Below the pieces are notes generated by a model, which did no database searches, was not told where the DNA came from, and saw only the letters and a program-made list of their open reading frames with translations. Positions 1-41,479 of a stretch of DNA of 41,479 nucleotides are shown here, one piece after another (position 1 is the first letter of the stretch; every line of letters begins with the position of its first letter). A program made the position numbers and the translations under genes. This DNA is from Rhodocyclaceae bacterium (GTDB taxonomy: Bacteria; Pseudomonadota; Gammaproteobacteria; Burkholderiales; Rhodocyclaceae): NCBI GenBank assembly GCA_013388985.1, contig JACAEF010000068.1, forward strand, positions 1 to 41,479, in the 5' to 3' direction.

Positions 1-785
1 ACCGCGATCGGGATCGTGGCGCCGCGCCTGGTCATTTTCTCCATGAGCGTTTTCGCGGTCGGGATGAGGTCGTGCTCGGCCAGCGACTTGCCGATCTTCT
101 TGCCGGCCGCGGCCAGGAAGGTATTGGCGATGCCGCCGCCGACCACCAGTTGGTCCACTTTCTCGGACAGCGACTCGAGCACGGTGTGCTTGGTCGACAC
201 CTTGGAGCCGCCGACGATGGCGACCATCGGGCGTGCCGGGTCGGCCAGCGCCTTGTCGAGCGCGTCGAGTTCTTCGGTCAGCAGGATGCCGGCCGCGGCG
301 ACCGGCGCGAACTTGGCAATGCCGTGGGTCGAGGCCTCGGCGCGGTGCGCAGTGCCGAAGGCGTCCATCACGAAGACATCGCAGAGTGCGGCATATTTCC
401 TCGCGGTCTCTTCGGCGTTCTTCTTCTCGCCCTTATTGACGCGGCAGTTTTCCAGCAGCACGACTTCGCCGGGGGCGACCTCGAAGCCGCCCTCGACCCA
501 GTTCTGGATCACCCGCACCGGCTTGCCGAGCTTCGCGGACATCACCTCGGCAACGGGCTGGAGCGAATCTTCCGGCTTGAACTCGCCTTCGGTCGGCCGG
601 CCCAGATGCGAAGTCACCATCACCCGGGCGCCGGCCTTCATCGCGTATTCGATGGTCGGCATCGAAGCGGTGATGCGGGCGTCGGAGGTCACCTTGCCGT
701 CCTTGACGGGCACGTTCAGGTCGGCGCGGATGAAGACGCGCTTGCCTTTGAGATCGAGGTCGGTCATGCGGATGAATTTGGCCAT
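1..785 (-). CDS. pgk: Phosphoglycerate kinase, partial (C-terminal part beyond the window)
   Basis: Phosphoglycerate kinase phosphorylates 3-phosphoglycerate with ATP, the first reductive step after RubisCO. The frame is open from the ATG at 785 to the left edge, giving 261 residues of about 390. The N-terminal domain shows [12 protein letters not shown] (about residues 14-25), TSHLGRP (about 58-64), DAFGTAHR and VGGSKVSTK, all hallmarks of the family. A CGGGAG ribosome site lies 7 bases before the ATG. It is the last visible gene of fbp-prk-tkt-gap-pgk, 89 bases after gap, with a strong hairpin in that gap. In the DAFG(T/S)AHR motif it has Thr. Identification is firm; the 3' end and the ATP-binding domain cannot be judged. 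Confidence 0.96.
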
Positions 786-823
786 TGTTATCTCCCGAGT
801 CTTATTTTCGAAATCAACCACGG

Positions 824-855
824 AAGCGTTGCGCCTTCGTGACGGCGCAACGCTT
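824..855 (-). other. Stem-loop between gap and pgk
   Basis: Perfect 12-base inverted repeat (824-835 and 844-855) around an 8-base loop, in the 89-base gap between gap and pgk. On the coding strand it is not followed by a T-run, so it looks like an mRNA processing or stabilising hairpin rather than an intrinsic terminator. Function is inferred. Confidence 0.6.
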
Positions 856-874
856 GGATGGTGGATTTCCTTGC

Positions 875-1906
<1,032 letters not shown>

Positions 1907-3922
1907 TCAAATGAATTGCTCGACGGCCTTCACGACGTTCGCGACGGTGAAGCCGAACTCCTTGAACAGCACGCCGGCCGGCGCCGACTCGCCGAAACGG
2001 TCGATGCCGATCACGGCGCCTTCGCCACCGACGTATTTCCACCAGCCGTCGGTGACGCCGGCCTCGACGACGATCTTCGGCAGGCCCTTGGGCAGCACGC
2101 TGTCACGGTAGGCCTTGTCCTGGCGATCGAAGGCGTTGGTGTTCGGCATCGAGACGACGGTCACCTGGATTTCCTGCTGCGCCAAGGCTTCCTGCGCCTT
2201 CAGCGCCAGATCGACTTCGGAACCGGTGGCGACGATCACGGCACGGGCAGCCCCCTTGGCAGGCGACAGAATGTAGCCGCCCTTGGCGATGTTGGCGATC
2301 GTCGCGGCATCGCGCTTGATGAAGGGCAGGTTCTGGCGCGACAGGCACAGCGCGGTCGGCCCGCTCCGCTTTTCGACCGCCTGGGTCCAGGCGACGATGG
2401 TCTCGACAGTATCGCAGGGGCGCCAGACGTCCATGTTGGGAATCAGGCGCAATGTGGCGATCTGCTCGATCGGCTGGTGCGTCGGGCCATCCTCGCCAAG
2501 ACCGATCGAGTCGTGCGTGAACACGTAGATCACGCGCTGCTTCATCAGCGCCGACATGCGCACGGCATTGCGCATGTATTCGGAGAACATCAGGAAGGTG
2601 CCGCCGAAGGGCAGGATACCGCCGTGCAGGGCCATGCCGTTCATGATGTGCGCCATGCCGAACTCGCGCACGCCGTAGGAAATGTAGTTGCCCGGCTCCT
2701 TCTGGAAGACATGCTTGCAGCCCGTCCAGTTGGTCAGGTTCGAGCCGGTCAGGTCGGCGGAGCCGCCGACGAATTCAGGCAGATGCGGTGCCAGCGCGTT
2801 GATCGCGATCTGGCTCGCCTTGCGGGTGGCGACGGTTTCGGCCTTGGCGTTGATCGCCTCGATCGCCTGCTGGGCGAGCGCCGGCCAGCCGGCGGGCAGT
2901 TCCCCGGCCATGCGGCGCTTGAACTCGGCGGCTTCGGCGGGATAGGCCTTGGCATAGTGCTCGAACTTGTGATTCCAGGCCGCTTCGGCCTCGGCGCCTT
3001 TCTTGCGTGCATCCCAGGCTTCATAGACTTCCTGCGGAATCTCGAAGGGCGGGAAGTTCCAGCCAATGTGCGGGCGGGCGGCGGCGATCTCGGCGTCACC
3101 GAGCGGCGCGCCATGCACGTCATGGGTGCCGGCCTTGTTCGGCGAGCCCGCACCGATGATGGTCTTGCACTGGATGAAGGTCGGCCTGTCGGTGACGCTC
3201 TTCGCTTCCTCGATCGCCTTGTGGATGGCTTCGGGATCATGGCCATTGACGTTGCGGATCACATGCCAGCCATAGGCCTCGAAGCGCTTGCAGACGTCCT
3301 CGGTGAACCAGCCCTCGACATGGCCATCGATCGAGATGCCATTGTCGTCCCAGAAGGCAGTGAGCTTGGAAAGTCCCCAGGTGCCGGCGAGCGAGCAGGC
3401 CTCATGCGAGATGCCTTCCATCAGACAGCCGTCGCCGAGGAAAACCCAGGTGCGATGATCGACGATCTCGTGGCCGGGCCGGTTGAATTCGGCAGCCAGA
3501 AGCTTCTCGGCCATTGCCATGCCGACGGCATTGGTGATACCCTGACCGAGTGGGCCGGTGGTCGTCTCGACGCCCGGCGTGTAGCCATATTCCGGATGCC
3601 CCGGCGTCTTCGAATGCAACTGGCGGAACTGCTTGATGTCCTCGATCGTCAGGTCGTAGCCGGTCAGATGCAGCAGCGCGTAGAGCAGCATGGAGCCGTG
3701 ACCGTTGGAGAGCACGAAGCGGTCGCGGTTGGCCCACTTGGGGTTGGCCGGATTGTGCTTGAGATGATGGTTCCACAGCACCTCGGCGATCTCCGCCATG
3801 CCCATCGGCGCACCCGGGTGGCCCGATTTGGCTTTTTCGACGGCATCCATGGCGAGTGCGCGGATCGCGCTGGTGAGGTTGTTGAAGACAGGGGGTTCGA
3901 AATCGCTGAATGTGGCTGACAT
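1907..3922 (-). CDS. cbbT: Transketolase
   Basis: A thiamine diphosphate enzyme moving two-carbon units in the regeneration phase of the CBB cycle and in the pentose phosphate pathway. It has 671 residues, the normal length. Seen: substrate and cofactor residues in [10 protein letters not shown] (32-41), the TPP motif starting GDG at 163-165 and continuing to DDN at 192-194, and the pyrimidine-domain stretch [18 protein letters not shown] in the second half. The ATG at 3922 is preceded by GGGAGG at good spacing. It is third in the fbp-prk-tkt-gap-pgk operon, 69 bases after prk; nothing notable is seen in that gap. The symbol cbbT rests on context; tktA would describe the same protein. Confidence 0.96.
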
Positions 3923-3991
3923 GATGTTTTCCTCCCGGGGAAACGTGCAATTATGCGCGATTCCCCGCGTACGTGGTTTTCGTGTTCCGAC

Positions 3992-4870
3992 TCAGATCGC
4001 CATCGCGCGGCGCTTGTTTTCCATCAGGCGCAGGATCATCGGCGTGAAGATCAGCTGCATCGCCAGTTCCATCTTGCCGCCCGGCACGACGATGACGTTC
4101 GGGCGCGACATGAAGGAATCGTGAATCATCGACAGCAGATACGGGAAGTCGATGCCTTTCGGATTGGCGAAGCGGATGACGACGAAGCTCTCGTCCGGCG
4201 TCGGGATGTCCTGGGCGATGAACGGGTTAGAGGTATCCACCGTCGGCACGCGCTGGAAGTTCACGTGCGTGCGCGAGAACTGCGGGGTGATGTAGTTCAC
4301 GTAGTCGGGCATACGGCGCAGGATCGTGTCCACCACCGCCTCGGTCGAGTAACCGCGCGCACCCTTGTCGCGGATCAGCTTCTGGATCCATTCGAGGTTG
4401 ATGATCGGCACCACGCCGACCAGCAGATCGGCATGCTGGGCGACATTCACCTTGTCGGTGACCACGGCGCCATGCAAGCCTTCATAGAACAGCAAATCGG
4501 AGGGCGGCAGGTCCTGCCAGGGCGTGAAGGTACCCGGCTCCTGTCCCCAGGGCGCCGCCTCCTCGTGGTTGTGCAGATAGTAGCGACGCTTGCCGGTGCC
4601 GGTCTCGCCATATTGCTTGAAAAGCGCCTCCAGAAGCTCCAGCTCGTTGGCGTCGGCGCCGAAATGGCTGAAATGGTTGTTGCCCTTCTTGGCCTGCTCC
4701 GCTGCCACTTCCTTCATCTGCTTGCGGTCATACTTATGGAATGAATCGCCCTCGATGATCGCCGCGGTGATCTTTTCGCGCCGGAAGACATGCTGGAAGG
4801 ACTTCGTGACCGTGGACGTGCCCGCACCGGACGAGCCGGTGATGGCGATGATGGGGTGCTTGACCGACAT
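3992..4870 (-). CDS. cbbP: Phosphoribulokinase, proteobacterial type
   Basis: It phosphorylates ribulose 5-phosphate to ribulose 1,5-bisphosphate, the RubisCO substrate, and is diagnostic for the CBB cycle. It has 292 residues, the size of the octameric proteobacterial class. The P-loop GSSGAGTST is at 12-20, followed by the family motifs EGDSFHKYDR, SHFGADANELELLE and FYEGLHGAV. The class is typically activated by NADH, but allostery cannot be read from this sequence. The ATG at 4870 follows a GGGAG ribosome site 7 bases upstream. It sits between fbp (30 bases) and tkt. Certain as to family. Confidence 0.97.
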   Translation of the reverse strand: MSVKHPIIAITGSSGAGTSTVTKSFQHVFRREKITAAIIEGDSFHKYDRKQMKEVAAEQAKKGNNHFSHFGADANELELLEALFKQYGETGTGKRRYYLHNHEEAAPWGQEPGTFTPWQDLPPSDLLFYEGLHGAVVTDKVNVAQHADLLVGVVPIINLEWIQKLIRDKGARGYSTEAVVDTILRRMPDYVNYITPQFSRTHVNFQRVPTVDTSNPFIAQDIPTPDESFVVIRFANPKGIDFPYLLSMIHDSFMSRPNVIVVPGGKMELAMQLIFTPMILRLMENKRRAMAI

Positions 4871-4900
4871 GTGCGTCTCCCAAAGAAGTGAAGTGAATCC

Positions 4901-5938
4901 TTAGCGGAACAGGTTGCGCGTCGAGAACAGCGGCATGTCGTAGCTCGCCAGATCCTTGCCCTCGACGTAGTCCATGTGATAACGGTGCAGCCGCTCGACT
5001 TCCTCCTTCGAGCCGAAGATGAAGGGGGCGCGCTGATGCAATTCCTTCGGCTTGATGTCTAGAATCGGATTGCGCCCGGTGATCGCGGCGCCACCCGCCT
5101 GCTCGATGATGAAGGCGATCGGATTGGCTTCATAGATCAGCCCGAGACGGCCACCCTGCTCGCGCGTGCGCTCGTCGTGCGGATAGAGGAACACACCGCC
5201 CCGCGTCAGGATGCGATAGGCCTCGGCGACCAGCGAAGCGACCCAGCGCATACCGAAATCCTTGCCGCGCGGTCCGTCCTTGCCCTGCATGCATTCCTGC
5301 ACATAGCGCCGCACCGGCGGTTCCCAGTATTTCTCGTTCGAGGCATTGATCGCAAAGGTGGAGGCCTGGGCGGGAATCTTGATCTGCGGATGGGTGAGGA
5401 TGTACTCGCCGATCTCGCGGTCGAGCGTGAAGCCATCGACGCCATGGCCGGTGGTGATGATCAGGCGCGTCGAGGCACCGTACTGGACGATGCCGGCGGC
5501 GAGCAGCTCCTTGCCGGGCTGGAGAAAGTCTTCTTCCTTGGGCTTGCGCTTCGGATCGGGCGCGCGCATGATCGAAAAGATCGTGCCGGTCTGAAAATTG
5601 ATGTCGAGATTGCCCGAGCCATTGAGGGGATCGAAGGTCAGCAGGTATTTACCGCGCGGCTGCGCCTGGACGATACCCTCGACATCCTCGGAGGCCATCG
5701 CCGCGAGATGTCCGGTCGCCATCGCCGCCTGCAGCATGACATCGTTGGCCATCGCCTCGAGTTTCTGGTTCAGCTCCTTGCCGGCGGCGATCAGCGCCCC
5801 CTTGCCGACCAGATTGGCGATGACCTTGCTCGCCGTCGCGATGTCGGTGAGCAAGCCGGTGAAATCCCCGGTCGCACCGGGAATCCGGCGCTGATACTCG
5901 TTCATGAACTGGGACAGCGTGATGCGCCCTGTCTGCAT
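4901..5938 (-). CDS. cbbF: Fructose-1,6-bisphosphatase class I, with altered metal-site motif
   Basis: Class I fructose bisphosphatase, expected to convert fructose 1,6-bisphosphate to fructose 6-phosphate (perhaps also the sedoheptulose analogue) in RuBP regeneration. It has 345 residues and aligns throughout with the family: TGHGVDGFTLD, FAINASNEKYWEPPV, GPRGKDFGMRWVASLVAE, ILTRGGVFLYP, YEANPIAF, LHQR. The oddity is the metal motif, normally DPLDGSSN, which here reads DPLNGSGN. The second metal-binding Asp (pig D121) is Asn and one Ser is Gly; the preceding SEE motif is SED. The codon is AAT, read directly from the sequence. The first Asp (pig D118) and the glutamate of YEAN are kept. The ATG at 5938 has a strong AGGAGGGG site. 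It is first in its operon. Confidence 0.93.
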   Translation of the reverse strand: MQTGRITLSQFMNEYQRRIPGATGDFTGLLTDIATASKVIANLVGKGALIAAGKELNQKLEAMANDVMLQAAMATGHLAAMASEDVEGIVQAQPRGKYLLTFDPLNGSGNLDINFQTGTIFSIMRAPDPKRKPKEEDFLQPGKELLAAGIVQYGASTRLIITTGHGVDGFTLDREIGEYILTHPQIKIPAQASTFAINASNEKYWEPPVRRYVQECMQGKDGPRGKDFGMRWVASLVAEAYRILTRGGVFLYPHDERTREQGGRLGLIYEANPIAFIIEQAGGAAITGRNPILDIKPKELHQRAPFIFGSKEEVERLHRYHMDYVEGKDLASYDMPLFSTRNLFR

Positions 5939-6019
5939 GTTCCCCTCCTAATCGTTGGCCGCCAGTGTGAAAACGACTTATTTTAGGTATCTGCCGGCCG
6001 CATTCCCCCTCTGTTCGAG

Positions 6020-6056
6020 AAAAATCCCCGCCCCCGCCGAAACGGAGGGGGCGGGG
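6020..6056 (-). terminator. Intrinsic terminator-like hairpin in the fbp leader
   Basis: A 10-bp GC stem (6026-6035 with 6047-6056), followed on the minus strand by ATTTTTC. This is a classic rho-independent terminator shape. It lies 82 bases upstream of the fbp ATG, between fbp and the putative CbbR site at 6171-6207. It either ends the cbbMQO transcript or attenuates the fbp operon. Confidence 0.7.
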
Positions 6057-6170
6057 CAAAACTGGCTAAACGCCAGAGGGAGTGGAGAAACGGCTTGCCG
6101 GCGCCTGCCCGGACTAGGCCAGCCCAAACAGGACGCCGCGCAGATGGACGGAATGTAATGAACACCATCC

Positions 6171-6207
6171 ATAAGGACAAGTCACTTTTTCTTATAGTCT
6201 GAATAAG
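6171..6207. promoter_or_regulatory. Putative CbbR operator upstream of the fbp operon
   Basis: ATAAG (6171-6175), N15, CTTAT (6191-6195), N7, ATAAG (6203-6207). The CTTAT-N7-ATAAG part is a perfect dyad that contains a LysR-type T-N11-A. AGTCAC (6180-6185) is shared with the sites at 10956 and 11793. Read toward fbp, the distal dyad would be the recognition site and the proximal CTTAT half the activation site. Binding by CbbR is inferred. Confidence 0.65.
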
Positions 6208-6269
6208 TCAGTTATTATTGCCATGCAACATGCCATGCGTGTATGTAGGGCTTCAAGACCTCATGTCAT

Positions 6270-6294
6270 GTGCCGTCACGCCAGCGCCGATTTT
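6270..6294 (+). repeat. 25-bp dispersed repeat, copy 1
   Basis: GTGCCGT, CACG, then CCAGCGCCGATTTT. One of seven copies in the window. This copy lies just after the cbbO stop and forms one arm of the hairpin at 6278-6306. Confidence 0.8.
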
Positions 6295-6306
6295 CCGCGC
6301 TGGCGT
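6278..6306. terminator. Hairpin just downstream of cbbO (form II operon end)
   Basis: Perfect 10-base inverted repeat (6278-6287 with 6297-6306) immediately after the cbbO stop at 6314. The T-rich tail lies on the plus-strand side (TTTTCGTTTC), so for the cbbMQO transcript it is only a terminator-like stem without a good U-tract. Probably marks the operon end. Confidence 0.45.
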
Positions 6307-6313
6307 TTTCGTT

Positions 6314-8608
6314 TCAACGCGTCAGGCTCAGGTAGAGCATCGGCAGTTGCTCGGGCAAGCGTTCGATGCGGTCGAGGACGCGCCAGCGGGTGCCGAAAAT
6401 CTCGCGCACATACTCGTCGGCCTTCGGGTCGAGCGACAGGCAGAAGGAGGTGACGCCCTGCGCGTCGAGTTCCTCGACGGCCTTCTTTGCATCGGCTTTC
6501 AGATGCTCCGGGTCGGTGACGTCGATGTCGGCCGGTTCGCCGTCGGTGAGCAGCAGCAGGATGCGCTTGTCGGCCTGGCGGGCGGACAGATAATGCCCGG
6601 CATGACGCAGCGCCGCGCCCATGCGCGTCGACCAGCCCGCCGCCATCGCGGCGATGCGCGCCTTGACCTCGTCGTTCCAGCGTTCCGAAAAGCCCTTGAT
6701 GTGCTGATAGCGCACTTCATGACGGGTGTTGGAATGAAAGCCTGCGATGGCGAGCGGGTCGCCGAGCCGGTCGATCGCCCAGGCCAGCAGCGCCACCGCC
6801 TCCTGGGATAGTTCGAGGATAGTCTGTGCCGTTCCGTCAGCGCCGATTTTCTGGTTGAGCGATTCTGACAGATCGACCAAGAGCAGCACGGCGATGTCGC
6901 GCCCGTCGGTGCGATGGCTCATGTTGATGCGCGGATCGGGCTGGCTGCCGGCCTTGAAATCGATGAGCGCGCGCAAGGCCACGTCGAGATCGAGCTCGCT
7001 GCCCTCCTCCTGGTAGCGAATGCGCACCTTGTCCTGCGGCTTCAGGAGATCGAGCAGGCGCTTCAATTGCTTGGCGAGCAGGGCATGCTTGGCGAGCAGT
7101 TTGTCGACATCGGCCGGATTGCCCGAAGGATGCAGCGCTTCATAGACGCTCACCCAGTCCGGGCGGTAGGTCTTGGAGGAATGGTCCCACTCGGGGTAAT
7201 GGCGCGGCGGCAGGCCGACGACCTCGGTTTCCTTTCTGAGCTTCCTGTCGGGATCGTCGAAGAACTCCTCGTCGTCGCTGTCCTCGATGTAGCGCCACAG
7301 ATGCCGGTTGTCGTCGCGGTAATCGACCTCCGTGTCCTCGAAGCGCACGTTCGGCAGCTGGTCGCTCTGGCGGCGCGTCTGTGTAACGTAGGCCAGGGCA
7401 AGTTCCGCGATCTGGCGGGTGCTCGATGGGCCGCTGGCCAGCAGCGCGTGAAAGCGCGCGACCGTCTCGTTGACGGCTGTATCGCGATAGCCGTGCTCGG
7501 GGTCGAGACAGGCACGCGAGAGCATCGCCAGCCGATGGCGCAGACAGGAAGTGGTTTCCGGATCGCAGGCGTCCTCGACGGGTTTCGGATGCAGCGCGAG
7601 GAAGATTTTCCGCAAGCCGGGATATTCGCGGATCAGCAGGGTATCGATGCGCGCATCCTCGAGGAACTCGACCGCCATGCGCTGGAACGGGCTCCAGTTG
7701 TCGGCGATCAGTGGCGCACTCCAGCGCCGGTGGCCGACCATGTGGGCGAGCGTGGCGCGGTAGCGGTCGATGCCGGCTATCCCTCGCGCGTCGTCATAGA
7801 CGTCGGGAACGCGCATCCCCAGCCTGTCGTAGTAAGGCATCGGCCGGCGTAGCTCGTCGAAGGCCGTCGAATACGGCACGAGCTGGTCGCTATCGCCCCA
7901 CAGCGCGCGAAGATAAAGATCGAGCTGACGCTCGACATCGGCGAACAGCGTGCCGTGGCGCTCACGCTGCACGACCGCCCGGCTGTCGGCGAGTTTCAGC
8001 GCGAAATATTCTGTCTGCCGTTCCGGGTGGTGGCGATAGTTACGGATGCCATAGTCGACCCAGTTCCTCATGCCGCCGACCGAGAGCAGGTCGAGCACCC
8101 GTGGCGCCTGCTCGAAGAAGACCGGCAGGCCGGGGCTGGGCAGGGTCGCATGGCTGCCGTGGATCGAGCCGGTGGTGCGCAGCATCAGATCGCGCGCGAT
8201 GTCGAGATAGTGGTGCAGCTGCTCGACCGACTGCAGGCGCCGGGCGACGGCGGCCAGGGTCTGCAGGAACGGCGTGATGGCCTTGCCGTTGGGCGACCTT
8301 TGCATCGCCTTGATGAAGTCGAGCACGGGATCGAGCGCCTCCTTGCCCACCGCCTTGACCACCGACGGCCATTCCTCGAGAAAAACCAGCATCGGCTCGA
8401 CGCCGCGGCCGAGCTTGCCGAGGAAGCGCGCCGCATCGAGGTAGGCATCGAGGTCGGGGCGGTCGATGACCGCGAGCGCCTCGGCCATCATCTCCTCGAA
8501 GACCTCGGCGACCTGGGAAAAGCGCGTATCGAGACGCGCCCAGTATTCCCGCATCAGCGGGTGCTGGTAGTCGCGCAGCGCGGCATCCTGGCAATCGGCA
8601 GCCGTCAT
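6314..8608 (-). CDS. cbbO: CbbO, von Willebrand A RubisCO-activase subunit (form II set)
   Basis: CbbO partners the hexameric AAA+ motor CbbQ as a RubisCO activase that removes inhibitory sugar phosphates from the active site; CbbO recruits the motor to RubisCO. It has 764 residues, normal length. The long N-terminal part is mostly helical. The C-terminal von Willebrand A domain (about 570-760) carries the metal-adhesion site DLSES (about 579-583) and LLLTDGEPADID further on. Directly after DLSES the segment KIGADGTA (587-594) is encoded by a copy of the 25-bp dispersed repeat; the form I-side CbbO is shorter there. The ATG at 8608 lies 8 bases after cbbQ, so the two are surely cotranscribed. 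It ends the cbbMQO operon. Confidence 0.94.
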   Translation of the reverse strand: MTAADCQDAALRDYQHPLMREYWARLDTRFSQVAEVFEEMMAEALAVIDRPDLDAYLDAARFLGKLGRGVEPMLVFLEEWPSVVKAVGKEALDPVLDFIKAMQRSPNGKAITPFLQTLAAVARRLQSVEQLHHYLDIARDLMLRTTGSIHGSHATLPSPGLPVFFEQAPRVLDLLSVGGMRNWVDYGIRNYRHHPERQTEYFALKLADSRAVVQRERHGTLFADVERQLDLYLRALWGDSDQLVPYSTAFDELRRPMPYYDRLGMRVPDVYDDARGIAGIDRYRATLAHMVGHRRWSAPLIADNWSPFQRMAVEFLEDARIDTLLIREYPGLRKIFLALHPKPVEDACDPETTSCLRHRLAMLSRACLDPEHGYRDTAVNETVARFHALLASGPSSTRQIAELALAYVTQTRRQSDQLPNVRFEDTEVDYRDDNRHLWRYIEDSDDEEFFDDPDRKLRKETEVVGLPPRHYPEWDHSSKTYRPDWVSVYEALHPSGNPADVDKLLAKHALLAKQLKRLLDLLKPQDKVRIRYQEEGSELDLDVALRALIDFKAGSQPDPRINMSHRTDGRDIAVLLLVDLSESLNQKIGADGTAQTILELSQEAVALLAWAIDRLGDPLAIAGFHSNTRHEVRYQHIKGFSERWNDEVKARIAAMAAGWSTRMGAALRHAGHYLSARQADKRILLLLTDGEPADIDVTDPEHLKADAKKAVEELDAQGVTSFCLSLDPKADEYVREIFGTRWRVLDRIERLPEQLPMLYLSLTR
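6826..6850 (+). repeat. 25-bp dispersed repeat, copy 2 (inside cbbO)
   Basis: GTGCCGT, TCCG, then TCAGCGCCGATTTT. Lies inside the von Willebrand domain of cbbO, antisense to it, and encodes KIGADGTA in frame right after the metal-site loop. Confidence 0.75.
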
Positions 8609-8616
8609 GACGGCTT

Positions 8617-9420
8617 TCAGACAAAAGTCGTATCGATGGCGTGATCGAGCGTGGCGCGGATGTCGGCGTCGTCGGTGATCGGCCGCACCAGCGCCATGCG
8701 GCAGGCATCGGTCTCCGGCACGCCGCGGCGGATCAGGGTCGCGGCATAGACGAGCAGGCGCGTGGAAATGCCCTCGTCCAGGCCGTGCCCTTTCAGATTG
8801 CGGCCGACCTGGCCGATCTTCACCAGCTTCGCGGCGGTGCCCTCGGCCAGGCCCGTCTCCTGGGCGATGATCGCGGTTTCGAGCTCGGGCGCCGGATAGT
8901 CGAAGTCGAAGGCAGTGAAGCGCTGCTTGGTCGATTGCTTCAAATCCTTCATCAGCGACTGGTAGCCGGGGTTGTAGGAGATGACGAGCTGAAAGTCGGG
9001 GTGCGCCTCGACGAGCTCGCCCTTCTTGTCGAGCGGCAGCACGCGGCGGTGGTCGGTGAGCGGATGGATGACGACCGTGGTGTCCTGGCGCGCCTCGACG
9101 ATCTCGTCGAGGTAGCAGATGGCCCCGATGCGGGCCGCGGTGGTCAGCGGGCCGTCGAGCCAGCGCGTGCCGTTGGCGTCGAGCAGCCAGCGACCGACGA
9201 GATCGGAAGCCGTCATGTCCTCGTTGCAGGCCACCGTGATCAAGGGCTTGCCGAGCTTCCAGGCCATGTATTCGACGAAACGGCTCTTGCCGCAGCCGGT
9301 CGGCCCCTTGACCATCACCGGCAACCGCGCGGCGTAGGCGGCCGCGAAGAGCTCGACCTCCCTGCCCTGCGGTCGATAGAAGGGTTCCTGCTTGACGAGG
9401 TATTGCGTCTTGTCGGTCAT
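8617..9420 (-). CDS. cbbQ: CbbQ, MoxR-type AAA+ ATPase (form II set)
   Basis: AAA+ motor of the CbbQO RubisCO activase. It has 267 residues. Walker A is GPTGCGKS (39-46), Walker B ends CYLDE (102-106), and [19 protein letters not shown] covers sensor 1 and pore-proximal elements typical of CbbQ/NorQ. It lies 77 bases after cbbM and 8 before cbbO, with a terminator-like hairpin in the first gap that would lower its level relative to cbbM. The ribosome site before the ATG at 9420 is weak (AAAGAG). Its paralogue at 16745 is very similar over the whole length. NorQ is the near alternative family, but context decides for CbbQ. Confidence 0.95.
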
Positions 9421-9457
9421 CTCTTTATCCGATCGGAAAAGTCAGGAATAGCCAGCG

Positions 9458-9481
9458 AAAAATCCCCGCCGAAGCGGGGAT
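9458..9481 (-). terminator. Intrinsic terminator or attenuator between cbbM and cbbQ
   Basis: An 8-bp stem (9462-9469 with 9474-9481). On the minus strand the loop is TTCG and the stem is followed by TTTT. It stands 16 bases after the cbbM stop. It would partly stop transcription or protect the cbbM message, giving more CbbM than CbbQO. Confidence 0.75.
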
Positions 9482-9497
9482 CGTGCCCGAAATCGGC

Positions 9498-10883
9498 TTA
9501 CTTGTGGATGCCGAGTTTCTCGCGCCAGCCCGGATAGAGCTTGTCGGCGTCGTGCGGGAAGGACTCGAAGGCGCGGGCGAATTCCTTGTGCTCCTTGGCC
9601 CACTCGATCGGGTCGGCCTTGGCCTTCCAGCACTCGTAGGCCTGCCTGAGCGAGATCGCGCCGGCAGCCGGGCTGTCGATGTGGCCGTAGGAGCCGCCGC
9701 CGGCGGTGTTGATGACGTTGCCATGGCCGAGGTTCTCGAAGAAGCCGGGCAGCCTGAGCGCGTTCATGCCGCCGGAGATGATCGGCGTGGTGGCCTTCAT
9801 GCCATACCACTCCTGATGGTAGGCGGGGCCGGTGAAGCTGTCGCGCTCGATGATGTAGGCGATCGCGCGGTCGTCCTTGTCGCCTTCCATCTTGCCGTAG
9901 CCCATGGTGCCGACGTGGATGCCGGAGGCGCCCTGTAGCCGACTCATCTTGGCGAGCACGTAGGCGGTATAGCCGCGCTTCGATTGCGGCGAGGTCACGG
10001 CGCCATGGCCGGCACGGTGATAGTGCAGGAACTGGTTGGCGAAGTAGCGGCGCGCGAGCGTCACCATGCCGGGGCCGCCGACGTAGCCGTCGACCAGGAA
10101 GGCCACCTTGTCGGCATCCGGACCGAAAGATTCGAGGATGAACTCGCCGCGCGCGATCATCTCGAAGGGGTCATCCGCAGTGATGTTGGCCGAGAAGATC
10201 TTGGCCTGACCGGTCTCGTCCATCGCACGCTTCATCGCGTCATAGACGAGCGGGATGGTCTTCCGCATCGGCGCGAACACCTGGTTGCCCTGCGGCTCGT
10301 CGTTCTTGATGAAGTCACCACCGAGCCAGAACTGGTAGGCCGCCTTGGCGAAAGGCTCGGGACGCAGGCCCAGCTTGGGCTTGATGATGGTGCCGGCGAT
10401 GTAGCCGCCATCCTTCACCGGTCGGCCGAGGATGCGCCAGAGGTCTTCGATGTTCTTCGCCGGGCCGTCGAAGATGTTCAACATGCACTGCGGCATGTAG
10501 AAGTCGTACATCTTCGCGTATTCGATGTCGCCCATGCCCTGGTTGTTGCCGATGGTGAGCGTCAGGAAGGAGACCAGCATCGCGCGGCCGTCGGTGATGT
10601 TGCGGTCGAACAGCTCGACCGGATAGGCGATGCGCATTTCCTCGGTGGCCTCGTCGATGTGATAGACCAACGCATCGACGCCCTTGGTGAATTCATCGGT
10701 GGTGCACACCTCGACGTTGGTGCCGGTCGAGGACTCGGCGGCGAAATGCGCGGCGGCCTCGAGATAGCCGTAGCCGGACTTCGGCTTCATCTTGTAGGCG
10801 CAAAGGACGTGCTTGCCGCCCTTGATCAGGTCCTCTTCCTTCAGGGAGAGATCGGCGTAGCGGCTGGATTGGTCGAGTGCCAT
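9498..10883 (-). CDS. cbbM: Form II RubisCO large subunit
   Basis: Ribulose bisphosphate carboxylase/oxygenase, form II, which fixes CO2 onto RuBP without small subunits; form II enzymes generally suit high CO2 and low O2. It has 461 residues, the normal length. Catalytic lysine K168 lies in IIKPKLGL. K193, the carbamylated residue, lies in [10 protein letters not shown], with D195 and E196 as Mg ligands. Loop 6 [11 protein letters not shown] and [14 protein letters not shown] are intact. All catalytic positions that I checked are present. The ATG at 10883 follows ACGGAGG. It heads cbbM-cbbQ-cbbO. A putative CbbR site lies 73 bases upstream, beside the end of cbbY. Confidence 0.98.
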
Positions 10884-10955
10884 CTTGGGTTTCCTCCGTA
10901 AGTGGTGGTCGGTGTCGTGCGGTGAAGCGTTGTAGGTATCTTAAGTGAAGGGTTT

Positions 10956-10980
10956 ATAAATAACAGTCACTTGTTTTTAT
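10956..10980. promoter_or_regulatory. Putative CbbR operator upstream of cbbM
   Basis: ATAAA (10956-10960), N15, TTTAT (10976-10980), with AGTCAC at 10965-10970. Same 25-bp architecture and core as the sites at 6171 and 11793. The outer dyad half is degenerate here (ATCAT at 10988-10992, overlapping the cbbY stop). Centre about 85 bases upstream of the cbbM ATG. Confidence 0.65.
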
Positions 10981-10988
10981 CGTGATCA

Positions 10989-11765
10989 TCATGCTTTGCT
11001 GATGTTTTCGGCATGCCAGCGGCGCAGCAGATCGACATCGACATAGGTCTTGCCATGCATGTCGCCGCGCCTCACCTCGCAAGGCTTGTCCGGCTCGCCC
11101 AGATCCGAGAGCACCGCCAGCGCACCCGAAAAATCGTGGTCGGCCGTATATTCGCTCTCGGTCACGACGGTCGCAAGCCCCGCCGCGAGGCTGGCCTTGA
11201 GACCATTTTCCGAATCCTCGAAGGCGAGGCAGGCCGTTGCCGGCAGGTTCATCTTCTCGAGCACCCACAAGTAAATGTCGGGCGCTGGCTTTTTCTTCGG
11301 CACCACGTCGCCGGCGCCGATCACCTCGAACCAGCGCTCCGCGTCGGGCGCGAGGCTCGCCTTCAACAGACTCGTGACGTTCTCGGGCGTCGTCGTCGTC
11401 GCGATCGCCAGCCTTAGGCCCGCCGCGCGCGCCTCGCGCATCAGCCGTGCCACGCCCGGCTGGAGCGGAATGCCGCCCTTGGCGACGAGCTCGAGATAGT
11501 GTTTGGTCTTCGCCGCATGCAGCGCGCGGATTTGCTCGTCGGCATCGGGGCGCTTCAGGAAATCGGGATCGTGGCGCTCGCAGAAAAAGCGCAGGCGCTC
11601 CTTCCCGCCGGTCACCGCGAGCAGTTCGCCATAGAGTGCGGCGTCCCAATGCCAGGGCAGCCCCGCCTCCGCGAAGGCGGCATTGAAGGCCAGGCGATGG
11701 CCGTCGCGCTCGGTGTCGGCGAGCGTGCCATCGACATCGAAGATCAAAGCTTGCAGGGTTTCCAT
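10989..11765 (-). CDS. cbbY: CbbY, xylulose-1,5-bisphosphate phosphatase (HAD family)
   Basis: HAD-family phosphatase. Characterised CbbY proteins dephosphorylate xylulose 1,5-bisphosphate, a misfire product of RubisCO that blocks its active site, so this enzyme cleans up what CbbQO removes. It has 258 residues with FDVDGTLADTE (D10 nucleophile, D12 acid/base), TTTTPENV as motif II, KKKPAPDIY as motif III and EDSENGLKA as motif IV. The CbbY-typical TGGKER follows the cap start. I chose the ATG at 11765, where the HAD core begins; an in-frame start at 11807 adds 14 residues but would overlap the operator. It lies between cbbM and a divergent cbbR. Phosphoglycolate phosphatase (CbbZ) is the alternative, but TGGKER favours CbbY. 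Confidence 0.88.
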   Translation of the reverse strand: METLQALIFDVDGTLADTERDGHRLAFNAAFAEAGLPWHWDAALYGELLAVTGGKERLRFFCERHDPDFLKRPDADEQIRALHAAKTKHYLELVAKGGIPLQPGVARLMREARAAGLRLAIATTTTPENVTSLLKASLAPDAERWFEVIGAGDVVPKKKPAPDIYLWVLEKMNLPATACLAFEDSENGLKASLAAGLATVVTESEYTADHDFSGALAVLSDLGEPDKPCEVRRGDMHGKTYVDVDLLRRWHAENISKA

Positions 11766-11792
11766 GGCCGCGCAAGATAGCCGCATCCAACC

Positions 11793-11829
11793 ATAAGTAA
11801 CAGTCACGTTTTCTTATTCCAATGATAAG
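11793..11829. promoter_or_regulatory. Putative CbbR operator between cbbY and cbbR
   Basis: ATAAG (11793-11797), N15, CTTAT (11813-11817), N7, ATAAG (11825-11829); AGTCAC at 11802-11807. The same three-half-site layout as at 6171-6207. It is 28 bases from the cbbY ATG and 60 from the cbbR ATG, the usual position for divergent activation plus autoregulation by a LysR-type protein. Confidence 0.72.
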
Positions 11830-11843
11830 ATCGAGGTCATTGC

Positions 11844-11867
11844 AAATCGGCGCTGACGGGACGGCAC
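11844..11867 (-). repeat. 25-bp dispersed repeat, copy 3 (cbbR leader)
   Basis: Read on the minus strand: GTGCCGT, CCCG, then TCAGCGCCGATTT (one T short of consensus). It lies between the operator and the cbbR start codon, so it would be in the 5' leader of that mRNA. Confidence 0.75.
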
Positions 11868-11888
11868 CCGCAGCCAGGAGTGGATGAA

Positions 11889-12818
11889 ATGAAGCATGTC
11901 ACCTTGCGCCAGCTCAGGGTCTTCGAATCCGTCGCGCGCCATTTGTCGTTCTCGCGCGCCGCCGAAGAGCTGCACCTGACGCAGCCCGCCGTGTCGATGC
12001 AGGTCAAGCAGCTCGAGGAGCAGGCCGGCCTGCCGCTCACCGAGATGATCGGCAAGAAGGTCTACCTCACCCAGGCCGGCGAGGAGGTCGCGCGCCACGC
12101 GCGCTACATCGCCCAGCAGCTCAGGGAGGCCGAGGAAGCGCTCGACGCCCTCAAGGGCGTCAAGGGCGGCCGGCTGTCGCTCGGTGTGATCAGCACCGCG
12201 AAATATTTCGCGCCGCGCCTGCTGGCCGAGTTCCGCCGCCGTCAGCCGGGCGTCGAATTGCAGATCGGCGTGCATAACCGCGAAACCGTGGTGCGCAAGC
12301 TCGCTGAGAACGAAATCGATCTGGCGATCATGGGGCAGCCGCCGGTGGAGTTCGCCACGGTGGCCGAGGCGTTCGCCGATCATCCGCTCGTCATCATCGC
12401 CGCGCCGGACCATCCGCTCGCGGCCAGGAAGCAGATCGCACCGGCGCTGCTCAATGACGAGACCTTCATCATCCGCGAACCGGGCTCGGGCACGCGCGCG
12501 GCGATGGAGCGTTATTTCGCCGATGTCGGCATCGCGCCCCAGCACCGCATGGAGCTGATCAGCAACGAAACCGTCAAACAGGCCGTGATGGCCGGTCTTG
12601 GGCTGGCGTTCATTTCCGCGCATACCGTCGGCCTGGAGTGCGAGGTCGGCCGTCTCGTCGTGCTGCCCGTCACCGGCACGCCGATCATGCGGCGCTGGTT
12701 CATCGTCCATCGGGCGGAAAAAGTGCTGTTGCCCGTCGCCGAAACTTTCCGGGAATTTCTGCTGGCCGAGGCACCCGCTCTGCTGTCGGGCCAAAAGACC
12801 TCGCACGCCAACAAATGA
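11889..12818 (+). CDS. cbbR: CbbR, LysR-type regulator (form II side)
   Basis: LysR-family activator of CBB genes; known CbbRs respond to metabolites such as RuBP, PEP or NADPH. N-terminal winged helix: RQLRVFESVARHLSFSRAA then LTQPAVSMQVKQLEEQ, the standard recognition helix with Ser. The effector domain shows the CbbR-typical ISTAKYFAPRLLAEF and REPGSGTR. I chose the ATG at 11889, with AGGAG 8 bases upstream; a GTG at 11880 is in frame but overlaps that site. It has 309 residues. It is transcribed away from cbbY, with a shared operator. The same operator type before fbp and cbbM suggests it also controls those, which is inference. A small hairpin (12816-12837) overlaps its stop codon. Confidence 0.93.
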   Translation: MKHVTLRQLRVFESVARHLSFSRAAEELHLTQPAVSMQVKQLEEQAGLPLTEMIGKKVYLTQAGEEVARHARYIAQQLREAEEALDALKGVKGGRLSLGVISTAKYFAPRLLAEFRRRQPGVELQIGVHNRETVVRKLAENEIDLAIMGQPPVEFATVAEAFADHPLVIIAAPDHPLAARKQIAPALLNDETFIIREPGSGTRAAMERYFADVGIAPQHRMELISNETVKQAVMAGLGLAFISAHTVGLECEVGRLVVLPVTGTPIMRRWFIVHRAEKVLLPVAETFREFLLAEAPALLSGQKTSHANK

Positions 12819-12837
12819 CCGGAACCGGCGCCGGTCA
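12816..12837. terminator. Small hairpin at the convergent ends of cbbR and the 123-residue gene
   Basis: TGACCGG (12816-12822), 8-base loop, CCGGTCA (12831-12837). It overlaps both stop codons. No U-tract on either strand, so a terminator role is only plausible. Confidence 0.35.
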
Positions 12838-13206
12838 CGTCCGCTCCGCTTTCAGGTGGCGTTCGAGTTCAGCGCCGATGGTCAGCAGGATGGCTTCTCG
12901 AAAGCGGCTGGCGCCGAAGTGATACTGCAAGACGGTGCACGGCACGGGTGCCGAGAGGTCGCTGCGGCCGGCATCTTCGAAGCGTTGCCAGGCGATGATC
13001 GGCGCATCGCCGAGCGTGGGGTCGATGCAAACCCACAAGCGCTCTTCGAGGATCGCCTGAAGCGGTTCCAATCCCGGCAGATCGAAGCGTCGCTGGGCCA
13101 CGCGCATCGTATGCCGCAAGGTCCTGCGCCAGACGTTCCAGACCACCGCAGGGATGCGCGAGGCATACGTATCGAGGACGGGAAAATCGGCCAAGCGTGC
13201 GTACAT
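12835..13206 (-). CDS. Unrecognised 123-residue protein, last gene of the form I operon
   Basis: I do not recognise this family. The protein has 123 residues, is soluble, arginine-rich in its first half (about 30-46), with no signal peptide or membrane segment. Visible features are VWNVWRRTLRHTMRVAQRRFDLPGL, spanning residues about 23-48, and a C-terminal helix ending ELERHLKAERT. The ATG at 13206 starts one base after the aldolase stop (13208), so it is almost certainly translated in coupling with the aldolase and belongs to cbbLSQO-aldolase. A longer in-frame start at 13272 would overlap the aldolase by 65 bases and is less likely. Base composition is like its neighbours. A role in carbon metabolism follows only from position. 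Confidence 0.7.
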   Translation of the reverse strand: MYARLADFPVLDTYASRIPAVVWNVWRRTLRHTMRVAQRRFDLPGLEPLQAILEERLWVCIDPTLGDAPIIAWQRFEDAGRSDLSAPVPCTVLQYHFGASRFREAILLTIGAELERHLKAERT

Positions 13207-13207
13207 G

Positions 13208-14380
13208 TCAATCGCGCAGAAAGTCGCCCTTGATGCGGTCCGCCGCATGCGGACGGAAGACGCGGTTCGCATAATCGAGATGCGCCGGATCCTTCATGTA
13301 GGCCGCCTCGGCCGCCGCGCTCGCAAGGCGGATCAGCCAGGCGCGCTGGTAGGGCGCGTCGGCGTGGATCGCCGCGCCGACCGTCGCCTCGCGCACGCCG
13401 GGCAGCCGGGAGAGCCGTTCGCGCCCCTCGGCCTCGAATTCGGCCGCACGGTCGCCGACCTCGTCCGACCAGTTGAACAGGATCACATGCTCGACGTTGC
13501 GCCAGGAGCGGCAGACGGCGAGCGTTTCGTCCGCACGGCCGGCCGCGCCGAAGACCTCGCAGGTGCGCGCCACCTCGTCGGCGACCGCCGCGCGCACGGC
13601 GTCGATGGCCGCGGCATAGCCGGTCTCGACGTCGGCCAGCGCGTTCGATGCCGCCGCAGCGGCGAGATCGGAGAGCGCCGTGTAGTAGTTGATCTTCGCC
13701 ACGCCGCGCGCGACGAGCGAGCGCAACTGCTCGTCGGTCAAGCCCGTGCCGCCGTGGATGACGAGCGGCACGCCGACCGTGACGGCGATCGCGGCGAGCC
13801 GGTCGAGATCGAGGCGCGGTTCGCCGCGCAGCCGGCCATGCACCGTGCCGACGGAGACGGCGAGGAAATCGACGCCGGTAGCATCGACGTAAAGGGCGGC
13901 CTCCCGCGGCGAAGTCAGGCGAATCTCGCCGGGGTGGCGCTCGGCATCCACGCCCTCGACGCCCGGCACATAACCGAGCTCGCCCTCGACCGGCACGCCG
14001 ACGCCGTGCGCCATCCCGACGACGCTGCGCGTGGCGGCGACGTTCTCGTCGAAAGGAAGGTGCGAGGCATCGACCATCACGCCATTGACGCCCAGACGGA
14101 TCGCCTCGACCGCCGATTCCCTGCTCGCGCCATGGTCGAGGAAGAGCGCCACCGGCACGCGGGCGCGCTTCGCGTGCGATTCCGCCGCCGCGACGAGCGC
14201 CGGAAAGTCGTAATGGGCGAAATGCGATTCGGCGAAACTCACGATGACCGGCGCGCGCGCGGCCTCGGCGCCCTCGATGATCGCGGCGACGAAGTTGCTG
14301 TCGACGGCATCGTAAGCGCCGACCGCGAAGCCCTTGGCGCGCGCGTGGCGCAACATGTCCTTCAGATCGACGAGCGGCAT
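13208..14380 (-). CDS. Class II ketose-bisphosphate aldolase fused to a C-terminal Dabb-like domain
   Basis: Residues 1 to about 285 are a zinc-dependent class II aldolase. Metal and catalytic positions are LDHG (D82, H83), EGELGYVPGVEG (131-143), H181 in VGTVHG, H209 in IHGGTG and the phosphate-binding KINYYTAL (229-236). Expected reaction: aldol joining of DHAP with glyceraldehyde 3-phosphate or erythrose 4-phosphate in RuBP regeneration. It is the only aldolase in the window. Residues about 295-390 look like a stress-responsive A/B barrel (Dabb) domain: VEHVILFNW at the start and MKDPAHLDYANRVF near the end. Ordinary class II aldolases lack this. The ATG at 14380 has a strong GGGAGGGG site, 34 bases after cbbO. 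Tagatose-bisphosphate aldolase specificity cannot be excluded. The fusion is one uninterrupted frame. Confidence 0.82.
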   Translation of the reverse strand: MPLVDLKDMLRHARAKGFAVGAYDAVDSNFVAAIIEGAEAARAPVIVSFAESHFAHYDFPALVAAAESHAKRARVPVALFLDHGASRESAVEAIRLGVNGVMVDASHLPFDENVAATRSVVGMAHGVGVPVEGELGYVPGVEGVDAERHPGEIRLTSPREAALYVDATGVDFLAVSVGTVHGRLRGEPRLDLDRLAAIAVTVGVPLVIHGGTGLTDEQLRSLVARGVAKINYYTALSDLAAAAASNALADVETGYAAAIDAVRAAVADEVARTCEVFGAAGRADETLAVCRSWRNVEHVILFNWSDEVGDRAAEFEAEGRERLSRLPGVREATVGAAIHADAPYQRAWLIRLASAAAEAAYMKDPAHLDYANRVFRPHAADRIKGDFLRD

Positions 14381-14414
14381 GCTCCCCTCCCATGCAAATA
14401 CCGCGTTTGCGGAT

Positions 14415-16727
14415 TCATCGCGTCAATCCTGCATACAGCTGCGGCAGTCGCTCGGGCAGGCGCTCGACGTGGTCGAGGATCAGGTAATTGCGCTGGCCGA
14501 AGATGCGCGCCACATACTGGTCGGCGCGCGGGTCGAGCGTCAGGCAGAACGGCATCACGCCGAGGCGCCCGACGTCCTCGACCGCCTTCTTGGCGTCGAA
14601 GCGCAGGTATTGCGGGTCGCGCACGTCGATGTCGGCCGGCTCGCCGTCGGTGACGACGATCAGGAGCTTTTTCTGCGCGCGTACCTGCGAGAGGTGAAAT
14701 CCGGCATGGCGGATCGCCGCGCCCATGCGCGTCGAGAAGCGCCCTTCCATGCCCGCGAGCCGCGCTTTCGGAATCTCGTTCCAGGGCTGGTCGAAATCCT
14801 TGTAGCGCTGGTAGAAGACGTTGTGGCGGCCGTCGGAATAGAAGCCATGCACGGCGAAGGCATCGCCCACCTTGTGGATCGCCTCACCCAGGAGCACCGT
14901 CGCGGCGCGCGTGAGTTCCAGCACCGTGTAGTCCTGCCCTGCCACCTTGTCGTTGGTCGATTCGGAGAGGTCGAGCAGCACCAGGACGGCGATGTCGCGG
15001 GTTTTTCGCACCGAGCGCATCATCACGCGCGGATCCGGCTGCATGCCCATGCGAATGTCGATCAGCGAGCGGATCGCCGCGTTGATGTCGACCTCGTCAC
15101 CCTCCTCGAGCTTACGGATGCGCTGCACGCCCTGTGGCTGGAGCGCATCGAGCAGATGTTTCAGGCGCTGCGTCACCTTGCGATTGTCGTCGATGATCTT
15201 GTCGACGATGGCCAGGTCACCGAACTTCGGCCGCTTTTCCAGCACGGTGGCCCAGGCGGGACGGGCAAGCTGGATGTGGTAGTCGAACTCGTCGTAGTGG
15301 CGCGGCTCGGCGACCGGCTCCTTGCCCTCCTTCTGGTTGAAGGAGATGCCGTCGTCGTCGAAGAACTCGGTGGCGCAGACCCAGATTTCCTGCGCGTCGT
15401 CGCCGGCCGTCTCGACCTCGACTTCATTGACCATCTCCGAGACGCTGACGTATTTCCTGACCTGCTGCTCGGTGGCAAAGCCGGCGGCAATCGCCTGATC
15501 AATGGTGTATTCCTCGTATTCCCAAAGATAGCGGTTGTCATCGCGGTAGGGTGCGGCCTGCACGTCGCGGTAGGGCGAATAGGGCAAGCGGCGCTTCTGA
15601 AATTCCTCGGCAAGCGTCAGGCCCAATTCGAGCGACACCGCGTTCGTCGCCAAATCGGCGTTCGAGAAATTCTCGCGCGCCCAGGCGACGAGCGGATCGG
15701 CATCTTCATAGCTCGGGTCGAGCAGCGCGCGGGCAATGCGGTTGAGATACGCGCCGACCGCTTCGCCCTTCGGCTCGGCGACATGGAACTGCGCCCAGAA
15801 TTCCCTGAGGCGGGGAAAGCGGCGGATCGCCAGCGCCTCGACCCGGGCATCCTCGAAGAGCCCGACGCAGACCTGCTGCAAGGCCGAGAGGCGGTCGGCG
15901 TCGATGCGCGCGGTGGTGGCGACGACATGCGCGGCGCAGTGCGCGGCGGCGGCGCGATAAAGATCCAGTCCGGCGATGCCGTGCCAGTCGTCGTAGGCAT
16001 CCGGCAGATGCAGGAAGAAATCGGCGATGAAGGGCTTGAAGCCCTCGCGCGAATCGAAGTCGCCGGCGGTCGGGCGCATGAAGAAGTCGCGCCCCCACAG
16101 TGCCCGCAAATACATGCCGATGCGGCGGTGGATATCGACGAACAGCGTGCCCTTCCTCTCCTTCTGCAGCATCGTCTTGGCTTCTTCGGATTCCAGCCCG
16201 AAATAGCGCACCTGCTCGTCGAAGTTGGTGCGGTGCGCCTGCGCGCCCCACAGCGCCCAGCGGCGCAAGCCCCCGAGTGTCAGCACACCCAGGAGCTGGT
16301 CGAGATGATCGAGCATCGGCCGCAATCCCCGCGGAGCCTGGCCGAGCAGGACGTTGAGGAGCTGCAGATAGGCGCGAAAGAGCTCCGGGTCGCCCAGGCG
16401 TTTGGCCGCCGTCGGCGCAGTGGCGATCACCCGCTCGATCACCGCCCCCGAGGTGCGCGAGGCGAACTGCAGGCATTGTTGCGCGAAGTCCGCGATCACG
16501 TCCTCGCCGACTTCGCGCGCGACCGCCGGCACTTCCTCGATCCAGGCGGCGACGATGTCGCCGCCGCGGCCCATGCGCGCGAGCGCCGCCGCGCTCTTCA
16601 GCCAGTTGTCGAGGCCGCGCGGGCTGAGAATACGCGCCGCCTCGTGCCATTCGGCTTCGAGCAGCTGCCGGTGACTTTCCGACAGCTCGTCGATCAGTTC
16701 CTGATAGTCGGCGAGGTTCACGCTCAT
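14415..16727 (-). CDS. cbbO: CbbO, von Willebrand A RubisCO-activase subunit (form I set)
   Basis: Second CbbO, the partner of the CbbQ at 16745 in a RubisCO activase. It has 770 residues starting MSVNLADYQ. The N-terminal region is helical. The C-terminal von Willebrand A domain has DLSES (about 583-587) and VVTDGEPADIDVRDPQ. The ATG at 16727 follows GAGGG, 17 bases after the cbbQ stop. Larger in-frame starts exist upstream but run through cbbQ antiparallel-free sequence in another frame and can be discarded. It resembles the CbbO at 6314 throughout but is clearly diverged (for example NDKVAGQDYT where the other has NQKIGADGTAQT), so the two sets are old paralogues, not a recent duplication. 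Followed by the aldolase. Confidence 0.94.
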   Translation of the reverse strand: MSVNLADYQELIDELSESHRQLLEAEWHEAARILSPRGLDNWLKSAAALARMGRGGDIVAAWIEEVPAVAREVGEDVIADFAQQCLQFASRTSGAVIERVIATAPTAAKRLGDPELFRAYLQLLNVLLGQAPRGLRPMLDHLDQLLGVLTLGGLRRWALWGAQAHRTNFDEQVRYFGLESEEAKTMLQKERKGTLFVDIHRRIGMYLRALWGRDFFMRPTAGDFDSREGFKPFIADFFLHLPDAYDDWHGIAGLDLYRAAAAHCAAHVVATTARIDADRLSALQQVCVGLFEDARVEALAIRRFPRLREFWAQFHVAEPKGEAVGAYLNRIARALLDPSYEDADPLVAWARENFSNADLATNAVSLELGLTLAEEFQKRRLPYSPYRDVQAAPYRDDNRYLWEYEEYTIDQAIAAGFATEQQVRKYVSVSEMVNEVEVETAGDDAQEIWVCATEFFDDDGISFNQKEGKEPVAEPRHYDEFDYHIQLARPAWATVLEKRPKFGDLAIVDKIIDDNRKVTQRLKHLLDALQPQGVQRIRKLEEGDEVDINAAIRSLIDIRMGMQPDPRVMMRSVRKTRDIAVLVLLDLSESTNDKVAGQDYTVLELTRAATVLLGEAIHKVGDAFAVHGFYSDGRHNVFYQRYKDFDQPWNEIPKARLAGMEGRFSTRMGAAIRHAGFHLSQVRAQKKLLIVVTDGEPADIDVRDPQYLRFDAKKAVEDVGRLGVMPFCLTLDPRADQYVARIFGQRNYLILDHVERLPERLPQLYAGLTR

Positions 16728-16744
16728 GGCGGTCTGCCCTCGGG

Positions 16745-17548
16745 TCAGAAAAAGGTTGAGACTGCCGCGTCCAGCGCGTCGCGCATGTCGGGGTCGTCGG
16801 TGATCGGCCGCACGAGCGCCACGCGGCAGGCGGCGACTGGGGTGACGCCGCGCGCGATCAGCTCGCCGGCGTGGATCAGCATGCGCGTGGAGATGCCTTC
16901 GTCGAGGCCGTGGCCCTTGAGGTTCCTGGCTCGCTCGGCGATCGAGACGAGCTTGTCGGCCACGGCGGCTTCGATCCTCGCTTCGTGGGCGACGATCTCC
17001 ACCTCCGCGCCGTGCTCGGGGTAATTGAAATCCAGCGCGCCAAAACGCTGCTTGGTCGATTGCTTCAAGTCCTTCATCAGGCTCTGGTAACCCGGGTTGT
17101 AGGAGATCACCAGATGGAAATCGGGGTGTGCGCGCAAAAGCTCGCCCTTCTTCTCGAGCGGCAGCACGCGGCGGTTGTCGGTCAGCGGATGGATCACGAC
17201 GGTCGTGTCCTGGCGCGCCTCGACCACTTCGTCGAGGTAGCAGATCGCGCCGTAGCGCGCGGCGATGGCCAAGGGCCCGTCCTGCCAGCGCGTGCCCGAG
17301 GCGTCGAGCAGGAAGCGGCCGACGAGGTCGGAGGCGGTCATGTCCTCGTTGCAGGCGACGGTGACCAAGGGCTTTCTCAGCTTCCAGGCCATGTGCTCGA
17401 CGAAGCGGGTCTTGCCGCAGCCGGTGGGGCCTTTGAGCATCATCGGCATCTTTGCCGCGTAGCTGGCCTCGAACAGCTCCACCTCGTCCGCGACGGGACG
17501 GTAGTAGGGTTCTTCCGTGATGCGGTACTGCTCGATCAAATCGTTCAT
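16745..17548 (-). CDS. cbbQ: CbbQ, MoxR-type AAA+ ATPase (form I set)
   Basis: AAA+ motor of the form I RubisCO activase. It has 267 residues, the same length as the form II-side CbbQ. Walker A GPTGCGKT (39-46), Walker B CYLDE (102-106), then [18 protein letters not shown] and the [13 protein letters not shown] stretch identical to its paralogue. Walker A ends in T here and S in the other. The ATG at 17548 has a CCGGAG site. It follows cbbS by 79 bases containing a strong terminator-like hairpin. cbbQ next to cbbLS marks the non-carboxysomal form IA type (IAq), and no carboxysome gene is seen in the window. Confidence 0.95.
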
Positions 17549-17561
17549 GAAAGGCTCCGGA

Positions 17562-17598
17562 TAAAAAAGCCCTGCCCCGGATCGCCGGACGGCAGGGC
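17562..17598 (-). terminator. Intrinsic terminator or attenuator between cbbS and cbbQ
   Basis: GCCCTGCC / GGCAGGGC stem (17569-17576 with 17591-17598), followed on the minus strand by six T residues. A full rho-independent terminator, 30 bases after the cbbS stop and inside the cbbLSQO run. It would keep cbbQO and the aldolase below cbbLS. Confidence 0.82.
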
Positions 17599-17627
17599 AA
17601 CCACTTACGGAAACGTTGCCGTCGCCG

Positions 17628-17984
17628 TCAGACCATCTTGCCGCGATAGACCACCATGTTGGCGCCCTGGCTCTGCTTGAAATTGTCGTAGCCGATCAGG
17701 CGCACGTGGTTAGTGGGGTTGGCCTTGTGGCAGGCCTCGAGCTCGGCGAGGATGCGATCGACATCGGTCTCGCCGAACATCGGCAGCTTCCACATGTACC
17801 AGTAGTGCAGATGGGCGTTTTCCGGTTCGGTATGCTCGATGGCCGGGTTCCAGCCGTTCTTGACGATCCATTCGACCTGCTTGCGGATCTGCTCGGGCGT
17901 CATCGGCGGCAGGTAGGAAAAGGTGCCCATCTTGCGGCTGGCCGGGTCGGACAGGCGGGATGCGTAGTCTTGTACGTCGCTCAT
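17628..17984 (-). CDS. cbbS: Form I RubisCO small subunit
   Basis: Small subunit of the L8S8 form I enzyme; caps the large-subunit octamer and is needed for activity. It has 118 residues, normal for form IA. Family signature: [21 protein letters not shown] (19-39), then [11 protein letters not shown] and [13 protein letters not shown]. The ATG at 17984 has an AAGGAA site. It is separated from cbbL by an unusual 187 bases, most of it a palindromic element. A terminator-like hairpin follows its stop. Confidence 0.97.
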
Positions 17985-18028
17985 GTTTCGTTCCTTTCAA
18001 AGAGAGTTCGTTTGGCGGTTGGGGTTAG

Positions 18029-18171
18029 GGAAACGCTGAAGAAAGCAGCGAGCGGGATGGGATGCAAGACGCACGGAGCGCAGGAGGCGAGAGATACCTA
18101 GAAGGTAGGCGAGCCTCCGGGCACCGCGCAACGCAGCAGACCGCCCGCGCAGCAATTTATTCGGCGTTTCC
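18029..18171. repeat. 143-bp imperfect palindromic element between cbbL and cbbS
   Basis: Ends are GGAAACGCTGAA (18029-18040) and TTCGGCGTTTCC (18160-18171), which match as inverted repeats at 11 of 12 positions. Further arms pair inward (GGAGGC 18083-18088 with GCCTCC 18113-18118) to a centre TACCT-AGA-AGGTA at 18095-18107. The element abuts the cbbL stop codon (18172-18174) exactly. It may be a MITE-like or REP-like insertion, or a structured mRNA spacer. No coding frame inside looks real. Confidence 0.7.
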
Positions 18172-19593
18172 TTAGCGGTGCTGGACATCGAGCTTGTCGA
18201 CCACATCGAACTCGAACTTGATTTCCTTCCAGGTTTCCATCGCCACCTTGAGTTCGGGGCTGGACTTCGCCGCATTGGTGAGGATGTCCTTGCCTTCCTT
18301 CTCGAGCTGGCGGCCTTCGTTCCTCGCCTGCACGCAGGCTTCCAGCGCGACGCGGTTGGCCGCGGCGCCGGCGGCGTTGCCCCACGGGTGGCCCAGCGTG
18401 CCGCCGCCGAACTGCAGCACGGAATCGTTGCCGAAGATCGACACCAGCGCCGGCATGTGCCAGACATGGATGCCACCCGAGGCGACTGGCAGCACGCCGG
18501 GCATCGGGCCCCAATCCTGATCGAAGAAGATGCCCTTGGAACGGTCGGCCTTGATGTGGCGCTCGCGCATCAGGTTGATCCAGCCGATGGTCGCCTCGCG
18601 GTCGCCTTCGAGCTTGCCGACCACGGTGCCGGAGTGCAGGTGGTCGCCGCCGATCAGGCGCAGGAGCTTCGCCAGCACGCGGAAGTTGATGCCGTGGTTG
18701 GGGTTGCGGTCGATCACGCCATGCATCGCGCGGTGCACGTGCAGCAGCATGCCGTTCTTGCGGCACCACTTCGACAGCGAGGTATGCGCCGCCCAGCCGA
18801 CCGTCAGATAGTCGGACATGATGATCGGCGTGCCCAGTTCCTTGGCGAATTCGGCGCGCTCCATCATCTCCTCGAAAGTGCCGGCGGTCACGTTCATGTA
18901 GTGGCCCTTGCGCTCTCCGGTCTCGGCTTCGGCCTTCTCGATGGCTTCCTGACAGAACAGGAAGCGGTCGCGCCAGCGCATGAAAGGCTGCGAGTTGACG
19001 TTCTCGTCGTCCTTGGTGAAGTCGAGGCCACCGCGCAGGCACTCATAGACGGCGCGGCCGTAGTTCTTGGCCGAGAGGCCCAGCTTCGGCTTGATGGTGC
19101 AGCCCAACAGCGGCCGGCCGTACTTGTCCATCTTGTCGCGCTCGACCTGGATGCCGTGGGGGGGGCCTGGGCAGGTGGTGACGAACCAGAGCGGGAAGCG
19201 CACGTCTTCCAGTCGCAGCGAGCGCACCGCCTTGAAGCCGAACACGTTGCCGACCAGCGAGGTGAACACGTTGACGACCGAGCCTTCCTCGAAGAGATCC
19301 ATCGGATAGGCGATGAAGGCGTAGAAGGCTTCGTCGTTGCCCGGCACGTCCTCGATCGCGTAGGCGCGGCCCTTGTAGTATTCGAGGTCGGTCAAGAGAT
19401 CGGTCCACACGGTGGTCCAGGTCGCCGTCGAGGATTCTGCGGCCACCGCGGCGGCGGCCTCCTCGCGCGAGACGCCCGCCTGGGGCACCACCTTGAACAC
19501 GGCGAGGATGTCGGAATCCTTCACCTGGTAATCCGGCTGCCAGTACATCGTGCGGTACTCTTTGACGCCGGCGTCGTATTTCTTTGCGGCCAT
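18172..19593 (-). CDS. cbbL: Form IA RubisCO large subunit
   Basis: Catalytic subunit of form I RubisCO. It has 473 residues, the form IA length. K168 in TIKPKLGL, carbamylated K194 in GLDFTKDDE with D196 and E197, HIS-rich HRAMHG, loop 6 [12 protein letters not shown] and [13 protein letters not shown] are all intact; offsets from spinach numbering are 7. The C-terminus ([14 protein letters not shown] type) is form IA. Residues 134-146 read [13 protein letters not shown] where many form IA proteins, as I remember them, have AYVKTCGGPPH; this may be a lineage variant. The ATG at 19593 follows AAGGAG. It is first of cbbLSQO-aldolase-orf123 and divergent from a second cbbR. cbbQO genes without carboxysome genes suggest a cytosolic enzyme. 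Confidence 0.97.
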
Positions 19594-19662
19594 GCCTCTC
19601 TCCTTAAGTGGTTGCGAAAGTCCCGAGCGACTCGGGATGGCAGGCAGTATGGCCGCGGACTC

Positions 19663-19700
19663 GAATTTATAAAACTGAATAGTTTTTAGACTTGTAATTC
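19663..19700. promoter_or_regulatory. Putative operator and promoter region of cbbL / second cbbR
   Basis: AT-rich island in the 128-base divergent gap. It holds AAAACT-GAAT-AGTTTT (19671-19686, perfect dyad) nested in GAATT (19663-19667) and AATTC (19696-19700). The ATAAR-N15-YTTAT pattern of the other CBB promoters is absent. Probably the site of the second CbbR; inference. Confidence 0.5.
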
Positions 19701-19721
19701 ATTTTTATGTAGTATTTGATC

Positions 19722-20615
19722 ATGCGTTTCAGCCTGCGCCAACTGCACATCTTCGAGGCCGTCGCCCGCCATCTCTCCTACACACGCGCGGCGGAGGAAC
19801 TGCATCTGACCCAGCCGGCCGTCTTCACGCAGGTCAGGCAGCTCGAAGACGGCGTCGGTCTGCCGCTCTTGGAGCGCATCGGCAAACAGTTGCACTTGAC
19901 CGCGGCCGGGCGGGAAGTGCTGGCCGCTTGCCGCGAGACGAGGGATGCCTTGGAGCGTCTCGAAATGCGGCTGGCCGACATGCAGGGCTTGAAGCGCGGA
20001 CGCCTGCGCGTGGCGATCGTGACCACGGCGAAATATCTCGTGCCGCGCCTGCTGGGAGAGTTCTGCGCCCGCTATCCCGGCATCGAGGCCGCGCTCACCG
20101 TCACCAACCGCGAGAAGCTGCTGGCGCGCCTGGCCGCCAACGAGGACGATCTGGTCGTGCTGGGCATGCCGCCGGAAAACCTCGACGTCGTGGCCTTGCC
20201 GATCGCCGACAACCCGCTCGCGGTGATCGCGCGCAGCGACCATCCGCTCGCCGGCATGAAAGCGATCCCGCTCGAGCGGCTCGCCCAGGAGCCTTTCATC
20301 CTGCGCGAGCCGGGCTCGGGCACGCGCCTGGCCGTGGAGCGGCATTTCGCCCAGCACGGCCTCGCGCTGCGCGTGCGCATGGAGCTCGGCAGCAACGAGG
20401 CGATCAAGCAGGCCATCGCCGGCGGCCTCGGCATCTCGGTGCTATCGACCCACACGCTGGCGCTCGAAGGCGACGGCGGCTTGCTGCAGCCGCTCGATGT
20501 CAAGGGGTTTCCGCTGCTGCGCAAGTGGTATGTCGCCTACCCGTCAGGCAAGCATTTGTCCTCGGTGGCCGAAGCCTTTCTCGGCCATCTGCTCGGCCAC
20601 GGTCGGAATCCCTGA
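19722..20615 (+). CDS. cbbR: CbbR, LysR-type regulator (form I side)
   Basis: Second LysR-type CBB regulator, 297 residues, divergent from cbbL. It aligns over its length with the CbbR at 11889: RQLHIFEAVARHLSYTRAA, LTQPAV, TTAKYLVPRLLGEF, REPGSGTR, LGSNEAIKQAIAGGLG. In the recognition helix the normally conserved Ser after QPAV is Phe (QPAVFTQVRQLE; codon TTC). The dyad before cbbL also differs from the operators next to the other CbbR. I chose the ATG at 19722; a TTG at 19716 is possible, and no clear ribosome site is seen. It presumably activates cbbLSQO and the aldolase. It ends convergently with the 159-residue gene, with a dispersed-repeat copy between. Confidence 0.92.
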   Translation: MRFSLRQLHIFEAVARHLSYTRAAEELHLTQPAVFTQVRQLEDGVGLPLLERIGKQLHLTAAGREVLAACRETRDALERLEMRLADMQGLKRGRLRVAIVTTAKYLVPRLLGEFCARYPGIEAALTVTNREKLLARLAANEDDLVVLGMPPENLDVVALPIADNPLAVIARSDHPLAGMKAIPLERLAQEPFILREPGSGTRLAVERHFAQHGLALRVRMELGSNEAIKQAIAGGLGISVLSTHTLALEGDGGLLQPLDVKGFPLLRKWYVAYPSGKHLSSVAEAFLGHLLGHGRNP

Positions 20616-20640
20616 AAATTCGGCGCTGGCGACACGGCAC
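20615..20640 (-). repeat. 25-bp dispersed repeat, copy 4 (26 bp)
   Basis: Read on the minus strand: GTGCCGT, GTCG, CCAGCGCCGAATTTT (one extra A). It lies in the 34-base gap between the convergent ends of cbbR and the next gene. Confidence 0.72.
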
Positions 20641-20649
20641 TTGCCGCCG

Positions 20650-21129
20650 TCAATGACGTTGCGGCGCTTTCCACAGCGTCACGGTCACCCCGAGCTTGCC
20701 GACGAAGCCCTTGGCATAGAGGCCGTTCAGGCGCAGCCGCGGCCCGCCTTCGGGCAACGCCGACAGGACGATTTCGGTCAATTGCTCATCACTCAGCCGG
20801 GTCGCGCCTTCCGCGTGCCAGAGCTTGACGTGCCCGCAGGCGTCCCGATCGACGAGCAAGGCCTTGTCCACGGGCGCCGCCGGCAGGCGGATCAACACTC
20901 CTTCCGGCAACTCGTAGGCGCGGGCCGGGCCGAATTCGGTGGTCCGTTCCGGTCCGCCGTCGGGGGTTGCGCTCGCCATCAGCTCCAGCGCCGTGTCGTC
21001 GTCCAGCTGGCTCGCCCCTTCACCATGCCAGACGACGAAACCCTGCGGCTCCTGCTGGATCAGCAGCACGTTGTCCTCGGCGTGCGCCGTGGCGACGAGG
21101 CACAGCCACAGCAGCGAAAGGAGCCTCAC
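20650..21129 (-). CDS. Small exported protein with internal duplication, function unknown
   Basis: Not recognised. From the GTG at 21129 it has 159 residues. The first 17 (RLLSLLWLCLVATAHA) form a signal peptide with an AxA-type cleavage site before EDN, so a periplasmic location is likely. Two repeats follow: about 20-61, with GFVVWHGEGASQL and ATPDGGP, and about 90-131, with GHVKLWHAEGATRL and ALPEGGP. The WH(G/A)EGA(S/T) core and the (T/L)P(D/E)GGP end are shared. The GTG overlaps the TGA of the upstream thioredoxin-like gene (GTGA), so the two are translated in coupling. An in-frame GTG at 21141 would add four residues. Redox partnership with the neighbour is possible but it has only one mature cysteine. 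Confidence 0.7.
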   Translation of the reverse strand: MRLLSLLWLCLVATAHAEDNVLLIQQEPQGFVVWHGEGASQLDDDTALELMASATPDGGPERTTEFGPARAYELPEGVLIRLPAAPVDKALLVDRDACGHVKLWHAEGATRLSDEQLTEIVLSALPEGGPRLRLNGLYAKGFVGKLGVTVTLWKAPQRH

Positions 21130-21683
21130 TCCGACTTCCACTTGATCGAGCAGCCGATGGAGGGAATCTGCTCGCGCGGACCCTGGCCGGTCTGGGCGAT
21201 CTGCTTCATCGCCTCGAACAGGTCGCGGCGGACATTTTCCGGTGCGGTTTCCTTGCGCGATTCGTCCAGCCGGCCGCGATACTGCAGTTCGAGATCAGCG
21301 TTGAAGCCGAAGAAGTCCGGCGTGCACACCGCGCCGTAGGCCTTGGCGACCTCCTGCGTCTCGTCGAGCACATAGGGGAACGGAAACTGCTTCTCGCGCG
21401 CGATCCTCACCATGTTGTCCCAGGAATCCTCGGGATAGTCGGTCGGATCGTTGGACATGATCGCGATCGCGCCGATGCCGTGCTGCTTGAGCTCCTTCGT
21501 GTCGCGCACGATGCGGTCGATCACCGCTTTCACATAGGGGCAGTGGTTGCAGATGAACATCACCAACAGGCCGTTCGGCCCACGCGCGGCAGCGAGGTTG
21601 TAGCGCCGGCCGTCGACGCCGGGCAGATCGAAATCGACGGCCTTCCAGCCGAAATCGCAAACGGGGGTGGGGGTGCTGACCAT
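21126..21683 (-). CDS. Thioredoxin-fold, AhpC/TSA-like family protein
   Basis: A 185-residue thioredoxin-fold protein of the AhpC/TSA-Redoxin group, no signal peptide. VMFICNHCPYVKAV holds the two-cysteine motif CNHC (Cys45, Cys48) at the position of the thioredoxin active site. GAVCTPDFFGFN provides the cis-Pro region (CTPD). Members of this group are usually annotated as thioredoxin family or peroxiredoxin-like; the reaction is not established. The ATG at 21683 follows GGAGAGAG. It stands 15 bases after the large DUF748 gene and overlaps the next small gene by four bases, so all three form an operon. Confidence 0.85.
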   Translation of the reverse strand: MVSTPTPVCDFGWKAVDFDLPGVDGRRYNLAAARGPNGLLVMFICNHCPYVKAVIDRIVRDTKELKQHGIGAIAIMSNDPTDYPEDSWDNMVRIAREKQFPFPYVLDETQEVAKAYGAVCTPDFFGFNADLELQYRGRLDESRKETAPENVRRDLFEAMKQIAQTGQGPREQIPSIGCSIKWKSE

Positions 21684-21698
21684 TTTTTGCTCTCTCCT

Positions 21699-24600
21699 TC
21701 AGTTGTCGGTTTTCGCCGTTTCCAGCGCCATGCGCAGGGCGATGCCGCGAGCCGAGACCTCCTCCGCCTTCGCCTTTTCCGGCGGCGCGGTGCGCAGCCG
21801 CTGCGGCGGCACGCCCGCGGCTTCGAGCAGCGCGCGCAGCGTCTCGCTGCGCTGCTGCGCGAGCTCCTGCAATCGGGCATCCGGAATCTCTTCGCGTTCG
21901 CGCAGGCGATCGTACAACACGGCGTAGAAGTCGGCCCCCTTGAGGCGGGACACCTCATCCTCGCTCAAGGTCTTCTTCTCGCGCAGCAGGCCGGAAAGCC
22001 GCGAGACGAGCCTGCCGGCGACGCTTTCTTCGAGCTGGCCGGGATTGGCCTTGCGGAAAGCTTCCTTCAGCGCGGCGAGCTCAGCCGCGCCGAAACGTTC
22101 CTTGTAGAGGGCTTCGAGCGCCTCGCGGACCTTCGGCTGCTGGGTCGACATCGGGCCGGGATCGCCGCTCTCCGGCACCGACTGGCCGGAGCGCACCAGC
22201 ACGGCGCGGCGCAGGCGCACATCCTGCAACGCGCTGCGATCGGCATCGGCATAGACACCGGTCAGCGTGAGCACGAGCTTCGGCCGCTTGCCCAGCGCGG
22301 TGGCGAGTTTCATCGCCCTCTCGCGCTCCGGCGGTGAAAGCTGCATCATCCCTGCCTCGAAAGCGACCTCTTCGAGCGGTTCCCCGCTGCCGAACAGCGC
22401 GCCGAGCGCGCGGAAGGGCGCGGTGACGATCTTGGTCAGGACATTGGTGATCGCCTTCCAGACGAGCGAGCCGTAGCTGAACTGCGGATCGTCGAGGCTG
22501 CCCGAGACCGGCAGGCCGAGATCGATGCGGCCGTCGGAGTCCTGCAGCAGCGCGATCGCCAGATCGAGCGGCAGGTCCTTCGCGCTCGGGCTTTCGACAC
22601 GCTCGCCGAGCACGAGCCGATCCATGATCACCTGATTGTCGCCGGTGAGCTGGCGCTGCTTGATCTTGTATTCGAGATCGAGCGAGAGCTTGCCGGAATC
22701 GATCTTGCGCCCGGCGAACGTCGCCAGATAGGGCGTGAGCCGCGTCATCTCGATGTTGCGGAACTGCACGCGCACATCCAGCCCGTTGGTCGGATTGCCG
22801 AGCTCGACCTGGCCGACGGCGCGCGCCATGCCGTAATCATCGACGGCGCCTTCCAGCTCGATCTGTCCCACCGCCCCGGGCCGGTTCGACAGGCCGGCGA
22901 GGCTGCCCTGCAGATCGTGGATGCGCGTGGCGAACGGCAGGACCAGCGATGCGTCGGCGAAATCCATCTCGCCCTTGACGAAGCGCAGCCGGTCGATGTT
23001 CATCACGAAAGTCGGCGCTGATGACACGGCACCCGCTGCCGGTTTTTCAGCGCTGGCAGCCGGCGATTCCTGAGTGGGCGCCTTCAACACCCTTTTCACG
23101 TTGATGTTCTTGTCCTTGTCGATCAACAGCTGCGTATCGAGACCGGTGAGCACCAGCTCGCCGAGATCGAGCCGATCCGGTGCAAAGGCAAAACGCCGCG
23201 TGGCAAGGCTCCGCCAGGCCAGGAGCGGGCTGGTGCTACCGGGTTCCATCAGGCGCAGATCCTTGAGCGCGAACTCGCCTTTCACGCTCGGCCCCTTCTC
23301 GTCATGGACCGCCCGCCCCTGCATCGACAGCTTGCCATCGGCCAGCGTCAGCGTGGTTTTCGCCGTCAGGAAAGGCTGCGCCGGTTTCAAGGCCAGATTG
23401 GCGAGCCGGAATTCGGCCTCGGCCGCGGCGGTGGCCGGCACGATCCGGCCTTGCGCCTCGAAGCGGCCGCCGCTGGCGACATCGAAAGAAAGCTTCACCG
23501 GCAGCGGCGCGCTCATGTCCTGGCTCACGCCCGCCGCCTCCGCCACGAGATGCTCGAGCGCGAGCTCGAACGCGGGCTGAACGCCGGTGTCGCGCAGCTG
23601 CAGGCCGAGATCGGCCACCTCGACCTGCTCCAGCCGGTAGCGCCAGGGCTTCGCGGTCTCACCGGCGGGCGCGGCCGTCGGCGCCGGTGCCGGCCTGGCG
23701 GGAGCAAGCGTCTTCAATGCCTCGACGAGGTCGAGGCGGCCCTCTCTGTCGCGTTGCAGTTGGACGCGCCCGCCGTCGAGCCGGACCTTGCCGACCGACG
23801 CCATGCGCTCGGCGAGCGCGACCTGGATGTCCTCGACATTCAGCGTGGCGAATCGTGGCGACGGCTCGATGCCCGGCAGCGCGAGCTGGCCGTTACCAAG
23901 GCTCACCGCGGCGATGGCCAATCGCTGGTCGGCGAGTGCGAAGCGGCCGTCCCTGAGCTCGACCGATTCGATGCTGGCCACCGGGCCGGCCGCCTCCTTG
24001 AGCGGGATGCGCAGGCCGGCCAATTTTGCCTGGAGACGATCGACCCGCGCATCGAAACGGCTGCCGTCATTGCCCGCCTGGATATCCGCGGAAAGCGCCA
24101 GTACCCCTTCCGGCGGCGCCGGCAGCGCGGCCTCGAGATAAGGCCCCAGCTTGGCGAGCTGCAGGTCGGCGAGCTCCAGATGCCCGGAAATACGCAGCGG
24201 GTCGAGATCGAGCTTGCCCGCCAGCTCGATGCGCGCGCCGAGCGCCGTGCGCGCGGCGAGCCGGTACTGGCCTTCCTGATCCGGCAGCGTCGACAGTTCC
24301 GTCAGTTCCAGGTCGAGCGGCTCGATGCGCGTGCCGAAGCCTTCGGCGGTGCGGCGCCGGTCGGCATAGTCGATCCTGCCATTGGCCAGTACGAAACTGC
24401 GGATCTCGAGCCGTGGCAGACCTTTCTTCTCCTCGGGCTTTTCTTCCCTGCTCTGCAGCGCATCGAGGAAGGGCGTCCAGTTGAGCTTGCCGGCGGGGAG
24501 CTCGATCAGTGTGGCCGCCAGCCCGTCGATGCGGATCGCGTCGAACACCAGCGCGCGCTGCGTCAGGCTCGCCGCGGACAGGTCGACCAGCAGGCCATCG

Positions 24601-24842
24601 AAGGACAGCAGCGGTTTGCCGTCGGGGTCGTTCAACTGCAGCTTGCCCAGCCGCAGGGCAAACGCGAAAGGATCGAACGCCGGCCGCTCCATGACGAGAT
24701 GGTGGCCGGTCTTTTCCGCAACGAATTTCTCGGCTTGCCATTGGATGAGACGCGGCAGGGCCTGCCAGAGGAACAGCAACGTGGCGACGACGAGCACGCC
24801 GAGGACGAGCGCGATTCTCTTCGGGGACAGGGAGAGTTTCAT
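21699..24842 (-). CDS. Large AsmA/DUF748-like envelope protein
   Basis: A 1047-residue protein with one N-terminal membrane anchor (about 11-28, RIALVLGVLVVATLLFLW) and a very long, repetitive beta-rich periplasmic part of the DUF748/AsmA type. This family belongs to bridge-like proteins thought to move phospholipid between membranes; that role is family inference. The DUF748 signature is seen in FEAGMMQLSPPERERAMKLA and LVLTLTGVYADADR near residue 830-870. A low-complexity linker at about 590-610 (SAEKPAAGAVSSAPTF) contains a copy of the 25-bp dispersed repeat. It starts at 24842, only 37 bases from the divergent rsmE start. Certain as a family member, not as to function. Confidence 0.85.
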   Translation of the reverse strand: MKLSLSPKRIALVLGVLVVATLLFLWQALPRLIQWQAEKFVAEKTGHHLVMERPAFDPFAFALRLGKLQLNDPDGKPLLSFDGLLVDLSAASLTQRALVFDAIRIDGLAATLIELPAGKLNWTPFLDALQSREEKPEEKKGLPRLEIRSFVLANGRIDYADRRRTAEGFGTRIEPLDLELTELSTLPDQEGQYRLAARTALGARIELAGKLDLDPLRISGHLELADLQLAKLGPYLEAALPAPPEGVLALSADIQAGNDGSRFDARVDRLQAKLAGLRIPLKEAAGPVASIESVELRDGRFALADQRLAIAAVSLGNGQLALPGIEPSPRFATLNVEDIQVALAERMASVGKVRLDGGRVQLQRDREGRLDLVEALKTLAPARPAPAPTAAPAGETAKPWRYRLEQVEVADLGLQLRDTGVQPAFELALEHLVAEAAGVSQDMSAPLPVKLSFDVASGGRFEAQGRIVPATAAAEAEFRLANLALKPAQPFLTAKTTLTLADGKLSMQGRAVHDEKGPSVKGEFALKDLRLMEPGSTSPLLAWRSLATRRFAFAPDRLDLGELVLTGLDTQLLIDKDKNINVKRVLKAPTQESPAASAEKPAAGAVSSAPTFVMNIDRLRFVKGEMDFADASLVLPFATRIHDLQGSLAGLSNRPGAVGQIELEGAVDDYGMARAVGQVELGNPTNGLDVRVQFRNIEMTRLTPYLATFAGRKIDSGKLSLDLEYKIKQRQLTGDNQVIMDRLVLGERVESPSAKDLPLDLAIALLQDSDGRIDLGLPVSGSLDDPQFSYGSLVWKAITNVLTKIVTAPFRALGALFGSGEPLEEVAFEAGMMQLSPPERERAMKLATALGKRPKLVLTLTGVYADADRSALQDVRLRRAVLVRSGQSVPESGDPGPMSTQQPKVREALEALYKERFGAAELAALKEAFRKANPGQLEESVAGRLVSRLSGLLREKKTLSEDEVSRLKGADFYAVLYDRLREREEIPDARLQELAQQRSETLRALLEAAGVPPQRLRTAPPEKAKAEEVSARGIALRMALETAKTDN
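23008..23032 (-). repeat. 25-bp dispersed repeat, copy 5 (inside the DUF748 gene)
   Basis: Read on the minus strand: GTGCCGT, GTCA, TCAGCGCCGACTTT. It is in the same orientation as the gene and encodes AVSSAPTF in an Ala-rich linker. Confidence 0.72.
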
Positions 24843-24879
24843 CGTCTAAGCCGTTTCGGGCTTGTGGAATAATGCGGAA

Positions 24880-25761
24880 ATGATACCGCGCTTCCATTGC
24901 CCCGTTCCGCTCGCCCCGGGCGCGCTGGTCGAACTGCCCGCAGCAATCGCGCATCACGCGCTCAAGGTGCTGCGCATGAAGGACGGCGACGCCCTCGTGC
25001 TCTTCGATGGCACCGGCGGCGAATGGCGCGCGACGCTGAAAGTCGGGCGACCGCTTGCAGCGGAGGGGGCCCCACGCAGTGGGGGCGAAGCGTCCGCAAG
25101 CGGGATGCGCGACGCCGGGTTCCGAAGCGCGGCCGACCCATCCGCCTCCTCGGTCGCATCCCCGCAAGCGGGGCCCCTGCTCCAGGCTCCGGCGTCGCCT
25201 CGTGGCACGGCACTCGCGCTGTTGCACGAGTTCGAGGAGCGCGAGAGCGAATCGCCGCTTGCCGTCACGCTCGTGCAGGCGCTGCCCGCCGGCGACAAGA
25301 TGGACTGGGTGGTCGAGAAATGCATCGAGCTGGGCGTGGCCGCGATCCAGCCGGTCGCCGCGAAGCGCAGCGTGATGCGCCTGACGCCTGATCGCATGGC
25401 GCGACGCATCGCGCATTGGAACGCGATCGCCCGCGCCGCCTGCGAGCAGTGCGGCCGCAACCGCGTGCCGCCGGTCTTGCCGGTCCTTGACCTGCCTCAA
25501 TACCTAGCCCAGACGCAGACGCAGAATGCCTGCCGCCTGCTGCTCTCGCCACACGGCAGCCAGGCCCTGCGCGCGCAGGCGAAGCCGGCGGCACCCATCG
25601 TGGCGATGATCGGGCCCGAGGGTGGCTGGGACGAAGGAGAGATCGCCGCCGCGCGCGCGGCGGGTTTTGCCGAGCTGCGCCTCGGCCCGCGCGTGCTGCG
25701 CACCGAGACCGCTGGCGCCGCGCTGCTGGCCGCTTTGCAGGCGCTGTGGGGCGATTTTTAG
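24880..25761 (+). CDS. rsmE: 16S rRNA (uracil-1498-N3) methyltransferase with in-frame insertion
   Basis: RsmE methylates U1498 of 16S rRNA at N3 using SAM. SPOUT-fold motifs are intact: LVQALPAGDKMDWVVEKCIELGV, AACEQCGRNRVP, IGPEGGWDEGE and LGPRVLRTETA, which form the SAM knot. It has 293 residues, against about 243 in E. coli. The extra roughly 50 residues (about 56-108; RPLAAEGAPRSGGE to PASPRGT) sit inside the N-terminal RNA-binding barrel, between EWRATLK and ALLHEFEERESESPL. They are encoded by a GC-rich palindromic repeat that kept the frame. I chose the ATG at 24880; a TTG at 24862 is less likely. It is followed by the phosphotransferase gene after 11 bases. Confidence 0.92.
   Translation: MIPRFHCPVPLAPGALVELPAAIAHHALKVLRMKDGDALVLFDGTGGEWRATLKVGRPLAAEGAPRSGGEASASGMRDAGFRSAADPSASSVASPQAGPLLQAPASPRGTALALLHEFEERESESPLAVTLVQALPAGDKMDWVVEKCIELGVAAIQPVAAKRSVMRLTPDRMARRIAHWNAIARAACEQCGRNRVPPVLPVLDLPQYLAQTQTQNACRLLLSPHGSQALRAQAKPAAPIVAMIGPEGGWDEGEIAAARAAGFAELRLGPRVLRTETAGAALLAALQALWGDF
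25047..25200. repeat. Palindromic repeat inserted in frame in rsmE
   Basis: About 154 bases of GC-rich sequence with inverted arms: 25100-25113 pairs with 25153-25165, and CCCCGC-AA-GCGGGG is a local hairpin. It divides an otherwise conserved gene without breaking its frame. Boundaries are estimated from protein comparison with E. coli RsmE. Confidence 0.6.
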
Positions 25762-25772
25762 GGGAGACGCAC

Positions 25773-27305
25773 GTGTTCGAATCCGCCGAGATCGGTCACA
25801 AGATCGACAAAGTCACGTGGAAAAACACGGTGCCGCAGCTGCGCACCGCACTGCTCGACGCGCAGTACGAGCTCAAGGAGCAGGGCAGGATCCCGGTGAT
25901 CGTGCTGGTCAGCGGCCAGGACGGCGCCGGCAAGGGCGAGACGATCAACCTGCTCTACGAGTGGATGGATCCGCGCTATCTGTCGACGCTGGCCTTCGCG
26001 GAGCCCACCGACGAAGAGCGCGAGCGTCCCGTGATGTGGCGCTACTGGCGCGCGCTGCCGCCCAAAGGCCGCATCGGCATCTTCGCCGGCTCGTGGTATT
26101 CGAACCCGATCCACGAACGCATCGCCGGCACGATGAAGCAGGCGGCGCTCGACGCGCGCATCGACCAGATCAACCGCTTCGAGCAGATGCTCGTCAACGA
26201 GGGCGCGCTGGTGCTCAAATTCTGGTTCCACCTCACCAAGGCCGGTCAGAAGCGGCGCCTGAAGGCGCTGGAAAAGGATCCGCGCACCGCCTGGCGGGTG
26301 ACGCAGTGGAACTGGGACCGCCTGAAGACCTATGACCAGCTCCAGGAAGTCGCCGGCCATGTGCTGCGCATGACCAACTCGCCCTGGGCGCCCTGGATCA
26401 TCGTCGAGGGCGAGGATGACCGCTACCGCGGCCTGACCACCGGCAGGATCATCCTCGACGCGATCCGCAAGCGGCTGGCCGATGCCGACCGCCAGGCGAC
26501 GCCGGTGGCACCCCCGCTGCAGCCGAACATCGATGGCCGCGACGTCATCACCGAGCTCGACCTGACGAAGAAGCTGACGAAAAAACAATATGAAACCCAG
26601 CTCGCCCGCTGGCAGGGCCGGCTCTCCGAGCTGGTGCGCGACCCGCGTTTCAAACAGCGCTCGCTGATCTGCGTCTTCGAAGGCGTCGATGCCGCCGGCA
26701 AGGGCGGCAGCATCCGCCGCGTCGCCACGGCGATGGATGCGCGCCAGTACCAGATCGTGCCGGTGGCCGCGCCGACCGAGGAAGAGCGCGCCCAGCCCTA
26801 TCTGTGGCGCTTCTGGCGCCACGTGCCTCGCACCGGCCGCGTGACGATCTTCGACCGCTCGTGGTATGGCCGCGTGCTGGTCGAACGCATCGAAGGCTAT
26901 TGCAGCGAGGCCGACTGGCTGCGCGCCTATGCCGAGATCAATGACTTCGAGCACGAGCTGGCGGAAGCCGGCGCCGTCATCGTCAAGTTCTGGCTGCAGA
27001 TCAGCAAGGAAGAACAACTGCGGCGCTTCAAGGAGCGCGAGAAGATCGATTTCAAGCGCTTCAAGATCACCGACGAGGATTGGCGCAACCGCGAGAAATG
27101 GGACGACTACCACCGCGCGGTCTGCGACATGGTCGACCGCACCAGCACCGGCACGGCGCCGTGGACGCTGGTCGAGGCGGAAGACAAGGCCTACGCCCGG
27201 GTCAAGGTATTGCGCACCATCTGCGAGCGGCTGGCGGCGGCGCTGGAGACCACCGCCTTGCCAACGGCCGCTACCGGGAGCAAGGGAAGGAAAGCCAGGA
27301 AATGA
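25773..27305 (+). CDS. pap: Polyphosphate:AMP phosphotransferase (class II PPK2)
   Basis: It makes ADP from AMP with polyphosphate as donor. Class II PPK2 is a fusion of two PPK2 domains. Domain 1 has Walker A GQDGAGKGE (48-56), but at the Walker B position it reads IFAGSWYSNP. Domain 2 has GVDAAGKGG (about 306-314) and IFDRSWYGRV with the catalytic Asp. So the second domain is the active one, as is usual in this class. It has 510 residues. The GTG at 25773 is chosen because GGGGAG lies 6 bases upstream and the protein then begins MFESAEIGHKIDK, as homologues do. It follows rsmE by 11 bases and overlaps argA by the four bases ATGA. Confidence 0.93.
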   Translation: MFESAEIGHKIDKVTWKNTVPQLRTALLDAQYELKEQGRIPVIVLVSGQDGAGKGETINLLYEWMDPRYLSTLAFAEPTDEERERPVMWRYWRALPPKGRIGIFAGSWYSNPIHERIAGTMKQAALDARIDQINRFEQMLVNEGALVLKFWFHLTKAGQKRRLKALEKDPRTAWRVTQWNWDRLKTYDQLQEVAGHVLRMTNSPWAPWIIVEGEDDRYRGLTTGRIILDAIRKRLADADRQATPVAPPLQPNIDGRDVITELDLTKKLTKKQYETQLARWQGRLSELVRDPRFKQRSLICVFEGVDAAGKGGSIRRVATAMDARQYQIVPVAAPTEEERAQPYLWRFWRHVPRTGRVTIFDRSWYGRVLVERIEGYCSEADWLRAYAEINDFEHELAEAGAVIVKFWLQISKEEQLRRFKEREKIDFKRFKITDEDWRNREKWDDYHRAVCDMVDRTSTGTAPWTLVEAEDKAYARVKVLRTICERLAAALETTALPTAATGSKGRKARK

Positions 27306-28639
27306 CGGACACGAACGAAGCAACGCTCACCGACGAACGGCTGGTCGCCTGGGTGCGCCAGGCCGCGCCCTACATCCATGCCTTCCGCGGCCGCACCTTC
27401 GTGATCGCCTTCGGCGGCGAAGCGCTGGAGGATCGTGACAGCGCGCAGGCGCTGATCCACGACATCGCGCTCTTGGACAGCATGGGCATCCGTCTCGTGC
27501 TGGTACATGGCGCGCGCCCGCAGATCGATGCCGAAATGGCGGCGCGGGGACTCAAACCCCGCTTCCACAAGGGGCTGCGCATCACCGACGCCGCGGCGCT
27601 GGAATGCGTCAAGCGCGCGCTGGGCGTGACCCGCATCGAGATCGAGGCGATGCTCTCGCAGGGCCTGCCGAACACGCCGCTCGCCGGCGGCTTCCTGCGC
27701 GTCACCGGCGGCAACTTCATCTCCGCCAAGCCGGTCGGCGTCGTCGACGGCATCGACCACTGCTACACCGGCGCGGTGCGCAATGTCATCGCCGAGGAAA
27801 TCCAGGCCGACCTCGCGCAGGAAAACGTCGTGCTGATCTCGCCGATCGGCGCCTCGCCGTCCGGCGAGATCTTCAACCTCGCCTGGGAGGAAGTCGCCGA
27901 AGCCGTCGCCAGCGCCATCCACGCCGACAAGCTGATCTTCCTCTGCGACGCGCCGGGCCTGGTCGACCGCAAGGGCCAGCGCATCGACGCGCTCACCGCC
28001 GATGAAGGTGAGGCGCTGCTGAAGAAGCGCGTCAAGCAGTCGCCCGAAGTCAGCCGTGTGCTGCCGGGGGCGCTGCGCGCTGTGCGTGGCAAGGTCGGCC
28101 GCGTCCATTTCCTCGACCGGCGCCGCGACGGCGCGATGCTGATGGAATTCTTCACGCGCGACGGCATCGGCACGGTGCTCACCCACGCGCCGCTGGAACG
28201 GCTGCGCGAGGCGACCATCGACGACGTCGCGGCGATCCTGGCGCTGATCGCGCCGCTCGAAGCCGACGGCACGCTGGTCAAGCGCGGCCGCGAGCGCATC
28301 GAGATGGAGATCGAGCGCTTTTCGGTGCTGGAGCTCGACGGCACGGTGGTCGGCTGCGCGGCGCTCTATCCGTTCTCGGACGCCAAGGCTGGCGAGCTCG
28401 CCTGCCTGGCGGTGATGCCCGAATACCGCGAGATCGGCTATGGCGACCGGCTGCGGCGCCACATCGAGCAGCGCGCGAAGAAACTTGGCCTCAAGCGCCT
28501 GTTCGTGCTCACCACCCGCACCGCGCACTGGTTCACCGAACGCGGCTTCGTGCCGACGGATGTCGCTGCCCTTCCCGAGCAGCGCCGCGAGCTCTACAAC
28601 TATCGCCGGCGCTCGAAGGTGCTGGTCAAGAGCTTGTAG
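27302..28639 (+). CDS. argA: N-acetylglutamate synthase
   Basis: First enzyme of arginine synthesis: acetyl-CoA plus glutamate to N-acetylglutamate. It has 445 residues in the classical ArgA layout. The amino-acid-kinase-like domain (about 1-285) begins with FVIAFGGEAL and LVLVHGARPQID; in ArgA it acts as the arginine sensor. The GNAT acetyltransferase domain (about 300-445) has LACLAVMPEYREIGYGDRL, where REIGYG is the acetyl-CoA-binding motif A, then LTTRTAHWFTERGF. The ATG at 27302 overlaps the phosphotransferase stop. Much larger in-frame extensions upstream lie over the previous gene and are not real. Confidence 0.95.
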   Translation: MTDTNEATLTDERLVAWVRQAAPYIHAFRGRTFVIAFGGEALEDRDSAQALIHDIALLDSMGIRLVLVHGARPQIDAEMAARGLKPRFHKGLRITDAAALECVKRALGVTRIEIEAMLSQGLPNTPLAGGFLRVTGGNFISAKPVGVVDGIDHCYTGAVRNVIAEEIQADLAQENVVLISPIGASPSGEIFNLAWEEVAEAVASAIHADKLIFLCDAPGLVDRKGQRIDALTADEGEALLKKRVKQSPEVSRVLPGALRAVRGKVGRVHFLDRRRDGAMLMEFFTRDGIGTVLTHAPLERLREATIDDVAAILALIAPLEADGTLVKRGRERIEMEIERFSVLELDGTVVGCAALYPFSDAKAGELACLAVMPEYREIGYGDRLRRHIEQRAKKLGLKRLFVLTTRTAHWFTERGFVPTDVAALPEQRRELYNYRRRSKVLVKSL

Positions 28640-28672
28640 AATCCACGCCACCCACTCTAGAAGGATTTCCCC

Positions 28673-28945
28673 ATGGCGCGAATGGTCAATTGCATCAAGC
28701 TCGGCCGCGAGGCCGAAGGTCTCGACTTCCCCCCCTACCCCGGCGAGCTCGGCCGCCGCATCTTCGAGAACGTCTCTAAGGAAGCCTGGCAGCAGTGGAT
28801 CCGCATGCAGACGATGATCATCAACGAGAACCGTCTGAACCTCGCCGACCCCTCGCACCGCAAGTACCTGATGGAGCAAGTCGAAAAGCACTTCTTCGGC
28901 GGCGGCGCCGACCGCGTGCAGGGCTACGTGCCGCCGCGCAGCTGA
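28673..28945 (+). CDS. yggX: Fe(2+)-trafficking protein, YggX family
   Basis: A small protein linked to iron trafficking and protection of Fe-S clusters from oxidation. It has 90 residues, the family length. [24 protein letters not shown] (4-27) holds the conserved Cys7, and [19 protein letters not shown] complete the signature. The ATG at 28673 follows AGAAGG. It is 33 bases after argA on the same strand. Its stop abuts the rpiA stop directly on the other strand, with no bases between. Confidence 0.96.
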
Positions 28946-29623
28946 CTATCTCGTCAGCCGCCGGACACCCTCCGGGGTGGCCAGCAACAGCAGATCCGCG
29001 CCGCGGCGGGCGAACAGGCCGTTGGTGACGACGCCGACGATCTGGTTGAGCGTCGTCTCCAGGCCGGCCGGATCGGTGATCTGCCAGCCATGCACGTCGA
29101 GGATCACGTTGCCGTTGTCGGTGACGAAGCCTTCGCGCGGGCGCGGTTCGCCGCCTAGCTTACGAATCTCGCGCGCCACGTATTCGCGCGCCATCGGGAT
29201 CACCTCGACGGGCAGCGGAAACTTGCCGAGCACCTTCACCAGCTTGCTCGCGTCGCAGACACAGACGAATTTCTCGGCCACCGCGGCGACGATCTTCTCG
29301 CGCGTCAGCGCGCCGCCGCCGCCCTTGATCATTTCGAGGCGCTCGGTGATCTCGTCGGCGCCATCGACATAGACCGGCATCGTCGTCACCTCGTTGAGAT
29401 CCAGCACCCGGATGCCGTGACCTTCGAGGCGCTTTTTGGTCGCTTCCGAGCTCGCCACCGTCGCAGCGATGTGATGCTTGATCTTCGCCAGCGCGTCGAT
29501 GAAGAAATTGGCCGTCGAGCCGGTGCCGACGCCGATGATGCTGCCGGCGGCGACGTTCTGCGCGACGTAATCCGCCGCTGCCTGCGCGACGGCCTGCTTG
29601 AGTTCGTCTTGGGTCATGCCCAC
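28946..29623 (-). CDS. rpiA: Ribose-5-phosphate isomerase A
   Basis: It interconverts ribose 5-phosphate and ribulose 5-phosphate, feeding phosphoribulokinase as well as the pentose phosphate pathway; it is thus a CBB enzyme outside the cbb cluster. It has 225 residues. [17 protein letters not shown] (29-45), VDGADEI (86-92) with the two Asp, and [11 protein letters not shown] (100-110) with the catalytic Glu are present. The GTG at 29623 is preferred, because AGGAGG stands 7 bases before it; an ATG two codons further in (29617) is the alternative. It is a single gene, convergent with yggX. Confidence 0.96.
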
Positions 29624-29647
29624 GATTCATCCTCCTTGAAGATAACA

Positions 29648-29662
29648 CCCGGTCGGACCGGG
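29648..29662. other. 15-bp palindrome in the rpiA upstream region
   Basis: CCCGGTC-G-GACCGGG in the 123-base divergent gap between rpiA and the next gene. It could be an operator or a small hairpin; nothing else notable is seen in this gap. Confidence 0.35.
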
Positions 29663-29746
29663 CTTGTAATGTGGCGCGCAGTATATCCGCCCAGTCGCCA
29701 TGGCGCTTGGGGCATACTGCGCCTTTCCGCACTCGTCCATACCGCC

Positions 29747-30319
29747 ATGAAACGACATCTCGACGAACTGCTCGAACGCCTGCGCGCCCTGCAGGAAGAA
29801 ATCGACGCCGAATACCAGCGCGCGATCCAGGAATTCGAACAAAAGCGCGCCCAGCTCGCTGGCGAGCTTGCCCGCCGGCAACGGCGTTACAAGATCGGTC
29901 TGCTGCGCTATCTGCGCCAGTCGCGCCTTCTGGTGGTGCTGACCGCACCGGTCATCTATGCCGGCTGGATCCCCTTCCTGCTGATGGATCTGTTCGTCAC
30001 CGTCTATCAGGCGATCTGCTTTCCAGTCTATCGCATCCCGAAAGTGCGCCGCGCCGACTACATCGTCTTCGACCGCGAGCGGCTGCCTTATCTGAACATC
30101 ATCGAAAAGATCAATTGCTTCTACTGTTCCTATGGCAACGGCGTCGCCGCCTACACCCGCGAGGTGGCGGCGCGCACCGAGCAATACTGGTGCCCGATCA
30201 AGCATGCACGCCGCCTCAAGGCCGCCCACGAGCGCTATCCGCGCTTTTTCGACTACGGCGACGCAGCGGGCTATCGACAAGGTCTCGAGAACTTGCGGCG
30301 CCAATACGAAAAGGACTAG
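29747..30319 (+). CDS. Small membrane protein with N-terminal coiled coil, function unknown
   Basis: A 190-residue protein of unknown function. Residues 1-48 are a charged coiled coil (LDELLERLRALQEEIDAEY and on). Residues about 60-94 form one or two membrane segments (LLVVLTAPVIYAGWIPFLL, MDLFVTVYQAICFPVY). A cytoplasmic cysteine-rich part follows: INCFYCSYGNG (C124, C127), TEQYWCPIKHARR (C149). I recall similar conserved hypothetical proteins in other Betaproteobacteria, but no function. It lies alone on its strand; its stop is followed at once by a short sequence repeated at 41255. The spacing C-x2-C plus CP could bind metal; this is a guess. Confidence 0.75.
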   Translation: MKRHLDELLERLRALQEEIDAEYQRAIQEFEQKRAQLAGELARRQRRYKIGLLRYLRQSRLLVVLTAPVIYAGWIPFLLMDLFVTVYQAICFPVYRIPKVRRADYIVFDRERLPYLNIIEKINCFYCSYGNGVAAYTREVAARTEQYWCPIKHARRLKAAHERYPRFFDYGDAAGYRQGLENLRRQYEKD

Positions 30320-30344
30320 GGTCTGTTCTCATTCATGCGGCGGC
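30317..30344. repeat. Short repeat shared with the right-edge element
   Basis: CTAGGG-T-CTGTTCTCA-T-TCAT-G-CGGCGG matches the sequence starting at about 41255 with only three differences. It overlaps the stop codons of the small membrane protein gene and of the last antiporter gene. Confidence 0.55.
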
Positions 30345-31867
30345 GACGCCGGCGCATCTGACCGCTGCGCCCGGTATTCGCGTTCGGCGATCAGTTTCGC
30401 CCAGGCAAGAGGACTTGCCGGAGAATCGGCGAACAGGCCAAAGGCCAGGGTGAAGGTCGCAGTAATCAGCGGTGGCAACAGCAGCAGCCAGGCAGTTTCG
30501 TGCCAGGGGCGCGCCGGGATGTGTTCGTCTGGCCAGGCAAGGAGCCGTGGCCGGAACCAGACGCGCCAGAGAATCGGCAGGAAGTAGGCCGCATTCAGCA
30601 GGCTGGAAGTCCATAATACCCAGACCGCCCAGCCCATGCCGGCCGCCGCAGCGCCCGCCGACAGCCAGGCTTTGCTGACCGCGCCCGCCGTGGCCGGCAC
30701 GCCGATCATGCCCAAGGCTGCGATCGTAAAGGCAATCGTGGTGAGCGGCATGCGCCGGCCGGCACCGTCCATCTCGCTGACCTTGTGGATGCCGAGGGTT
30801 TCCGCGTAGTTGCCGGCGCAGAAGAACAGCGTGATCTTCATGATGCCCTGATGCACCAGATGCACCAGCCCGCCGATCGTGCCGATGGGACCGAACAGCG
30901 CGACGCCGAGCGCGATGTAGGAGACCTGACTGACGGTTGAATAGGCCAGGCGCTTTTTCAGGTCGTCCTGGAACAGGGCGCGGAAGCTGCCCCAGACGAT
31001 GGTGATGGCGGCGAGGATGGCCAGCGGCGTCAGCAGGTCGAGCGCTTGCGCGAATTCGACGCCATAGATTTCATAGACGATGCGCACGATGCCGAAGGCG
31101 CCCGCCTTGACCACGGCCACCGCGTGCAAGAGGGCAGACACCGGCGCCGGCGCCACCATCGCCTGTGGCAGCCAGCCGTGCAACGGCACCAGCGCCGCCT
31201 TGACGCCCACGCCGGCGATCAGCAGCAGAAAGATGGTCTTCAGCTGGATGGCCTGTTCCGGTCCAAGCGCGGCGGCGATGCCGGTGTGGGCGAATTCCGT
31301 ATGGCCGAGCAGGTGATGCAGCCAGACGATGCCGGTCAGCAAGGCCGTGCCGCCGGCCAGCGTGTAGGCGAGGTAGATCGTGCCGCCTTTCATCGCCTTG
31401 TCGGTGCCGCGGTGGACGACGAGCGGAAAGGTCGACAGCGTCAGCAGTTCGTAGAAGACGAAGAAGGTAAACAGATTCGCCGCCATCGCGATGCCCATCG
31501 TCGCCGTGACGCACAGGCTGAAGAAGCCGAAGAAGCGGCTGCGGTGCGGCGCGCCTTCGAGATAGCCAATCGCATAGAGCGTCGTAAACAGCCACAGCAC
31601 CGCCGAGAGCGTGATGAACAACAGTCCCAGCGCATCGGCCTTGAAGGCGAGATCGAGGCCCGGCAGCACGGCCAGGCGCACCCCGTATTCCGTGCCGGCT
31701 GCCACGCCCGCCAGCAACACTCCCACCAGGACGAGCTTGGCGATGGCGCCGACCAGGTTGAGCGTCGTGCGCAGCCCGATCCAGCCTTCGGGCAGCACGA
31801 AGATGATCAAACCCGGCAGCAGCGAGGAGGCGAGCACCGCGAGCGGCAGCCATTCGTTGGCCGTCAT
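30329..31867 (-). CDS. Second proton-antiporter-like subunit (MrpD/NuoL-type, D2)
   Basis: A 512-residue, about 14-helix protein of the MrpA/MrpD/NuoL-M-N antiporter-like group. Key charged positions: E140 in FVFYELLTLSTFP (the helix-5 Glu), K223 in GVKAALVPLHGWLP with H230, and K254 in AVVKAGAFG. LHGWLPQAMVAPAPVSALLHAVAVVKAG is the family signature. Charged proton-path residues are thus complete. It is neither a full MrpA (which is about 800 residues with a C-terminal MrpB-like part) nor a repeat of its neighbour. Starts at 31867, overlapping the MrpD stop by four bases (ATGA), and is the last gene of the run. It presumably replaces the large MrpA subunit. Confidence 0.87.
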   Translation of the reverse strand: MTANEWLPLAVLASSLLPGLIIFVLPEGWIGLRTTLNLVGAIAKLVLVGVLLAGVAAGTEYGVRLAVLPGLDLAFKADALGLLFITLSAVLWLFTTLYAIGYLEGAPHRSRFFGFFSLCVTATMGIAMAANLFTFFVFYELLTLSTFPLVVHRGTDKAMKGGTIYLAYTLAGGTALLTGIVWLHHLLGHTEFAHTGIAAALGPEQAIQLKTIFLLLIAGVGVKAALVPLHGWLPQAMVAPAPVSALLHAVAVVKAGAFGIVRIVYEIYGVEFAQALDLLTPLAILAAITIVWGSFRALFQDDLKKRLAYSTVSQVSYIALGVALFGPIGTIGGLVHLVHQGIMKITLFFCAGNYAETLGIHKVSEMDGAGRRMPLTTIAFTIAALGMIGVPATAGAVSKAWLSAGAAAAGMGWAVWVLWTSSLLNAAYFLPILWRVWFRPRLLAWPDEHIPARPWHETAWLLLLPPLITATFTLAFGLFADSPASPLAWAKLIAEREYRAQRSDAPASPPHE

Positions 31868-33279
31868 GCGCCCGCTCCCAGCAAGCGCACCAGATCGACG
31901 CCGCGCAGGCCCAGCAGCACGCTCGCGGCGGCAAGCAGGAAGGCCACCCATTCGAGCCTGCGCGGCACGGATTTCACCACCGCATCCGCTGGCGCGAGCA
32001 GGAAGGCCTGACGCAGCACGCGGAACACATACACCGCCGCGAGCAGGCCGCCGGCCAGCACTACCGCGACCAGCCCCCAATGGCCGCGGTCCAGCGCCGC
32101 CTCGATCAGCAGCCATTTGGCGAGGAAACCCGCCGAAGGCGGCAGCCCCATCAAGGTCATGCCGGCTAGCCCGAAGGCGAACAGCGTCAGTGGCAGGTGG
32201 CCGGCAGCGCCGGACAGGTCCATCACCGATTCACGTCCGGTCGCCTCGATGATCACGCCGGCAGCGACGAACATGGCCGCCTTGGCCAGGCCGTGCGCGA
32301 ACGCCTGCATGATGCCGGCTTCGAGCGCGTCCGTCCCCGGCAGCAGCGGAAAGATCAGGAACAGATAACCGAGCTGGGCCACGGTGGAATAGGCGATCAG
32401 CCGCTTCAAGCGTTCCGCGCGGATCGCCTGCCAGGATCCCCAGAGGATCGCCAGCGCGCCCAGCAGCGCAGGCAGCCAGGCAATGGCGGAGGTCAAGGGC
32501 GCCAGCGGCCCGAGCCACAGCCGCAGGATCAGATAGAACGACGCCTTCACCACCAGGGCGGAGAGCAGCGCCGATACGGGCGCCGGCGCGTTGCCGTGCG
32601 CGGACGGCAGCCAGGTGTGAAACGGAAACAATGCCGTCTTCACCATCAGGCCGGCGAGCATCAGACCGCCCGCGATCCACACGAGGCGCGGCGCATCGCT
32701 CGTCACCAGGGGCGTCAGGATCGCGATCGACACCGTCCCATAAGCGCCATGGATCAGCGCCACGCCGAGCAGATACAGCCCGGAGCCGACCAGCGTGGCG
32801 AACAGGTAGCGCAAGGCCGCGGCCACCTGCTGCGCTCCGCCGCCGGCGGCGACCAGACCGACCGCCGCGAGACCGACCAGTTCGAGCGTCACATAGAGAT
32901 TGAACAGATCGGCGGAGAGAAAGAGCGCATTCAGTCCGGCGATCAGGAACCCGGCGAGCGGCCAGAAATACGCTCCTGCCGCGTCACCTCGCTTGAAATA
33001 GGCACCGGCATGGATCGCCAGCGGCAGCGCGATGCATTGCACCAGCAACAGCATCACGGCCGACAGCCCGTCGGCGGCGAGGTCGATGCCCAGCGGCGCT
33101 CCCCAGCCGCCCACCGGATGGAGGAGTGCCGTCCCGCCAGCGCCGACTTTCGCAGCCAAGTCGAACGCGAGCCATGCCTGCGCCGACAGACCTCCGATCG
33201 CCAGCCATTTGCCACGCCCCGGCCCAAGCACGAAGGCGAGGCTGGCCCAGGCGAGCGGCAGCAGGATCAAGCCCGTCAT
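31864..33279 (-). CDS. mrpD: Mrp-type antiporter subunit D
   Basis: A 471-residue subunit, MrpD/NuoN-like. E133 in LFNLYVTLELVGL and K214 in GLMVKTALFPFHTWLP correspond to the essential Glu/Lys pair of MrpD; H221 and K245 are also present. Residues 44-51 (KVGAGGTA) are encoded by a copy of the 25-bp dispersed repeat. These residues lie in a loop between the first helices. The start at 33279 overlaps the MrpC stop by four bases (ATGA). In Mrp complexes such subunits form the ion channels of a multi-subunit Na+(or K+)/H+ antiporter in the inner membrane. Confidence 0.92.
   Translation of the reverse strand: MTGLILLPLAWASLAFVLGPGRGKWLAIGGLSAQAWLAFDLAAKVGAGGTALLHPVGGWGAPLGIDLAADGLSAVMLLLVQCIALPLAIHAGAYFKRGDAAGAYFWPLAGFLIAGLNALFLSADLFNLYVTLELVGLAAVGLVAAGGGAQQVAAALRYLFATLVGSGLYLLGVALIHGAYGTVSIAILTPLVTSDAPRLVWIAGGLMLAGLMVKTALFPFHTWLPSAHGNAPAPVSALLSALVVKASFYLILRLWLGPLAPLTSAIAWLPALLGALAILWGSWQAIRAERLKRLIAYSTVAQLGYLFLIFPLLPGTDALEAGIMQAFAHGLAKAAMFVAAGVIIEATGRESVMDLSGAAGHLPLTLFAFGLAGMTLMGLPPSAGFLAKWLLIEAALDRGHWGLVAVVLAGGLLAAVYVFRVLRQAFLLAPADAVVKSVPRRLEWVAFLLAAASVLLGLRGVDLVRLLGAGA
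33126..33150 (+). repeat. 25-bp dispersed repeat, copy 6 (inside mrpD)
   Basis: GTGCCGT, CCCG, CCAGCGCCGACTTT. Identical over all 25 bases to copy 7 at 36901. Antisense to the gene; encodes KVGAGGTA. Confidence 0.85.
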
Positions 33280-33575
33280 GCCTCGTCCCTGGGCAGTTCG
33301 ACCTCACCGGTCAAGGCATGGAGCCGGCGCGTGAGCGCGAGCGCCAGTGCCGTAGCGGCGACGGCGACGACGATGCCGGTCAGCACCATCGCCTGCGGCA
33401 CCGGATCCGGGATGTCGTTATCCTGCGCCAGCCCCACCAGGATCAGGAAGGCGCCGCTGCCCATCACATTGAAGGCGAGGATGCGGCGCAACAGGTGGGC
33501 GATCAGGATCACGCCGGCTAGCCCCAGCGCGAAGAGGAGCGCACCGGTAGAGGCGAACAGGAGGCCGCTCGTCAT
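33276..33575 (-). CDS. mrpC: Mrp-type antiporter subunit C
   Basis: A 99-residue NuoK-like subunit with three membrane helices. The MrpC/NuoK signature is DPVPQAMVLTGIVVAVAATAL (57-77). Four-base overlaps join it to MrpB upstream and MrpD downstream, so stoichiometric synthesis by translational coupling is likely. Confidence 0.94.
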   Translation of the reverse strand: MTSGLLFASTGALLFALGLAGVILIAHLLRRILAFNVMGSGAFLILVGLAQDNDIPDPVPQAMVLTGIVVAVAATALALALTRRLHALTGEVELPRDEA

Positions 33576-34228
33576 TCCTCGTCTCCCGGATCGCGTGACA
33601 GGAACAGGAACAGCCCGGCGAGGATCAGGCCCAGAGAAACCGTGAGCCCGGCCTCGACGAGCAGGATCAGCAAACCGGCCTGCGCCGGCGGATATCGAAG
33701 CAGTGCGCCCTGGGCGAGCAGGCCGGTGGCGACGGCGAGAAAGATCAGGAAGCCTGCCGTCATCCCCCAGCGCAGCGAGAGTGCTGGCCTTTGCCAGCTC
33801 GGCAACAGTCCGGTCAGATGCAAGAGCACGGCGGCGGCGGCGAGCACCGCGCCGGCCTGAAAGGCGCCTCCCGGGCGGAAGGCGCCCGCCCAGAGCAGGT
33901 AGACCGCGACGACGATCATCGGCGGCGTCGCCAGCCGCGCCAGGGATTGCAGGATCGGATTCGCGGCACGCGGACGATCCACCGCGGGATCGAGGCCGCC
34001 GGCGAGGATGACGATCACCGCCAGGAGCAGCACGGCGATTTCGAGCAAGGTATCGTAGCCACGAAAGTTGAGCAGCACCGCGGTGACCGGATGCTCGACG
34101 CCGCTCGCTGCCATGTGGCTCGCCACCGCGATGCGCAGATCGATGCCACCCGGCAGCGGTTCGAGCAGCGCGCCGATCAGCAGCACGGCGAAAACGGCCG
34201 CGCCCGAACCAACCAGCAGACGCCTCAT
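33572..34228 (-). CDS. mrpB: Mrp-type antiporter subunit B (MbhE+MbhF-like)
   Basis: A 218-residue membrane protein. The first part (about 1-90) with HPVTAVLLNFRGYDTLLEIAVLL is like the MrpA C-terminal region/MbhE. The second (about 100-218) with PPMIVVAVYLLWAGAFRPGGAFQAGAVLAAAAVLL is the MrpB/MnhB domain. Thus a fusion of two modules that are separate in membrane-bound hydrogenases. Starts at 34228, overlapping the DUF4040 gene by four bases, and ends overlapping mrpC by four bases. Confidence 0.9.
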   Translation of the reverse strand: MRRLLVGSGAAVFAVLLIGALLEPLPGGIDLRIAVASHMAASGVEHPVTAVLLNFRGYDTLLEIAVLLLAVIVILAGGLDPAVDRPRAANPILQSLARLATPPMIVVAVYLLWAGAFRPGGAFQAGAVLAAAAVLLHLTGLLPSWQRPALSLRWGMTAGFLIFLAVATGLLAQGALLRYPPAQAGLLILLVEAGLTVSLGLILAGLFLFLSRDPGDEE

Positions 34229-34467
34229 GGCCGCCTCCGCTTCAACGCACCCCAGGCATCGAGCAGCAGAGCGCCGGTCAGACCCGCGCCGATCGCGGCC
34301 TCGGCCAGACCGATGTCCGGCGCGGCCAGCCGCGCCCAGGCGAGTGCCATCAATAGCCCGAAGGCGATGAACAGCACGATGGCACGGTCGAGCCGCTCGA
34401 CACTCAAACAGCGCACGCCGCTCCAGATCAGTGAGAGCGCCAGCAAGACATCGAAAGCCAGGCTCAT
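34225..34467 (-). CDS. Small Mrp-associated subunit (DUF4040, MbhD-like)
   Basis: An 80-residue protein with two to three helices. AAPDIGLAEAAIGAGLTGALLLDAW (about 48-72) is the DUF4040 signature. In classical Mrp systems this piece is part of the C-terminus of the large MrpA; here it is free-standing, as MbhD is in membrane-bound hydrogenases. It contains the conserved Glu of LAEAAIGAG. Four-base overlaps on both sides (mrpG upstream, mrpB downstream). Confidence 0.88.
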   Translation of the reverse strand: MSLAFDVLLALSLIWSGVRCLSVERLDRAIVLFIAFGLLMALAWARLAAPDIGLAEAAIGAGLTGALLLDAWGALKRRRP

Positions 34468-34766
34468 GGCGAATCCCTGCGCCAGGGTTTTACACCGAGA
34501 TGTGCGGCGCGCCGCGCGATCGCATAGCTCACCGCGCTGCTGGCCGCCAGTGCCAGCGGCCAGATCAACAGGAGTTTCAGGCTGACGGCGAGATCCTCCG
34601 CCTGTAGCGCCAGACCGAGCAGCACGCAGCCCAGGCCCAGATTGTCGGCCTTGGCAAGGGCATGCAGGCGGCTATAGACATCGGGAAAGCGCAGCAGGCC
34701 CAGCGTGCCGGCGGCATAGAAGAGGGCGCCGACGATCGGCAACAGCGTGCCGATGGCGTCAATCAT
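34464..34766 (-). CDS. mrpG: Mrp-type antiporter subunit G
   Basis: A 100-residue subunit with three helices. GTLGLLRFPDVYSRLHALAKADNLG is the MrpG/MnhG signature. I chose the ATG at 34766 because the GGGGG ribosome site stands 6 bases before it; the ATG at 34772 touches that site. It overlaps the end of mrpF by 8 bases and the DUF4040 start by four. Confidence 0.92.
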   Translation of the reverse strand: MIDAIGTLLPIVGALFYAAGTLGLLRFPDVYSRLHALAKADNLGLGCVLLGLALQAEDLAVSLKLLLIWPLALAASSAVSYAIARRAAHLGVKPWRRDSP

Positions 34767-35025
34767 GACCATCCCCCTGCCAGGCGCGCTTGGCGAACGC
34801 GACGCCGCCGATCGCCGCCAGCAACGCCAGCAGCAGCGCGACGTCGACGAGGGTGGGCATACCCATTGCCTGTGCCAGCAAGACGAGGATGCCGGTGCCG
34901 GTGGAACCGAACAGCAGCGCCATCAGCATGCGGTCGGCCGCCGTCGGCCCGCGCGCCGCCGCGACGAGCGCCACGACCAGATTGCCGAGCAGGAACAGGG
35001 CGATCGCTAGATCGATCGAGTTCAT
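34759..35025 (-). CDS. mrpF: Mrp-type antiporter subunit F
   Basis: An 88-residue subunit with three helices. ARGPTAADRMLMALLFGSTGTGILVLLAQ (24-52) is the MrpF signature with the conserved PTAADR. The ATG at 35025 overlaps the mrpE stop (35022) by four bases. Confidence 0.92.
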   Translation of the reverse strand: MNSIDLAIALFLLGNLVVALVAAARGPTAADRMLMALLFGSTGTGILVLLAQAMGMPTLVDVALLLALLAAIGGVAFAKRAWQGDGHD

Positions 35026-35489
35026 GCGCCGACTCCGAACAAGGCGGCGATGCGCAACTCCAGCGCGCGCGCCTCCGCCGCGACCGGCAGCCGGACATCG
35101 AGCGCATGCACGCGCAGGCGGCCGTCCGCCAGTTCGACGCCCACCGTGCCCGGCATCAGGCCGAGCGTGTAAGTCAGCAGAATCTGCGGCGCGCCGTCCG
35201 GAAGAATGAGCGCCAAGTCGATCAGGCCGGGCGTCAACGCGCGTCTGCCGCGCAGCGCCATCGCCGCGACTTGCAGGCCACCGCGCACGGAATTGACGAC
35301 GAAGAAGGCAAGAAAGCCCGGCAGGGCGGTCAGACGCACACGATATGCGCGCGGCGGCCAGAGTTTCACGCTCGACCAGGTCGCCGCGACGACCGCGACG
35401 CCCCCCAGCAGCCAGCCGTCGCGATGGCCTTCCGCCAGCAGCCACCAAAGGCCGGCGAACGACAGGACACGCTCGAGGAGTTGCATCAT
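35022..35489 (-). CDS. mrpE: Mrp-type antiporter subunit E
   Basis: A 155-residue subunit with two to three N-terminal helices and a soluble C-terminal domain. LPGFLAFFVVNSVRGGLQVAAMALRG and LTYTLGLMPGTVGVELADGRLRVHALDV are typical MrpE. The start is ATGATG at 35489/35486, overlapping the stop of the Gcr-like gene (ATGA); either ATG is possible. It opens the antiporter block but has no promoter of its own that I can see, so it is cotranscribed with the gene before it. Confidence 0.9.
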   Translation of the reverse strand: MMQLLERVLSFAGLWWLLAEGHRDGWLLGGVAVVAATWSSVKLWPPRAYRVRLTALPGFLAFFVVNSVRGGLQVAAMALRGRRALTPGLIDLALILPDGAPQILLTYTLGLMPGTVGVELADGRLRVHALDVRLPVAAEARALELRIAALFGVGA

Positions 35490-37546
35490 GACGTCATCCG
35501 ATCCTGCCGCGACCCACCCCCGCGCGATGTCGGCGGCTCGTGCCCGGTCGCCGAGACAGCCGCGCGCGGCGGCAGGAAGAAATCTCCGGGGTGCGTCAGG
35601 CATCGCCACAGGATCGCCCGCACCAGGCGTAAGCGCTGCCGCAAATCGACGCCGCGCGCCTTGAGGCCGATCCACATGGCGAGCGAAAAGCTGACGACGA
35701 GATTCGTCACGCCGATCAGCAGCACGCCGAGGGCCGCGAGCGCCGCCGTTTGCCAGGCTACGTCGAATTCGAGGCCGGCCAGCGCATAGCCCCAATACGC
35801 CGAAGAAAACGCGATATGGCGAATGTCGAGCGGCAATCCCAGCAGCATGCCCACGCCAGCGGTTCCGCCGAGCAGGAAACCGAAGAAGAAGTTGCCGGCC
35901 AGCGCACCGAGATTGTTGCCGATGTAGTCGGTGATGCGCCGCCAGCGCTCCCGGCCAAACAGCCGCCGTGGCCAGCCGAGCCGATCGAGACGCTGGGGAA
36001 TGCGGTTGTAGGCGCACAGATTGTCGTAATAGCCGGCGATCAGGCCGGCGAGAAACAGACAAACGCCCGCCACCGCGGCGAACAGAATGGCGCCGCTGGC
36101 GATGGGGTCGCTATCCTGCAGAAGTATCCTCGCCTTCTCGGCAGCGACGTAAGGCGCGCTCGTCAGCCATCGGAACAGCAGTCCACCGAGAATGGCGACC
36201 GGTACCGCCAGTCCGACATTGCCGAGGATCGCCGCCAGCTGGGTGCGCACCGTGCGGGCGACGAGGTCGACGACCGGCGATGGATCGCGCTGGCGCCCCT
36301 TGCCACCCGCCTGCATGTCACCGATGGCGGCGGCGATGGCATTCGCGGTCATTGCGGGCTGTTTGGTGGCGACGGTGAAATGCAGCAGGTGAATGAGCAT
36401 GAAGCCGAGGCTGTAGTTGAGGCAGTAGGCCAACACTTCGGTCAGCGGCGCCAAACCCAGTGTACCCAGATGGAGCTTGTTGGCGGCCATCAGTGCGATG
36501 ATGATGCCGCCGCCGGCGGCAGAGCGCAGCATCGCAAACCAGTCGGCGCGGGTTTCGCCAATGTAATGCTCACCGCTCTTGCCCGCGTTCTCTGTCACGC
36601 GCAGCGCCACCAACTCGGTGTTTTCACGCCAGAAGCCGATCAGATCGTCGCGGTGACTGGCGGCGATCGCCAATTCCCGCCAGAGCACGGCGCCTTGCGC
36701 GCGCGCATCGCCGGGACGATGGTTGGCCAATGCCTCGGCCAACAGAGTCAGGCGCTCCAGCCGGTCGAGATGCTGGGCGAGCCGGCGCAGGCGGAAAGTC
36801 AGATGGAAACTCGCCCCCAATTGTCGGGCGCGACGACGTACCCGATCACCTGCCGCACGTGCCTGATCGATCAGCACATGCAGATGGCGGACATCGGCGG
36901 GTGCCGTCCCGCCAGCGCCGACTTTTGCTTCGACCGCCTGGGCGAAGGCCAGCGCCTCCTCGCACAACGCGAGATAGGGAGAAACATGGTTCTCCAGCGT
37001 CGGGTCGAGTCGCAGCATTTCCGGTTCGAGACCCGCCGCTGCAATCCGATGGGCCACGACGCGCAAGGCTTCGAGCAGATCTTCGTTGAAACGATGCGCG
37101 GCGAGCTCGCCAGCGGCTTCATCGAGATGCAAGGCAGCGATGACCGCTGCCCATTCGCTCTCTGGAACCTCTGTCAGCCAGGAAGCATCGCGTGCCTGGA
37201 TGATGTGTTCCAGAGCCCCCTTGAGCTGGTCGCCTTCATCCGCCTCGGGCAGCAGGCGATGTGCCAGACGCCGGAAGGTTTCGCTGAAGAAGCCGGTGGC
37301 GGGATAGATGCCCACCGTGGCGAACAACAAGACGGCATGGCGATGGATGACCAGCTCGAGCAACACCCCGCGCAGGGCGGCACGCAGATCGGGACGCGCC
37401 TGCAACAGCTCGGCCAGCGCACGCACGTTGTCCGCCGGCGCCATGCCATGTGCCGGGCGGAGTTCCGCCATCAGTGCCGTGAGCGCATCGAGCGATTCGA
37501 CATGGGGATCGAGCAGCAAGCACAGGGTATCGACCAGTCGACTCAT
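35486..37546 (-). CDS. Gcr-like membrane protein, annotated in databases as site-specific recombinase
   Basis: A 686-residue protein of the SpecificRecomb (COG4389) family. The name goes back to a gonococcal gene; I see no recombinase catalytic motif. The N-terminal half (1 to about 330) is soluble and helical. The C-terminal half has about eight membrane segments (for example GGGIIIALMAANKL, LAVPVAILGGLLF, AILFAAVAGVCLFLAGLIAGYYDN). FSSAYWGYALAGLEFDVAWQ is a family-like motif. Residues 208-215 (KVGAGGTA) come from a copy of the 25-bp repeat. It overlaps mrpE by four bases and follows the P-type ATPase by 15, so it is in the antiporter operon. An envelope or ion-transport role is more likely than DNA recombination. 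Confidence 0.82.
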   Translation of the reverse strand: MSRLVDTLCLLLDPHVESLDALTALMAELRPAHGMAPADNVRALAELLQARPDLRAALRGVLLELVIHRHAVLLFATVGIYPATGFFSETFRRLAHRLLPEADEGDQLKGALEHIIQARDASWLTEVPESEWAAVIAALHLDEAAGELAAHRFNEDLLEALRVVAHRIAAAGLEPEMLRLDPTLENHVSPYLALCEEALAFAQAVEAKVGAGGTAPADVRHLHVLIDQARAAGDRVRRRARQLGASFHLTFRLRRLAQHLDRLERLTLLAEALANHRPGDARAQGAVLWRELAIAASHRDDLIGFWRENTELVALRVTENAGKSGEHYIGETRADWFAMLRSAAGGGIIIALMAANKLHLGTLGLAPLTEVLAYCLNYSLGFMLIHLLHFTVATKQPAMTANAIAAAIGDMQAGGKGRQRDPSPVVDLVARTVRTQLAAILGNVGLAVPVAILGGLLFRWLTSAPYVAAEKARILLQDSDPIASGAILFAAVAGVCLFLAGLIAGYYDNLCAYNRIPQRLDRLGWPRRLFGRERWRRITDYIGNNLGALAGNFFFGFLLGGTAGVGMLLGLPLDIRHIAFSSAYWGYALAGLEFDVAWQTAALAALGVLLIGVTNLVVSFSLAMWIGLKARGVDLRQRLRLVRAILWRCLTHPGDFFLPPRAAVSATGHEPPTSRGGGSRQDRMTS
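36901..36925 (+). repeat. 25-bp dispersed repeat, copy 7 (inside the Gcr-like gene)
   Basis: GTGCCGT, CCCG, CCAGCGCCGACTTT. Identical to copy 6. Antisense to the gene; encodes KVGAGGTA, the same peptide as in mrpD, although the two proteins are unrelated. Confidence 0.85.
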
Positions 37547-37561
37547 CGTTGTTCGTCATGT

Positions 37562-40264
37562 TCATCGTGCTTGTAGTTCCCCCATCTTATCGTGCTGGAA
37601 ACCGCGCCAGAACCATTTTTCGATCTCGACGACGAAAAACACCAGCACACCCGCCGCCACGACGCGCAGCCAGGTCGCCGCATCGAGATGATCGGTACCG
37701 AACAATCCCTGCTTGAAGGGCAGATGGGTCATCGCCAGCTGCAGCACCACCAGCACCGCGACCGCCTTCAGCGCAACGGCATTGCCGAACAGGCCCTCCT
37801 TCGACAGCACCGATCCCGTCAGGCGGCGGCAGTTGAAGAGGTAGACGATCTGTCCCATCACCAGCGTATTCACTGCGGCGGTGCGCGCGAATTCCAGCCC
37901 CATGCCGCGCCCGTTCTCCCACAGGAACAGACCGAACGAGGTGGCGACCAAGAGCACGGTGACGAAGCCGATGCGCCAGAGCATGAAACCGTTGACCAGC
38001 GGCTCATCGGGATTGCGCGGCGGCCGCGCCATGAGGCCGGGTTCGGGGCGCTCGAAGGCGATCGCCAGCGAGAGGGTGACGGCGGTGACCATGTTGACCC
38101 AGAGGATCTGCACCGGCGTGATCGGCAGCGTCATGCCGGCGAGCACGGCGATCAGCACCATCGAGGCCTGCCCAATGCTGGTCGGCAGCACATAGACGAC
38201 CGCCTTCCTGAGGTTGTCATAGACCGTGCGGCCTTCCTCGACGGCGGCGGCGATCGAGGCGAAGTTGTCATCGGCCAGCACCATCTCGGCGGCTTCCTTG
38301 GCTGCTTCGGTGCCCTTCTTGCCCATCGCCACGCCGACATCGGCGCGCTTCAAGGCCGGCGCGTCATTGACGCCGTCGCCGGTCATCGCCACCACTTCGC
38401 CATTGGCCTGCAACGCCTCGACCAGCCGCAGCTTGTGCTCTGGGCTAGCGCGGGCGAAGACATCGACCTCGCGCACCGCATCGCGCAAAGCGGCGCCATC
38501 CATCGCTTCGATCTCGCTACCGGTAAGCGCGCGCGCCGCGCCCTGCGACAGGCCCATCTGCCGAGCGATCGCCGCTGCGGTGACGGCATGGTCGCCGGTG
38601 ATCATCTTGACGCGGATGCCCGCCGCATGACAGGCCGCCACCGCGCGGATCGCTTCCTCGCGCGGCGGATCCATGATGCCGGCCAGCGCGAACAATGTCA
38701 GCCCGCCCTCGACATCGGCGAAGACGAGCTCGCGCTTGCCTGGCTCGACGGGCTTCGCCGCCAGCGCCAGCACGCGGAAGCCTTGCGCCGCCAGCGCATC
38801 GATCCGGGCCTGCCAGAATGCGGCGTCGATCGGTTTGTCATGGCCGTTTTCTCTTTGCCAGGCGCACATGCCGATCACGCGCTCGGGCGCGCCCTTGACG
38901 AAGACGAAGGCATGACCGGCATGGTCGTGGTGCAATGTCGCCATGAAGCGATGCTCGGACTCGAACGGAATCGCATCGATGCGCGGCAACGCTGCGGATT
39001 CGAAGTGGGGATCGAGTCCGGCCTTGAGCGCCAGGGTCAGCAATGCCCCTTCGGTCGGGTCGCCTTCGAGCTTCCATTCGCCTGCGACCTCGCGCAGGGT
39101 GGCGTCGTTGCACAGCAGCGCGACGCGGGCGATGTCGGTCAGCGCTTCGGGTGCGATCTCGCGGCCCGCGACCGAAAACCCGCCGTGCGGCGCATAGCCG
39201 ACGCCCGCCACCTCGATCGTCCCTTCCGCCGTCGCCAGCCGCTGCACCGTCATCTCGTTCCTGGTCAGCGTGCCGGTCTTGTCCGAGCAAATGGTGGTGA
39301 CCGCGCCGAGCGTCTCCACCGCCGGCATGCGGCGGATGATGGCATTGCGCGCGGCCATGCGCTGCACGCCGATCGCCAGCGTGATGGTCATGATCGCCGG
39401 CAGGCCTTCGGGGATCGCCGCGACCGCCAGGCCCACCGCGGCGAGGAACATCTCGCCCGCAGGCTGTCCATGCGCGAGCATGCCAAAAGCCAGGGTGAAG
39501 CCGGCGAGCAGCAGGATGCCCACGGTCAGCCAGCGGCCAAAGACCGCCATTTGCCTCATCAGCGGCGTCTCGACCGATGCGACCGTGGCCAGCATGCGAC
39601 CGATGCGGCCGATCTCGGTGGCGTCCCCGGTGGCGACCACGACGCCCTTGCCCTGGCCGAAGACGACCAGCGTGCCCGAGTAGGCCATCGAGCGGCGATC
39701 GCCGATCGGCGCGTCATCCGCCACGGCCTGGCTGGATTTCTCGACCGGCTCGGATTCGCCGGTCAGCGCGGCTTCCTCGATGCGCAGAGTGCGCGTCTCG
39801 ATCAGACGCAGGTCGGCCGGCACTTTGTCGCCCGAGGCGAGCAGCACGATGTCGCCGGGAACGAGTTCTTCCGCGGCGATCTCCTGACGGCGGCCATCGC
39901 GCAACACCATCGCCTGCAGAGAGAGCATGTTGCGGATCGCATCGAGCGATTTCTCCGCCTTGCCTTCCTGGATAAAGCCGATCAGCGCGTTGATGAAGAC
40001 CACGCCGAGGATCACCGCCGTATCGACGCCATGACCGAGCGCGGCGGTGACGCCGGCCGCGCCGAGCAGCACATAGATCAGCACGTTGTGGAACTGCAGC
40101 AGGAAGCGGACCAATGGCCCGCGCTTCTTCGGCGGCGTCAGGCGGTTGGGGCCGTGCGCGGCGAGCCGCCGCGCGGCCTCATCCCCGCTCAGCCCCGCTG
40201 GCGTGGCCTGTTGTGCCGCAAGCGCCTGTTCGGCTGCCGCCGCATGCCAGATCGGGTTCGACAT
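37562..40264 (-). CDS. P-type cation-transporting ATPase (P2A-like)
   Basis: A 900-residue P-type ATPase with the phosphorylation motif DKTGTLT, LTGES in the actuator domain, KGAPERV in the nucleotide domain, MITGDH and TGDGVNDAPAL. The overall layout is that of P2A Ca2+ pumps including IPEGLP in helix 4. But helix 5 reads PTSIGQAS where SERCA has SSNVGEVV, and helix 6 reads NMVTAVT where SERCA has NLVTDGL. The Asn768, Glu771 and Asp800 positions are thus Ser, Gln and Ala. So Ca2+ site I is missing and the substrate is uncertain (single-site Ca2+, Mn2+ or a monovalent ion). The ATG at 40264 has GGGAG 7 bases upstream; an in-frame TTG at 40291 overlaps the previous gene. Operon position: after the stress protein, before the Gcr-like gene. 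Confidence 0.9.
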   Translation of the reverse strand: MSNPIWHAAAAEQALAAQQATPAGLSGDEAARRLAAHGPNRLTPPKKRGPLVRFLLQFHNVLIYVLLGAAGVTAALGHGVDTAVILGVVFINALIGFIQEGKAEKSLDAIRNMLSLQAMVLRDGRRQEIAAEELVPGDIVLLASGDKVPADLRLIETRTLRIEEAALTGESEPVEKSSQAVADDAPIGDRRSMAYSGTLVVFGQGKGVVVATGDATEIGRIGRMLATVASVETPLMRQMAVFGRWLTVGILLLAGFTLAFGMLAHGQPAGEMFLAAVGLAVAAIPEGLPAIMTITLAIGVQRMAARNAIIRRMPAVETLGAVTTICSDKTGTLTRNEMTVQRLATAEGTIEVAGVGYAPHGGFSVAGREIAPEALTDIARVALLCNDATLREVAGEWKLEGDPTEGALLTLALKAGLDPHFESAALPRIDAIPFESEHRFMATLHHDHAGHAFVFVKGAPERVIGMCAWQRENGHDKPIDAAFWQARIDALAAQGFRVLALAAKPVEPGKRELVFADVEGGLTLFALAGIMDPPREEAIRAVAACHAAGIRVKMITGDHAVTAAAIARQMGLSQGAARALTGSEIEAMDGAALRDAVREVDVFARASPEHKLRLVEALQANGEVVAMTGDGVNDAPALKRADVGVAMGKKGTEAAKEAAEMVLADDNFASIAAAVEEGRTVYDNLRKAVVYVLPTSIGQASMVLIAVLAGMTLPITPVQILWVNMVTAVTLSLAIAFERPEPGLMARPPRNPDEPLVNGFMLWRIGFVTVLLVATSFGLFLWENGRGMGLEFARTAAVNTLVMGQIVYLFNCRRLTGSVLSKEGLFGNAVALKAVAVLVVLQLAMTHLPFKQGLFGTDHLDAATWLRVVAAGVLVFFVVEIEKWFWRGFQHDKMGELQAR

Positions 40265-40287
40265 GACGGTCTCCCGTTCGGCATCGC

Positions 40288-41187
40288 TCAAGGCACCAGC
40301 AGCACATTGCTGCTGGCGTGATAGAGCACGTTCTGGGTGACGCTGCCGATGATGCGCTCCTCGAGCGCGGAGCCGCCATGCTTACCGATGACGATGAGAT
40401 CGGCTGCGAGGCGCTCCGACAGCTCGAAAAGCACTGCCGCGGGGTGGCCGTGCAGATTGAGCCATTGAACATGGGCCGTCGCCGGCACGGCAAGCGAGTC
40501 GCGCAAGGACTGCATCGAGCTTTCCGCGCGCGCCAGTTCTGCCTTGCGGTAATGGTCGAGATCGGCGTCTGTGGCCCCCGCCATGCGCATGCGCCCCTCG
40601 AATGGCACGAAATAGGCATGCGTGATATAGAGCGAGGACGAAGGAAACCAGTCGAGCGCCAGCTGCAAGGCGCGCCTGGCGTTGTCGGAAAAATCCATTG
40701 CCACGATCACGCTCGCCCATTCGGCACTGGCGGGGCGGCGCACCAGCAGCACCGGCACATTTGCCTGTGCCAGCACCTTGAGGGCCGTACCGCCGAGGAA
40801 GGTATCGCCGATCCAATCCTCGCCATGTTCGCCGACGACCAGCAGATCGGCTTGGCATTCCGTCAGGAAACGGGCGATTTCGGCTGCCGCGCCACCCGTT
40901 CGCGTTTCCGCGACGACACTGATGCCGTGTCGCGCCGCGAGCTCCTGCGCCTGTCGTGACAGATGGTCGCGTGCCGCCAGCACCGGGTCGGCGCCCGTCC
41001 AGCGCTCGGCATCGTAAATGCTCTTGATGGCGGCCCACAACCCGTCATCGAACACGTGCAAGACCGACAAATCCGCCTCGAAGCGTTTCGCCAGCACCGC
41101 GGCTTGTTCGACCGCGAGATTCGCCGCGGCCGACAAGTCGGTCGCGGCGACAATGGTGCGGATGACGGCTGGCGAGCGCGTGTCCAT
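40288..41187 (-). CDS. Universal stress protein with tandem UspA domains
   Basis: A 299-residue protein with two UspA domains (about 8-150 and 158-299). Domain 2 ends with the nucleotide-binding pattern GKHGGSALEERIIGSVTQNVLYHASSNVLLV, that is G-x2-G-x9-GS. In domain 1 the equivalent GEHGEDWIGDTFLGGTALKVL is similar but has GGT. Such proteins bind ATP or AMP and often modulate transporters. It starts at 41187 with AAGGAG 6 bases before the ATG. It is the first gene of the possible eleven-gene run ending at 30329, with 23 bases to the ATPase. The pairing with ion transporters suggests regulation of ion balance; that is inference. Confidence 0.92.
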   Translation of the reverse strand: MDTRSPAVIRTIVAATDLSAAANLAVEQAAVLAKRFEADLSVLHVFDDGLWAAIKSIYDAERWTGADPVLAARDHLSRQAQELAARHGISVVAETRTGGAAAEIARFLTECQADLLVVGEHGEDWIGDTFLGGTALKVLAQANVPVLLVRRPASAEWASVIVAMDFSDNARRALQLALDWFPSSSLYITHAYFVPFEGRMRMAGATDADLDHYRKAELARAESSMQSLRDSLAVPATAHVQWLNLHGHPAAVLFELSERLAADLIVIGKHGGSALEERIIGSVTQNVLYHASSNVLLVP

Positions 41188-41254
41188 GATGGCTCCTTCG
41201 CAATGATCGATGAATGCTCCCCCTCACAGACGGTTGTCACGTCGCTCGGGTGCT

Positions 41255-41479
41255 AGGGCCTGTTCTCAATCATCCGGCGGATGGCGTTGCTGGCCGGAAA
41301 GGGATGGATGCAAGGCGGAAGGCGAAGCCAAGGGCGCCTCCCCTTGGCAAGCCCGACAACGCCGCAGACGCCATTTCCGGCCGCAACCCTTTGGGCTGGG
41401 GCGAATCGGATGCGCTGCGGTGTTGCGGCTCCTTGCGATATCGACATATCGCTGCGTCGCCGCGCCTGGCAATCGCATC
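41255..41479. repeat. Compound palindromic repeat region at the right edge, no gene
   Basis: Begins with the short repeat also at 30317. Palindrome A: GTTGCTGGCCGGAAA (about 41285-41299) pairs with TTTCCGGCCGCAAC (about 41372-41385), around a centre with GCCAAGGG and CCCCTTGGC. Palindrome B surrounds GCGATAT-CGAC-ATATCGC (41435-41452). Open frames here (such as the minus-strand one at 41266-41478) show no protein-like signal. It contains GGGATGGATGCAAG, similar to GGGATGGGATGCAAG in the element at 18029-18171. The element may continue beyond the window. The gap 41188-41254 is ordinary promoter-length sequence. Confidence 0.55.

Follow-up and report, generated by a model that had tools for sequence, protein, structure and literature searches.

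A 25-bp dispersed motif of Rhodocyclaceae genomes as a probable self-recognition signal of the DNA-uptake-sequence type

Motif copies in the analysed window

The stretch of Rhodocyclaceae DNA analysed here (41,479 nt in full, referred to as the window) was found to carry seven copies of an asymmetric 25-bp motif with the consensus GTGCCGT-NNNN-YCAGCGCCGA-YTTT. No further copies were found in the window when up to three mismatches were allowed, and shuffled versions of it gave a mean of 0.01 matches (100 dinucleotide shuffles). Searches of the window for Rfam families and for tRNA genes found none. All seven copies had been recognised in a previous sequence-only reading of this DNA; the coordinates given there hold for five of them, with the minus-strand copies 3 and 4 being relocated to 11843 (not 11844) and 20616 (not 20615). 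Its observation that the four-base spacer ends in CG in six of the seven copies was also confirmed.

Three of the copies lie in gaps between genes, as previously described. Copy 1 (6270..6294, plus strand) is situated in the codirectional gap between cbbO (6314-8608, minus) and a neighbouring gene (4901-5938, minus). Copy 3 (11843..11867, minus) occupies the divergent gap between an HAD-type gene (10989-11807, minus) and a LysR-type gene (11880-12818, plus), lying 5' of the latter in the cbbR leader, while copy 4 (20616..20640, minus) is found in a convergent gap. Copies 3 and 4 each possess one mismatch to the consensus, namely a final base G and an A replacing Y, respectively.

The remaining four copies are located within open frames. 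Copy 2 (6826..6850, plus) lies within cbbO at a position corresponding to a loop (peptide KIGADGTA), and copy 5 (23008..23032, minus) within a DUF748/AsmA-like gene (21699-24842), where its peptide, GAVSSAPTF, falls in a linker whose length varies. Copies 6 (33126..33150, plus) and 7 (36901..36925, plus) are identical at all 25 bases and both correspond to the peptide KVGAGGTA, the former within a PF00361 antiporter-type subunit gene (31864-33279, minus) and the latter within a PF10136 'SpecificRecomb' gene (35486-37546, minus). A peptide of the form K(V/I)GA(G/D)GTA is encoded by three of the four in-gene copies, the exception being that of the DUF748 gene, in agreement with the sequence-only reading.

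Abundance in the host genome and its relatives

The host genome (G000; 2.9 Mb), placed in Rhodocyclaceae by a CbbO search and by its nearest named relatives, was found to possess approximately 560-600 copies of the motif, corresponding to about 200 per Mb or one per 5 kb. A 21-base pattern with up to two mismatches gave 602 matches (283 and 319 on the two strands) versus 3 for the reversed pattern, and a 25-base pattern gave 559 (264 and 295) versus 0. These counts are far above expectation, and a genome-wide chance origin of the copies is excluded. Of 18 congeners, 17 were motif-rich, as was every one of the 15 relatives sampled from five further genera; the cultured Sulfurisoma sediminicola BSN1 is a motif-rich species. 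The distribution is genus- and family-wide yet patchy, with one congener (G005) being motif-free.

Strand, spacing and location

Copies occur on both strands with no apparent bias. On the single contig of the relative G017, 278 and 288 matches were identified on the two strands, and the leading and lagging strands carry about equal numbers (73 versus 80 sites) in stretches covering part of the chromosome of this one genome, its origin and terminus being placed by GC skew only.

Sites were found to be evenly spaced in the parts examined of three related genomes. The coefficient of variation (CV) of the gaps between them was 0.72, 0.63 and 0.62, versus 0.92, 0.89 and 0.91 for random placement and 0.93, 0.90 and 0.91 for placements matched by genic or intergenic class. 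Real 8-mers gave 0.99, 0.98 and 0.96 (n=405, 366 and 439), and those as evenly spaced as the motif numbered 1/405, 0/366 and 0/439.

An intergenic excess was also identified in three genomes, with 36/86, 48/150 and 21/62 sites being outside genes, in 14-16% of the sequence. For the host, 50 of the 86 sites lie inside genes and 36 are not wholly within a predicted gene. All six combinations of frame and strand occur among its sites, the commonest in-gene frame (18 of the 50 genic sites) being that which gives KVGAGGTA.

Dialects and conservation at orthologous sites

Different lineages were found to carry different dialects of the motif, with site numbers that are small in some lineages (9-19) and reversed-sequence controls of 0-2. 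Of 89 loci, 12 carry the motif at the CbbO loop, where several dialects occur, and 12 have one at about the position of copy 1 after the CbbO stop codon, some of these loci being the same genome fetched twice. Orthologous sites at both positions carry different dialects. For G016, four of eight sites were alignable, and for each of the four one or more relatives possess a motif in a different dialect. Where sites can be aligned, rewriting between lineages has thus taken place in situ. The fixed motif positions are better conserved (92% identity) than either the spacer (80%) or the flanks (80-85%), from 84 observations.

Comparison of orthologous sites for gain or loss showed that most are shared. 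Between G002 and G017, 134 of 155 alignable observations share the motif site, and seven of the 21 that do not differ by 17-45 bp, five of these at a hairpin array (described below) and two in poorly aligned DNA. No clean 25-bp empty site was found among the alignable non-shared sites, a comparison limited by species-level divergence, and at one site G002 and G017 differ from G016 by substitutions only. A first comparison of non-shared sites, in which many alignments were poor, gave 76 with gaps within the motif versus 15 with pure substitutions, and small indels are common at motif sites. The copy 3 site in the cbbR leader is also present in G002, whereas G001, G011, G016 and L088 lack it and have gaps in the alignment; the gaps over the motif cover 12-23 bases in several motif-free relatives. 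By estimate, the motif is not clearly depleted in the DNA of G002 and G017 that could not be aligned between the two.

In CbbO, the loop of motif carriers is approximately two residues longer than that of motif-free homologues. Homologues without the DNA motif also lack the KVGAGGTA-type peptide (KAAGS in Thiobacillus loci). Neither this result nor the genome-wide counts refute the proposal made in the sequence-only reading.

A 54-bp hairpin array derived from the motif was observed in G002 and G017. Its 55-nt form has a predicted folding energy of -39.7 kcal/mol (z -6.6). No hairpin was found in the 25-mer itself.

Transformation machinery, transposases and phages

Genes for ComEC were identified in 30 of 30 genomes, for DprA in 29 of 30 and for type IV pilin N-termini in 30 of 30. 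They are equally present in the motif-free G005 and in other motif-poor genomes, so that the machinery is no predictor of the motif; competence genes were ruled out in this role. Stand-alone ComEA is the usual partner in uptake and is not part of the definition of an uptake sequence. It was found above the cut-off in one of 18 motif-rich genomes (G464), and in 6/11 (PF12836) or 5/11 (TIGR00426) of the motif-poor genomes. Comparison of the pilins of G000 and G005 (28 pilin loci, nine without a reading frame) yielded no receptor candidate.

A search of the host for Y1/RAYT-type transposases gave no PF01797 match, and such transposases are missing from 11 of the 18 motif-rich genomes in all, the host included. 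The association with a RAYT gene raised for checking in the sequence-only reading is unsupported. The motif also occurs in virus-labelled contigs, which had been picked for having a copy; 80 of at least 120 matching stretches were scanned, and among these three contigs with phage genes carry 4-5 copies each.

Comparison with known repeat systems

Uptake-type signals have to date been described in only two bacterial families. The DNA uptake sequences (DUS) of Neisseriaceae, as characterised in the accessible portion of PMC3630211, occur in hundreds to thousands of copies on both strands, in genic and intergenic positions, with dialects between lineages. These properties are common to the 25-bp motif. 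The DUS reads ATGCCGTCTGAA. Both it and the motif contain TGCCGTC, which may be due to chance. The DUS is 10-12 bp in length, whereas the motif is 25 bp with a variable four-base spacer, is less dense (about 200 per Mb), lacks a CTG core at the corresponding position and occurs in genomes mostly without a recognised stand-alone ComEA.

The uptake signal sequences (USS) of Pasteurellaceae have a consensus that is longer and discontinuous; they are evenly spaced, unbiased in orientation and in excess in non-coding DNA, and known uptake sequences as a whole show the same list of traits as the motif, according to the accessible portions of PMC1939737 and PMC12616744. The motif shares each of these USS features, but its sequence is unrelated and GC-rich where the USS is AT-flanked, and its host belongs to a different class of bacteria from Pasteurellaceae.

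Small dispersed repeats (SDR) of Nostoc are 21-27 bp long, are present in many genic and intergenic copies and are thought to insert. The motif resembles them in length, abundance and contexts, but is evenly spaced and showed no clean 25-bp empty sites. These SDRs are named in the accessible portion of PMC3116915, which also deals with REP/REPIN elements. The latter are short palindromic repeats found mainly outside genes and accompanied by a RAYT gene elsewhere in the same genome. The strong hairpin of the G002/G017 derivative is similar to those short repeats; the 25-mer, in contrast, has no hairpin, is common in genes (50/86) and has a host without such a transposase.

Interpretation and alternative explanations

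The pattern matches the uptake sequences of Neisseriaceae and Pasteurellaceae, and the motif is probably a new genome-wide self-recognition signal of this type. Its reader would be a DNA receptor of natural transformation, possibly one of the minor pilins of type IV pili, which on binding the asymmetric site would favour import of motif-bearing DNA. As imported fragments would recombine with the chromosome, repeated uptake would select well-matching alleles (molecular drive), mainly where sequence can vary, such as intergenic gaps, loops and linkers. If a single site per fragment suffices, close neighbours would gain nothing and spacing would even out at about one per 5 kb, and drift of receptor specificity within a lineage would lead to sites being rewritten in place as a dialect. 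Against this stand the scarcity of stand-alone ComEA, the lack of predictive value of the machinery, the lack of a receptor candidate among the pilins compared, the small indels, the phage copies and the absence of clear depletion in unaligned DNA. To our knowledge, no uptake experiment exists for these bacteria. Literature searches, for which most subscription journals were outside coverage, found no paper joining Rhodocyclaceae with 'uptake sequence' and none in which a stretch of 13 or 15 bases of the motif is printed, with a single, unrelated match for Rhodocyclales, natural transformation and competence.

The sequence-only reading had offered two options, a genome-wide signal and a very small mobile repeat. 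The former is strongly supported by the approximately 600 copies, even spacing, dialects, in-place rewriting and conserved positions; among the signal types named, uptake is favoured over segregation by the absence of strand bias in one complete genome. A possible, though doubtful, explanation is that the motif is a chromosome-organising site, at which a sequence-specific nucleoid or condensation protein would bind about once per 5 kb, with spacing setting loop size and dialects reflecting changes in that protein. The even spacing fits loop anchoring, and that of the USS was so interpreted by Karlin et al. (cited in the accessible portion of PMC1939737); the general lack of stand-alone ComEA and carriage by phages also suit this explanation. 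The congener G005 nevertheless lives without the motif, and the joint rewriting of hundreds of sites is harder to explain without drive. Most nucleoid sites bound by dimers are, moreover, unlike an asymmetric motif with no hairpin.

A mobile repeat, spread either by a transposase or through an RNA intermediate as for the Nostoc repeats or REP/REPIN, would agree with the longer CbbO loop of motif carriers, the gaps in the cbbR leader and the derived hairpin array. It is unlikely given that neither a clean empty site nor, in the host, a transposase of the Y1/RAYT type was found; most sites are shared, one differs by substitutions only and the spacing is even. Sites directing replication or segregation, similar to KOPS or Chi, would also be short, abundant and genome-wide, but are far shorter than 25 bp, and the near-equal strand counts of G017 make this explanation very improbable. 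That codon use or a common peptide gave rise to the motif as a by-product is scarcely tenable: KVGAGGTA is the commonest in-gene reading, but this origin was ruled out as the main cause by the intergenic sites, the use of all frames and the motif-free CbbO homologues.

Implications for Rhodocyclaceae

The judgement is evenly balanced that Rhodocyclaceae are a third family to tag their own DNA, with an evenly spaced, dialect-forming 25-bp tag and a new reader, which may be an uptake receptor or a chromosome-spacing protein. A new kind of reader is suggested because the reading machinery is mostly without a recognisable stand-alone ComEA. If so, environmental bacteria would provide a third system, independent of the other two and with several dialects, for which the motif-free congener would serve as a natural control. 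It would allow a comparative test of why uptake sequences exist, be it mate recognition, drive or chromosome function, and may possibly help the laboratory transformation of Rhodocyclaceae.

Copy number and distribution of the motif

Searching the draft genome G000 (2.897 Mb), in which the window is contig C83, with a 21-base pattern of the motif at up to two mismatches returned 602 matches (283 forward, 319 reverse) against three for the reversed pattern, and a 25-base pattern returned 559 against none, placing the genome-wide counts, which the sequence-only reading had proposed as a check, far over control. Compared by CbbO, its closest relatives with names are MAGs of the Rhodocyclaceae. 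Among 18 same-genus relatives, 17 were found to have between 127 and 684 matches each, the exception being G005 (six matches, control three). With a family-wide pattern, more than 100 matches were obtained in 21 of 199 genomes (G000 counted), spread over six genera, namely g1 (6/6 sampled genomes), g2 (5/5), g332 (4/4), g350 (4/4), g295 (1/1) and g324 (1/1). Counts were intermediate in G445 (52), G423 (34), G456 (16) and G591 (14), and the remaining genomes had nine or fewer, with controls of 0 or 1. Across 369 genomes of the class, enrichment of the GT-dialect 25-mer was confined to G000, in a search that other dialects (lineage-specific spellings of the motif) would escape.

The congener G005 (genome 87% complete) possesses ComEC, DprA and type IV pilins and lacks the motif, and is a natural negative control; 100 kb of its sequence contained no motif site, and no 11-mer was strongly enriched.

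Within the window, the seven copies were located where they had been reported, except that two starts were one base off and two copies carried one mismatch; a shuffled window yields approximately 0.01 match. The four in-gene copies lie in ORFs for CbbO, a DUF748/AsmA-like protein, an antiporter-type subunit (PF00361) and a PF10136 protein. As claimed, three of the four encode the peptide K(V/I)GA(G/D)GTA, with the DUF748 copy being read in a different frame, and the placement in loops or linkers proposed for all of them was examined in CbbO and DUF748 only. Separately, positions 14403-15163 and 16770-17531 share 67% and 77% identity with parts of the cbbO-cbbQ region (6314-9420), which suggests that the window contains a second pair of cbbQ/cbbO type, paralogous to the first.

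Placement, strand and spacing

Using genes predicted with a simple codon-usage gene caller, sites not fully within a gene numbered 36 of 86 in G000, 48 of 150 in its congener G017 and 21 of 62 in its congener G002, with non-coding DNA making up 14-16% of the sequence. Convergent gaps held more sites than divergent gaps in G000 (11 in 9.4 kb versus 4 in 10.1 kb) and G017 (15 in 23.4 kb versus 4 in 20.0 kb), an excess not clear in G002 (4 in 10.6 kb versus 3 in 11.7 kb). No consistent gene-strand preference was identified in these three genomes, and the proposed test against replication direction, run in G017, showed no bias (approximately 73 leading and 80 lagging sites, summed over stretches minus one overlapping, with origin and terminus placed by GC skew).

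Neighbouring sites were found to be evenly spaced, with a gap CV of 0.72 in G000 (434 kb), 0.63 in G017 (815 kb) and 0.62 in G002 (440 kb), compared to 0.92, 0.89 and 0.91 for random placement (equally even in 4, 0 and 1 of 1000 simulations), 0.93, 0.90 and 0.91 for placement matched for genic/intergenic class, and 0.99, 0.98 and 0.96 for real 8-mers of similar frequency. Gaps below 1 kb made up 3%, 8% and 7%, versus 17%, 18% and 15% at random. As the three genomes are congeners, these results are not independent. Two G017 stretches, C1:550001-570000 and C1:1900001-1920000, contain no copy; their GC content is unusual (0.559 and 0.693 versus approximately 0.63), and they are possibly acquired DNA.

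Dialects, gain and loss

The consensus was found to vary with lineage in the compared stretches of each genome, being GTGCCGT..CGCCAGCGCCGACTTT in G000 and its close relatives, CACCGTCCCGCC.. in G004 (19 sites in 60 kb), CGCCGCCYCGCCAGCGCCGAGTTT in G016 (14 in 56 kb), TCGCCGT..GACTTTT in G438 (9 in 40 kb) and CAGCGTCGACTTTT in G445 (12 in 96 kb), while the spelling in G513 departs further still (4 sites at up to four mismatches in 59 kb); reversed patterns at up to four mismatches matched 0-2 times. In the CbbO loop and just past the CbbO stop, the motif was present in different lineages, in the spelling of each. Each of these sites was found in 12 of 89 CbbO loci (some being one genome counted twice, and one locus with a shorter match left out), with both occurring in G000 and G017 only. 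Four of eight sites in 36 kb of G016 were alignable, and all four matched an other-dialect motif at the same place in at least one relative, with certain other relatives having none there. Such other-dialect motifs at orthologous CbbO and G016 places indicate that the sites are old and rewritten in place. A second over-represented word, AATGGACAATCTGGG, was observed in G017 (L171-L190; approximately 13 copies in 400 kb versus well under one expected).

Between G002 and G017 (approximately 88% identity), 200 site observations at up to four mismatches comprised 134 shared, 21 absent from the partner (including weak sites with 3-4 mismatches) and 45 unalignable. Length differences of 17-45 bp were seen at seven of the 21, of which five fall in a local hairpin array and two in regions that align poorly. 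Neither these 21 nor the 21 well-flanked cases listed from 207 non-shared pairs, most of which represent the single CbbO site, included a clean 25-bp insertion. Cutting against a clean substitution picture, gaps inside the motif outnumbered pure substitutions 76 to 15 at non-shared sites in a first comparison (many alignments being poor), the CbbO loop is approximately two residues longer in motif carriers than in motif-free homologues, and the cbbR leader of motif-free relatives has 12-23-base gaps across the motif; small indels therefore contribute to how sites arise and disappear. For sites with at most one mismatch (84 observations), identity between the pair was 92% at fixed positions (slight inflation being possible, as sites were picked by match in one genome), 80% in the variable spacer and 80-85% in the flanks.

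G017 and G002 also carry a derived unit of approximately 54 bp with a strong hairpin (e.g. L133, the G017 cbbO loop, where one unit sits in frame; L247-L286), at times in tandem, consisting of the motif, a short loop, the inverted motif variant GTCGGCGCCCGGCGGG, ACGTC..TTT and the motif's 3' part again. In G017, 835 kb contain 13 copies of its inverted core (a single one lying apart from such a unit) and, in G002, 440 kb contain 14; no copy was found in the compared stretches of other genomes.

Phages, competence genes and transposases

Exact motifs were found in at least 120 stretches from contigs labelled as viral. When 80 listed stretches were scanned at up to four mismatches, 42 had one site and five had four or more; three of these five carry phage genes (L341, tail-tip J; L356, a protein of primase type; L398, a match to family A DNA polymerase). 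From L327 and L352, two proteins apiece were compared with Pfam and none matched. Because the contigs were selected for having the motif, phages are shown to be able to carry it, at a frequency that these data do not give. Five exact motifs in one orientation, spaced 316, 316, 316 and 385 bp and adjoining short open frames, were observed at L341:883-2238.

ComEC and pilin-type N-termini were found in 30 of 30 family genomes and DprA in 29 (exception G019). Leaving G513 aside, these were divided into motif-rich (G000-G004, G007, G009, G011, G016, G017, G019, G409, G438, G445, G446, G464, G500 and G512; n = 18) and motif-poor (G005, G021, G023, G408, G412, G414, G423, G436, G444, G450 and G462; n = 11) sets. 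Stand-alone ComEA, taken as a short HHH_3 protein above cut-off, was identified in one motif-rich genome (G464; sub-cut-off matches in G002 and G009), and in six (PF12836) or five (TIGR00426) motif-poor genomes. Other HHH_3-type matches were frames of 620-1237 residues, presumably Tex-like. This near-absence either argues against uptake of the textbook kind or suggests a different DNA receptor. A search for PF01797 transposases found none in 11 of the 18 motif-rich genomes, G000 among them.

Interpretation

The main rival explanation is that the motif is an evenly spaced chromosome-organising site. The motif is not filed as a proven DNA uptake sequence (DUS) of the Neisseriaceae type or uptake signal sequence (USS) of the Pasteurellaceae type, since uptake function is argued by analogy and ComEA was mostly not found. 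Published descriptions of DUS and USS (PMC1939737, PMC12616744, PMC3630211) give the same features as were found for the motif, namely its copy number, the lack of a strand bias, regular spacing, over-representation in non-coding DNA alongside many copies in genes, conservation at fixed positions, and dialects. Given these shared traits, the motif probably works, with somewhat better than even confidence, like an uptake sequence.
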